42,193 nt of DNA from Actinomycetota bacterium (GTDB lineage: Bacteria; Actinomycetota; Geothermincolia; Fen-727; Anoxymicrobiaceae), in NCBI GenBank assembly GCA_016927325.1, contig JAFGMY010000085.1, positions 1-42,193 of the forward strand. Direction: 5' to 3'. Shown here piece after piece: positions 1 to 42,193 of the stretch. The notes beneath the pieces were generated by a model. That model did no database searches. It saw only the letters and a list, made by a program, of their open reading frames with translations, and was not told the DNA's origin. Numbering within the stretch: the stretch's first letter is position 1; each line of letters begins with the position of its first letter. The position numbers and the translations under genes were made by a program.

Positions 1-41
1 CCGTAAAAACTGCACATCCCGAAACTCTTGGCCGATCTAAA

Positions 42-92
42 AAGTTAGACTGGTGCCAGTCTAAAGGCTGGGACACCGGGGTTAAACACCAT
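42..92 (-). repeat. Dispersed hairpin repeat, copy 1
   Basis: Read on the minus strand this starts ATGGTGTTTAACCCCGGTG and continues into a hairpin (50-79): outer stem CTGGTG/CACCGG with one wobble pair, a two-base GA bulge (72-73), inner stem CCAG/CTGG and loop TCTAAAGG. It is nearly identical to the copies at 15901-16040. The TAA stop of the adjacent flavoprotein gene (82-84) lies inside the repeat. There is no T tract after the stem, so it is not a classical terminator. The recurrence is visible directly; the nature of the element is unknown. Confidence 0.8.
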
Positions 93-1605
93 AGTGGGCC
101 GGGTCGGCCATTATGAGATCAGAGACACGAAGCGCTCCCGCCGCGGCAAGCTCGGTACCTATTCCCCGGCCGCCTACGTCTCCGCCTACCAGGTACAGGT
201 TTTTAATTGGCGTTTTTATCTGCGGCTTGTGTTCGCCTGTCTGGCCTACGATCTGTCCGATCCCGATACTGTCACCGGTAGGCTTTCCAGTCATGTGCGA
301 GTAGTAATGCGAGTTGGTCTGGACGGTCCAGTCGATATGGTCCTTGACCCTGGGGAAGTAGCTGAAAAGTTTCTGCTCGCCTTTTTCGAGAATCCGGTTG
401 CAGTGGTCCGCGGTGCTCTTGTCGCCGCTCCTCGGTCCGGGCATGCCCATTATGATAAGCTGCCTGCCCGGTTCGGCGAGGTTGTGGTCGACTTCAGTAG
501 GAATAGAAGTGAACATGTACGCATCGTCGGGAACAGTCCCGTTGTCTACATAGTCAAACATGGTTTCAGGATCCATATCCGGGACGTTGAACACACCGTT
601 GCTTCCTATGTCGGCCACCTTGCTGGAAAGCGCATATTTCCTGGTGATGTGTGAGTACGATGTCTTGAGTTCATGGGCGCGCCTGTAGTAATCGGCCGGG
701 AGGTTTTTCTCGCCTACCATTTCACTTGTCAGAAGTATGCCGGCGTTTGAAATGACCACATCCGCTGGTATCTCTTCACCGTTTTCAGTCTTGACACCGG
801 TTACCTCGCCGTTGTTGACAAGTATCTCATCTGCGGCGGTGCTGAGCCTCAGGTCTCCTCCGTCCCTCTGCATGGCTTCGATGTAAGCGACGGGGATTGC
901 GCGTGAAGCCCCTTCGGGAACACCGAAACTCGAAGCGTAAACCTGCTTCATCATGCTCCAGAGCATTTCACCGGCGCTGCAAACCGTGTAAGGGGTGGAT
1001 GTAAGGATCATCGCCGCATAAGCCACGACCTGGTGAATCATCAGGTTGTCAGTGAAGCCGAGCAGGAAATCCATGACCGTCACATCATCCAGTTCGCACA
1101 GATAAATCTCGTTAATGGAGACGAGGTTGATCATTTCCCTGATCAGGCCTGTTATCCCGCCTTCCCTTTTCATTATCCGGAAAAGTGAGTTGTTCATTAT
1201 GCTTTTGCGTCCCGAAGCCGTACCGCGGCCGCCCAGGGACTTAAGCGTTGACATGCCCGCGATATAGGCCAGCTTCATAGCCATTTCGGGATCGTAGATC
1301 GGCTGGCAGTAAGGGAGCCTGTACTTGCCTTCGATCACGAAAGTAATCTGGGTGCGCGGCGTCAGCCACCTCAAGTCGCCGCCGACAATGCTGTTTATTT
1401 CCGCCAGCGGTCCTTTCCGCCCTCTTGAAAACATATGTATACCCGAATCGACTATAAAGCCGTCTTTTTCGAATGAGTGACACCTGCCGCCGATATAGGG
1501 GTTTTTATCAAGGATCGTAACGTCGCATCCCCTGTGCTGCATCAACGCGGCGGCACCCGCCCCGCCGACACCAGTGCCGATGACTACAACTTTGAGCTTG
1601 CTCAC
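82..1605 (-). CDS. Phytoene-desaturase-like NAD(P)/FAD-dependent oxidoreductase
   Basis: This 507-residue flavoprotein belongs to the CrtI / COG1233 amine-oxidase-like superfamily, which desaturates, saturates or isomerises hydrophobic substrates using FAD. The N-terminus carries the dinucleotide-binding loop GTGVGGAGAA and then the acidic residue and GGRC of the FAD-binding motif. The C-terminus has the second FAD signature, with LYLVGGDVGGRGIG. I chose the GTG at 1605 because AAGGAGGG lies about 8 bases upstream and the FAD motif then starts at the usual distance; an ATG at 1680 would add 25 unconserved residues. It is divergent from the AOR gene and paralogous to the protein at 5049-6497. 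Its stop codon lies in a dispersed hairpin repeat. The substrate is unknown; a carotenoid role is possible but no other carotenoid genes are nearby. Confidence 0.85.
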   Translation of the reverse strand: MSKLKVVVIGTGVGGAGAAALMQHRGCDVTILDKNPYIGGRCHSFEKDGFIVDSGIHMFSRGRKGPLAEINSIVGGDLRWLTPRTQITFVIEGKYRLPYCQPIYDPEMAMKLAYIAGMSTLKSLGGRGTASGRKSIMNNSLFRIMKREGGITGLIREMINLVSINEIYLCELDDVTVMDFLLGFTDNLMIHQVVAYAAMILTSTPYTVCSAGEMLWSMMKQVYASSFGVPEGASRAIPVAYIEAMQRDGGDLRLSTAADEILVNNGEVTGVKTENGEEIPADVVISNAGILLTSEMVGEKNLPADYYRRAHELKTSYSHITRKYALSSKVADIGSNGVFNVPDMDPETMFDYVDNGTVPDDAYMFTSIPTEVDHNLAEPGRQLIIMGMPGPRSGDKSTADHCNRILEKGEQKLFSYFPRVKDHIDWTVQTNSHYYSHMTGKPTGDSIGIGQIVGQTGEHKPQIKTPIKNLYLVGGDVGGRGIGTELAAAGALRVSDLIMADPAHYGV

Positions 1606-2011
1606 ATCCACTCCCTCCTTCCGGCTCTTACGGCTTTCGCCGGAGAGTCGATAATCGGTTAAATCAACGAAAATTGTCAAAGATTAATAACAACTATATA
1701 TGATATTATTTAAACTGTGACTGATATATTATTTTATTTGCCATTGCATGAAAACAGGCAATTTCAGTCACCACCAAGGACGTCTCGTAATATACTACCT
1801 TTGTATTGCGCAGATTCCGACAGGCAGTTGATGGGTTGGAGAAGCCCTTACGCAACCGGTCAATCAATATTGATATCTTCTGTTCAAGGCAGTGTTGTAA
1901 CTTTTTTGATCGAAAGCCGGTTCCGAAAAACTGAATTGTGCTTTGACAACCCGCAATACGTTGCGTCAATTGAAAGAAACAGCTTTGTTCATGATTCCAA
2001 AGGGGGGCGAC
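1606..2011. promoter_or_regulatory. Divergent intergenic region with inverted repeats
   Basis: This 406-base gap separates two divergently transcribed genes and should contain both promoters. An inverted repeat GTGACTGA (1717-1724) / TCAGTCAC (1764-1771) encloses a second one, TTGCC (1738-1742) / GGCAA. A perfect 12-base palindrome ATCAATATTGAT lies at 1863-1874. A TTGACA-like -35 box at 1943-1948 has only a poor -10 partner. No convincing coding sequence or known riboswitch was recognised; I looked for a molybdenum/tungsten cofactor riboswitch because of the AOR gene and saw no match. Confidence 0.4.
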
Positions 2012-4078
2012 ATGAAAGGGAACTGGGGAAAGATACTGAAAGTGGACTTGACCGCAGGTTCCACGGAGGAGTTGAAGCTTGACGAGCAGCTCTACCATGA
2101 TTACCTGGGCGGCAGTGGACTGGCCGCAAAGTACTTTTTTGACCACGAAGGCTGGAAAGTTGATCCGCTCTCTCCGGAAAATCCGCTTATGATAATGCTT
2201 GGTCCGCTCTCGGGCAGCAACCTGCCGGGCACGGCCCGGCTCGAGTTCTGCGCCAGATCTCCCCTGACAGGAATATGGGGCGAGGCGTGTATGGGTGGTT
2301 TCTTCGCCCCTCAGCTCCGGGCTGCCGGGTACGACGGGATAATAATTACCGGAGCATCGGAAAAACCTGTCTACCTGCATGTCACCGACGAGAAGGTTGA
2401 GATAAAAGACGCCTCACATCTATGGGGTAAAGATACTTTCGAGACCGAGAGCGGCATCAAAAAAGAACTTGGTGATAAGAGGATACAGGTCGCTTCAATC
2501 GGACAGGCAGGCGAAAACCTGGTCAAGTACGCGTGCATAATGAACAACCGCGGCTCCACGGCCGGCCGTGGCGGGCTGGGCGCCGTCATGGGTTCCAAAA
2601 AGTTGAAGGCGGTTGTGGTTCGCGGCAAGAAGAAGATGGAGTTCGCGAATGAACAAAGAGTGAAGAGTATCGCAAAAGATATGCACGCCAAACTGAAGGT
2701 CAACCTTATAGCCGAAGGCCTTGGCGCTTACGGCTCGAATGTCGCCATGGAGTTCGGGATGTCGATTGGCGATACCCCTACCAAGAACTGGCGGATGGCA
2801 CATTGGCCCAACGGACCGGAGAACCTGGGTGGGGTGAGCGTCGCTGAAAGGATACTGACTGATCATCATGGCTGCCATGGGTGTCCGGTTGGATGCAAGA
2901 GAATCGTTGAGGTTAAATCCGGCCCTTACAAGGTGGAGGAAGGCCCCGGGGCCGAATATGAAGGGGCCGCGGCTCTCGGAACACTTTTAATGATCGACAG
3001 TCTTGAAGCCAATACCAAGGCAAACGATATGTGCAACCGGTACGGGATGGATGTAATTTCAGCTGGAGGAACTATCGCGTATGCGATTGAGGCTTATGAA
3101 AAGGGCTTGATTACCAGGGAGGACACCGGGGGCATCGCTCTGGAATGGGGCAATGCTGATTCTGTGCTCGAGATGCTCGACAGAATAGCGGGAAGAGAGG
3201 GCTTCGGCGATCTCCTGGCTGAAGGAAGCAGGGCCGCCTCGCGGAAACTCGGCGGTGAAGAGTTCGCCATTCAGGTGAAAGGCATGGAGTGCCCGATGCA
3301 CGATCCGAGGGCACTGTGGTCGATGGCGCTGACATATGCGACCAGCATCAGGGGGGCCTGTCACTGCGCGGATTCCAACCTTTATACCGAGTGGGGCCTG
3401 GGAAGTCATAAGGACCTGGGGGTTCCGCAGTCGATTCCGTTAAGGGCAAAAGGAAAAGCGGCCTCGACGATCGCTTCGCAGAAGAAGGGCAATATCGCGA
3501 ATTCGGCGGTCATCTGTGAGTACGTGGAGGTTATGTCGGGAGGCCTGTTAATGATAATGCAGGCTACGAACGCGGTGACCGGTTTGAATTACAGCCTGAA
3601 GGAACTGGCGGAGGTCGCCGACAGGATGTGGTACCTGAAAAGGTCGATTGGAAATCTCTGTGGGGCTACACGTGAGGACGACAAGCTGCCCAGGAGAATA
3701 GTCGAGCCCCATCAGGAAGGACAGACGTCTATCCTGGCTCCGATGATCTGGATTGGAATGAAGATGATGGAACCGCTTGAAGCTCTCATAAGCGACAACA
3801 TGGTTGATAATGTAATGAAGATGGCCAACAAATATGTATTCCCACGGTTGGGTCAGATGCTCGACTTGATGAAGTTTACGCTGCCTTGGTACTGGATCAG
3901 GCGCAGGAACCTTGTTAAAGGCAACACGAAAGCAATCAGCCGCACCGCCGTTCCCGTCGATGCGATGCTGAAGGATTTTTATGAATTGAGAGACATAGAC
4001 GAGCAGGGCCGGCCGACCAGGCGTAAGCTGGAGTCCCTGGGTCTAAAGGACGTTGCCGATGTACTGCATGGCGGTTGA
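2012..4078 (+). CDS. Tungsten-type aldehyde:ferredoxin oxidoreductase (AOR family)
   Basis: AOR-family enzymes use a tungsto-bispterin cofactor and one [4Fe-4S] cluster to oxidise aldehydes to carboxylates with ferredoxin; BamB of class II benzoyl-CoA reductase is a relative. The protein starts MKGNWGKILKVDLTAG as the family does. It has the pterin-binding stretch around PGTARLEFCARSPLTG and the cluster cysteines C288, C291, C295 (CHGCPVGC) and C502 (VICEYV). At 688 residues it is longer than the usual 600-620; the extra C-terminus (from about residue 580) is methionine-rich. The ATG at 2012 has AGGGGGG upstream; an earlier in-frame ATG at 1943 lacks support. A MoaD-like gene follows. The substrate cannot be assigned. 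Confidence 0.93.
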   Translation: MKGNWGKILKVDLTAGSTEELKLDEQLYHDYLGGSGLAAKYFFDHEGWKVDPLSPENPLMIMLGPLSGSNLPGTARLEFCARSPLTGIWGEACMGGFFAPQLRAAGYDGIIITGASEKPVYLHVTDEKVEIKDASHLWGKDTFETESGIKKELGDKRIQVASIGQAGENLVKYACIMNNRGSTAGRGGLGAVMGSKKLKAVVVRGKKKMEFANEQRVKSIAKDMHAKLKVNLIAEGLGAYGSNVAMEFGMSIGDTPTKNWRMAHWPNGPENLGGVSVAERILTDHHGCHGCPVGCKRIVEVKSGPYKVEEGPGAEYEGAAALGTLLMIDSLEANTKANDMCNRYGMDVISAGGTIAYAIEAYEKGLITREDTGGIALEWGNADSVLEMLDRIAGREGFGDLLAEGSRAASRKLGGEEFAIQVKGMECPMHDPRALWSMALTYATSIRGACHCADSNLYTEWGLGSHKDLGVPQSIPLRAKGKAASTIASQKKGNIANSAVICEYVEVMSGGLLMIMQATNAVTGLNYSLKELAEVADRMWYLKRSIGNLCGATREDDKLPRRIVEPHQEGQTSILAPMIWIGMKMMEPLEALISDNMVDNVMKMANKYVFPRLGQMLDLMKFTLPWYWIRRRNLVKGNTKAISRTAVPVDAMLKDFYELRDIDEQGRPTRRKLESLGLKDVADVLHGG

Positions 4079-4163
4079 AGCCCGATAGGAATCAGCTGTA
4101 GTTACCGCCTGCAACTCGTGGATGAAGCGGCCGGCGACAGGTGAAGACAGGGTGTGGTCAGAT

Positions 4164-4412
4164 ATGGCGACTGTAAAGTTACATACCCTCCTCGTGAAGC
4201 AAACAGGAATAAGGGACTATCGGAGTTCAGCCGGTACTGTATCTGAGTTGCTGGATGAGCTCAAAGAGAAGCACGGCGATTCCATTGAAAGGTACCTGAA
4301 AAACTGTATCGTCATCGTAGACGGCAGAAAGTACGAGGGCGAAAAGGGCATGAGGAAGAAGATCAAACCCGGGAGCGAAGTGTCGATATTCCCCCGCGTA
4401 GCCGGGGGGTAG
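4164..4412 (+). CDS. MoaD/ThiS-family sulfur-carrier-like protein
   Basis: This 82-residue beta-grasp protein ends in the Gly-Gly (RVAGG) that MoaD and ThiS proteins need for adenylylation and thiocarboxylation. The SIFPRVAGG ending is the canonical MoaD terminus. MoaD supplies sulfur for the dithiolene of molybdopterin, the cofactor precursor of the AOR encoded 85 bases upstream, and MoaD-like genes commonly sit next to AOR genes. No MoaE or MoeB homologue is present in the window. I chose the ATG at 4164 because the protein then begins at the first beta strand (MATVKLHTLL); an ATG at 4122 would add 14 residues. The ribosome binding site is weak in both cases, so the start is uncertain. Confidence 0.85.
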   Translation: MATVKLHTLLVKQTGIRDYRSSAGTVSELLDELKEKHGDSIERYLKNCIVIVDGRKYEGEKGMRKKIKPGSEVSIFPRVAGG

Positions 4413-5048
4413 TCGAAGTCCTGCGCGCCGCTTCCGCTGCGCGTCAACGCGGTTCGTTGGAGTAAGACGAAGCGGCTTGCCTCCGTATTTCCGCTACCCT
4501 CATGCTTTCTGCTCCGCGTCGGATATTGGTGAAATACCGATTGACAGTGAATAACACCACTGATAGTCTTCGGTGTGCGGATAATCGGCGATTCATTAAC
4601 AAAACAAGGCCTGGAGTCCGAATTGGGGATTTCGGTTATCAACGGGTTGATCATAAGACGGTTCTGTTTCTATCCTGTCCAGATCTTCTTTTCCGGATTT
4701 ACATGAGAAATCAAGAAAACGATTCTCTCACTTCTTTATTTTTTTCTCCTGCGGAACCTGACAAGCGGCTTGCTGGATAACAAGCCATGGCCGCGGAGGA
4801 TACCGTGTAAGAAGAGAATCCCGCTATCGGGCCTGCGGTACGTTTTAAGGAGGGTGAAAGTCTGAAATTTACAGGCTTTCGCAGCGAGAATCAGGAAGTT
4901 GATGAAAAAGAATGATATCGGGTATGGAGGATGCCGGCGGGATCACTGAGTAACAGCGGTTCAGTATTCAGATTTAATGGAATGTGGTCGTGCCGGCCCG
5001 AGACAGGGGGGGGCGCATGATACGTCCTTTCAGGTGGGAGGTAATTAC
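4413..5048. other. Long intergenic region without a convincing gene
   Basis: These 636 bases separate the MoaD-like gene from the second flavoprotein. A 92-codon open frame at 4502-4780 has no ribosome binding site and no recognisable domain. Two hairpins stand out: GGCTTG/CAAGCC at 4767-4786 (8-base loop), and a 9-bp stem at 4856-4880 (GAAAGTCTG / CAGGCTTTC with one wobble and loop AAATTTA). The second follows an AAGGAGGG that has no usable start codon at the right distance. Neither has a T tract on the plus strand. Confidence 0.4.
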
Positions 5049-6497
5049 ATGGATTATGACGCAATTATTATCGGCTCGGGGTGTGGTGGTTCCGCTGCGG
5101 GAGCGGCGCTTGCGGGCTCGGGGTTTAAGGTGCTGGTGCTCGAAAGGATGGAACGGGTAGGTGGCCGGTGCACTACCATGGAGAAAGAGGGCTTCAAGGT
5201 CGACATAGGAAGCCATATAGTTATGCGCAGCGAATACGGCCCTTTTGAGGAAGCCCTCAAGCGGGTCGACATGGGAGGCAAGGTCAAGTTCCATCATATC
5301 CAGAAGCAAATGATACAGTATCAGGATATGAAGTTCGTGATGAACGTGCCGAAGATGATGAAGCTGTTCCAGGATCTTATGCCGACCGACATGCTGAAGA
5401 TGGCCGGGCAGATGCTGCCTATGATGACAGGGTTCATGAAGACACTCTCAGATCAGTTCAACTACATCTCCACAAAGGAGTTCGTGGAGAGGTACACCGA
5501 TAGCCTTGCGGTACGCGATCTGGTCAACCATATGGGATTTATCTGCACCTGGACCCCGTACTGGGAGACGTCGACGGGGGAGATGATAAACATAATGCTG
5601 GAGGCGATGGGGGATATGATGAGGGCTATGGGTGACGGAGTGATGTGTATGGGGTACCCAATAGGCGGATTGATCTCCTATCCCGCCGCACTGTGCGAAG
5701 GCATCAGGAACAAGGGCGGTGAGGTCTTGACCGATGCTGATGTAAAGCGTGTGATCGTTGAAGATGGAAAGGTCAAAGGCGTGGAGATGGCTGATGGCAC
5801 TGTGCACAAATCCAGTATCGTGGTTAGCAACGCCGGCATCAAGGAGACAGTGCTGGAGCTCGTGGGAAGAGAGCATTTCGATGCGGAGTACGCTGATGGA
5901 ATCGAAGCTTTGAGGCCTTCCTGGGCAGTGTACTGCCTGAGGCTCGCCCTGGACCGGAAGGTAATGGATATCGACGGGGCTTTTACAGTTCCGGACCCTG
6001 ACGTCGAGAAGTTCGACCGCATGGTATGGGAAGAGCACGAGGTCCCCGAAGACATTTTGCCGCCGCTCATGATAACGTCCCCATCCAATATGGACCCGTC
6101 GCTCGCCCCGGAAGGCAAGCAACTGGTGGTTATTATCGGGGGGTGCTCTTATGAACCCGCGGAGAACTGGCCCAGGTGGGAGGCGCGTGCGCTCGAGTCG
6201 GCGAACAGTACCTTCCCCGGCCTGAAAGACCACATCATATGGAAGGATTTTCTGACTCCGGCGACCTACGGCGCGCTGGGCGAGTGGGGTGCGCCCCTGA
6301 TCGGGATAGGGCAGACATATGATCAGGTGGGAGAAAAGAGGCCTTCCTCCAAGTCGCCGGTTGACGGCCTCTTTTATGCGGGCTGTGAAGCAGGCAGAGG
6401 TGTGTCGGGAATCGGCATGGAACTCGGGACGCTAAGTGGAATCAAGTGTGCCGACTACATCGTCCAGAATGTGAAAGTAGGGTCGATGACGGCTTGA
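5049..6497 (+). CDS. Phytoene-desaturase-like NAD(P)/FAD-dependent oxidoreductase (second copy)
   Basis: This 482-residue protein is a paralogue of the flavoprotein at 82-1605, in the CrtI / COG1233 family. The N-terminal FAD loop is GSGCGGSAAG, followed by the acidic strand end and VGGRC; the C-terminal FAD signature includes LFYAGCEAGRGVSGIG. Between them, about residues 98-135, is a methionine-rich stretch (MMKLFQDLMPTDMLKMAGQM), a plausible hydrophobic docking or substrate segment. The ATG at 5049 is preceded by GGGAGGT and places the FAD loop near the N-terminus; 24 upstream in-frame codons look non-coding. It lies 76 bases before the methionine-rich protein and probably shares its transcript. 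The substrate is unknown; FAD binding is well supported. Confidence 0.88.
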   Translation: MDYDAIIIGSGCGGSAAGAALAGSGFKVLVLERMERVGGRCTTMEKEGFKVDIGSHIVMRSEYGPFEEALKRVDMGGKVKFHHIQKQMIQYQDMKFVMNVPKMMKLFQDLMPTDMLKMAGQMLPMMTGFMKTLSDQFNYISTKEFVERYTDSLAVRDLVNHMGFICTWTPYWETSTGEMINIMLEAMGDMMRAMGDGVMCMGYPIGGLISYPAALCEGIRNKGGEVLTDADVKRVIVEDGKVKGVEMADGTVHKSSIVVSNAGIKETVLELVGREHFDAEYADGIEALRPSWAVYCLRLALDRKVMDIDGAFTVPDPDVEKFDRMVWEEHEVPEDILPPLMITSPSNMDPSLAPEGKQLVVIIGGCSYEPAENWPRWEARALESANSTFPGLKDHIIWKDFLTPATYGALGEWGAPLIGIGQTYDQVGEKRPSSKSPVDGLFYAGCEAGRGVSGIGMELGTLSGIKCADYIVQNVKVGSMTA

Positions 6498-6573
6498 ACT
6501 GTTTACAGATTCCGGGAGATCAGGAAAAGAGCTTTCAGGAGAGACTGGAAGACTATTAGTCAGGAGGTCGTCT

Positions 6574-7164
6574 ATGGCATTTCAAGACATGCCGCATTTG
6601 CCTGCGGAGTACATGCCCCGGCTGGAAAAGCTGGCGGAAAAGGCGAAACGTGGAGAACTCGAGTTGGGGAGCGTCATGGGCGCAATGATGCCCCCGATGA
6701 TAGCGCATGTGATGCCGGTACTTATGAGAACGGGTGGAGAGCAGATAGCCGAAATGATACCCCGGATGATGTCCGCCCTTCCATCAATGCTTCCGGCGGT
6801 GATGGGAAAACAAATTTTTGTCCATATAAGGGAAGTCGGTTTTTTCATTGCCAAAATCGGAATCAGACCCAAGCTGTTTGATTTCGTACCGTCCAGCCTT
6901 GAGGAAATAAAGAAAGCCGGTATTCCCGGTGTTTCTATAGATCCCGGTGCATTAACGGGAGGAATAGCCCGGATGACGGCACCGGGGTCGATGAAAGTTT
7001 ACGGTATTAACGAGCTGATTGAAATGTTCAGCGGTATTAATATCAGCAGGATGATGTACATGATGCCGGAGATGATGGGACTGATGACCAAAGAGGTATT
7101 CCAGAGCATGCAGGAGCCGGTACTGGAGGCTGTTGACCAGCTGTTAACGTCAAATGGGGTGTGA
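6574..7164 (+). CDS. Methionine-rich protein of unknown function
   Basis: I do not recognise this 196-residue protein. Methionine makes up about 25 of its residues (roughly 13%), clustered in MGAMMPPMIAHVMPVLM (about 35-51), PRMMSALPSMLPAVMG and SRMMYMMPEMMGLM near the C-terminus. These segments look amphipathic or hydrophobic rather than like long transmembrane helices, and I see no signal peptide, cysteines or histidine clusters. The start is firm: CAGGAGG lies 7 bases before the ATG. The stop is only 4 bases before the next gene's start, which puts it in the operon with the FAD-oxidase/iron-sulfur trio. By position it may be a small scaffold, membrane-docking or substrate-binding partner; that is inference. 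Confidence 0.85.
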   Translation: MAFQDMPHLPAEYMPRLEKLAEKAKRGELELGSVMGAMMPPMIAHVMPVLMRTGGEQIAEMIPRMMSALPSMLPAVMGKQIFVHIREVGFFIAKIGIRPKLFDFVPSSLEEIKKAGIPGVSIDPGALTGGIARMTAPGSMKVYGINELIEMFSGINISRMMYMMPEMMGLMTKEVFQSMQEPVLEAVDQLLTSNGV

Positions 7165-7168
7165 TGAT

Positions 7169-8650
7169 ATGGAAGAAAAAGCGACTGCTCTATTGGATAA
7201 AACCGTACTGGAAGATGTGGCAGGCAAAGAAAATGTAGTAACCGATCCCGATTTGCTGGAGGAGTACTCCAGGGACAGTTCTTTTGCTGCCCCCAGAGTA
7301 CCGGTATCTGTGATCCGTCCCGGGTCGACCGGGGATATAGAGAAGATCATGAAGGCAATCCGGAAAAGCGGGGTAAAGGTGATCCCGGTCAGCTCGGGGC
7401 CGCCGCATTTCCGTGGGGACACGGTACCTTCGGTGGACAACGCCGCGATACTGGATCTTTCCGGCCTTGACGAGATCGAATGGATCAACAGGCGTAACAG
7501 GGTTGCGTGTGTCTACCCCGGGGTAACCTATGCCCAACTCGAGGCCGAGCTCGAGCGCGAGGGACTCCGGTGCATGATGCCTCTCCTTCCCCGGACCACG
7601 AAATCGGTTGTGGCCGCCTGCATGGAGCGCGAGCCGTTCACCGTTCCAAAATACTCGTGGGACCTCGGTGACCCTGTCGCCTCTTCGGAGCTCACCTTCG
7701 GTAACGGTGATACACTCCGTACCGGCGGCGGTGCCGGGCCGGGCACTCTGGAACAGCAGAGAGCGGCGCTCGGTGCCCATAAGCTTCCCTTCGGGCCGCT
7801 GCTGATCGACCCCAGGAAGATCAGCCAGGGGTCCCAAGGCTCAATCTCTATCTGCAGCTGGCTGGCAATTCGCTGCGAGCTGCTTCCCGAAAAGGAGGCG
7901 CTGTATTTCACCGGTGCGGAAAAGCTCGAGGATCTTGTCGAACTTCTGTACCGTGAGCTCTACCTGAAGCTGGTTGACGAGCAGTACATCCTTAACAGCC
8001 TGGCGTTCGCATCGCTCCTTGAGACCGACGCAAAGGCGATTGACCAGCTCCGCTCAAAGCTTCCGAACTGGATCCTGGTAACCAGTGTAGGCGGCTACGG
8101 CAAGATGGCGGGTGAGCAGTTCGACTGGAAGGACGCAGACCTTAAAGACGAGGCGGGAAGGCTCGGGGTAAAGCTCGAGACCGGGATCGGCGGGATAACC
8201 GCGGACGACTACATGGAGAAGGTGGTCAGAAAGAGCGCGGACCCCTGGTGGAAGATCCGCTACCGGGGCGACGTGCGGGAGTTGATGTTCATGACTTCCG
8301 CAACCAAGACCCCGGAGTTCACCGACAAGGTCATGAGCATGGCCCTGAAGCAGAAGTTTGACACGCAGGCAATCGGTGTCTACATTCAGATGCTCCAGCA
8401 GGGCAAGTCCTGCCAGGTCAGCTTTGATTTCCAGGCGGACGCCGATACACTGTCCGGCTTTCAGAAGACGTACACCAATATAGCTGCGGCGCTCTTCAGC
8501 GAAGGCGCTTTCTACTCACGGCCTTACGGGCCGCTTGCGGACATCGTCTACTCACATGGAGACTACCAGTCATTTGTTAAATACGCCCGGGGCCTGAAGG
8601 AGATATTCGATCCTGAGGGAGTCTTGAACCCAGGAAAGCTCTGCTTTTGA
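7169..8650 (+). CDS. FAD-linked oxidase (GlcD-like, PCMH-type FAD domain)
   Basis: This 493-residue protein resembles the FAD subunits of glycolate and D-lactate dehydrogenases. The N-terminal half has the PCMH FAD-binding architecture (PVSVIRPGSTGDIEKIMKAIRKSGVKVIPVSSG, then a long GG-rich loop with RTGGGAGPG), and the C-terminus ends with the typical FDPEGVLNPGKLCF, where the Asn-Pro-Gly-Lys closes the FAD site. The ATG at 7169 has GGGGTG about 8 bases upstream; an ATG at 7154 would overlap the preceding gene. The next gene, 24 bases on, encodes an iron-sulfur protein like GlcF, and a second FAD oxidase follows, giving a GlcD-GlcF-GlcE-like set. It probably oxidises a hydroxy-acid or alcohol; the specific substrate is unknown. 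Confidence 0.88.
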   Translation: MEEKATALLDKTVLEDVAGKENVVTDPDLLEEYSRDSSFAAPRVPVSVIRPGSTGDIEKIMKAIRKSGVKVIPVSSGPPHFRGDTVPSVDNAAILDLSGLDEIEWINRRNRVACVYPGVTYAQLEAELEREGLRCMMPLLPRTTKSVVAACMEREPFTVPKYSWDLGDPVASSELTFGNGDTLRTGGGAGPGTLEQQRAALGAHKLPFGPLLIDPRKISQGSQGSISICSWLAIRCELLPEKEALYFTGAEKLEDLVELLYRELYLKLVDEQYILNSLAFASLLETDAKAIDQLRSKLPNWILVTSVGGYGKMAGEQFDWKDADLKDEAGRLGVKLETGIGGITADDYMEKVVRKSADPWWKIRYRGDVRELMFMTSATKTPEFTDKVMSMALKQKFDTQAIGVYIQMLQQGKSCQVSFDFQADADTLSGFQKTYTNIAAALFSEGAFYSRPYGPLADIVYSHGDYQSFVKYARGLKEIFDPEGVLNPGKLCF

Positions 8651-8674
8651 TAAAAAAGGGAAGGGGATGTGAAA

Positions 8675-9967
8675 ATGGCTTTAAAGGACTATGAGTATGA
8701 GACATCACACTGCATAAGGTGTTCCTGGTGCAAGTTCATGCCGTTCCAGCAGATCAAGAGCAAGCGCTTCTCGTATCTGTGCCCTTCGATATCTTATCTG
8801 AACTTCCACACCTACTCCGCCGCGGGAAGGATGCATCTTGCCCTGGCTCTTATTCAAGGTCGGATGACCGAGTACTCCGATTCGCTGAAGCAGGCTGTAT
8901 TCGAGTGCAATATGTGCGGGGCCTGCCAGGTGACATGCAGAACCTGGAACTACAATCTCAATCCCGGAGAGGTGCTTCAGGAACTGCGCGGACACATGGT
9001 CGAGCAGGGGCAGCTGATCCCGGAGCACATGGCGGCGATTGACGGTCTTAAAAGGGAAGACAACGTGTTCGGGGAGCCCAAGGCTGACCGCGGTAAGTGG
9101 GCTGAGGGGCTCGACTTTTTAAAGGACGCCAACACGGAGAAGGCCGATGTTCTCTTTCATGTCGGATGCAGAACGTCCTACGATGAGGAACTGTGGCCGA
9201 TCGCGAGGACATGGGCGAAGGTTTTAAATGGCGCTGGTGTTGATCTGGCGATCGCCGGACAGAACGAAGCCTGCTGCGGCGGAAGGCCCTACGAGATGGG
9301 ATACAGGGGAGAGATAGAGAAGTACGCCGAGGATATTGCCGGCAGGGTTAAGGCGTGCGGCGCTTCAAAGATAGTGACCCTCTGCGGTGACGGGTATGGA
9401 ACCTTCAAGAGCATCTACCCGACGCTCGGGCTCGACCTGCCCTGCGAGGTCCAGCACACAACCGAGCTTCTCGAGGAGCTGATAAATAACGGCAAGGTCA
9501 ACCTGAAGAACAAGGTGCCGATGAAGGTCACCTACCATGACCCCTGCCACCTGGGTAGAAAAGGCGAGCCGGGCCAGAAGTGGGAAGGGACATATGAGCG
9601 TCTTCATCCGCATATGATCGCGCCCGTACCCGAGAAGCCGATAAAGATCGGAGTCGACGGGTGTTATGATCCCCCGCGGAACGTCCTCAAGGCCATCCCG
9701 GGGATCGAGCTCGTCGAGATGGAGCGCTCACGCGAGTACTCCTGGTGTTGCGGCGCCGGCGGGGGGGCATGGGAAGCGTTCGATGATTTCGCGTCCTGGA
9801 CCGGGGGCGAAAGGATAGAGGAAGCAAAGAGTACCGGGGCGGAAGCGCTTGTCACCGCCTGTGGATGGTGTGAGCGATCGTTTATGGATTCGGTCAAGGA
9901 GAACGGAGACAAGATAAAGATCTACGACGTGATTGAGCTTGTTGATAAGGCAATGGGAGGTAGCTGA
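8675..9967 (+). CDS. HdrD/GlcF-type iron-sulfur electron-transfer protein
   Basis: This 430-residue protein has two N-terminal [4Fe-4S] sites and two CCG domains, the layout of GlcF, LutA, GlpC and HdrD. Cluster cysteines are C13, C16, C19 and C36 (CIRCSWC...LCP) and C78, C81, C84 and C88 (CNMCGACQVTC). The CCG motifs are EACCGGRPYE and YSWCCGAGGG, each preceded by its partner cysteine region (HVGCRTSYDE, YHDPCHLGR). It is expected to pass electrons from the flanking flavoproteins to quinone, ferredoxin or a heterodisulfide-type acceptor. I chose the ATG at 8675 because AAGGGG is 8 bases upstream; a GTG at 8669 is too close. The stop is one base before the next start, so translation is probably coupled. 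Confidence 0.92.
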   Translation: MALKDYEYETSHCIRCSWCKFMPFQQIKSKRFSYLCPSISYLNFHTYSAAGRMHLALALIQGRMTEYSDSLKQAVFECNMCGACQVTCRTWNYNLNPGEVLQELRGHMVEQGQLIPEHMAAIDGLKREDNVFGEPKADRGKWAEGLDFLKDANTEKADVLFHVGCRTSYDEELWPIARTWAKVLNGAGVDLAIAGQNEACCGGRPYEMGYRGEIEKYAEDIAGRVKACGASKIVTLCGDGYGTFKSIYPTLGLDLPCEVQHTTELLEELINNGKVNLKNKVPMKVTYHDPCHLGRKGEPGQKWEGTYERLHPHMIAPVPEKPIKIGVDGCYDPPRNVLKAIPGIELVEMERSREYSWCCGAGGGAWEAFDDFASWTGGERIEEAKSTGAEALVTACGWCERSFMDSVKENGDKIKIYDVIELVDKAMGGS

Positions 9968-9968
9968 T

Positions 9969-11582
9969 ATGGCGATAGGTAATGAAGCCTTGCGTGAGTT
10001 TCAAGTAGCGTTGGGGGAGAACAACGTCTCCGCGGACCCGGTTGTGATAGAGAGCTACTCGTACATGAACAGCATGTTCTCAGTGATGATCGGCAACTGG
10101 TGGCTCAGGCCGGTCGCGGTCGCGCTTCCCTCGACCACGGAAGAGTGCCGGAAGATCATCGATATCTGCAAAAAGCACAAACTCAAGTTCAAGCCCCACG
10201 GCGGGGCCTGGTTTATTTCAGCGCTGGCCACCAGTGAAGACACCGTTATCCTGGACATGAGGCGCATGAACAAGATAAACGAGATAAACCCGACCGACGG
10301 GTACGTTGTCTGCGAGACTTACGTGCCGGGTGGAGAGATGCAGGCGGAGGTGATGAAGCACGGCCTCAACTGTCACCTGTGCGGTGCAGGCCCGAACCTG
10401 ATGCAGCTTGTTACCGCGACCAGTATGCAGGGGTCGGGAGGGGAAGCCCAGTCGATGTCATTCCAGGAGAGGAACCTTCTCGGTGCCGAGCTTGTCACCG
10501 CTAACGGGGACATACTGTACTTCGGCTCCCCGGGGACACCGAACGCGGGCTGGTTCTGCGGGGACGGCCCGGGACCGTCGCTTAAGGGGATGATGAGAGG
10601 CGCCATGGGGAATATGGGGGCACAGGGTGTGTATACCAGGTGCGCGCTGAAGCTTTATCCATGGTACTCGGAGCCGTACGATTGCCACGGCAGCCCTCCT
10701 TTTTACGAAAGCGAACGGCCTTCCAACTACAACCTCAGGGTTGTCTGGTGGGACAACGCCGATATCGAAGCGGAAGCCCTCTACCAGCTTTCCGAGGCGG
10801 AACTGGTGGACTTCGCCGCGAGGATCGGGTCCGGATCGTATGAGTCGAGTGCCGCGGTCTCCAACGAGGAGTATCGCGAGCTCGTCAAGAACCGGACGTT
10901 CCGCGACAAGTTTAAGCGGGGCCCGTGGACCTTCTCGATCGCGGCTGCGTCTGAGCGGGGGCTTGAATATAGAACAGCAGCTCTGGACGCTATTATAGAG
11001 GAGACCGGCGGGCACTCTTACGACCCGTTTACCGAGTTCGACCACACGGAATTTGAGCTGGTGATACAGCAGGCAATAAGGGCTGCGTACATCATGAAAG
11101 ACGCGTTCCTGCCGGCCGGAGCCTTCAGCTGCAACCCGCCCCTGACCTACGAGACGATTGACCAGATATGGAAGGTCGCAGAGGAGCCGTCACTCCGGAT
11201 CAGGCGTGAGTGGATGGAGCGGGACGCTATTCTGGAGCAGGACCTCGACAACATCTACTGCAGCATCGACGAGCACGGTCACTTCGGCCATGTAGAGACT
11301 ATCTACCAGTGCGACTTCGCCGAGCCAAAGGGCGAGCCAACAGGGATAACCATAAAGGGTATGACCGAGGGGACGAGGTTGTACCTTGGCAATGGGTACA
11401 TGTCTTTCCCCGAGGACGTAAAGAAGGCGGTCATGTACGCGCAGTATCTCGGAAAAATAAACCAGATGCTGGACAGGAACATGGTTGCTGACAGCATGAT
11501 GGCCCCCATGTTCGCGATGATGGGATCCCTTGATGAATTGGACGAGCTTGCCGATCAGAAGCAGCAGACGACTGTAAGGTAA
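9969..11582 (+). CDS. FAD-linked oxidase (vanillyl-alcohol-oxidase/GlcD superfamily)
   Basis: This 537-residue protein is the second PCMH-type flavoprotein of the trio. FAD-binding features include RPVAVALPSTTEECRKIIDI, the pyrophosphate loop KFKPHGGAW, and LVTATSMQGSGGEAQSM with the following LGAELVTANGDIL. It is distant from the GlcD-like protein at 7169-8650 and looks closer to the 4-cresol/vanillyl-alcohol oxidase branch; that placement is tentative. The C-terminal 60 residues are methionine-rich (MLDRNMVADSMMAPMFAMMG) and acidic. GGGAGGT lies 6 bases before the ATG. A GC-rich inverted repeat at 11600-11655 follows the stop and probably ends the operon. Two different oxidase subunits around one iron-sulfur subunit suggest either one complex or two dehydrogenases sharing an electron acceptor. 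Confidence 0.87.
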   Translation: MAIGNEALREFQVALGENNVSADPVVIESYSYMNSMFSVMIGNWWLRPVAVALPSTTEECRKIIDICKKHKLKFKPHGGAWFISALATSEDTVILDMRRMNKINEINPTDGYVVCETYVPGGEMQAEVMKHGLNCHLCGAGPNLMQLVTATSMQGSGGEAQSMSFQERNLLGAELVTANGDILYFGSPGTPNAGWFCGDGPGPSLKGMMRGAMGNMGAQGVYTRCALKLYPWYSEPYDCHGSPPFYESERPSNYNLRVVWWDNADIEAEALYQLSEAELVDFAARIGSGSYESSAAVSNEEYRELVKNRTFRDKFKRGPWTFSIAAASERGLEYRTAALDAIIEETGGHSYDPFTEFDHTEFELVIQQAIRAAYIMKDAFLPAGAFSCNPPLTYETIDQIWKVAEEPSLRIRREWMERDAILEQDLDNIYCSIDEHGHFGHVETIYQCDFAEPKGEPTGITIKGMTEGTRLYLGNGYMSFPEDVKKAVMYAQYLGKINQMLDRNMVADSMMAPMFAMMGSLDELDELADQKQQTTVR

Positions 11583-11599
11583 CCGCGGCATCGATCCGG

Positions 11600-11655
11600 A
11601 ATCCTGCCCGGGTGACCCTTGACGTGTGGGGAGTGTAAAGTTCCCGGGCGGGATT
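11600..11655. terminator. Probable bidirectional terminator between convergent genes
   Basis: A 13-bp stem (11600-11612 with 11643-11655, one wobble pair, core GCCCGGG/CCCGGGC) encloses a 30-base loop and is followed by CTTTC. It sits in the 93-base gap between two convergent genes, where a shared terminator is expected. The T tract is short, so the stop signal is inferred mainly from stem strength and position. Confidence 0.5.
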
Positions 11656-11675
11656 CTTTCAGTGTCCGACCGCAA

Positions 11676-12767
11676 TCAGCGGTTATGACACTGAGGGTCC
11701 TGATGCAGCAGGTAAGATCCCGGGAGCATTCCCGTCCATCGGCGGACGAAGCCGTTTCCGGTGCGGTGCAGCGCCGGTTCCGACGCGCGCAGGACAGCTC
11801 CCTTTATGAAACCGGGTATCAGGTTAATCGTCTTTTTGATTATTGACATGGTGGAGAAACCACAAAAGACCTGGTTGAAACGGGCCTGGGCATACGCCTT
11901 GTCAAATACCGCGTCAGCCGATAATCTTCCGGTCACGAGGGCTCCCTGCATGCCAAAGAGAAGAACGGGGTCTATTGCGCCGGCGAGAGTCCCCGAGAGA
12001 ATCTTGTCGCCGTGGAAGAGTTTCCGGTTTTCCGGGCCGGTTGCGGGACATGCGCCTCCGTATATAGAGTGCCAGCGTTTGAACTCGACCCCCTCCTGGA
12101 TGCTCAATAGTCTTTGAAATCTGCTTAATTTATCTTCAGTGAGCGGTAGTTTTCTTTGAAAGATAAGTGCGAAAGAGATTCCGTTTACTGTACAGTAGAA
12201 GGCATAATCTCTAGTGAAATCGTCCATCCACAGCGATATGGTCGTTGCGCCATGATTCGCCTCGGCATGTGCGAACCGGGCATACATCGGGATGTACGGA
12301 ACTCCCATGGTCCGGTATACATCCAGCGTCAAACCGGTGGCGACTATCGTATCCGGCGGCAGGCCGGCAAACTGTGCCGGTGTTGTTACCGGTGACTTGA
12401 ACTCAAAGTTCACGCCGTGTTCGATTGCGGTGCGGTACAGGAGCATGTCGATCGAACCCTCGCGGGGCCCTCTCTCCACCATGAAAAAGTTCCACTCAGG
12501 TCTCAGCCCGAGTTCTATCCTTTTGCCCCAGCCATGAAATACGGCCCGCTCGATCGGCTTGACCGCCGGGCTGATGTCTATCCCGGTGAACCGTGTTACT
12601 GCTTCAACATCAAAGGGGCTTCCGGCCGGATCGGGCCGGAGGCGGGGAATCCAGCCGCCGATGGCATCTCCGGCTTCAAGTACCGTAACGGCACGGTCTC
12701 TTTTCGCCAGGTTTATTGCCGCTACCAGGCCTGAGATTCCGGCACCGACTATGATAACTTCCGGCAA
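11676..12767 (-). CDS. FAD-dependent oxidoreductase (NAD(P)-binding Rossmann type)
   Basis: This 363-residue protein starts PEVIIVGAGISGLVAAINLA, a textbook FAD-binding GxGxxG loop, followed by VTVLEAGDAIGGW. It belongs to the same broad flavoprotein class as the two COG1233 proteins of this island but is shorter. The C-terminal FAD signature is less clear (GTLAGAIDPVLLFGMQGALVTG). The start is TTG at 12767 with GGAGG 7 bases upstream on the minus strand. It is convergent with the upstream operon and divergent from the C39 peptidase gene. FAD binding is well supported; the reaction is unknown. Alternatives are a monooxygenase-like or geranylgeranyl-reductase-like enzyme. Confidence 0.8.
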   Translation of the reverse strand: MPEVIIVGAGISGLVAAINLAKRDRAVTVLEAGDAIGGWIPRLRPDPAGSPFDVEAVTRFTGIDISPAVKPIERAVFHGWGKRIELGLRPEWNFFMVERGPREGSIDMLLYRTAIEHGVNFEFKSPVTTPAQFAGLPPDTIVATGLTLDVYRTMGVPYIPMYARFAHAEANHGATTISLWMDDFTRDYAFYCTVNGISFALIFQRKLPLTEDKLSRFQRLLSIQEGVEFKRWHSIYGGACPATGPENRKLFHGDKILSGTLAGAIDPVLLFGMQGALVTGRLSADAVFDKAYAQARFNQVFCGFSTMSIIKKTINLIPGFIKGAVLRASEPALHRTGNGFVRRWTGMLPGSYLLHQDPQCHNR

Positions 12768-13020
12768 AGCAGGACCTCCAGCGGCATGCCTTCATTTCGG
12801 AACGGTTGCCTGATCGTAGATCGAACTGTTTTCCGTGAAAAAACGTCAATATGTATTGTCTGCTGCATGCTTATATGCGAGTACTTATGTTTGGCGGCCA
12901 ACAATATGCAATATGCCGACTATTATTACTTGCGGCGCCACCGGTAAGCAAAACAGGATAGAAACGCATTTTACAGAATAGTATCAGAGATACTTGTTTG
13001 AGAACATGGAAGGGGCTGAA

Positions 13021-15885
13021 ATGAAGAACCGACGTTTACCAACTCGAAGATCGACGCGGCTTGTCGTCGCGATTGCCGTCTTGTCTCTTGTTGTTATGAT
13101 GATACCCGCCGCAGGTTCGGCCGGTGCAGCTTGCGTGACCGAAGACGAGGCGCGCAGCACGGCTTCCAGGCTGATAGACCGCGTACTCGCCGAAACCCTG
13201 AAGAGGCCCGGTGCGCCCGGGACAGAACCGGAGTGGAAGGGGGCTTTCCCCGGCGATCCGCTTCTGGTGCATGGTATGGAAGGCGGGCCGTCGGAGTACA
13301 TCGTACCGGTTGTGAATAAGACCGGGGAAACGGTTTCGATTATCGGTGTCGGCGCAGCTGACGCCCGATGGCACTGGTACGCAGGCTACCCCCATTTAAA
13401 GTTCCCACCTGTCGACGCCGGCAAAGCTATGTCCAGGGTCGAAGGTTTTCTTGAAGATGCAGGTATTAAAGCGGAGCCGGGGGTGCCCTCGGCAACAATG
13501 GCGTCCGACAAGACCGTTTACTGGACTTTCAACATCAGTGAAGGCGGCCCGGTAAAAACTGTCTACCTGCCTGCGTTTTCTGAAGGAAAAGCGTACACAA
13601 ATCTGGAGCCGCCATGGAAAACGGAAAAGGAGTTCGACAGGGTGGATGTTCCATCGGACAAGGGTGGAACCGCCGGGGGTTTAAAATCGTCGGCCAGGGA
13701 CATTTATCCGGGGGGAGCACAGGCTGCCTACAATATCCAGGGAGTCCCTTATCACGCTCAAACCACTGACTACTGGTGCGGCCCGGCGTCGCTGGAGATG
13801 GTATTCGACTACTTCGGTCCCGACATCAGCCAGGCCGAAATTGCAAGCGTAGCCAACTCTAATTCCTCGTATGGCTGCTATAACACCGAAATCGCAAGGG
13901 CCGGACAGTTTTCGAGCCAGAGCACCTCTGTGCAGAGCCCCGGCCTTCAGGGATACACAGGAAGGGACTATGGTTATGGAGTGGCTTCGGCGTCCTGGCG
14001 GGACGGCACCGCTCTCTACGCCAGACGGTACAGTGACCTGAAGGACCTTATTTCCAGTGATATCCCGGTTATGACACTCACATGGTACGACCAGTCTCAC
14101 AGTTCCGGACATTTCAGGGTCGCCAAGGGGTACAACGATAACCTGGGAACGATCATATTTCACGATCCATGGTATTCCGGAACGCTTTCGGGGCCGGATG
14201 TCTCTTTGAATCAGGACTATTTCGTTGATAACCTGTGGAACTATTCGGACAGGTGGGCCATGATAGCCTGCCCGTTGAAAGTGATTCTCGACAAGCCTGT
14301 TTCAGTAACCGCGGGGCAGGTCTTCTCGGTTACCGCGCGGGTTTACTACATCGGACCCGAACCGCTTGACGGTCAGTATCCCTGTCATGACGACACGGTG
14401 TCCGCTACGATTCGTACTGCACTCGGCGACTACAAGCTGGTAGGCAGCCAGACAAACCAGAGGGTCTACGGAATGGAGGGCACCGGGACGTTCGGGACCG
14501 CCACATGGACGGTGCAGTCACTGAAGGTCCAGAACACCGACGATATTTCAGTTGACGCGCAGGGGCTGATCAACGGTTCGACCTCCGCTTACCCAAGCTA
14601 CCAGGACTGGATAGGAGGTTCGGGCAGTGAAGGTGAGGAGGCTTTAACCACCTCGAGAGCATGGGCACACGACTCGATCGGCGTACCCGGTCCGAGCGAT
14701 ACATGGTACCTGGCGGAAGGTTCGACAAGGGGCGGATTTGAGACATGGATTCTGGTTCAGAACCCTAACGACCAGGATGCCGAAGTTTCTTTAACTTACA
14801 TGACGGAAAAAGGAGAGGAAGCGGGGCCGTCCGTTGTAATAGGCGCAAACTCCCGTATGACATTTTTTGTGGGCGACACCGTTGCCGATACCTGGAGCGT
14901 TTCCACGAAAGTCGAGTCTGATCTGCCCGTAATAGCGGAAAGGTCGATGTATGGAAACAACCGGACCTGGGGCCACGACTCAATAGGGGTAACGGAACCG
15001 GCTGATACCTGGTACCTGGCGGAAGGCTGCACCAACGGTGGCTTCGAGACCTGGATACTGATCCAGAATCCGAACGACAGCGCCGCTGAAGTGACGCTGT
15101 CTTATATGACGGCGGACGGGGAAAGAAGAGGTCCCACGGTCGAGCTTCCGGCGAACTCAAGGCAGACTTTCTTTGCCGCCGATTCCGTGCCGGACACTTG
15201 GGATGTTTCCACCCTGGTTACTTCCGACGTGCCGGTTATTGCCGAGAGGGCTATGTACGGTGGCAGCCGGACCTGGGGCCATGACTCCGTAGGCGTTTCA
15301 GAACCCGCCGATACATGGTACCTGGCGGAAGGCTGCACCAACGGTGGCTTCGAGACCTGGATACTGATCCAGAACCCGGAAGATGTTCCTGCCGAGGTCC
15401 AGTTGACGTACATGACAACCGAAGGGCCGGTGGCCGGGCCGGGCGTGACTATCGGTCCAAACTCGAGGCAATCTTTTGATGTGGCTGAAACGGTTCCTTC
15501 GACATGGTCCGTTTCAACTGAAGTGAGTTCCGACATACCGGTCATAGCCGAGAGGGCCATGTACGGCAACAACCGCACGTGGGGCCATGATTCAAGAGGT
15601 GTCAGTCTGGCGTCCAATACATGGTACCTGGCGGAAGGGTGTACAAATACCGGGTTTGAGTCATGGGTGCTGGTTCAGAACCCGAATACGGGACCTGTTG
15701 ACGTGACGCTGACTTTTATGACACCGGGCGGCGCAATCACAGGGCCTGCCATGACCCTGCCGTCGAATACGCGTTATACATTTAATGTCGGCGATTATGT
15801 GCCGGGCGAGTGGGAGGTCTCGACACAGGTTGACGCAAGTCTTCCAGTAATAGCCGAGCGCGCGATGTACGGGGACAGTAATTAA
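13021..15885 (+). CDS. Secreted C39-family peptidase with four 102-residue C-terminal repeats
   Basis: This 954-residue protein starts with a signal peptide: positive N-terminus, hydrophobic core LVVAIAVLSLVVMM, and a likely cleavage after Ala-Gly-Ser-Ala-Gly-Ala. After a region of about 190 residues comes a papain-like C39 peptidase domain: C253 in YWCGPAS, H364 in SGHFRV and D382 in FHDPW. Residues 547-954 are four repeats with the signature TWYLAEG...NGGFETWILIQNPND. No ABC transporter domain or sortase anchor is present, so it is probably a free extracellular or wall-associated protease or adhesin. I chose the ATG at 13021 (AAGGGG 5 bases upstream); in-frame TTG 12994 and ATG 13006 are alternatives. 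The TAA stop abuts a dispersed hairpin repeat. Confidence 0.88.
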   Translation: MKNRRLPTRRSTRLVVAIAVLSLVVMMIPAAGSAGAACVTEDEARSTASRLIDRVLAETLKRPGAPGTEPEWKGAFPGDPLLVHGMEGGPSEYIVPVVNKTGETVSIIGVGAADARWHWYAGYPHLKFPPVDAGKAMSRVEGFLEDAGIKAEPGVPSATMASDKTVYWTFNISEGGPVKTVYLPAFSEGKAYTNLEPPWKTEKEFDRVDVPSDKGGTAGGLKSSARDIYPGGAQAAYNIQGVPYHAQTTDYWCGPASLEMVFDYFGPDISQAEIASVANSNSSYGCYNTEIARAGQFSSQSTSVQSPGLQGYTGRDYGYGVASASWRDGTALYARRYSDLKDLISSDIPVMTLTWYDQSHSSGHFRVAKGYNDNLGTIIFHDPWYSGTLSGPDVSLNQDYFVDNLWNYSDRWAMIACPLKVILDKPVSVTAGQVFSVTARVYYIGPEPLDGQYPCHDDTVSATIRTALGDYKLVGSQTNQRVYGMEGTGTFGTATWTVQSLKVQNTDDISVDAQGLINGSTSAYPSYQDWIGGSGSEGEEALTTSRAWAHDSIGVPGPSDTWYLAEGSTRGGFETWILVQNPNDQDAEVSLTYMTEKGEEAGPSVVIGANSRMTFFVGDTVADTWSVSTKVESDLPVIAERSMYGNNRTWGHDSIGVTEPADTWYLAEGCTNGGFETWILIQNPNDSAAEVTLSYMTADGERRGPTVELPANSRQTFFAADSVPDTWDVSTLVTSDVPVIAERAMYGGSRTWGHDSVGVSEPADTWYLAEGCTNGGFETWILIQNPEDVPAEVQLTYMTTEGPVAGPGVTIGPNSRQSFDVAETVPSTWSVSTEVSSDIPVIAERAMYGNNRTWGHDSRGVSLASNTWYLAEGCTNTGFESWVLVQNPNTGPVDVTLTFMTPGGAITGPAMTLPSNTRYTFNVGDYVPGEWEVSTQVDASLPVIAERAMYGDSN
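14659..15882 (+). repeat. Four exact 306-bp in-frame tandem repeats
   Basis: Repeat units begin at 14659, 14965, 15271 and 15577, each exactly 306 bases (102 codons) with no insertions or deletions, and the fourth ends at the last sense codon of the gene. Each begins TWGHDS (AWAHDS in the first) and contains TWYLAEG about 14 residues later. Units 2 and 3 share 59 identical bases (15010-15068 and 15316-15374), which suggests recent duplication or gene conversion; the other units are more diverged. Confidence 0.92.
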
Positions 15886-15906
15886 CCCCGGTGTCCCATA
15901 ATGGTG
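15883..15906 (+). repeat. Dispersed hairpin repeat, partial copy
   Basis: The sequence TAACCCCGGTGTCCCAT matches the left half of the repeat, but the CACCGG arm is absent. Its TAA is the stop codon of the C39 peptidase gene. The full copies start immediately downstream, so this looks like a truncated unit. Confidence 0.65.
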
Positions 15907-15975
15907 TTCAACCCCGGTGTCCCAGCCTTTAGACTGGCACCGGTCCACATAGACTGGCACCGGTCCACCTGTTAT
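15901..15975 (+). repeat. Dispersed hairpin repeat, copy 2
   Basis: After ATGGTGTTCAACC comes the hairpin at 15914-15943: CCGGTG, a TC bulge, CCAG, loop CCTTTAGA, CTGG, CACCGG. The stem has ten base pairs. The 20-base tail AGACTGGCACCGGTCCACAT is then duplicated with one or two changes (15931-15950 and 15951-15970). Confidence 0.85.
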
Positions 15976-16040
15976 TCAACCCCGATGTCCCAGCCTTTAG
16001 ACTGGCACCGGTCCACATAGACTGGCACCGGTCTAACTTT
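15976..16040 (+). repeat. Dispersed hairpin repeat, copy 3
   Basis: This is a tandem near-duplicate of copy 2, offset by 68 bases. The hairpin is at 15982-16011, with CCGATG in place of CCGGTG (an A opposite C, so one mismatch). It ends GGTCTAACTTT, the same end as copy 1 on the minus strand (CAGTCTAACTTT), which helps define the right boundary of the element. Confidence 0.83.
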
Positions 16041-16054
16041 GACTGGTATTTGAG

Positions 16055-16080
16055 GCGGGGCACCTTTGCCCCGCTTTTTC
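16055..16080 (+). terminator. Intrinsic terminator downstream of the C39 peptidase gene
   Basis: A perfect 7-bp stem GCGGGGC (16055-16061) / GCCCCGC (16068-16074) with loop ACCTTT is followed by TTTTTC. This is a textbook Rho-independent terminator on the plus strand. It lies about 170 bases past the stop, so the repeat copies would be transcribed with the gene. Confidence 0.88.
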
Positions 16081-16251
16081 TTGTGCAGCAGGATAAAGAA
16101 CTGGTAACGGCTTTTAACTCCTGAATAGAAATTAGAAGTTGAAAATATCTGGGAAGTTTGAAGCCGGAAGTTGGAAGGAAACAGAATCAGGTCACGTTCA
16201 GTGACGGCCGGCAGTTCATTTGTCGGTCGTCCCTTTATTACAACCATGGGT

Positions 16252-17187
16252 TTAACTTTGAGATTCCAGATGATGAATTAACCTGGTCAACGTTTCGTTT
16301 ACCGGTGTTTTGATGCCGTGTTTCAGACCAAGGTTCCAGACTGCTCCATTGAGCGCGTCGATTTCCGTACGGCGGCCCTTAAGAATGTCTTCCTGCATGC
16401 TGGAGCGGTGTTCGCGTGTGGGTGGCAGAAGCAGATTCTTCAATCTTTCGAGATAAGCACCGGGTGATTCCGAGACCGTTTCAACATGTTCCGCGTTCGC
16501 GACTTCATAGAACTCACAGGTGAGGTATTCAATGATTTTCTTTGTTTCCGGATCGTCTCCCAGTTCACCGTATGAACAGCCAAGGACTGTCGCGAGCGCG
16601 TTCAGGCAGACGTTATAGAGAACTTTATCCCAGATATAAGAGACAATATTTGATTCATACCTGCAGGGAATCCCGGACGCGGCGAAAGATTCACAAACAC
16701 TTTCTATACCCGTCGGCCCCGTCCGGACAGGGCCCATCAGTACATCGTCGGCGCAGACCGTTACGTTTACCGATCCAGGCTTGATAGTTGTCGCACCGAA
16801 TATTACACGACCACCGACAGTTTTGCCGGGAACAGTCCGTTCGATCGCTTCCACGTTGCCGAGACCGTTCTGAAGCGATATAATTCCTCGTGCTTCAGAC
16901 AGGACCGGTCTTAAATCGCACAGCGCGGAATCTGTGTCATAGGATTTGACCGACAGGATTATCCATTCCGGTTCAAAACCTTCCACGATTACATCCCCCG
17001 GGGTTGTTACGGCCATGATATCGGTTACTGTGCGGTCTCCCCATATACCGGTTATTTCCAGCCCGCTTCTGACAATTGTTTCAATGTGCGGATCTCTTCC
17101 CAGAAGGCACACCTCATGGTTTCCCTCACTGAGCAGCCCGCCGATGACGGACCCTATAGAACCGGCTCCCATTACCAAAAAGCGCAT
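16252..17187 (-). CDS. Ketopantoate reductase family protein (ApbA/PanE)
   Basis: This 311-residue protein matches the ketopantoate reductase family, which reduces 2-dehydropantoate to pantoate with NADPH in coenzyme A synthesis. It starts MRFLVMGAGSIGSVIGGLL, the NADPH-binding loop at the very N-terminus. The catalytic-lysine region is WDKVLYNVCLNALATVLG, and the C-terminal helical domain has the usual length and the EILKGRRTEIDALNGAVW-type segment. The start is ATG. No panB, panC or panD is adjacent, so the gene may instead encode one of the many ApbA-family reductases with other 2-oxo-acid substrates; I leave the symbol empty for this reason. It is divergent from xseA. Confidence 0.88.
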   Translation of the reverse strand: MRFLVMGAGSIGSVIGGLLSEGNHEVCLLGRDPHIETIVRSGLEITGIWGDRTVTDIMAVTTPGDVIVEGFEPEWIILSVKSYDTDSALCDLRPVLSEARGIISLQNGLGNVEAIERTVPGKTVGGRVIFGATTIKPGSVNVTVCADDVLMGPVRTGPTGIESVCESFAASGIPCRYESNIVSYIWDKVLYNVCLNALATVLGCSYGELGDDPETKKIIEYLTCEFYEVANAEHVETVSESPGAYLERLKNLLLPPTREHRSSMQEDILKGRRTEIDALNGAVWNLGLKHGIKTPVNETLTRLIHHLESQS

Positions 17188-17259
17188 GAAGGCTCCTTTC
17201 CAGTGCGCGGATCAATTAAATAATAACCGCCCCTGGAGGAAGCGGACAATGCTTTTAGG

Positions 17260-17287
17260 TTAAACTGTCATTCAATTCATTTATAAT
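17260..17287 (+). promoter_or_regulatory. Possible promoter for xseA
   Basis: A perfect TATAAT at 17282-17287 is preceded, 16 bases upstream, by TTAAAC (17260-17265), a weak -35 box. It lies about 60 bases before the xseA start in the divergent gap. The -10 box is convincing; the -35 box is not. Confidence 0.4.
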
Positions 17288-17348
17288 TGCGTTAATATAA
17301 GCTGCCGGGAAGAGCGGCGGCGGGAAGCAATCCGTTTCAGGGGAGACC

Positions 17349-18734
17349 ATGGAAGAAGAGTTTACGCTGCCTTTTCCGGAAGAGGAGAAAATCGAAGAAA
17401 CGGGCGCCGAAAGAGAGGATGTTCTGACGGTCACTGAAGTGAACCGAATGGCGAAGCGGGCGCTCGAGCGGATAAGGGTAACCGTCCAGGGCGAGATCTC
17501 CGGTCTGAACGCACGTTACTCCTACTATATTTACTTTGATCTCCGTGACGAAAACGCGGCAATCCCGGCAATTATCAACAAGCGTTACTTCCATGATCTC
17601 GATTTCAACATGGAGGACGGGGCGCTGGTTGTTATCAAAGGGACCCTCTCGCTCTATGAAAGGCAGGGAAAGTACCAGATTCGTGTGGAGGAAATGAGGC
17701 CTTTTGGCGAGGGGGATCTCCAGAGAAAAATAGAAGCACTCAAAAGGAAATTGCACAAAGAAGGTCTATTTGATGATTCGCGAAAGAAGAGGCTGCCTCT
17801 CTTTCCCGTGAGGATAGGGGTTGTTACATCTCGAAGGGGTGCGGCGGTAAGGGATGTGACGGTTACGCTCAAGCGCCGGTTTCCTCCAGCCAGGGTATTC
17901 ATAAGGGGGGTCCAGGTGCAGGGCGAGCCGGCGGCCTCTCAGATCTGCGAAGCCTTGAGGTTCTTCGACCGCGATTACGATGTGGACCTTGTGATTCTTG
18001 CGCGGGGCGGCGGTTCATTGCAGGACCTCGAGCCGTTTAATACCGAGGAGGTGGCGAGGGCCATCGCCGAGATGGAAGTGCCGCTGATTACCGGGGTAGG
18101 CCATGAGCCGGATGTAACTATATCGGACCTTGTGGCGGACCACCGCGCAAGTACACCCACGGGTGCCGCTGAAGCGGCGGTTCCGGACAGGGTACAGGTG
18201 ATGTCGACTCTTGCCAAGTACGCGACTGTACTGCAGAGGCATTCGGCAGGCGGCCTCGCTGTGGCCGAAAGGCAACTTGCGAGTCTTAAGGGAAGGCCGG
18301 TTTACAGTGACAGGAACTACCTGGTGGGGCCTTTCATGCAGCGCTTCGAACGGGCTGCCGGCGCTTTACCGGGAAGTCCGGAAAGAGGCTTACTACTTGC
18401 CTTGAACCGCCTCAGGCTGATAATGAACAGCCCGGTTTACAGGAAACCGGATGAACTGCTCATGGGCCGCCATTCACAGATTATCTCCGTACAGGACGAT
18501 ATCCGGCAGGCTGCGGCCACGTACTTCGAGAGGCACCGGAATACGCTGGATAAACTTGATTCACGCCTGAAGGCACTCAGTCCTCTGGCTGTTCTCGACA
18601 GAGGTTATTCAATAACATTCAATGAAAATACGGGGGAGGTCGTCCGTACGTCGGAAACTGTTGCGGAGGGCACACCCTTGAGAATCAAGCTCGCTGAAGG
18701 CGGCCTGTTCGCCGACGTGAGCGGAAAGGAGTGA
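17349..18734 (+). CDS. xseA: Exodeoxyribonuclease VII large subunit
   Basis: XseA is the catalytic subunit of exonuclease VII, which degrades single-stranded DNA in both directions. The 461-residue protein has the N-terminal OB-fold DNA-binding domain (LTVTEVNRMAKRALE ... VQGEISGLN), then the nuclease domain with GVVTSRRGAAVRD, ARGGGSLQDLEPFN and GVGHEPDVTISDLVADHRAS, all family hallmarks, followed by the long helical C-terminus and the DRGYSIT motif. An acidic N-terminal tail of about 24 residues precedes the OB fold. The start is ATG with AGGGGAG upstream. xseB follows after 5 bases, the usual pairing. Confidence 0.97.
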   Translation: MEEEFTLPFPEEEKIEETGAEREDVLTVTEVNRMAKRALERIRVTVQGEISGLNARYSYYIYFDLRDENAAIPAIINKRYFHDLDFNMEDGALVVIKGTLSLYERQGKYQIRVEEMRPFGEGDLQRKIEALKRKLHKEGLFDDSRKKRLPLFPVRIGVVTSRRGAAVRDVTVTLKRRFPPARVFIRGVQVQGEPAASQICEALRFFDRDYDVDLVILARGGGSLQDLEPFNTEEVARAIAEMEVPLITGVGHEPDVTISDLVADHRASTPTGAAEAAVPDRVQVMSTLAKYATVLQRHSAGGLAVAERQLASLKGRPVYSDRNYLVGPFMQRFERAAGALPGSPERGLLLALNRLRLIMNSPVYRKPDELLMGRHSQIISVQDDIRQAAATYFERHRNTLDKLDSRLKALSPLAVLDRGYSITFNENTGEVVRTSETVAEGTPLRIKLAEGGLFADVSGKE

Positions 18735-18739
18735 TCTGA

Positions 18740-18997
18740 TTGGACAGTGAGCTTTCATTCAAGGACGCGATGGAGGAACTCGAAAAAATAACCAACTCCC
18801 TGGAGGGTACCGAGCTGGAACTGGAGAAGAGCCTTGAGCTGTTCGAGCGAGGTGTTGAGTTGATAAAGTACTGCCAGAGAAAGCTTGATACCGCCGAGTC
18901 CAGGGTGGATGTGCTTGTTGATTCCCTCGAGGGGGGAATAGAAGCCATCCCGGAAGAGGTTGAAGAAGAGGCCGGAGGAGAAAAAACCACCGGGTAA
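18740..18997 (+). CDS. xseB: Exodeoxyribonuclease VII small subunit
   Basis: XseB is the small helical subunit that binds the C-terminal helices of XseA. The 85-residue protein contains the conserved SFKDAMEELEKITNSLEGTE and ELEKSLELFERGVELIKYCQ, which form the two-helix hairpin; the C-terminus is acidic and variable. The start is TTG at 18740 with AAAGGAG upstream, five bases after the xseA stop, so the two are co-transcribed. It converges with a minus-strand DUF4190 gene whose stop is only 15 bases away. Confidence 0.96.
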   Translation: MDSELSFKDAMEELEKITNSLEGTELELEKSLELFERGVELIKYCQRKLDTAESRVDVLVDSLEGGIEAIPEEVEEEAGGEKTTG

Positions 18998-19012
18998 TTT
19001 GCAGCTCCGGGA

Positions 19013-19597
19013 CTATGCCGGCACTGAGGCAATAGCATAAGCCGCATGAATGCACGAGTAACTTATATCCTGGTATTCGCCGGTGGAAAAAAAGACAATC
19101 ATCATTATAATGAAGAATATCGTGAAGCCGATCCCGATCCACCCTGTTACTATCCCGGCCAGTGCCAGGCCGTCACCGCCGAGTCTCCCGCCGCTGTTTC
19201 TGATGCTGGCCCGGGCTCTATAACCGAAAATCACGGCAAGTATCGACGGAACTCCGCAGAAGTATAGGAAGAAACCCGCTATCCCCAGAGTCAGGGACGC
19301 TATGGCCATACTGTCAGTTTCCTGACGGAATGGAACCGCGTATTGAGTATAGGGGTTCAACCCGGGTGGTGGTACAAACGGTGCCTGTCCGGGGGGTGGA
19401 GGCCCTCCTGCCGGCTGGAACTGAGGAATTGAAGGTGGTGGAGGCTGAATAGGACCTCCTGGTATTGATTCGGATTTAAACAAAGCTTTCGGGGTCGTTC
19501 CCCCGGGACCCTCCGGGGTTTCAATAGTGCCTCCGCACCGCGCGCAGAAAGATGCCCCGTCAGGGTTTCCCTGTCCGCAGATATCGCAGAATATCAT
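19013..19597 (-). CDS. Zinc-ribbon, DUF4190-type membrane protein (paralogue 3)
   Basis: This 194-residue protein has three parts. The first is an N-terminal zinc ribbon (CDICGQGNP ... CARCGG). The second is a Pro/Gly-rich linker of about 60 residues. The third is a DUF4190 domain with two hydrophobic segments (MAIASLTLGIAGFFLYFCGVPSILAVIFGY, and LALAGIVTGWIGIGFTIFFIIMMIVF) around RARASIRNSGGRLGGDG. DUF4190 proteins are small membrane proteins common in Actinobacteria; their function is not established. It is the last of three tandem paralogues on the minus strand. Confidence 0.87.
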   Translation of the reverse strand: MIFCDICGQGNPDGASFCARCGGTIETPEGPGGTTPKALFKSESIPGGPIQPPPPSIPQFQPAGGPPPPGQAPFVPPPGLNPYTQYAVPFRQETDSMAIASLTLGIAGFFLYFCGVPSILAVIFGYRARASIRNSGGRLGGDGLALAGIVTGWIGIGFTIFFIIMMIVFFSTGEYQDISYSCIHAAYAIASVPA

Positions 19598-19756
19598 CTG
19601 TTCTTACCTTTTGATTACGTTCCAGCCCGGATACTTTATGACACCGCATAAATATCACTATTTGACCATATTTCCGTACCGTAAAAACCGCAATGCTGCT
19701 TTCAAAGCGGGTTCACCAACCGCTTTCTGTCGACGGATGTATTGCTTCGCTTGAAA

Positions 19757-20344
19757 TCAGGCGGCGAGCAAAATCAACTGATTAAGCGAGTAGCTTGAAG
19801 TTTCAAACGCGCCGACGGCCAGCAGAATCATGAACAGGATAACCACTGCGACAACAATACCGACTCCGATCCACCCAATTATTATGCCGGCGAGCGCTAT
19901 GCCGTCCCCTTGCAGGCGGCCCCCGCTTTCCCTTATTTTGGTACGCGCCATATAGCCGAAGATTACTCCGAGTATGCTGAACAGAAATGGGCAGAACATC
20001 CATCCTCCGATACTCAGAACCAGTGAAGCTATAGCCATTGGCTCGGTCTCAGTCCGGGCCATCGGCGCTGAGTAAGCCGGTGGAGGGGGTGTGTTTGGCG
20101 GAGGCCCGAACGGCATTTGACCCGCGGGCTGCCCGAAACCTGACGGAGCCCCGGTTAGAGACTCGCCGGGCGCACCCGGCGGAGGCGGAGGTTGGCCCGG
20201 ACCTCCTGTCGGCGCATCCGGCACCGGAGACGCACCGGCGGCCGTTTCCCCGGCAGCCACCTGCGCTTCGAGTGAACCGCCGCACTGAGCGCAGAAAGTC
20301 GCGTCATCAGGGTTTCCCTGTCCGCAGTTTTCACAGTATTTCAT
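19757..20344 (-). CDS. Zinc-ribbon, DUF4190-type membrane protein (paralogue 2)
   Basis: This 195-residue protein has the same plan as its neighbours: zinc ribbon (CENCGQGNPDDATFCAQCGG), a Pro/Gly-rich linker, and a DUF4190 domain with MAIASLVLSIGGWMFCPFLFSILGVIFGY, the loop RTKIRESGGRLQGDG and LAGIIIGWIGVGIVVAVVILFMILLAVG. The linker is the longest and most repetitive of the three. The ATG at 20344 has a strong GGGGAGG upstream on the minus strand. The gaps to the flanking paralogues (159 and 169 bases) show no other gene, so each may have its own promoter. Confidence 0.87.
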   Translation of the reverse strand: MKYCENCGQGNPDDATFCAQCGGSLEAQVAAGETAAGASPVPDAPTGGPGQPPPPPGAPGESLTGAPSGFGQPAGQMPFGPPPNTPPPPAYSAPMARTETEPMAIASLVLSIGGWMFCPFLFSILGVIFGYMARTKIRESGGRLQGDGIALAGIIIGWIGVGIVVAVVILFMILLAVGAFETSSYSLNQLILLAA

Positions 20345-20513
20345 ATCTGCCTCCCCTTAAACGTACCCACCCTTGAAGCCGGCATGGGTGGAAAAGATGA
20401 AGCGTCCCGATCCGGGTACTGCTTCAAATACTATCCAGGACCTGTGCAAGTTGACTTCATTCATAACAATAACTACGGCTTATCCGGTTGATTACCTCTA
20501 AAGCAAAGCCCTT

Positions 20514-21107
20514 TTATGCAATAAGAAAAGCCGTTCGCAGCTGATAAAGGGCGATATCAATATTGTCAAATAATCCCGACGCCAATGCTAAGAGTAGTAT
20601 GAGTATTCCTGAAATGATCAGACCGATCTCAATCCAGCCGATAATTATTCCGGCCAGCGCCAGGCCGTCACCGCCGAGTCTGCCGTCGCTGTTGCGGATT
20701 TTATTTCGGGAATGATAACCGAATATTACCGCCAGAATGGAAGTTATCACCATAAGGAAGGACATGAAAAAACCGGAGACTCCAAGAGCCAGTGACGCTA
20801 TCGCGAAAATATCGGTTTCCTGATGTCCGGGTGTGTAGTATGGGGGGCAATATGGAGTACCGGGCGGCGGTCCCTGATGAAATTGCCCGAATGGCGGAGG
20901 CCCTCCCGGTTGAGGTCCGGAGTTGGATTGACGAAAGGTGTTCACCGGAGGCCCAAAGCGGGCGGAGGGGCCGGTTGGAGCTATGGGTGAAACCGGTTCG
21001 CCGGATACCGCTTCCCGGGAATCCGCCGGGGACGGGAGCCTGGCGCTGCAATAGTTGCAGAACACCGAGCCGCCGGGGTTTTCCTGTCCGCAGTTGTTAC
21101 AGAACAT
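20514..21107 (-). CDS. Zinc-ribbon, DUF4190-type membrane protein (paralogue 1)
   Basis: This 197-residue protein begins MFCNNCGQENPGGSVFCNYC, a zinc ribbon like those of the two downstream paralogues, followed by a Pro/Gly/Gln-rich linker and a DUF4190 domain (IFAIASLALGVSGFFMSFLM, then NKIRNSDGRLGGDGLALAGI). I chose the ATG at 21107, which puts the ribbon at the N-terminus as in the paralogues and has GGAG upstream; a 23-residue upstream extension would overlap the preceding gene. It sits 29 bases after the DUF4234 gene and is probably in one transcript with it. Function unknown. Confidence 0.87.
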   Translation of the reverse strand: MFCNNCGQENPGGSVFCNYCSARLPSPADSREAVSGEPVSPIAPTGPSARFGPPVNTFRQSNSGPQPGGPPPFGQFHQGPPPGTPYCPPYYTPGHQETDIFAIASLALGVSGFFMSFLMVITSILAVIFGYHSRNKIRNSDGRLGGDGLALAGIIIGWIEIGLIISGILILLLALASGLFDNIDIALYQLRTAFLIA

Positions 21108-21136
21108 TAACGCATACTCCGGTTTCTGTTCGGCCG

Positions 21137-21796
21137 TCAGGTGGTAGCCAGAGCCGTATAAATGAAATCCTCCCACTGGACCTGTGCTTCAACATGGTTG
21201 TTTCCGTCAAGAACAAGTACGTACAGCCAGTAGAAGTAATAGATGCCGCAAGTAACAATCGAGAGAAGAAGAAAGGTGACGAAGTTCCTCTCGGGCATCG
21301 ACCGCATAGCCTGTGACGGTTGAGAAGACAGCCCCAGTTTTGCCAGAGCGCCGGACATCAGCGTGAAGAACTGGGCCTCAACAATATCGTGGTTCCTGAA
21401 ATCATCCATAATGAAGTAGTAACCTATATACATCGCTATTCCGGTGAGTATGCCCAGTACCAGCCACAGTGCGGCACCCCGCTCTTTGCTCTGTTCGTAC
21501 ATCTGTCTCTGGACATTTTCCAGTTGGGCGAGTTCCGGGCTTATGGTGTCCACTTTTCCCATGTCCTGAGCTTTCTCTCTGAGCAAAGCTATTGCCGTTC
21601 CCGCCACATTGTACATCCTGGCAAGATGGAGGTCCCTTCTCTCCATAAGCTTGTAAAAGACGTAAAGGCCGTAAATGCCACAGGTGACCAGGGTGAGCAG
21701 TACCGCCATTCCGGGGTCGGTCATCCAGTCGGTGGTGACCCGCTGTTGTATGTAATAATACAGCCCTTGAACCAGACTCGTTTGCTGTTGTTCCAC
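21137..21796 (-). CDS. DUF4234-like membrane protein with two related halves
   Basis: This 219-residue protein has hydrophobic segments at about 28-48, 107-129 and 171-196. The first and last carry the same signature, LVTCGIY and IVTCGIY, each followed by an aromatic stretch, which resembles DUF4234 and suggests an internal duplication. The middle, about 60-105, is charged and helical (LREKAQDMGKVDTISPELAQ). It starts with GTG preceded by AAAGGAG. It lies between a DUF2752 gene and three DUF4190 genes, all on the minus strand, so a joint membrane role is likely; what that role is I cannot say. Confidence 0.82.
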   Translation of the reverse strand: MEQQQTSLVQGLYYYIQQRVTTDWMTDPGMAVLLTLVTCGIYGLYVFYKLMERRDLHLARMYNVAGTAIALLREKAQDMGKVDTISPELAQLENVQRQMYEQSKERGAALWLVLGILTGIAMYIGYYFIMDDFRNHDIVEAQFFTLMSGALAKLGLSSQPSQAMRSMPERNFVTFLLLSIVTCGIYYFYWLYVLVLDGNNHVEAQVQWEDFIYTALATT

Positions 21797-21830
21797 TATT
21801 GCTCCTTTCTGCGCGACGTGCTTTCTTCTA

Positions 21831-22322
21831 TTATTTCCAACTTGATGTGAAATACAATATTTTTATTATCCAGGCGGTTGTAAGTATAGCGATCACCGAC
21901 AGTGTGACCGCACCCCTCACCTTGTTTGAGAAATTCAGTTTGACGCGGCAGCCGCTGGAAAGCACTGTTACAAGGTAGGCACCGAAGGCCCAGGTAAGGA
22001 AGAAGAGCGCCGGGCCGAGCAAATGCATCTCGAGCGCTGAACTCCACTGGCCGTGGGCTGTAAGGACGAAGCTCCTGGTGAGGCCGCATGCCAGGCAGGG
22101 GATCCCGGTAATTTTGTGAAACCAGCATGGAATCGATACCCAGGCACCATGAGACTTAAGGTATGGCAAGGCGAAAGACAACACAAGCACAATCATTACC
22201 AGAAGGAGCAGGGAGCCCTCGTGACGGAGGAGTTTTGATATTCCCGGTTTCTCGATCTCGATAAGCTTCCCGGAGTCAACTGACTCCGGCGGGCTGATCA
22301 CGGTATAGTCTTTGACCGGCAA
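21831..22322 (-). CDS. DUF2752 family membrane protein
   Basis: This protein, up to 163 residues, contains the DUF2752 signature PCLACGLTRSFVLTAHGQW between hydrophobic segments (LLLLVMIVLVLSFALPYL, LLGPALFFLTWAFGAYLVTVL and VTLSVIAILTTAWIIKILYF). DUF2752 proteins are small, function-unknown membrane proteins. The start is uncertain: the TTG at 22322 gives the longest frame but has no clear ribosome binding site, and a GTG seven codons later is also possible. It is the first gene of the minus-strand membrane-protein cluster and is divergent from the helicase gene. Confidence 0.82.
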   Translation of the reverse strand: MPVKDYTVISPPESVDSGKLIEIEKPGISKLLRHEGSLLLLVMIVLVLSFALPYLKSHGAWVSIPCWFHKITGIPCLACGLTRSFVLTAHGQWSSALEMHLLGPALFFLTWAFGAYLVTVLSSGCRVKLNFSNKVRGAVTLSVIAILTTAWIIKILYFTSSWK

Positions 22323-22527
22323 GCCGGGTTTCGATCCAGGCTTTCGAGCGCATTCGTTGTCCAGCGAAAAAACCCCTTATTCAGATATGAAACTCATGGC
22401 AGCCGTAGATATCAAACAAACATAAACGATCCGGCCTGCAGCCGCCCCGGATTATTATTATCCGGCCGGGTTTCGGCTTTGGTCTTTTAGAAAAGTTGAA
22501 AAAGCCTTCATTGATAATTATAGAAGG

Positions 22528-22587
22528 GTAACGTTCCACTTCAAGATAAAAGACTGTAACGTTCGGTCACACTGGTACAATACAGTT
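22528..22587 (+). promoter_or_regulatory. Extended -10 promoter and repeated GTAACGTTC boxes
   Basis: TGGTACAAT at 22573-22581 is an extended -10 element. The A of the helicase start codon is 7 bases after it, and no ribosome binding site precedes the ATG, so the transcript may be leaderless. Two identical GTAACGTTC boxes at 22528-22536 and 22556-22564 lie 28 bases apart, where a regulator or activator could bind. No good -35 box is visible. Confidence 0.45.
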
Positions 22588-25290
22588 ATGGATCTCAATG
22601 ATTATAAACAAAGTTGCCCGTTTGATCTCGACGCTTTTCAGGTCGAGGCGATAAGCCACTTATCTGTTGGGCGCTCGGTCCTGGTTTCGGCGCCAACCGG
22701 GTCGGGAAAGACGGTTATAGCCGAATACGCGCTTCAGTCAGCGCTTGAAAGGGGGTGTAAGTTTTTCTACACCACGCCGCTCAAAGCCCTTTCAAATCAG
22801 AAGTTCCGCGATTTTTCAAGTGACTATCCGGAGATAAAGGTCGGCCTTCTTACCGGTGACAACAGCATTAACGGAGACGCTCCCCTTGTTGTGATGACAA
22901 CCGAAGTGTTGAGAAACATGATCTACGAGGGAAGTGAACTTCTGGACGAACTCGGCGGAGTGGTCCTGGACGAGGTGCATTACATAGACGATCCCTTCAG
23001 GGGCCAGATATGGGAGGAAATAATAATCCACCTGCCTGAAGAGGTTAAGATAGTGGCTTTGAGCGCCACCGTCTCGAATGCCCGCGAGATTGGAGACTGG
23101 ATGAACAGCCTTCGCGGAGATATTGAAGTGGTCATATCAGGCGAGCGGCCGGTGAAGCTCAATAACTACTATTTTGTAGGCAACGCTCTCGTTTCACTTT
23201 TTTCCAAAAAACTTTTCCGGGTTATGAACGACCAGTTGGAGAGGGCTAAGAAACAGCGGCTGGCGAACAGGGGCGGGAGGGGCGGAAGGAAGCCTCTCGG
23301 CCTGCGTCCCAAGCGTCTGGCGGTAATACGTGAACTTAAAAAAAGAGACATGCTCCCGGCGATATACTTCCTTTTTTCACGGGCCGCCTGTGACGACTCG
23401 GCATTCATATACCTCAAGGACGGTGTCAAGTTGACCAGCGACCAGGAAGCGGAGGAGATAGAACGGTATCTCGACGAGAAGATATCCTGTCTTGACGAGG
23501 ACGATCTCGACTGCCTGGATTACGATATTTTGCGAAACGCTCTGAAGGCCGGTGTCGCGATTCACCATTCGGGGGTTCTCCCGCTGTTCAAGGAGGCAGT
23601 GGAAGAGCTTTTCGTGAGAGGGCTTTTAAAGGTGGTTTTTGCGACGGAGACCCTTTCGCTGGGTATCAATATGCCCGCCCGCACGGTGGTCATCGAATCG
23701 CTTACAAAGTGGGGAGGCGATAAGCACCGCCCGCTTACGCCAGGTGAGTACAAGCAGCTTACCGGAAGAGCGGGGAGAAGAGGCATTGACGAGGTAGGCC
23801 ACGCGGTCGTCCTGTATCAGAACCATTTCAGTTACGATCAGGTCCGCTCGCTGGTAAAGAAGGAGCCGAACCCGGTAGTTTCCAGCTATGAGCTTTCCTA
23901 CAACATGGCGGTGAACCTGCTTGCGACAAGGGACTTCGATGAAGCCCAGGCTCTGTTGAATTTATCTTTCGCGCAGTATGAGGCTGACAAGCGGGTGGTT
24001 TCCATCGAGTCGAGAATGGAGTCGCTTAAGAACGAGCTCGAGATTGAAAAGGACGGTTGTGTTTGCGAGGAAGGTGGAGACGCGCTTGAATACAGGGAGC
24101 TCGAGAGAAAGCAGAACCGGCTGACGGAAGAGCATTCAAGGCTGACCTCCGCCGGTGTCAGGCGCGCCGCTGAAGAGGCTTTCAAAAGTTTTAAGCCGGG
24201 AGATGTATTCATCGGCGGACTGAATGACAATAAGGTGAGGGCGGTCGTCAGAAAACACAAAGGGGCGCATGGCGAAGGGTTTCTGGTTGTCGATTCAATG
24301 GGGCGCTACCGTAGACTGTCACTCGATCTTGTGAAGGAGGAGCCGAGGATCATCGGCACTGTTGACGCGGGCAAGATCAGCTCGCCGACAAGGAAAGTCA
24401 GGAAATCGGTGGGCTCGAAGATGCAGCTTCTGAAACAAGAGGCTGAAGAAAAGCTGAATAAGATCCAGGGCGGACAAAAGGAACAGTCGCTTGAAAACTC
24501 TATTGAAAAGATAAAAAGCAAGCGGGAAGCGCATCTTTGTAACAGTTGTCAGCACCTGAACCGATGCATGTCCGCCGCGAGAAGAGTTGAAAGAACGGTT
24601 CGTTCGATTGAATCCGCGAAGAAGGAGCGGGACTCCAGGTTTGATGTTGTTTCAAGGAAGCTGGTCGATGTAGTGGATGTGCTGAACGAGTTGGGCTTTA
24701 TGGAAGGCCACACGGTTACTCCCAAGGGTGCTTTGCTCCGGCGTATATACAACGAGTGCGACCTTTTACTGGTGGAAACCCTTGAAGCCGGCCTGCTCAG
24801 AGACTTGAGCCCCTGCGAACTCGCCGCTTTCGCTTCGTGGTTCATCTATGAATCGAGGGAGAGTGATTCCGACCGGCACTGGAGTGAGAGGCAGGAGCAC
24901 CTCGAAGGAGGGCTCGAAGACGCGCTGGAATGGCTGGACGGAATATATGAATCACTGAAGATCGCTGAGGAAAGCCGCAAGCTCGATCTTCTCGGATCGA
25001 TCGATATCGGTTTCGGTGAAGCGGCGTACAGGTGGTGCGGAGGGGCCGAACTCGAGGATATGCTCATTGATTTTCCGGAATGGTCCATCGGGCAGATGGT
25101 AAGGACCATGAAGCAGATAATTGACCTTCTAAGACAAATACAGGAAGTAAATGAGGACGAAGAGCTCAGGAGAAAGCTCGGAAAAGCAATGGATTCAATT
25201 GACCGGGGTGTGGTCGGCTACTCTTCGATCGAATCGATAATAGAACATGAAGCAAGAGGGGAAATGGAAATAACGAAAGATGAAAGTTGA
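22588..25290 (+). CDS. helY: DEAD/DEAH-box superfamily 2 helicase, HelY/Mtr4-like
   Basis: This 900-residue ATP-dependent helicase matches the Ski2/Mtr4-like group, whose actinobacterial members are called HelY and probably act on RNA. Visible motifs are Walker A SAPTGSGKT (K41), DEVH at 128-131, LSATV, FSRAACD, HHSGVLPLFKEAVEELF, TETLSLGINMPAR and QLTGRAGRRG (motif VI). The second half has a conserved cysteine group (LCNSCQHLNRC) and a C-terminal DSHCT-like helical region. The length is normal for HelY. The start codon lies directly at a predicted transcription start. The mycobacterial tatA/tatC neighbours are absent here. Confidence 0.92.
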   Translation: MDLNDYKQSCPFDLDAFQVEAISHLSVGRSVLVSAPTGSGKTVIAEYALQSALERGCKFFYTTPLKALSNQKFRDFSSDYPEIKVGLLTGDNSINGDAPLVVMTTEVLRNMIYEGSELLDELGGVVLDEVHYIDDPFRGQIWEEIIIHLPEEVKIVALSATVSNAREIGDWMNSLRGDIEVVISGERPVKLNNYYFVGNALVSLFSKKLFRVMNDQLERAKKQRLANRGGRGGRKPLGLRPKRLAVIRELKKRDMLPAIYFLFSRAACDDSAFIYLKDGVKLTSDQEAEEIERYLDEKISCLDEDDLDCLDYDILRNALKAGVAIHHSGVLPLFKEAVEELFVRGLLKVVFATETLSLGINMPARTVVIESLTKWGGDKHRPLTPGEYKQLTGRAGRRGIDEVGHAVVLYQNHFSYDQVRSLVKKEPNPVVSSYELSYNMAVNLLATRDFDEAQALLNLSFAQYEADKRVVSIESRMESLKNELEIEKDGCVCEEGGDALEYRELERKQNRLTEEHSRLTSAGVRRAAEEAFKSFKPGDVFIGGLNDNKVRAVVRKHKGAHGEGFLVVDSMGRYRRLSLDLVKEEPRIIGTVDAGKISSPTRKVRKSVGSKMQLLKQEAEEKLNKIQGGQKEQSLENSIEKIKSKREAHLCNSCQHLNRCMSAARRVERTVRSIESAKKERDSRFDVVSRKLVDVVDVLNELGFMEGHTVTPKGALLRRIYNECDLLLVETLEAGLLRDLSPCELAAFASWFIYESRESDSDRHWSERQEHLEGGLEDALEWLDGIYESLKIAEESRKLDLLGSIDIGFGEAAYRWCGGAELEDMLIDFPEWSIGQMVRTMKQIIDLLRQIQEVNEDEELRRKLGKAMDSIDRGVVGYSSIESIIEHEARGEMEITKDES

Positions 25291-25456
25291 AAGATATCTG
25301 CTTGCACAGGGAATGATCCATCAATTGCCTGTTCGAGCTTTTTGCTCAGTCGGTTATTAACCCTGATTCTGAAATGCTTCTTTTTAAGCAAAATCTGTTT
25401 TGGCTGGCATCGAAAGGTAATCGGTTTTATAACAGGAATTAGACAGGAGGTTTACC

Positions 25457-25513
25457 TTGACTGCCGGTAGACGCATTCCACGACCGGACAGCAGGATGGT
25501 TGGTGAAATATAA
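25457..25513 (+). CDS. Possible 18-codon leader peptide upstream of truA
   Basis: A strong AGGAGG (25445-25450) lies 6 bases before a TTG that opens an 18-codon frame (MTAGRRIPRPDSRMVGEI) ending at TAA 25511-25513. The truA start is 27 bases further on. The frame has no homology I know; four arginines are present. The ribosome binding site is better than that of truA, so a translated leader is plausible but unproven. The rest of the 250-base gap shows nothing I recognise. Confidence 0.25.
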   Translation: MTAGRRIPRPDSRMVGEI

Positions 25514-25540
25514 GCTTGAGTTCAAATCAAGGGGCATGAG

Positions 25541-26293
25541 TTGGTTAAATACGCAGCTGAAGTTGAATACAACGGAAAGAAGTTCCATGGCTTTCAAAAA
25601 CAACCGGGCCTCCAGACGGTACAGGGGGCATTTGAAAGGTGCCTGCTGACTTTCACCGGGCGGGAAATCCGGGCGTTCGGGGCCGGCAGGACAGATACAG
25701 GCGTACACGCGAAGGGACAGGTTATTTCATTTGAAATGGAAAAGGAGGAGAACGCGGACAGCCTTATGAAAAGAATGAACAGCCTGCTGCCTGACGGTGC
25801 AGCGGTAACTCAAATCGCCGTTGTCGACGACTCTTTCAACCCGAGGCGCGATGCGATCTGGAGGGAGTATCGCTACTTTTTTCTGTGCAGGACCGCGCCT
25901 TCTCCAGTGCTTGAGGATTTCTCCATTCATTATCCGAGGCCGCTCGACCGCGACTTAATGGACAAGGCGTGTTCCGCTGTTCTCGGAGAACATAATTTTT
26001 CGGCTTTCAGGGTAAAGGGACAGGACGAGTCCAATGTCCGTGAGGTTTTACGTTGTGAGTTCACGGAGGATATTCTCGGTCTGCTTTGCCTCGTGGTCAG
26101 GGCGAACTCTTTCCTTTACAGGATGGTCAGGATTCTCGGAGGTGCGATAATCTCGATTGGAGCGGGCAAGATGACACTGGATGAGTTTGCCGGATATCTC
26201 GAAGGAGGCGTTGAGCCTTGCGCCGAGCCGCTTTCCCCGTATGGGCTTTTTCTCTGGAAAGTCGCTTACCCCCCTGATAAGGTTAATTTCTAA
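25541..26293 (+). CDS. truA: tRNA pseudouridine(38-40) synthase
   Basis: TruA converts uridines 38-40 in the tRNA anticodon stem-loop to pseudouridine. The 250-residue protein has the family start VKYAAEVEYNGKKFHGFQKQ, the catalytic aspartate D52 in GAGRTDTGVHAKGQ, and the C-terminal RMVRILGGAIISIGAG. The start is TTG at 25541 with AAGGGG about 8 bases upstream. In Actinobacteria truA usually sits between rplQ and rplM; here a PASTA-amidase gene separates it from rplM. Its TAA stop (26291-26293) runs directly into a dispersed hairpin repeat. Confidence 0.96.
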   Translation: MVKYAAEVEYNGKKFHGFQKQPGLQTVQGAFERCLLTFTGREIRAFGAGRTDTGVHAKGQVISFEMEKEENADSLMKRMNSLLPDGAAVTQIAVVDDSFNPRRDAIWREYRYFFLCRTAPSPVLEDFSIHYPRPLDRDLMDKACSAVLGEHNFSAFRVKGQDESNVREVLRCEFTEDILGLLCLVVRANSFLYRMVRILGGAIISIGAGKMTLDEFAGYLEGGVEPCAEPLSPYGLFLWKVAYPPDKVNF

Positions 26294-26348
26294 CCCCGGT
26301 GTCCCGGCGCGTGCTTTTCATAATGAGAAACATAAAGACCGGCACTGG
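26291..26348 (+). repeat. Dispersed hairpin repeat, copy 4
   Basis: CCGGTG (26296-26301), TC bulge, CCGG (26304-26307), a 31-base loop, CCGG (26339-26342), CACTGG (26343-26348). The outer stem keeps pairing through one G-T wobble, and the inner stem differs from copies 1-3 but still pairs. The loop itself contains TTTTCAT/ATGAGAAA. Further on, AACCCC (26428-26433) and GGGGTT (26490-26495), the latter followed by GAAA, look like remnants of another copy. The TAA of truA forms the left edge. Confidence 0.7.
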
Positions 26349-26561
26349 TGCGTTTCTTCAATCCGGCACCTGTGAAATATTGATCAGGCACTTTGCGATG
26401 CCAACTTAAGAGACGTGGCACAGGTCCAACCCCAGATACGAGTGTCCGGATTCCAACCATTTGATTCACGTTTAATTTCGAAACAACGCGGGGTTGAAAT
26501 AGCGGCATTCATGTTGTAACATGATAACAATGATTATTATTGTTAATTATTGTTAAGGTAA

Positions 26562-27692
26562 ATGATTTTGGACGAAGAGACTTTAGAAGGGGAGAATTCT
26601 AAAAGTCGCGATGGGCAGACCTTTGATTTTGAATGCGACGACAGGAAGCGCCGCCGCCGCATTGTAAGGGATGTGCTGATCAGCGTGACCGCGGTTATCA
26701 TTGCGGGTTCCCTTGTTGCCGGCTTTGTGGTCTTGCTTGCATCCGGCGGGCGTGGGCCGAAAGTGCCTGATTTGATTGGAAAGTCTTACGAGGAAGCGAG
26801 GACCGAGGCCGGTGAGGCAAAGTTCGGGATAGAAGTAGACTCCCTGCAGGACAGCTCCGGTGAATGCGACGGCCTTGAAGTTGTGGAGCAGTATCCAAAG
26901 GCTGGTTCGGAGGTGGAAGAGGGAGATGTTATAATCGTTCGGCTCAAAGGCCTTTACGAGTCCGAGCGGGCTCTGGGTGAGAGCGGTGAAAGCGGGTCGA
27001 TGATGCCGGGGTCCAATGATGCGGACGGCGGCGGTAAGGCCTCAGGCCGGCAGGACGGCGAAAATCCGGAAACGGAGCCTGGATCTGTCTATACGGTTTG
27101 TCTCGATCCGGGCCATTCGACCGGTTGCCCCGCCAGCGAGACCGACCCGGCAACAGGCCTCAACATCGCTGACAACAGCGGAGCGGCTGGTGAGCTGGCG
27201 TCGAACTGGGAGGTTGCGGTTAAGACAAAAGATCAGCTCGAGCAGGCGGGCTACACAGTGAAGATGACGAAGAACAGGGCGGATACTTATGCGAGTTTAA
27301 GAACGCGTGCCGATATCGGCAACACCTGTTCGATCGTGATTCGAATTCATTTCGACCCGGGTCTGCATGCGTTGCTCTATCCGGCGGCGGGCCAGTTCAA
27401 GCAGAATGGTTCCAGCATAAAGTATGTAGACCCTGATGTGGCTGCCGGGAGTGCCAGGCTTGCCAATGCAATGTATCCTTATCTTCAGGGTGTGGGAATA
27501 AACTCACTTCAGAACGACTGTGGAGGAACATCAAGTAATAGCGGATCGGCTTTCGTCGGTTCCGTACTGTCGACCGTCCCTGTCGTAATGATTGAAAACG
27601 ACCCCGCGATGGTCAGGGGCAACCCGGCCGGCCAGGACAGGGTCGCCGCCGCGATACTGCAGGGCGTAAAAGCTTACTTCTCCGGCATTTAG
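26562..27692 (+). CDS. Membrane-anchored PASTA-domain N-acetylmuramoyl-L-alanine amidase
   Basis: This 376-residue protein probably cleaves the amide bond between MurNAc and L-alanine in peptidoglycan. After a charged cytoplasmic N-terminus (KRRRRIVRD) comes one membrane segment (LISVTAVIIAGSLVAGFVVLLA, about 38-59), a PASTA domain (VPDLIGKSYEEARTEAGEAK ... VVEQYPKAGSEVEEGD, about 68-127) that binds peptidoglycan, a Gly/Ser-rich linker, and an amidase_3 catalytic domain. Zinc and catalytic residues are H185 (DPGHS), E217 (NWEVAVK), H263 (IRIHFD) and E345 (MIEND). The ATG at 26562 is used here; a TTG two codons later is better spaced from AAGG. It has no close neighbours. Confidence 0.92.
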   Translation: MILDEETLEGENSKSRDGQTFDFECDDRKRRRRIVRDVLISVTAVIIAGSLVAGFVVLLASGGRGPKVPDLIGKSYEEARTEAGEAKFGIEVDSLQDSSGECDGLEVVEQYPKAGSEVEEGDVIIVRLKGLYESERALGESGESGSMMPGSNDADGGGKASGRQDGENPETEPGSVYTVCLDPGHSTGCPASETDPATGLNIADNSGAAGELASNWEVAVKTKDQLEQAGYTVKMTKNRADTYASLRTRADIGNTCSIVIRIHFDPGLHALLYPAAGQFKQNGSSIKYVDPDVAAGSARLANAMYPYLQGVGINSLQNDCGGTSSNSGSAFVGSVLSTVPVVMIENDPAMVRGNPAGQDRVAAAILQGVKAYFSGI

Positions 27693-27944
27693 CACTCCGG
27701 GTCATGTTGAGATCAAGTCGTTATCAGTCACGGCAACGCAGTGATTCCAATCTGAGTAGATATCCTGAGAACGACTTATGAGCTGGTGCGGTTTGATGAA
27801 CAATGTTATAAGTATCAGGATGTGAAGTTGTCACTGTGTGCGGTCGCGTGTCAGTATTCGCCGTTTACCGGTTCCGGTAAAAGCGGGGTTTGGATCTATG
27901 AAAACGCCGCTTTGATGTTTAAAATGATGCCGATCGGGTAAATC

Positions 27945-27973
27945 TTGACACCCGTCGGCGATTAACCTATTAT
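27945..27973 (+). promoter_or_regulatory. Strong promoter of rplM-rpsI
   Basis: A perfect -35 box TTGACA (27945-27950) and TATTAT (27968-27973) are separated by exactly 17 bases. Transcription should start near 27980, giving a leader of about 40 bases before rplM. This is the best sigma-70-type promoter in the window. Confidence 0.85.
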
Positions 27974-27987
27974 CAACGTACTATATT

Positions 27988-28010
27988 GGCGCCCGAGGGG
28001 CGTCATTTTT
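27988..28010 (+). promoter_or_regulatory. Attenuator-like hairpin in the rplM leader
   Basis: GGCGCCC (27988-27994), loop GAG, GGGCGTC (27998-28004) with one wobble pair, followed by ATTTTT. It lies about 8 bases after the predicted transcription start and 12 bases before the GTG/ATG region of rplM. It looks like a terminator or a ribosomal-protein binding site for feedback control; L13 leaders are known in other bacteria, but this one is not a match I can name. Confidence 0.5.
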
Positions 28011-28022
28011 GTGAGGATACTT

Positions 28023-28481
28023 ATGGGAAAATTAAAACTTACGAAAAGCACAAATTCAGCACGGACGCAGGACGTCGAGCGAAAGTGGTATCTCGTCGAC
28101 GCGGAGGGGCTTGTACTGGGACGCATGGCGACTCAGGTTTCCATGATGCTCAGGGGCAAGCACAAGCCGGTTTATACGCCCAATATCGACACCGGCGATC
28201 ATGTTGTTGTAATAAACGCCGATAAAGTGGTTGTTACCGGTGGAAAAGAGTATAAGAAAAAATATTATCATCACAGCGGGTATCCCGGCGGGCTGAAGGA
28301 AAAAACGTACGAGGATCTTAAGCAGAAGCAACCTGAGCGTATTATATATAATGCCGTCAGGGGAATGATGCCGAAAAACAGGCTCGGCCGCGCGATGTTG
28401 AAGAAATTACATGTTTATCCGGGAAGCGAGCATCCGCACCAGGCCCAGAACCCGCAATCGATTGAATTCAAGGACAGGTAA
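28023..28481 (+). CDS. rplM: 50S ribosomal protein L13
   Basis: L13 is an early-assembly protein of the large subunit. The 152-residue protein shows [52 protein letters not shown] and [19 protein letters not shown], all L13 hallmarks. It is slightly longer than the usual 142-147 residues because of a charged N-terminal stretch of about 18 residues. The ATG at 28023 has GAGG 6 bases upstream; a GTG at 28011 would overlap that signal. rpsI follows after 4 bases, the nearly universal L13-S9 pair. Confidence 0.97.
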
Positions 28482-28485
28482 GAAA

Positions 28486-28878
28486 TTGAGTCAGGAATGC
28501 ACCGCAGGAACAGGCCGCCGGAAAGAAGCAGTTGCCAGGGTACGTATTAGTCCCGGTACCGGCGAGGTCATCGCAAACGGTATGCCGCTTGATGATTACT
28601 TCTCAAATAAGCGTCATAGGATAGAAGTCCTTTCACCTCTCGTCCACCTCAAGCTGAAGGGCAGCTATGATGTCAAGGCGTCGATAAACGGCGGAGGCAT
28701 GACAGGCCAGGCGGGTGCCATGAGGCTTGGTATCGCGAGGGCCCTTGTCGAGGTTGATGAATCTTACCGGCCTGAACTCAAGAAGGCGGGGTTTCTCACC
28801 CGTGACGCCCGGATCAAAGAGAGAAAGAAGTACGGGCTCAAGAGTGCCCGGAAGAAGCCACAGTTCTCCAAGCGTTAA
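28486..28878 (+). CDS. rpsI: 30S ribosomal protein S9
   Basis: S9 contacts the P-site tRNA with its C-terminal tail. The 130-residue length is typical. Landmarks are [14 protein letters not shown] near the start, [30 protein letters not shown], and the C-terminal basic tail [18 protein letters not shown] with the terminal Lys-Arg. The start is TTG at 28486, four bases after the rplM stop; longer in-frame extensions run into rplM and are not supported. It is in the rplM operon. Confidence 0.97.
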
Positions 28879-28999
28879 GCACCGCCTTATTATTTCCTTT
28901 CACCAATTGAGCCATGTTGAATTATCATGGTATATGACGTATTCATGCCTGTAATATAATAGCGTTCGGCGGGAAGAAGGAGTCGTATCTGGAGGCGCC
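28879..28999 (+). promoter_or_regulatory. rpsI-glmM gap with a possible promoter
   Basis: A TATAAT at 28955-28960 lies 40 bases before the glmM start, in an AT-rich gap of 121 bases. No clear -35 box sits at the right distance. No terminator hairpin is visible after rpsI, so glmM may also be read from the rplM promoter. Confidence 0.3.
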
Positions 29000-30331
29000 T
29001 TGAAGAAATACTTTGGAACAGACGGCATCAGAGGAAAAGCCAATATCGATCTGACTCCCGAGCTTGCCTTATGCCTGGGGCGCGCGGTGGTGAGGGCTTT
29101 AAAAAGTCATGAATGCCGTGTTGTGGTGGGGCGTGACACGAGGATATCGGGCGGCATGCTCGAGTCGGCCGTGGTGGCCGGCCTGCTGTCGGAAAACGCG
29201 ACCGTATTTATCGCGGATGTTCTGCCTACTCCCGGAATCGCATATCTGACGGAAAAGCTGAAGGCGAACGCCGGAATAGTTATCTCCGCGTCGCACAATC
29301 CGTTCGAGGACAACGGGATCAAGGTTTTCGGCCCCGGAGGTGTCAAGCTTCCCGACGATGCCGAGAAGGTTATAGAAGCCCAGTTCGGAAACGTGTCCAC
29401 GGGCGGGGTGGAAAATGCGGTCGGGGAACTGGTGTACGAGAGCGATGCTGAAGAGTTATATATTGAGTATCTGATGAAATGTGCCGGAACCGATCTCGAC
29501 GGTTTAAACATTGCACTGGATTGCGCGAATGGAGCCGCTTACCGTGTATGCCCTGAAGCTTTCCGGAGGCTGGGCGCCGACGTGGACGCGATCGGGATTG
29601 ACCCGGACGGGAGAAACATCAACTTAGACTGTGGCTCGACTCACCTGGAAGCCCTGGTCGAAAAGGTAAGGGGCGACGGATTTGATTTTGGTTTCGCTCT
29701 TGACGGTGACGCCGACCGCTGTATCTGTGTTGATGAAAAAGGAAACGTCTTTGACGGCGACTTCATTATGGCCATAATCGCCGGCCACTTGAAGAAGAAC
29801 GGCCTGCTTGATCCTCCCGTGGTGGTCTCTACCGTAATGAGCAATTTCGGTTTTTTTAAAGCAATGGAAGAAATGGGGATTTCAACGCTGAAGACCCCCG
29901 TAGGAGACCGGTACGTAATGGAGCAGATGATATCATCGGGTTCCATTATGGGAGGCGAACAGTCGGGCCACATCATATTCAGGGAGTATGCGTCCACGGG
30001 GGATGGCACGTTGACCGCACTTATTCTTTCCCGGATCGTGAAGGAGAGCGGGGAGGGGCTTTCAACGCTCGCCGGGTCAATGAAAAAGTTCCCACAGGTG
30101 TTAATTAATGTCCGATCAGGGAGCGGCCGCCGCCTGCAGGCGGAAATGGAAGTATGGGATACTATCCGGAAATTTGAGGATGAGCTCGGCGACAAGGGCC
30201 GAGTACTGGTCAGGTCTTCCGGCACCGAAGCAGTGGAGCGGGTAATGGTGGAGGCGGACAATGAAGCCAGAGCCCGATCAATAGCGAATGCGATAGCAGA
30301 CGCGATCTCGATTGAACTCGATTCGAAATAG
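29000..30331 (+). CDS. glmM: Phosphoglucosamine mutase
   Basis: GlmM interconverts glucosamine-6-phosphate and glucosamine-1-phosphate on the way to UDP-GlcNAc. The 443-residue protein starts KKYFGTDGIRGKAN, has the active-site phosphoserine S98 in VISASHNPFEDNGIKVF, the metal-binding DGDADRC, the sugar-binding GGEQSGHIIF and the phosphate-binding RSSGTEAVERVMVEA. The start is TTG at 29000 with GGAGG 4 bases upstream. The order rplM-rpsI-glmM-glmS is the standard one in Actinobacteria. Confidence 0.97.
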   Translation: MKKYFGTDGIRGKANIDLTPELALCLGRAVVRALKSHECRVVVGRDTRISGGMLESAVVAGLLSENATVFIADVLPTPGIAYLTEKLKANAGIVISASHNPFEDNGIKVFGPGGVKLPDDAEKVIEAQFGNVSTGGVENAVGELVYESDAEELYIEYLMKCAGTDLDGLNIALDCANGAAYRVCPEAFRRLGADVDAIGIDPDGRNINLDCGSTHLEALVEKVRGDGFDFGFALDGDADRCICVDEKGNVFDGDFIMAIIAGHLKKNGLLDPPVVVSTVMSNFGFFKAMEEMGISTLKTPVGDRYVMEQMISSGSIMGGEQSGHIIFREYASTGDGTLTALILSRIVKESGEGLSTLAGSMKKFPQVLINVRSGSGRRLQAEMEVWDTIRKFEDELGDKGRVLVRSSGTEAVERVMVEADNEARARSIANAIADAISIELDSK

Positions 30332-30378
30332 CAGGATAATTCGTACGTAATTTCTATTTAACATGGGACTGATAACAT

Positions 30379-32208
30379 ATGTGCGGTATTGTTGGATACA
30401 CCGGCGGCAAACAGGCGAAATCAATTCTCTTTGAAGGTCTCAGAAGGCTGGAGTACCGGGGATATGATTCCGCCGGCATCTGCGTGGTTTCTCCGGATGG
30501 CGAACTTGACTGCGTGAGAGCGGTTGGCAACCTCGACAATCTGGAGAAGGTTCTAGAGGGTTTCGATATGCCCGGAACCCTGGGGATCGGTCACACAAGG
30601 TGGGCCACCCACGGCGCTCCCACGGAGTCGAACGCTCACCCACACCTGGACTGTTCCGGCGACATCGCGATAGTACACAACGGCATAATTGAAAACTTTA
30701 CCCGCTTGCGGCACGAACTTTCGGAAAGAGGCCATACTTTCAAGTCGGATACTGACAGTGAAACGCTTGCGCATCTGATCGAGGAACATTACAGGGGAGA
30801 CCTTGCGGAAGCTCTGAGAAAGGGGCTTTCACAGGTCGAAGGCTCTTTTGCCGTCGTAGCCGCCTGCAGGAAGAACCCCGGCGAGATAGTGGGAGCGAGG
30901 CGCAACAGCCCTCTGGTTGTCGGCATCGCGCCGGGGGAATATTACGTGGCGTCCGCCGTCCCCGCCTTTCTTTCAAGAACACGCACCGTTTTGTTTCTTG
31001 ACGACGATGAGATACTCTCGATCGGCTCTGAAGGGCTGAAGATCATCCTCATGGACGGTTCGGAGGTTCAAAGAGATTCCGCCGAGGTCGGCTGGGACAT
31101 CGATTCAGCCGAGAAGGGCGGTTATGAGGATTTTATGCTGAAGGAGATCTTCGAGCAGAAAAAGGCCGTAGAGGACACGCTTGCGGATAAGTTTAACTCG
31201 AGGGGGGAAATTGAAATGGAGGGGCTCGACCTCTCCGGCGAGGAAGCGAGAAACCTCAGGCGCATAATAGTGGTCGCATGCGGGACTTCATACCATGCGG
31301 GAATCCTCGCGAAGTTTCTACTCGAGAAGTGGGGATGCCTTCCGGTGGAGATCGAGATAGCCTCGGAGTTCCACTTCCGCGACCTGGCGGTGGCGAAAGG
31401 CGATCTCGTTATCGCCATAAGCCAGTCGGGTGAGACCGCGGATACTATTGCGAGCGTTAAAGCGGCCAGGAAGCTGGGGGCGAGGGTCACGTCGATCGTC
31501 AATGTGGTCGGCAGCCAGATGGGCCGCGATTCGGATGACGTAATTTATACACACGCCGGTCCGGAAATAGGGGTCGCGGCGACAAAGACGTTCACCTCGC
31601 AAATGGCGGTTATGTACCCGCTTGCCATGTCGATCGGCCTTTTGAGGGGGACCGTTTCAAGTGAAATTTGCGATAGTGTTATGAAAGAGCTTCGCAGCAT
31701 TCCTTCCAAGATGGAAAATGTCCTGGATTTCGACGGCACTGTCAGGGAGGTGGCAGGGAAGTTCCAGAACTGTCCCGATTTTCTTTATCTCGGCCGGAGC
31801 TTCGGGTATCCCATCGCCATGGAAGGCGCTCTCAAGCTGAAGGAAATATCTTATATTCACGCGGAAGGATATCCGGCCGGGGAGATGAAGCACGGCCCGA
31901 TCGCACTTCTGGACGACGGCGTCCCGGTTGTTGCCATAGCAACAAGGGATTCTGTATACGATAAAATGATAAACAACATCGAGGAGGTAAAGGCAAGGAA
32001 AGCTCCGGTGGTGGCGGTGACCACGGTTGGAGACACCCGGATCGCCGATATCTGCGAGGCGGTGTTTGAAGTGCCGGAGACGATGGAAGTGCTGTACCCC
32101 CTTCTGACGGTTATTCCTCTTCAGCTTCTTGCGTATCACATAGCGAAGTTCAAGGGGTGCAATGTCGATCAGCCGCGCAATCTGGCAAAAACAGTTACCG
32201 TCGAATAA
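30379..32208 (+). CDS. glmS: Glutamine-fructose-6-phosphate aminotransferase (isomerising)
   Basis: GlmS makes glucosamine-6-phosphate from fructose-6-phosphate and glutamine, the first step of the hexosamine pathway. The 609-residue protein has the N-terminal nucleophile C2 (MCGIVGYTGG), the glutaminase motifs RRLEYRGYDSAGI and GHTRWATHG, two SIS domains (ACGTSYHAG, ISQSGETADT, LGRSFGYPIAMEGALKLKE) and the C-terminal DQPRNLAKTVTVE. The 47 bases before it show no glmS ribozyme. The ribosome binding site is weak. It is probably co-transcribed with glmM. Confidence 0.98.
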   Translation: MCGIVGYTGGKQAKSILFEGLRRLEYRGYDSAGICVVSPDGELDCVRAVGNLDNLEKVLEGFDMPGTLGIGHTRWATHGAPTESNAHPHLDCSGDIAIVHNGIIENFTRLRHELSERGHTFKSDTDSETLAHLIEEHYRGDLAEALRKGLSQVEGSFAVVAACRKNPGEIVGARRNSPLVVGIAPGEYYVASAVPAFLSRTRTVLFLDDDEILSIGSEGLKIILMDGSEVQRDSAEVGWDIDSAEKGGYEDFMLKEIFEQKKAVEDTLADKFNSRGEIEMEGLDLSGEEARNLRRIIVVACGTSYHAGILAKFLLEKWGCLPVEIEIASEFHFRDLAVAKGDLVIAISQSGETADTIASVKAARKLGARVTSIVNVVGSQMGRDSDDVIYTHAGPEIGVAATKTFTSQMAVMYPLAMSIGLLRGTVSSEICDSVMKELRSIPSKMENVLDFDGTVREVAGKFQNCPDFLYLGRSFGYPIAMEGALKLKEISYIHAEGYPAGEMKHGPIALLDDGVPVVAIATRDSVYDKMINNIEEVKARKAPVVAVTTVGDTRIADICEAVFEVPETMEVLYPLLTVIPLQLLAYHIAKFKGCNVDQPRNLAKTVTVE

Positions 32209-32665
32209 ACGGTTTGTCAATTTCAGCTCTTGTGCCAGGCGATAACTTCGCAGGAACCTGCTGGGGAAGGATCCCTCTCCTCGATCTTCAGGCGGTTTGC
32301 GGTCCTTAACCTCCGGTGCGGACAAAAGCCAAATCGGAAGTGCGACAAGAGTGTCGCACCGTAAAAGATTTATAAGCAATAGAAACCGATAACCATATCC
32401 GCGGGGGAACGGTCTTCCGCCTCGATCCCCGGATTGCTGAGCGGTTTAAAGAAGGTAAGGTCTTATTTCTTTTATCAGGCGTTCATTTCAGGAGGCGGTA
32501 AAAAAGAAAAGATAAAATACCCTCCCTGAACGACCCCTTCCCATACACCCCTCTTCGGGGTTAAACCCTTGATTCCGGCATCGGAAGGGCTGTGCTAAGA
32601 AGGACCTTGGACGTAAAATAAAGCATATTACCGTAACGGGCATTCGAGAAATACGAGGGGGCGGA
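32209..32665. other. Intergenic region between glmS and nnr
   Basis: This 457-base gap contains no convincing gene. It holds a perfect 8-bp hairpin GTGCGACA (32340-32347) AGAG TGTCGCAC (32352-32359), a longer imperfect one TTCAGGAGG (32487-32495) / CCTCCCTGAA (32521-32530), and ACCCC/GGGGT around 32548-32563. None has a T tract. In several Actinobacteria an acpS gene lies here; I see no trace of one. Confidence 0.4.
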
Positions 32666-34219
32666 TTGAAGGTAGTAACTCCAAAGGAGATGGCGGCAGT
32701 CGACCGTGCGGCGATAAAGAGCGGTATCCCGGGGATTGTGCTGATGGAGAACGCGGGGAAAGCGGCGACGCATGCGGCGATGGATATGATCTCTTACGAT
32801 TCCAGCGCAAATGCGGCAATATGGTGCGGCAAGGGCAACAATGGGGGAGACGGATTTGTGATAGCCCGTCTGCTCGACAAGATTAGTAACAGCGTGAGTG
32901 TTTTTCTGCTCTGCCGGCCGTCCGAACTAAAAGGCGATGCACTTGAGAACTATAACCGGATTGCTGGAACATCAATCCCCATCCATGTGACAACCGACCC
33001 TGTTGATCTGGAGCGGTCGTACTGCGAGATGAAACCTTTCAGTCTTGTCATAGACGCGATATTCGGAACTGGGTTTTCAGGTGAGCCCACTGGGATTCAC
33101 CGGGCGGCCATAGAGAAGATCAACGAGGTGGAGTGTCCGGTACTGTCGGTTGATATTCCCAGCGGTGTTTCCGGTGAAACAGGCGCGGTTCCCGGTGTCG
33201 CCGTCAGGGCGGACAGGACGGTCACTTTCGCCGCTCCAAAGGTCGGGCTGGTCCAGTACCCAGGAAAAGAGTACGCGGGCGAGCTCGATGTTGCGGACAT
33301 AGGGATTCCGATGCACTTTCTACAGGAGGTGCCCGAAACAAATATCGAGACGGTGGAGGGTGAAAACGCCGATCTGCTTCTTCCCGGGCGGAGACCGGAT
33401 GCCCATAAAGGCGACTCGGGGCGGGTATTGGTGGTCGGGGGCGCACCGGGAATGACCGGCGCGCCGGCAATGAGCGCGAGGGCGTCGCTTAGAACGGGGG
33501 CGGGGCTCGTTACATTGGGTGTGCCGGAAGGCCTGCATGACATTTTCGAAATCAAACTGACCGAAGTGATGACCCGTCCTTATTCGCAGACCGCGGATAG
33601 AACATTTTCCCTTATGGCCGCGGATGAGATACTCAAGGTTGCCGGTGGTTTCGATGCGCTCGCTGTCGGTCCCGGAATATCCGTTAATGACGAGACGGCG
33701 AAAATGGTAAGGAAGCTGGTGGCGGAAGCGGAAGTGCCGGTGGTCCTTGATGCGGATGGTCTGAACGCGATGATCGGGCATACTGATATTTTCAAAGACC
33801 GGAAGGGTTCGCTGGTAATAACTCCACATCCCGGGGAGATGTCCCGGCTGCTGGGAATGGAGAGTGCCGCGATACAGGCGGACAGGGTCGGGACCGCTGC
33901 CGCGGCCGCGAAAAACTGGGAAGTAATCGTCGTCCTGAAGGGAGCGAATACGGTAACCGCGGACATGGAAGGCCGCGTCAGGATAAACTCCAGCGGCAAC
34001 CCCGGTATGGCGTCGGCGGGAATGGGTGATGTACTTACCGGTTGCATCGCATCACTTATAGCCCAGGGATGCTCTGTGTTTGATGCCGCGGTAGCCGGTG
34101 TGTACTTTCACGGTTATTCGGCGGATCTTGTCGCCAGTATGGACGGCATGACCGGAATGGTTGCAAGTGATGTAATAAGGCACCTTCCTCTTGCTTTGCG
34201 CAAGTCCGGCCGGTTGTAA
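32666..34219 (+). CDS. nnr: Bifunctional NAD(P)H-hydrate epimerase / ADP-dependent NAD(P)H-hydrate dehydratase
   Basis: Nnr repairs hydrated, damaged NAD(P)HX. The 517-residue protein is a fusion. The N-terminal YjeF epimerase domain (about 1-215) has MAAVDRAAIKSGIPGIVLME, IWCGKGNNGGDGFVIARLL and DAIFGTGFSGE. The C-terminal ribokinase-like dehydratase (about 230-510) has HKGDSGRVLVVGGAPGMTGA, LDADGLNAM, TPHPGEMSRLLG, VVLKGANTV and GNPGMASAGMGDVLTGCIA. The start is TTG at 32666 with GAGGGGG upstream. Location between glmS and alr is typical of Actinobacteria. Confidence 0.96.
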   Translation: MKVVTPKEMAAVDRAAIKSGIPGIVLMENAGKAATHAAMDMISYDSSANAAIWCGKGNNGGDGFVIARLLDKISNSVSVFLLCRPSELKGDALENYNRIAGTSIPIHVTTDPVDLERSYCEMKPFSLVIDAIFGTGFSGEPTGIHRAAIEKINEVECPVLSVDIPSGVSGETGAVPGVAVRADRTVTFAAPKVGLVQYPGKEYAGELDVADIGIPMHFLQEVPETNIETVEGENADLLLPGRRPDAHKGDSGRVLVVGGAPGMTGAPAMSARASLRTGAGLVTLGVPEGLHDIFEIKLTEVMTRPYSQTADRTFSLMAADEILKVAGGFDALAVGPGISVNDETAKMVRKLVAEAEVPVVLDADGLNAMIGHTDIFKDRKGSLVITPHPGEMSRLLGMESAAIQADRVGTAAAAAKNWEVIVVLKGANTVTADMEGRVRINSSGNPGMASAGMGDVLTGCIASLIAQGCSVFDAAVAGVYFHGYSADLVASMDGMTGMVASDVIRHLPLALRKSGRL

Positions 34220-34221
34220 TC

Positions 34222-34538
34222 ATGGTTTATTATCTGCGGTACGGGTCATAGAAGCTGCGAGTTCGGTTACTTCAAGGACAGTGTGGTTTCAGCCACGGTT
34301 TTCTTCCTGGTGTAAGAAGTGCGGAGCGCGCATGCCGGGACCCCGGTACAGTAAGTCCGATTGACGCGGCCTGAGTCGATTTCGTCTGCTTCGGTGGACG
34401 GGAGAACTGCTGTGCCACGCCCGTGCCGGTTGCCGGGAAATGGAATCCGTTCGAGCGCGCCATGCGCGGAAATATGGTGATTTCCAACTGCTGACTTCCC
34501 GGTCCCGCTTGTTATGGTGAATCGGAGTAATAAACCAT
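34222..34538. mobile_element. Possible MITE-like element with 11-bp terminal inverted repeats
   Basis: A perfect 11-base inverted repeat ATGGTTTATTA (34222-34232) / TAATAAACCAT (34528-34538) flanks 295 bases that are more GC-rich than the repeats and carry no open reading frame. Inside are small hairpins such as GGAAAT/ATTTCC and GTGG/CCAC. No clear target-site duplication is seen. It fills most of the 425-base gap between nnr and the CBS gene (34220-34644); the rest of that gap is AT-rich and probably holds the CBS promoter. Confidence 0.35.
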
Positions 34539-34644
34539 ATTAATGTAAAATATAAGCTGGTTTTTGAAAAATTAATACCGGCTGAAATTGCGGTAATCAT
34601 GTTTTGTTTACAGGAACTATTGCTCGAAGGAAGAAAGGGAGAAT

Positions 34645-35127
34645 ATGCATAGCATCAAAGTTGAGCAGGTGATGACGAAGAATCCGATTACTGTCGCACC
34701 TTCCGTTACGGTTGTTGAAACGGCAAAAAAGATGATAGAGAGCGACATAGGAGGATTACCTGTCGTAGGTGATGACGGCGGGCTTCTCGGGATCGTCACC
34801 GAAAGCGATTTGATCGTACACGATTCAGACGTGAAGTTCCCCTCGTTTGTACACTTTCTGGCCGGGTATGTTTTTGTGCCTGGAAGCCTTAAGAAATTTG
34901 ACGAAAAGTTCCGCCGTGCTGTCGGGAACACTGCAGGTGACGTTATGACAAAAGATGTTGTGACCGTTGATGCTTCAGAAACAGTCGAGGATGTGGCCAC
35001 AAAGATGTCGGAGAATAAAATGAAGCGGTTTCCAGTGGTGAAAGAGGGGGAACTGGTTGGAATAATCACTATGAAGGATATTGTCCGGTTGATCAGCAGA
35101 GACATTCCCGTCGTCAGTGAAGATTGA
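34645..35127 (+). CDS. CBS-domain pair protein
   Basis: This 160-residue protein consists of two CBS motifs and little else: VEQVMTKNPITVAPSVTVVE...GLLGIVTESDL (about 6-57) and AGDVMTKDVVTVDASETVED...GELVGIITMKDIV (about 96-151). They are joined by a 35-residue segment (FVHFLAGYVFVPGSLKKFDE) of a type often seen in stand-alone bacterial CBS proteins. Such Bateman modules bind adenosyl ligands such as AMP, ATP or SAM and regulate partners; the ligand and partner are unknown here. The ATG at 34645 has AAGGGAG upstream. alr follows after 36 bases and may be co-transcribed. Confidence 0.93.
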   Translation: MHSIKVEQVMTKNPITVAPSVTVVETAKKMIESDIGGLPVVGDDGGLLGIVTESDLIVHDSDVKFPSFVHFLAGYVFVPGSLKKFDEKFRRAVGNTAGDVMTKDVVTVDASETVEDVATKMSENKMKRFPVVKEGELVGIITMKDIVRLISRDIPVVSED

Positions 35128-35163
35128 AGAACCGGCGCTGAAACAAGAGGTGCTTACCCGGCA

Positions 35164-36300
35164 ATGAATAACGAATCAGGAATTTACAGGCCGCTCGAAG
35201 CGAAGATAGATCTGGATGCCGTCAGGCATAACGTACTGTACTTAAAAGAAAAAATATCCGGGGACTGCGCTTTTATGGCGGTTGTCAAGGCTAACGCGTA
35301 TGGTCATGGTGACATTGAGGTTTCACGGGCCGCTCTTGAGGCCGGTGCCGATTGCCTTGGTGTGGCGCTTGTGGAAGAAGCGGTAAGGCTGAGGCAGGCC
35401 GGGATAGAGTGCCCGGTTCATCTCCTGTTCGAGCCTCCGCCCGGCGCAGCATCCGTTGCGGTGAAGAACGGACTCGTTTGCACGGTTTACACGAGGGAGT
35501 ATGCGCGTGCTCTGTCGGAAGCGGCCGCAAAGACCGGGGTAACCGTGAGGGTGCATATCAAGGTCGATTCTGGAATGCGCCGGGTAGGTGTCGACCCCGC
35601 GGATTTTCAGTCGTTTTGCATCTATTTGAAGGATTTGCCTGCGCTCGATGTTGCCGGGATATATACACACCTCGCGGTTGCGAGCGAACCGGCTGATCCG
35701 TTTACAGAACTGCAGTTGGGCGAGTTCGACCGTGTATCAAAAAAAGCGGAGGAGATTTTCGGGAGGCGGCTCGTAAAACACGCCGCGAACAGTTCGGGAA
35801 TTCTCGCATTCCCGAAAAGTCACTACGATCTGGTGAGGGCCGGTATCGCGATGTACGGCCTTTTTCCATCTTCGAAGCTGTCACGGTTCACCGGGTTGAA
35901 ACCCGCGTTGTCTCTTGTGGGTGAGGTGGCTTATGTCAAGAGGGTTCGCGAGGGCGAGGGAATCAGTTACGGCCTTCTTTACAGGCCGCCGAAAGACACA
36001 TTTATCGCAACGATCCCCGTAGGTTACGCCGACGGGTATTCCCGGATGCTTACGGGGTGCGCCGAGGTACTGATCGACGGGGTCAGACGGCCTGTCGCAG
36101 GGGCGGTATGCATGGATCTTTGCATGGTCGATCTGGGAGAGTGTGAAGTGAAGAAGGGGGCGCCGTTCGTGCTGATCGGAAAGGACGGAGACGAGGAGAT
36201 TACCGCGGATGAAATCGCCCGCAAGCTTGGCACGATCAACTACGAAGTAACCTGCATGATCAGCTCGAGAGTCCCAAGGACATATGTCGGGAAAGTTTGA
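35164..36300 (+). CDS. alr: Alanine racemase
   Basis: Alr makes D-alanine for peptidoglycan with pyridoxal phosphate. The 378-residue protein has the PLP lysine K42 in FMAVVKANAYGHG, KVDSGMRRVGV, the opposing catalytic tyrosine Y269 in GISYGLLYRPP, IPVGYADGYSRML and the C-terminal NYEVTCMISSRVPR. The ATG at 35164 has AGAGGTG about 12 bases upstream, a rather long spacing. Its TGA stop (36298-36300) is followed without a gap by a dispersed hairpin repeat. Confidence 0.97.
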   Translation: MNNESGIYRPLEAKIDLDAVRHNVLYLKEKISGDCAFMAVVKANAYGHGDIEVSRAALEAGADCLGVALVEEAVRLRQAGIECPVHLLFEPPPGAASVAVKNGLVCTVYTREYARALSEAAAKTGVTVRVHIKVDSGMRRVGVDPADFQSFCIYLKDLPALDVAGIYTHLAVASEPADPFTELQLGEFDRVSKKAEEIFGRRLVKHAANSSGILAFPKSHYDLVRAGIAMYGLFPSSKLSRFTGLKPALSLVGEVAYVKRVREGEGISYGLLYRPPKDTFIATIPVGYADGYSRMLTGCAEVLIDGVRRPVAGAVCMDLCMVDLGECEVKKGAPFVLIGKDGDEEITADEIARKLGTINYEVTCMISSRVPRTYVGKV

Positions 36301-36367
36301 CCGGTGCCATGTCTTTAATAATGCTGACGCATGACAAAAGACATGGGACACCGGAGTTGAAAACCAT
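36301..36367 (-). repeat. Dispersed hairpin repeat, copy 5
   Basis: CCGGTG (36301-36306), CCATGTCTTT (36307-36316), loop, AAAGACATGG (36337-36346), a GA bulge (36347-36348), CACCGG (36349-36354). The outer stem and bulge are as in the other copies; the inner stem is a different, ten-base perfect pairing. The loop holds a further ATGC/GCAT. Read on the minus strand it starts ATGGTTTTCAACTCC, so its orientation relative to the neighbouring gene is opposite to copies 1-4. It directly follows the alr stop. Confidence 0.82.
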
Positions 36368-36381
36368 TAAAGGAGGGCGAA

Positions 36382-36807
36382 GTGAATAAGCGATGCCCCA
36401 CATGCGGTGCGCTTTACAACGGCCGCCGCTGGATACCAAAACCGGACAATCAGACCGTAAGGGAGTACGCGAAAGAGGGTTGCAGAAACGCGACCTGCCC
36501 CGGGTGTCTCCGCCTGGAACGACGACAGATCGAGGGAATTGTTACTCTGAGGGGTAGCTTTTTCGACCGTCACAAGGACGAGGTCTGGAATCTGGTGAAC
36601 CGCGTGGCGAAAAACAAGGAAAAGAGAAACGTCAGTTCCAGGATACTGGACGTTGCGCAGGATAACGGTGATACGGTTATCCAGACTACTGACGAACACC
36701 TTGCGGAAAGGATGGGGAAAGAGCTGCAGAAGGCTTTCAAGGGGAACCTCGTGATGAAGTGGCAGGAGGGTGGAGCGCTTGTCAGGGTTTTCTGGGAGCG
36801 CGACTGA
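36382..36807 (+). CDS. BCAM0308-type zinc-binding protein
   Basis: This 141-residue protein has two cysteine pairs at the N-terminus, CPTCGALYNGRRW and CRNATCPGC, a zinc-ribbon arrangement resembling the N-terminus of the ribosome export factor NMD3. The rest (IEGIVTLRGSFF ... VIQTTDEHLAERMGKELQKA) matches the bacterial BCAM0308 family, whose role is not established. The start is GTG with AGGAGGG 4 bases upstream. It lies 21 bases before the HD-protein gene and is probably co-transcribed with it. A nucleic-acid-related role is possible from the NMD3 likeness, as inference. Confidence 0.82.
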   Translation: MNKRCPTCGALYNGRRWIPKPDNQTVREYAKEGCRNATCPGCLRLERRQIEGIVTLRGSFFDRHKDEVWNLVNRVAKNKEKRNVSSRILDVAQDNGDTVIQTTDEHLAERMGKELQKAFKGNLVMKWQEGGALVRVFWERD

Positions 36808-36828
36808 TAAACCGGACAGGATTTCCCT

Positions 36829-38283
36829 ATGATGAGTCTTGAAGATAATCTGAACAGGGTTATCGTTGGAGATGACCTTCTGAACAGGATAATGGATGTG
36901 ATTAGACCGCCTGGTGAGGCGGTATATTACGTTTGCGGCGCTTACGTTCTCGAGTCGATCCGAAGCATGGAGCCCGGTGGCATTCTACTGGTTTGTAAAA
37001 ACAATCCGGCCGAGGTGGCGAAGTCGCTCGGAGACAGTTTTTCCGTGAAGCCGGTGAAGGTCACCTGGAATAACGATGTCTACCATCTCTACCCCGAAGG
37101 AAAAAGTTCCCGCGGTATAACCCTAATGAGGATGAACGGAAGGAACATAACAGAGCATCTGGCCGGTTCAGGATTCACCGTTCTCTCAATGGCGGCCGAT
37201 CTCGGTTCAGCCGCACCGATGAAGCTGATCGATCCTTACATGGGTTTAAAAGACCTTGAAAGTAAAAAGCTGCGGGTGTCGAGCGAGGGTGCGGCGGCCG
37301 GGATTCCGGACAGGTCGCTGACCGCTGTGGGATTGTGCGCGAGCTATGGTCTGACGCCCGACCCTCGAGCTCTTGACGAACTGAAAAAAGCTTCACGGGG
37401 CCTGGTGGAGGTACCACCGGGCAGGGTATTTAGAAGGCTGCTTCGCACATTTGAAGGCGGCGGGTTGTCCCGCAAGGCCCGGATTATGAGGGAAACGGGA
37501 ATAATCGGCTCTGTTATTCCCGAACTGGCGGCGATATATGATGTCCCGCAGAACTACTATCATCACCTGGGCGTATGGGACCATACCATGAAGACCCTTG
37601 ATAACCTGGAAGAAATAATGAATAACCTGCCCGGCTCTTTTCCGGCAAACGGCAGGGAGATGGAAGCATATCTGTCCCGCGGAGTTGAAGGGGGTTTTAC
37701 ACGCCGTGCCTATCTGTCCTTTATGGGATTGCTTCATGATATAGGAAAAGCGGTTTCTATCGACGTTCTTCCATCCGGGAGGATCAGGTTCCAGGGACAT
37801 CAGAACGAAGGCGCGAAGCTCGCCGGGGGAATTGCCGAGAGGTTTGAAGTCGGGAAAAGAGGCAGACGTTACATGGTCGAGTTTTCCAGGAACCACATGA
37901 AACTGGGGTTTCTGGCGAAGAAAAACGAGAGTACGTTGAGCAGGCTGGCGGCTGTGCGCGAGATGGGTGACCTCTGCGTGGATCTCTGTGTTCATTCTCT
38001 GGCTGACCGTGCGGCGGCGCGTGGAGATGCGGTAACCGAAGAAGCTCTTTCCGGTTTCACACGTTTGACAAGGAGGGTCGCGTCCGATTATTTCTGGTCA
38101 GTGAAGAGAGAGCGGCTGATTGACGGAAACGATATTAAGGTACACGGTGGATTGAATGAGGGCCCCGAGACAGGGGAGCTCCTGATGAAAGTGCTTGTAT
38201 GCCAGAGGGAAGGCCTGATCGAAAACCGGCAGCAGGCGCTTGAATACATTGCCCCTGATTTCAAGGGGAGGATGAAGTGTTGA
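36829..38283 (+). CDS. HD-domain protein with a degenerate tRNA nucleotidyltransferase-like head
   Basis: The 484-residue protein has the layout of a CCA-adding enzyme. The head ends in LIDPYMGLKDLESKKLRV (around D135), the classic end of the class II nucleotidyltransferase head, and a helical neck follows. But the Gly-Gly-x-Val-Arg-Asp motif is replaced by VCGAYVLES, and the catalytic DxD pair is absent (GGILLVCKNNP). The C-terminal HD phosphohydrolase domain is intact: H252 (WDHTM), H303-D304 (LLHDIGK) and a later Asp in SLADRAA. So it is probably a phosphohydrolase with a non-catalytic, RNA- or nucleotide-binding head. ATG 36829 or 36832 could be the start. Confidence 0.85.
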   Translation: MMSLEDNLNRVIVGDDLLNRIMDVIRPPGEAVYYVCGAYVLESIRSMEPGGILLVCKNNPAEVAKSLGDSFSVKPVKVTWNNDVYHLYPEGKSSRGITLMRMNGRNITEHLAGSGFTVLSMAADLGSAAPMKLIDPYMGLKDLESKKLRVSSEGAAAGIPDRSLTAVGLCASYGLTPDPRALDELKKASRGLVEVPPGRVFRRLLRTFEGGGLSRKARIMRETGIIGSVIPELAAIYDVPQNYYHHLGVWDHTMKTLDNLEEIMNNLPGSFPANGREMEAYLSRGVEGGFTRRAYLSFMGLLHDIGKAVSIDVLPSGRIRFQGHQNEGAKLAGGIAERFEVGKRGRRYMVEFSRNHMKLGFLAKKNESTLSRLAAVREMGDLCVDLCVHSLADRAAARGDAVTEEALSGFTRLTRRVASDYFWSVKRERLIDGNDIKVHGGLNEGPETGELLMKVLVCQREGLIENRQQALEYIAPDFKGRMKC

Positions 38284-38343
38284 CTTTGAGTGTTTGTGAG
38301 GGGTGCTGTTTGGATATGGAGAGCGGTCGACGGACGAGGGGTG

Positions 38344-39297
38344 ATGAAATTGATAGGTAGCATAAAGATCGGGCACGCGGTTAACCGGGATGCACTTAAA
38401 GGATGTACGGTTTTTTTGCTTCCGGAAGGTGTGGTCGCGTCTTGCGAGGTCAGGGGCGGCGCGCCGGGAACCAGAGAAACCGATTTGCTGAAACCGACTT
38501 ATTCGGTGCCGGGCCCCAACGCGATACTGTTCTCGGGCGGCAGTGCGTTCGGCCTCAATGCTGCCGCAGGCGTTGTCAAGTACCTCGAGGAAAACGGTCT
38601 GGGCTTTCCAACCACCGCCGGACCGGTACCGATAGTAAGCGCCGCCGTAATATATGATCTGGATGTCGGCGACGGGTCTTTCCGGCCGGGGCCGGAGATG
38701 GCGTATGAAGCTTGCGTGGCCGCAAGCGAAGATGAACGGAGTGTCGGTAACGCAGGTGCCGGCATTGGGGCAACAGTTGGGAATACGGCCGGCCGCGCAC
38801 TTTCAACCAAAGGGGGCTTCGGAATTTCAGTCTACCGCAGCGGCGATTTCCAAATGGAAGCGGCGGCTGTGGTAAACAGCTTTGGAGATGTCACAGGTGA
38901 GGATGGACGTGTTATCGCGGGAGTGCGCGGCCCCGGGAACGAGTTTATCGGCGCGGAGTCGTTCCTGCTTGAGTCGGCCGGATTCGAGAACTACAACAAG
39001 ATGGAGTGCACGACACTTGTAATCGTGGCGACCAACGCGAAACTGAACACGGAGCAGCTTACGAGAGTTGCTATTCAAGGGCATAACGGGATCGCAAGAG
39101 CGATCAGGCCTTCGCACACGGCCTTTGACGGGGACACGGTATTCTCTGTTGCCGCCGGGGAGGTGGAAGCTCCGCTTCACCTGATTGAAACGCTGGCCGC
39201 CATGTGTGTAGCCGACGCTGTAAGAGACGCTGTTATGAAGGCGGAAAGTGCAGGGGGAGTACCCGCCGCTTGTGATATACTCGGATCGCGGACCTGA
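38344..39297 (+). CDS. P1 family (DmpA/NylC-type) self-cleaving peptidase
   Basis: Peptidases of this family (MEROPS S58) are N-terminal-nucleophile enzymes that self-cleave; members include DmpA aminopeptidase and the nylon oligomer hydrolase NylC. The 317-residue protein has the family motifs VFLLPEGVVASCEVRGG, PGTRETDLLKP, ILFSGGSAFGLNAAAGV, FPTTAGPVPIVSAAVIYDL and GNAGAGIGATVG. The nucleophile region is ECTTLVIVATNAKL, with T223 the expected nucleophile; residue 222 is Cys where NylC has Asn. I chose the ATG at 38344, which fits the family N-terminus; upstream GTG codons are possible. The native substrate is unknown. Confidence 0.93.
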   Translation: MKLIGSIKIGHAVNRDALKGCTVFLLPEGVVASCEVRGGAPGTRETDLLKPTYSVPGPNAILFSGGSAFGLNAAAGVVKYLEENGLGFPTTAGPVPIVSAAVIYDLDVGDGSFRPGPEMAYEACVAASEDERSVGNAGAGIGATVGNTAGRALSTKGGFGISVYRSGDFQMEAAAVVNSFGDVTGEDGRVIAGVRGPGNEFIGAESFLLESAGFENYNKMECTTLVIVATNAKLNTEQLTRVAIQGHNGIARAIRPSHTAFDGDTVFSVAAGEVEAPLHLIETLAAMCVADAVRDAVMKAESAGGVPAACDILGSRT

Positions 39298-39341
39298 CAA
39301 CTGTTCCGGTCTGCATTATCAGTCGCTAAAAGGTAGGTTTT

Positions 39342-39557
39342 ATGCCTATATTCGAGTTTCGGTGTAATGATTGCCGGGAGAGTTTTGAGAAGCTTTGCCG
39401 TGAGGGGCAGGAAGTGGTCTGTCCGGAATGCGGCGGCGCAGATCTCAAGAAGCTGTTCAGCACTTTCGGGGTGAAATCGAGCGGAAAGTTCACGGCTTCA
39501 GGTTCGAGCTCATGCGGAAGCTGCACTGCCGCTTCCTGCAGCGGTTGTTCCGGTTAA
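39342..39557 (+). CDS. FmdB-type zinc-ribbon protein
   Basis: This 71-residue protein begins MPIFEFRCNDCRESFEKLC and continues VVCPECGGADLKKLF, the FmdB/CxxC zinc-ribbon regulatory-protein pattern. The C-terminal 20 residues are Gly/Ser-rich with four further cysteines (SSCGSCTAASCSGCSG), a feature common in short members of the family. FmdB was first described as a possible regulator of amide-metabolism genes, but most homologues are uncharacterised. A family 4 uracil-DNA glycosylase gene starts 24 bases downstream. Confidence 0.92.
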   Translation: MPIFEFRCNDCRESFEKLCREGQEVVCPECGGADLKKLFSTFGVKSSGKFTASGSSSCGSCTAASCSGCSG

Positions 39558-39581
39558 ATGAAAAGGTCAATGGGGTGAGGT

Positions 39582-40193
39582 ATGAAAGAGGCCGCGACAC
39601 TTGCGGAATTAAGGGAGAACCTTGGAGTGTGCACGAGATGTGGGCTTCACCAGGGGAGGACGAATATCGTTTTCGGCGCGGGCGATGAAAATGCCGACCT
39701 GCTGTTTGTGGGTGAGGGGCCGGGAAGAGTGGAAGACGCGAAGGGAGTACCGTTCGTCGGTCCCGCAGGGAAACTCCTGGATGAACTTCTGCAAAGTATA
39801 AGTTTGACCCGCAGCCGGGTGTATATAACAAACGTCGTCAAATGCAGACCACCCGGGAACCGGGACCCCATTCCGGACGAGATCGAGAAGTGCAACCGGT
39901 ACCTGGTCAGGCAGATCGAGTTGATCAAGCCGAAGGTCCTGTGCGCGCTTGGCCGCGTAGCCGCGGGGGTCATACTTCAGAGGAACGTGCAGATTACCAG
40001 GTTGCACGGACAAAAAGTCGAGGGTCCGGGTTACTTCATAGTCCCCGTTTTACATCCTGCCGCCGCGCTGAGGTCGGCGCAGAATATGGCTATGATCAGG
40101 GAAGATTTCGAGAACTTGAGGAAATATCTGGATGAAGATGCCGTTCCTCCAAAAACTCCGGCCCCGGAGCCGGAGCAGATGGGATTGTTTTAG
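39582..40193 (+). CDS. Family 4 uracil-DNA glycosylase (iron-sulfur type)
   Basis: This 203-residue enzyme removes uracil from DNA. Family 4 features are the N-terminal cluster cysteines C17 and C20 (CTRCGLHQGR) with two later ones in VVKCRPPGNRDP and EIEKCNRYL, motif GEGPGRVEDAKGVPFVGPAG, and HPAAAL near the C-terminus. The usual GEAPG is GEGPG here, a mild change. The thermophile and actinobacterial distribution of family 4 fits the organism. It follows the FmdB gene and precedes tsaE by 38 bases. Confidence 0.95.
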   Translation: MKEAATLAELRENLGVCTRCGLHQGRTNIVFGAGDENADLLFVGEGPGRVEDAKGVPFVGPAGKLLDELLQSISLTRSRVYITNVVKCRPPGNRDPIPDEIEKCNRYLVRQIELIKPKVLCALGRVAAGVILQRNVQITRLHGQKVEGPGYFIVPVLHPAAALRSAQNMAMIREDFENLRKYLDEDAVPPKTPAPEPEQMGLF

Positions 40194-40231
40194 TTGGCGG
40201 GTGAGCTTCCTCAAGACACCTGGAGGACGAG

Positions 40232-40702
40232 TTGAGGTTTAAGTGCGATTCAGTGGAGCGGACTCTGGATCTGGGACGCGTCATCGGCTCGATACTGGAG
40301 CCCGGTGATGTTGTCTGCCTCGATGGAGAGTTGGGTACCGGGAAAACGGTGCTGGTCAGGGGAATCGCCGAAGGCCTTGGATACACTGGTCCAGTGACAA
40401 GCCCGACTTTCATGATCATACACCCTTACCCTGAGATAAAATTATGCCATGTGGACTCATTCCGCCTGGAGAGCGGCGACCATCTTGTCGGCGCGGGGAT
40501 TGACGATTATCTTGACGGTGGTTGGATCTGCGCGGTGGAGTGGGCACAAAAGGTACGAAATGCGCTTCCGGAACAGGTAATTTCTCTGAACCTTTCATTC
40601 GGGCCGGGGGGCGATGAAAGGCTGGTGGAGCTCTTTGTGTCTGATAAGGACAGGGAAAAACTCAGATATCTGGAGAAAGGATTAGGCGATCATGAAATCT
40701 GA
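40232..40702 (+). CDS. tsaE: tRNA t6A biosynthesis ATPase TsaE
   Basis: TsaE is the ATPase partner in making the t6A37 modification of ANN-decoding tRNAs. The 156-residue protein has Walker A LDGELGTGKTVLVRG (K38), the family motif VTSPTFMIIHPYP, HVDSFRLE and the C-terminal CAVEWAQKV. The start is TTG at 40232, with TGGAGGA about 6 bases upstream. The reading frame overlaps tsaB by 11 bases, so translation is coupled. Confidence 0.96.
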   Translation: MRFKCDSVERTLDLGRVIGSILEPGDVVCLDGELGTGKTVLVRGIAEGLGYTGPVTSPTFMIIHPYPEIKLCHVDSFRLESGDHLVGAGIDDYLDGGWICAVEWAQKVRNALPEQVISLNLSFGPGGDERLVELFVSDKDREKLRYLEKGLGDHEI

Positions 40703-41408
40703 GAACTCAAAAGCCGGATGCGGGGACAGGTTCCAGGGCGATAAACCCCTGATGCTCGCGATCGATACCTCGACGGATATCGGTACGGTGGGTCTCGGGT
40801 TTTCCTGCTATCAGTGCTATGAGAGTTATTTCAAGATTGAGAAGGGGCACTCGGGCAGGTTGATGCCGATGATCGATTCTCTTTTCAAAAAGTTGTTCAT
40901 CGCGCCTGAAGATATCGATCTGGTTGTGGCCGGAACCGGGCCCGGGACTTTCTCGGGGGTGAAAATAGGCGTAACCACGGCGAAGTCCCTGGCTTTCGGC
41001 CTGAGCAAGGGCTTGGTCGGCATCTGTTCTCTTGATATTATGGCGGCATCGGTTACGCGCAGCTGCGACCTTGTTATTTCGGTTATGGATGCACGCAGGG
41101 ACATGCTCTACGCGGCATCATATAAGCCGGTGGCCGGGATGCCCGAAAAGGTTCTGGGGCCGGTTTGCCTTCAAGTGGAGGAAGCCGCGAAAGCGGTTCT
41201 GGAGCCGGGGTGCAGTGAAGTTTTCGTCGTCGGCTCCATTCAAAGAGAATTTCTTGATACCCTGCACGGCGCTGGTGTGTCGACTATAAACTCCCGGGAG
41301 GCCGCACCGGGTGCCAGGGATATGTTCTGGGCCGGTAGACATGCGGCGCTATCAGGATTGACCGATCCGTGTGAAGTTGAGCCCATATATCTGAAGAACC
41401 CTACCTGA
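40692..41408 (+). CDS. tsaB: tRNA t6A biosynthesis protein TsaB
   Basis: TsaB is the inactive ASKHA-fold partner that dimerises with TsaD. The 238-residue protein carries LMLAIDTSTDIGTVGLG, GHSGRLMPMIDSLF, VVAGTGPGTFSGVKIGVTTAKSLAFGL and SVMDARRDMLYAA, typical TsaB motifs. A 20-residue N-terminal extension rich in Lys, Gly and Ser precedes the first strand; a later start (e.g. the Met before LAIDTST) is possible. It lies between tsaE and rimI as in most Actinobacteria. Confidence 0.96.
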   Translation: MKSENSKAGCGDRFQGDKPLMLAIDTSTDIGTVGLGFSCYQCYESYFKIEKGHSGRLMPMIDSLFKKLFIAPEDIDLVVAGTGPGTFSGVKIGVTTAKSLAFGLSKGLVGICSLDIMAASVTRSCDLVISVMDARRDMLYAASYKPVAGMPEKVLGPVCLQVEEAAKAVLEPGCSEVFVVGSIQREFLDTLHGAGVSTINSREAAPGARDMFWAGRHAALSGLTDPCEVEPIYLKNPT

Positions 41409-41418
41409 CAGGCTTGGA

Positions 41419-41958
41419 ATGGACTTAAGGGAAAAACCGACAGTGCGGAATATGCGTTTCTGGGATCTGGAAAAGGTTCTCGAGATTGAGCGCTCAACTT
41501 TCCCCACGCCATGGGATGCGGAGATTTTCCTCAAGGGACTCCGTAATACACAAAGCGCGGTTTACCTGGTGATGGCGATGCCTGGGCGGCTGGGGGGTTA
41601 CATCGGCGCGGATATTGCGGATCAGGAAGGCCATATCACTAATCTCGCGGTATCCCGGGACCAGCGGAGAAAGGGCTTCGGATCACTGCTTCTGATTGAG
41701 TGCATGGAAAGCTGCCTGGAAAAGGGGGCAAGGTGGATGACCCTCGAGGTAAGGGAAGGAAACAAGCCGGCTCTTGGTTTTTACACGCATTTCGGGTTTG
41801 AGGTACTGGGTGTGAAGATGGGTTACTACTATGACACCGGAGAAAACGCGGTCCTGATGGCGACCGGGGATATAAGGATGCCGGATTACAGGAAGATGCT
41901 ATATGACTTCAAGGAATCGATCGGCTCCAGGCGTCGAGCTGAGGCCGGTGATCTCTAA
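41419..41958 (+). CDS. rimI: Ribosomal-protein-alanine N-acetyltransferase
   Basis: RimI is a GNAT acetyltransferase that acetylates the N-terminal alanine of S18 and, in many bacteria, other proteins. The 179-residue protein has [51 protein letters not shown] (acetyl-CoA loop RRKGFG) and [22 protein letters not shown], all RimI signatures. It is somewhat longer than the usual 150 residues because of its C-terminal tail. The last base of its stop codon, A41958, starts tsaD. Confidence 0.95.
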
Positions 41959-42193
41959 TGCTCGTTCTTGGAATTGAGTCATCGTGTGATGAGTGTTCCG
42001 CAGCGCTTGTGAAGGACGGCAGGGAGCTGCTTTCAAATGTGGTCGCGTCACAGGTCGACCTTCATCGGGAGTATGGAGGTGTGGTGCCGGAAATCGCGGC
42101 GAGGGCCCACGTTGAGTCGGTCATACCGGTGCTGGAAGAGGCCCTGAAGGCATCCGGTTCACGCCCTGAACTGATATCGGTTACGGTGGGGCC
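41958..42193 (+). CDS. tsaD: tRNA t6A N6-adenosine threonylcarbamoyltransferase TsaD (5' part)
   Basis: The first 78 codons and two bases are present; the gene runs past the window end. The product begins [18 protein letters not shown], the TsaD start (usually GIESSCDET, with Cys for Thr here), then [20 protein letters not shown] and [11 protein letters not shown] with the first metal-ligand histidine region. TsaD transfers the threonylcarbamoyl group to A37 of tRNA. It overlaps rimI by one base (TAATG), so translation is coupled. This completes the tsaE-tsaB-rimI-tsaD set. Confidence 0.95.

Follow-up and report, generated by a model that had tools for sequence, protein, structure and literature searches.

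REP-type repeats are best known from Proteobacteria. In Pseudomonas, inverted REP doublets that form one hairpin are described as REPINs (PMC3116915), and REPs of the GTAG class often supply a TAG stop codon and adjoin the 3' ends of upstream genes (PMC3733652). The hairpin family analyzed here resembles REPINs in its conserved inverted ends, variable spacer, and single hairpin and in being extragenic, present in many copies, accompanied by solo ends, and lineage-restricted (PMC3116915). Like REPs in general, of which a genome holds tens to hundreds as short palindromes between genes, it is numerous (93 to 94 copies), and it shares with REP/RAYT repeats a conserved bulge or mismatch in the stem. 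As with GTAG and CGTC REPs, its copies lie downstream of genes, near or supplying the stop codon, in a genome that contains RAYT genes; CGTC REPs likewise lack a dedicated transposase (PMC3733652, PMC2817692). Unlike REPINs, however, the family has no GTAG- or GTGG-type head and no cognate RAYT gene was found beside it; its arrays are mostly head-to-tail, whereas REPs usually form inverted pairs, and some of its copies are nested in loops. It also differs from GTAG and CGTC REPs in that neither tag lies beside the stem, in its long, length-variable inner stems, and in its strong placement at tRNA and tmRNA 3' ends. The initial annotation had named REP elements moved by RAYT transposases as the closest concept, and the comparison supports that choice. 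We consider it probable, with moderate confidence, that this is a lineage-restricted, REPIN-like palindromic repeat family, non-autonomous and probably moved as a single-stranded hairpin by a RAYT-type Y1 transposase. Counted against this reading were the lack of a flanking RAYT or other transposase gene, a flank that is not GTAG, and the mostly head-to-tail order of tandem copies. The family works like a REP or REPIN; classical REP membership is unsupported, since neither the tag nor a flanking RAYT gene was found.

The window, the whole 42,193-nucleotide stretch of DNA that was analyzed, is contig C137 of a 2.47-Mb assembly of 178 contigs that is 82% complete. The seed CCGGTGTCC was observed 6 times in the window compared to 0.35 expected (at least 6 in 0 of 100 shuffles) and 91 times in the whole genome compared to 19 for a reversed-pattern control; on these two grounds a chance origin of the excess was rejected. 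Copies were gathered genome-wide around this seed and the right arm, three sub-families were aligned, and covariance models were made for the A type (R1; a 30-nt hairpin), the B type (R2), and the C type (R3). The initial annotation had looked to such a model for further copies and had held that finding none would count against a family; in the event, R1, R2, and R3 gave 58, 56, and 75 matches, respectively, in the same genome. When merged, these represented 93 to 94 distinct copies at about 79 loci, with a copy divided between two contigs (C8:5948 and C113:5733) counted as one, and only 3 copies lay within a called ORF. The hairpin repeat family is genuine and extends beyond the window. A known RNA family was rejected as its identity, since a search of the window returned no Rfam match above the gathering score.

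Table 1. Members of the hairpin family and an adjoining terminator-like hairpin in the window
Feature	Position	Strand	Score or basis
A-type copy, hairpin 50-79	41..91	-	R1 76.0 bits
Solo left module AATTAACCCCGGTGTCCCATA	15879..15899	+	sequence
A-type copy, hairpin 15914-15943	15902..15952	+	R1 70.6 bits; RNA fold -16.7 kcal/mol
Solo right module AGACTGGCACCGGTC	15950..15967	+	sequence
A-type copy, hairpin 15982-16011, outer arm CCGATG	15970..16020	+	R1 62.1 bits
Solo right module AGACTGGCACCGGTCTAACTTT	16018..16039	+	sequence
Intrinsic-terminator-like hairpin with T tract, separate from the family	16052..16077	+	directly after array
C-type copy, hairpin 26296-26348	26285..26359	+	R3 63.9 bits
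B-type copy, hairpin 36301-36354	36291..36365	-	R2 96.8 bits; fold -29.4 kcal/mol, z -6.5

All five full copies first recognized in the window were confirmed, as were their TC/GA bulge and the three kinds of inner stem (Table 1). The outer stem CCGGTG/CACCGG proposed for all five was not constant, however, reading CTGGTG at 50-79, CCGATG at 15982, and CACTGG at the end (26348) of the copy at 26296. The locus at 15.9 to 16.04 kb is a small array of two A-type copies, one solo left module, and two solo right modules; in its second A-type copy, the CCGATG arm breaks one outer-stem pair and the fold is weak. Across the genome, the consensus unit, TGGTGTTYAACYCCGGTGTCCCA-[variable spacer]-TGGCACCGGTCWAACTTT, is longer than the hairpin alone and consists of short inverted conserved ends, GTTYAACYCCGGTGTCC and GGCACCGGTCWAACTTT, around a variable, self-pairing spacer. 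The strand folds as one long hairpin with a TC bulge that is retained in most copies. The spacer is CAGCCTTTAGACTG in the A type and CATGTCTTT...AAAGACATG, with an inner ATGC/GCAT stem, in the B type, and GTTTTGCNNNAGGCAAAAC-like stems are found in C-type spacers. The outer stem is CAGGTG/CACCTG or CGGGTG/CACCCG in some copies, such that C-G, A-T, and G-C interchange at the second outer pair. This pair was Watson-Crick in 50 of 69 copies compared to 36.0 with shuffled arms (matched in 0 of 10,000 shuffles), although related copies share ancestry and these are not counts of independent events; changes on both sides of a pair were also seen within the A, B, and C alignments. Covariation was taken from this arm-based shuffle test, and a combined model-based alignment that contained wrong-strand matches was set aside. 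Relative to shuffled sequences, B and C copies folded far better (z = -4.3 to -6.5), whereas several A copies and the copy at 26296 folded only weakly better. Pairing is thus kept while the sequence changes, in three sub-families. The earlier claim to that effect holds for pair-preserving changes, which are clearest genome-wide, but the three inner stems in the window represent sub-families with different loops and lengths and not one clean covariation. Similarly, the proposal of a folded element under selection stands as far as a folded, dispersed family is concerned; selection for the fold is just one possible reading, given that pairing would also be preserved in a mobile element that is copied as a hairpin.

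In the consensus, the hairpin is flanked by GTTYAACY and GTCWAACTTT (the latter AAAGTTWGAC when read on the other strand), and neither flank carries a GTAG, GTGG, CGTC, TGTC, or CCTC tag at the palindrome foot. The placement of a bulged hairpin beside a short fixed motif (TTAAC on the left, TCWAAC on the right) is like that at IS200/IS605 ends; unlike those elements, the family has no element-internal gene and only one hairpin, and its cleavage sites are putative. An integron attC site was considered, as GTTTAAC fits RYYYAAC, and was rejected on reading the sequence because the motif is directly repeated and not inverted. An intrinsic terminator was likewise rejected, in agreement with the initial annotation: no T tract follows the consensus foot, and the window array is followed by a separate terminator. 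Since this terminator lies directly 3' of the array, the array copies are in a 3' UTR and are not terminators themselves.

At three of the four window loci, the element supplies a TAA stop codon exactly 2 nt before the hairpin. An FAD oxidoreductase gene (82-1680) terminates at the TAA at 82-84 (minus strand), 2 nt before the hairpin foot; the TAA at 15883-15885, in the solo left module, ends the gene at 12994-15885 and is followed 2 nt later by CCGGTG; and that at 26291-26293 ends a truA-like gene (25541-26293; Pfam PseudoU_synth_1) 2 nt before the foot of the C-type hairpin. At the fourth locus, where the copy is oriented opposite to its neighbors, the right flank GTTTGA provides the TGA stop codon (36298-36300) of an alanine racemase gene (35164-36300), with 0 nt between this codon and the foot. 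A small ORF near this copy (36382-36807) matched the NMD3 family (PF04981) significantly, at 34.9 bits, which is unusual in a bacterium. Gene context was then counted genome-wide from extracted regions, in which genes had been called by a simple codon score. Of 71 loci, 52 had the left end of the element facing a gene 3' end (p = 1e-4), and the right end did so at 39 of 70; with only coding-sequence neighbors considered, 41 of 58 on the left side faced by the 3' end (41 versus 17). Sixteen stop codons lay 2 to 5 nt before the hairpin foot, and 11 of these were at exactly 2 nt because the TAA belongs to GTTTAACC. These results indicated that the family is located at gene 3' ends and that the element supplies the stop codon.

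The orientation of the left end toward gene 3' ends is also what would be expected of an RNA element under selection in 3' UTRs and in the trailers of stable RNAs, serving as a stabilizer or as a processing or translation-end signal and multiplied because it is useful, with mobility secondary. Such an element would be consistent with the ratio of G-T to A-C pairs on the element plus strand (53:25, from a model-fitted alignment that is partly biased) and with the uniform orientation of copies behind stable-RNA genes described below. However, protein genes alone showed a weak strand preference (21 same strand versus 12 opposite; p = 0.16), many copies are degenerate, the window array has a separate terminator after it, and copies are also found behind non-functional tRNA fragments. 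We regard a primarily selected RNA element as improbable.

The association with stable-RNA genes was pronounced. The genome had 39 tRNA matches above the cut-off, and among the approximately 34 tRNA genes with a readable downstream side, 11 had a copy within about 60 nt past the CCA end, including one degenerate copy (C89) and one cut by a contig end (C121). Relative to protein-gene ends, this is an approximately 24-fold excess (Fisher p about 4e-12, assuming about 2,400 protein genes). A copy was also found directly behind a tmRNA gene (RF00023, 74 bits) that is truncated by the end of its contig, and all 12 tRNA and tmRNA copies had the same orientation (p = 0.0005). Moreover, copies adjoin tRNA 3' fragments at C24, C178, and C79. 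The excess and the fragments, together with the tRNA segments at C66 described next, could be read as relics of integrase attachment at tRNA 3' ends, that is, as tyrosine-recombinase sites or scars that were later dispersed, but most copies are at protein-gene ends, the unit contains no recognizable tRNA sequence, and no recombinase gene was present among the ORFs beside the copies examined; an integrase relic is very improbable. At C66 (G000:C66, L002, 1357-1660), an A-type copy behind tRNA-Ala is located between two segments of approximately 60 bp that comprise the tRNA 3' end and trailer. At G000:C79:15336 (L046), a copy is found within an apparent tRNA-Ser remnant that lacks its 5' part, with the variable arm on one side of the copy and the T-loop on the other. 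Inverted copies of a tRNA's own T-arm were also observed 15 to 60 nt past tRNA genes, e.g., GCAGGTTCGAGTCCTGC and then GCAGGACTCGAGCCTGC, at G000:C41:40446, C77:16074, C158:128, C66:8909, and C121:69 (L264, L266, L278, L002, and L284, respectively); with such a copy in the trailer, the 3' half of the tRNA could pair with its own trailer. No description of a strong tRNA or tmRNA 3'-end placement of REPs was found in the literature searched, and this placement and the nesting of copies in loops would be the parts new to a specialist.

At C142, C7, C113/C8, and C105, A-type copies sit within the loops of longer ones, and comparable nesting was noted at C143, C79, and C145; C5 carries a counterpart of the C142 outer copy without the insert. 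Head-to-tail arrays occurred at C61, C104, C122, C168, and C175 as well as in the window, and arrays break contigs at C29, C97, and C134. As judged from these arrangements, the nesting and the arrays are consistent with a repeat that inserts and multiplies. A miniature element of another kind, namely, a MITE derived from a DDE-type insertion sequence, with the imperfect terminal inverted repeats (GTTNRACCGGTG-like) as the outer stem, would likewise be short, non-coding, and dispersed, with inverted ends. This origin is unlikely: no insertion sequence with such ends was present between the copies examined, inspection of the listed copies by eye revealed no target-site duplication, and the asymmetric ends and variable internal stems are unlike those of a simple deletion derivative. 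It is quite unlikely, too, that the family stands outside the RAYT/REP system as a palindromic mobile element targeting hairpins (the loops of older copies and the T-arm or 3' ends of tRNA and tmRNA), always in one orientation behind stable-RNA genes.

With regard to a RAYT-type enzyme, the initial annotation had suggested looking for a RAYT gene, and two (PF01797) are indeed present, L011 (G000:C4) and L012 (G000:C47), with NF047646 scores of 70 bits (below the cut-off) and 87 bits (above the cut-off), respectively; neither these nor the 29 RAYT loci of relatives are flanked by the hairpin family, since R3 had no match at any of the 31 loci. The L012 gene is flanked by GGGCCTTTCAGGCCC-type palindromes and the L011 gene by GGTGCCTGGCACC palindromes that are dispersed at further loci. 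At L012 (1000-2100), repeated GGGGCTGAAA.../GGCGGGCCTTTCAGGCCCGC hairpins with CTCACTCAAG linkers on both sides of the RAYT gene constitute a separate REP-like family. At L011 (1386-2370), the RAYT-like gene has its own palindrome pair, GGTGCCTGGCACCAAGTGATGCAAAATGTCGCATTTGGTGCCAGGCACC, and the whole unit or one half of it is found again at C61:34076, C80:527, and C100:1721 and in L141; in two cases, the distance to a copy of the hairpin family is about 45 bp. This RAYT-1 repeat is, like the hairpin family, a dispersed palindrome; it differs in sequence and in that it flanks its RAYT gene, whereas the hairpin family does not. Three GGCACCAGTCT units beside the L011 gene resemble the right arm GGCACCGGTCT, a likeness that may offer a weak lead tying this RAYT to the family. 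By inspection, no transposase was seen between closely spaced copies, where long ORFs resemble ordinary host proteins.

The family is lineage-restricted. R1 had no match in 30 other genomes of the class, and R3 had none in 396 other genomes of the phylum in a search with stricter filters, which weak matches may escape. Exact-pattern matches in relatives resembled the family only in the pattern as such. When 85,000 species genomes were scanned for the left end, two single matches were obtained, both of which lack the hairpin and look like chance occurrences within coding sequence.

In the REPIN-like reading that we favor, the copies would be non-autonomous and would disperse in the form of single-stranded hairpins. 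These would be cut by a RAYT-type Y1 (HUH) transposase, which would either act in trans or be encoded by a gene possibly absent from the 82%-complete assembly. A preferred target may be a loop or a T-arm hairpin. Insertions would survive chiefly where genes stay undamaged and would then persist in 3' UTRs as RNA hairpins. The family is well populated and occurs in a bacterial class in which, as far as we found, no REP-type repeats have been described, and its placement at gene ends is unusually precise, 2 nt past the stop codon and behind about one-third of the tRNA genes in a single orientation. The copies nested in hairpin loops offer direct access to the question of how targets are selected by such repeats; should a cognate enzyme be found, in vitro tests of target choice by single-stranded hairpins would become possible.

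Follow-up and report, generated by a model that had tools for sequence, protein, structure and literature searches.

Recurrent association of an aldehyde:ferredoxin oxidoreductase and CrtI-like flavoproteins with a putative three-subunit flavin/iron-sulfur dehydrogenase in an Actinomycetota bacterium

The window analyzed here, contig JAFGMY010000085.1 of an Actinomycetota bacterium at its full length of 42,193 nucleotides, carries a stretch of redox genes at positions 2012-11582 with a further flavoprotein gene on either side. In silico analysis with domain models indicated the following genes:

82-1680, minus strand: P0001 (CrtI1), CrtI-like (COG1233) flavoprotein, divergent flank; PF01593, TIGR02734 at 101 bits (cut-off 238)
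2012-4078, plus strand: P0002, aldehyde:ferredoxin oxidoreductase (AOR); PF02730 (E 1e-82), PF01314 (E 7e-114)
4164-4412, plus strand: P0003, MoaD/ThiS-like sulfur carrier with C-terminal GG; PF02597
5049-6497, plus strand: P0004 (CrtI2), CrtI-like (COG1233) flavoprotein; PF01593, TIGR02734 at 124 bits (cut-off 238)
6574-7164, plus strand: P0005, Met-rich orphan and founder of a small family; nothing matched in Pfam or NCBIfam
7154-8650, plus strand: P0006 (VAO1), trio subunit 1, VAO/PCMH-type FAD protein with C-terminal FAD-oxidase_C; PF01565, weak PF02913
8669-9967, plus strand: P0007 (CCG), trio subunit 2, TfrB/Hdr-like Fe-S protein with two CCG domains; PF02754 twice, PF13183 (Fer4_8)
9969-11582, plus strand: P0008 (VAO2), trio subunit 3, VAO/PCMH-type FAD protein without PF02913; PF01565 only
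11676-12767, minus strand: P0009, small FAD flavoprotein, convergent flank; PF13450, PF01266

The AOR, the MoaD protein, the CrtI-like protein, the orphan, the FAD/CCG/FAD trio and the two flanking flavoproteins were all found where a preliminary description had placed them, with good support from domain matches, and its spacing of 1-24 bases between the last four genes was roughly right: P0005 and VAO1 overlap by 11 bases, or lie 4 bases apart with the in-frame ATG at 7169 as start, and the VAO1-CCG and CCG-VAO2 gaps measure 18 and 1 bases. The stretch has a G+C content of 50-58% against 53.7% in the remaining window, with which it shows a tetranucleotide correlation of 0.905, compared with 0.63-0.70 for foreign contigs. 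These values mark it as native to the genome and, together with the closest relatives of the AOR, argue against contig contamination. Within the window, no Rfam element was found, including the Moco/W riboswitch, and promoter and terminator scans gave nothing above chance.

P0002 has the AFOR_N and AFOR_C domains of Pyrococcus AOR and of BamB, and alignment with 1aor showed that it keeps the AOR cluster cysteines and active-site residues. Since P0002 scores 398 bits to AOR 1aor versus 223 bits to BamB 4z3w, it was assigned to the AOR type, and its identification as a class II benzoyl-CoA reductase BamB was rejected. The MoaD protein helps in the synthesis of the AOR pterin cofactor, as is established for proteins of its family.

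The two FAD subunits of the trio differ in domain content. PF02913 was matched in all 14 VAO1 family members, weakly in P0006 itself (E 0.008), and in none of 21 VAO2 family members, where PF01565 is the sole domain throughout. In the CCG protein P0007, alignment with relatives showed that the first CCG motif ends in CGDG, while the N-terminal Fe-S motif has lost one Cys in two relatives; all remaining cysteines of the alignment are invariant. This architecture is that of a putative heterotrimeric flavin/iron-sulfur dehydrogenase, whose three subunits are predicted to assemble.

Contigs were scanned for trio copies with the CCG alignment; a scan with P0008 returned nothing. The complete order VAO1-CCG-VAO2 was present at 5 of the 10 CCG genes of this genome, 19 of the 22 from the class, 26 of the 45 from Desulfobacterota and 58 of the 79 on named contigs of many phyla; all loci examined gave 108 complete trios, from Asgard archaea to Clostridia. 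The trio occurs in Actinomycetota, Chloroflexota, Desulfobacterota, Spirochaetota, Clostridia and Asgard archaea; its neighbors often include ETF genes and, in some lineages, AOR, acyl-CoA ligases and CrtI-like proteins. Within the class, a VAO2 gene lies no more than 12 kb from 12 of the 35 best AOR matches, where at most 1.56 would be expected. The AOR-MoaD-CrtI order, with MoaD directly 3' of the AOR gene, is repeated in five relatives (loci L223-L227). A CrtI1-type gene adjoins a P0009-type gene in L229 and L104, and in L083, L096, L104, L110, L229 and L233 P0009 relatives are found close to genes for the trio, AOR or CrtI. Several loci bring the set together, with all the families present in L229 and L241: L229 unites AOR, CrtI1, a P0009-type gene and the trio; L241 unites two CrtI genes, an AMP-binding ligase, a PaaK-like gene, AOR and VAO-CCG-VAO; L316 holds AOR, ligase, trio, EtfB and EtfA; and L282 and L283, from two Desulfobacterota, hold P0005, trio, CrtI, a protein of 142-150 aa, EtfA and EtfB. 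The co-occurrence of these families is therefore a real and recurring association, seen in the AOR-MoaD-CrtI, AOR-VAO2 and P0005-trio-CrtI repeats, and the genes do not lie at unrelated places in relatives. P0002 has relatives of 55-64% identity in most genomes of the class, and because most of these AORs have no trio nearby, we regard the AOR as a frequent, not an obligatory, partner of the trio. Open reading frames on the MoaD strand in the MoaD-CrtI interval of L223 and L226 were dismissed as antisense artefacts; on the opposite strand of L223, the true gene in this interval looks to be of the DHDPS type.

Both VAO2 and the CrtI-like proteins are expanded in this genome, with 21 VAO2 and 38 CrtI matching places, some of which are fragments at contig ends; several VAO2 copies stand without VAO1 and CCG. 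One of the genome's own copies, L036, combines two MaoC genes, an acyl-CoA dehydrogenase, an AMP-binding ligase, an SDR, a P0005-like gene, the trio and three CrtI genes. No AOR was found beside those of the other trio copies that were examined in this genome, many of whose contigs end nearby. The many diverged copies suggest paralogous modules that serve differing substrates, and with them a specialist in the anaerobic breakdown of oily molecules.

Taken as a pathway, the cluster would serve an oxygen-independent oxidation of hydrophobic compounds to acids, passing from the trio to the AOR and on to a CoA ligase, a proposal to which we give an even chance of being correct. One or both flavins of the trio would remove a hydride from either a C-H or an alcohol group, giving an alcohol or aldehyde, and the electrons would pass via the CCG protein to an acceptor, which the neighbors of related copies suggest is probably electron-transferring flavoprotein. 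The AOR would then oxidize the aldehyde to the acid with reduction of ferredoxin, the CrtI-like flavoproteins, judged by their family, may desaturate, saturate or isomerize the carbon skeleton, and the acyl-CoA ligase adjoining related copies would activate the acid for beta-oxidation. The window itself has neither an acyl-CoA ligase nor ETF genes. A stepwise route to an acid, as first put forward for this locus, agrees with the AOR and with the acyl-CoA ligase neighbors of related copies, but the accompanying idea of a hydrophobic, terpenoid or fatty substrate is one that we can only infer.

In a rival explanation, the trio would activate C-H bonds of inert hydrocarbons and the remaining cluster would handle the activated product. 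Work from 2026 names a heterotrimeric flavoprotein as the foremost candidate for activating benzene anaerobically: proteins 24-26 of the 'Magic' cluster in Ca. Anaerobenzenivorax ORM2a (PMC13101534), and BzS1_12970/80/90, which has subunits of 54.5/46.5/65.8 kDa and accounts for about one-fifth of the proteome on benzene (PMC13416013). In both cases benzene activation is a suspected role. By their published descriptions, these proteins have in common with the window trio the gene order FAD oxidase / Hdr-like Fe-S / FAD oxidase, a first FAD subunit with a PCMH-type N-terminus and a PF02913-type C-terminus next to a second with the N-terminal domain only, Fe-S motifs missing some cysteines, and near-equal subunit sizes (55.0/48.2/60.0 kDa in the window). 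BzS1 also shows TetR and beta-oxidation neighbors and abundant ETF, and trio relatives here likewise have TetR and ETF neighbors; L036 has the ligase and MaoC genes of the 'Magic' cluster and lacks its CoA-transferase. Against this explanation, syntenic homologues of 23-42% identity are reported in organisms unable to use benzene, the published benzene proposals involve no AOR aldehyde oxidation, and a 'Magic'-like arrangement, in which class III CoA-transferases immediately adjoin the trio, was found at none of the 80 named and 40 Desulfobacterota loci screened. No AMP-binding ligase, MaoC or class III CoA-transferase gene lies beside the window trio, which differs further from both systems in its linkage to AOR, MoaD, CrtI-like proteins and P0005 and in the many paralogues within one genome. 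On balance, we consider this explanation unlikely. As a type of enzyme the trio is not novel, since its architecture is already known from the anaerobic benzene degraders of the 2026 reports; what survives of the suggestion of a new module is the AOR/CrtI/P0005 combination, which, together with its expansion in this genome, appears to be undescribed. More speculatively, and with little probability in our estimate, VAO1-CCG-VAO2 could be a general oxygen-independent C-H oxidizing machine of which the suspected benzene enzyme is one branch, and which this lineage would have multiplied, along with its AOR and CrtI-like partners, so as to attack many hydrophobic molecules such as isoprenoids, steroids or hydrocarbons. 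Anaerobic benzene activation is an open problem in which this type of three-subunit flavoprotein is the leading suspect and its known producers are hard to grow. The wide spread of the trio and its AOR, ligase, CrtI and ETF neighbors give testable hints on the function of the family and offer many natural variants for expression and assay, including that of the isolate Anoxynatronum buryatiense, while the expansion within a single genome of 2.5 Mb suggests that the organism is specialized in unusual hydrophobic substrates.

The cluster could alternatively be biosynthetic, for example in isoprenoid or carotenoid tailoring or in alkyl-ether lipid synthesis, since the trio is adjoined by CrtI-like and geranylgeranyl-reductase-like flavoproteins and both VAO1 and VAO2 weakly match alkyldihydroxyacetonephosphate synthase. 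P0001 and P0004 share the NAD_binding_8 and Amino_oxidase architecture of the CrtI phytoene desaturase / carotenoid isomerase family (COG1233), but both fall below the cut-off of every curated CrtI model (TIGR02734 values above), occur in dozens of copies and are located with AOR and the trio. A carotenoid pathway needs far fewer than 38 CrtI-like places, and the AOR, acyl-CoA ligase, MaoC, acyl-CoA dehydrogenase and ETF neighbors point to catabolism, leaving biosynthesis rather improbable.

The trio had also been called GlcDEF-like. E. coli GlcDEF glycolate dehydrogenase likewise has two VAO-superfamily FAD subunits and one CCG Fe-S subunit, and this part of the comparison holds; the FAD subunits, however, are of the VAO/PCMH type and not GlcD by sequence profile and, for VAO2 alone, by fold, the VAO2 structure model matching PCMH 1dii with a Foldseek E of 4e-23. 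The GlcD model reached 36.3 and 48.1 bits on the FAD subunits (cut-off 567.9) and the GlcF model 23.3 bits on the CCG protein (cut-off 333), and the AOR, CrtI, ligase and ETF neighbors are conserved, so a glycolate or lactate 2-hydroxyacid dehydrogenase among unrelated neighbors is very unlikely. VAO2 shares the FAD domain and overall fold of p-cresol methylhydroxylase and vanillyl-alcohol oxidase at about 17% identity, but where the former has a cytochrome partner an Fe-S protein stands here: the annotated window genes include no cytochrome and do include the CCG Fe-S protein. The phenolate-binding Tyr-Arg pair is a feature of 4-phenol-oxidizing VAO/PCMH enzymes; it was not evident in the C-terminal alignments, which are themselves weak. 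Finally, the strands are mixed at both flanks, but a chance juxtaposition of housekeeping redox genes is barely credible given co-location repeated in several genera and a second phylum.

In the proposed oxidation pathway, P0005 may be an accessory protein of one sub-clade. It contains 12.8% Met and matched nothing in Pfam even at E≤5, and it is not the orphan it was first thought to be: this genome encodes six members of its family, and Desulfobacterota two. Relatives lie directly 5' of VAO1 in L036, L042, L282 and L283; the family also adjoins VAO2 and CrtI in L010 and flanks a CrtI gene on either side in L009. P0005 was considered as an SCP2-like lipid carrier and rejected (PF02036 was not matched, hhalign gave P values of 0.14-0.46, and Foldseek matches to Eis and SCP2 all had E>0.1), as was kinship with the protein of about 130 aa preceding VAO1 in relatives, for which the comparison was negative. 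The 142-150 aa protein encoded after the trio or CrtI gene shows a weak similarity to SCP2 (hhalign P 2.6e-4 to 0.01, against a lowest P of 0.033 among 60 column-shuffled controls with one SCP2 set), which we treat as a lead only. In at least 18 genomes of the class, SCP2 lipid-carrier matches are located some 4 kb or less from a different AOR, an observation that counts in favor of the oxidation pathway.

Analysis of the window genes confirmed the gene list of the preliminary description, which comprised an AOR, a MoaD, a COG1233 flavoprotein, an orphan protein and a GlcDEF-like trio with two flanking flavoproteins:

2012-4078, plus strand: AOR (P0002)
4164-4412, plus strand: MoaD (P0003), C-terminus GG
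5049-6497, plus strand: CrtI-like flavoprotein (P0004)
6574-7164, plus strand: methionine-rich orphan (P0005)
7154-8650, plus strand: FAD protein VAO1 (P0006), first gene of the tight trio
8669-9967, plus strand: iron-sulfur protein CCG (P0007), second gene of the trio
9969-11582, plus strand: FAD protein VAO2 (P0008), third gene of the trio
flank of the plus-strand set, minus strand: CrtI-like flavoprotein (P0001)
flank of the plus-strand set, minus strand: small flavoprotein (P0009)

The remaining window genes are housekeeping genes (exonuclease VII, PGM/PMM-type and SIS/glutaminase enzymes, alanine racemase and TsaB, among others), and composition shows that the window is native to its source genome, a 2.47 Mb draft that is 82% complete. 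In addition, positions 12994-15885 encode a large protein that combines a C39-type peptidase domain with DUF5719 repeats bearing WYLAEG motifs.

The order of the trio is widely conserved. With genes in relatives called as simple ORF picks, VAO1 lay upstream and VAO2 downstream of 19 of 22 CCG genes in the class of the source genome, and the same order was found at 58/79 CCG genes in 80 named contigs and at 26/45 in 40 Desulfobacterota loci, many of the CCG genes without a full trio in these counts lying at contig ends. The named contigs cover Chloroflexota, Spirochaetota, Bacillota, Acidobacteriota, Myxococcota and others, together with the archaeal groups Lokiarchaeota, Thorarchaeota, Helarchaeota, Jordarchaeia and Hadesarchaea. 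Ca. Geothermincola and Ca. Solincola are among the named relatives of the CCG protein, which makes Geothermincolia the most likely class of the source genome. One locus (L297:4620-13500, genome G351) holds a tandem pair of complete trios followed by thiolase-like and ketoacyl-synthase-like genes.

The trio architecture is that of the trios of benzene degraders described in 2026 (PMC13101534, PMC13416013), as judged from the published descriptions. 'Magic' proteins 24-26 of ORM2a topped the protein detections in a methanogenic benzene culture and have been modelled as a GlcDEF-like heterotrimer (PMC13101534), and BzS1_12970/80/90 made up about one fifth of the detected proteome during growth on benzene (PMC13416013). 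As in the published trio, the CCG motif of P0007 is incomplete. The window subunits (55.0, 48.2 and 60.0 kDa) may likewise form a complex; the evidence is neutral on benzene as their substrate. PF02913 was present in all 14 VAO1 members and in none of 21 VAO2 members, and the best profile matches of both FAD subunits were VAO/PCMH enzymes. In a Foldseek comparison the VAO2 model matched p-cresol methylhydroxylase with an E-value of 4e-23, a TM score near 0.67 and 17% identity. The C-terminal substrate domains of both FAD subunits align too weakly with solved structures for the active sites to be read.

P0002 scores higher against AOR (398 bits) than against BamB (223 bits), and in alignment it keeps the CxxCxxxC motif, fourth cluster cysteine, EYE glutamate stretch and GCH histidine of the Pyrococcus AOR. 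Among the 35 best AOR matches of the class, 12 had a VAO2 gene no more than 12 kb away. Placement at random would give 1.56 or fewer, and the count stayed below 11 in all 200,000 simulations; with input lists transcribed by hand and related genomes that are not independent, the p-value overstates the evidence, while the effect size is unaffected. AOR-MoaD-CrtI recurred in loci L223-L227 and AOR, CrtI1 (P0001-like), a P0009-type protein and the trio in L229, while L241 joined two CrtI-like genes, one AMP-binding and one PaaK-like ligase and an AOR to a VAO-CCG-VAO trio. In Desulfobacterota the order was P0005, VAO1, CCG, VAO2, CrtI, a 142-150 aa protein, EtfA, EtfB (L282, L283) or AOR, ligase, small protein, trio, small protein, EtfB, EtfA (L316). 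The other trio copies retrieved from the source genome showed no AOR alongside. In most class genomes (G015:C13, G080:C6, G102:C51, G123:C25 and at least 14 others) SCP2-domain matches fall within some 4 kb of another AOR, which shares about 43% identity with P0002.

Because neighbours of related trio copies include AOR, acyl-CoA ligases, MaoC, acyl-CoA dehydrogenase, FixC/geranylgeranyl-reductase-like flavoproteins, ETF and TetR regulators, we propose a stepwise catabolic route in which the trio would convert the substrate to an alcohol or aldehyde, the AOR would oxidise the aldehyde to an acid, and a ligase would form the acyl-CoA for beta-oxidation, with ferredoxin and ETF as putative electron sinks. 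The CrtI-like enzymes, the CrtC-lipocalin proteins that adjoin trios in Lokiarchaeota and in the source genome, and the SCP2 matches beside other class AORs suggest a hydrophobic substrate.

The source genome is rich in these families, with copy numbers approximate since it is fragmented: P0008 found 25 places (21 strong, E<1e-15), and P0004 found 38, fragments among them. Some of the P0008 places are contig-end fragments, and at least 16 of these places hold the N-terminus and are thus distinct genes. At equal thresholds other class genomes gave 0-13 VAO2 and 0-9 CrtI matches. In a FastTree phylogeny with local support only, 11 full-length VAO2 copies of the source genome formed a single group (support 95) apart from other Geothermincolia copies, joined solely by Desulfobacterota genomes G256 and G608. 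The P0005 family falls within this sub-clade (six members in the source genome, two in G256/G608), and trio or CrtI genes adjoin all eight. A single-sequence search found no P0005 relatives among 198 further genomes from the phylum, and a profile search of the Desulfobacterota-side class matched 2/390 genomes. In 21 loci (L079, L083, L087, L088, L280 and others) VAO1 is preceded by a helical protein, about 115-150 aa long, with no Pfam match and no detectable kinship to P0005, whose position in the window it takes.

Several small proteins and regulators were also observed near trio, VAO2, CrtI or AOR genes. A conserved 142-150 aa protein with weak SCP2 profile similarity lies downstream of VAO2 or CrtI in two phyla (L036:14441-14881, L035:13955-14392, L037:4390-4830, L039:1106-1537, L282:10517-10969, L283:10750-11178). 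In Lokiarchaeota (L175-L192) a conserved protein of 138 aa that belongs to no family comes after the trio, often along with a CrtC-type lipocalin protein, and the other side of the trio often carries a FixC/geranylgeranyl-reductase-like gene. Fusion regulators with MerR-type and TetR-type helix-turn-helix domains occur near VAO2, trio or AOR genes (L036:56-967 and L032:5449-6312 by Pfam, L223:2841-3893 by eye), and HAMP-domain membrane proteins with no recognised output domain, possibly sensors, lie near several VAO2 copies of the source genome (L031:3619-5562, L032:1947-3011, L036:1037-2602, L010:15132-17186).
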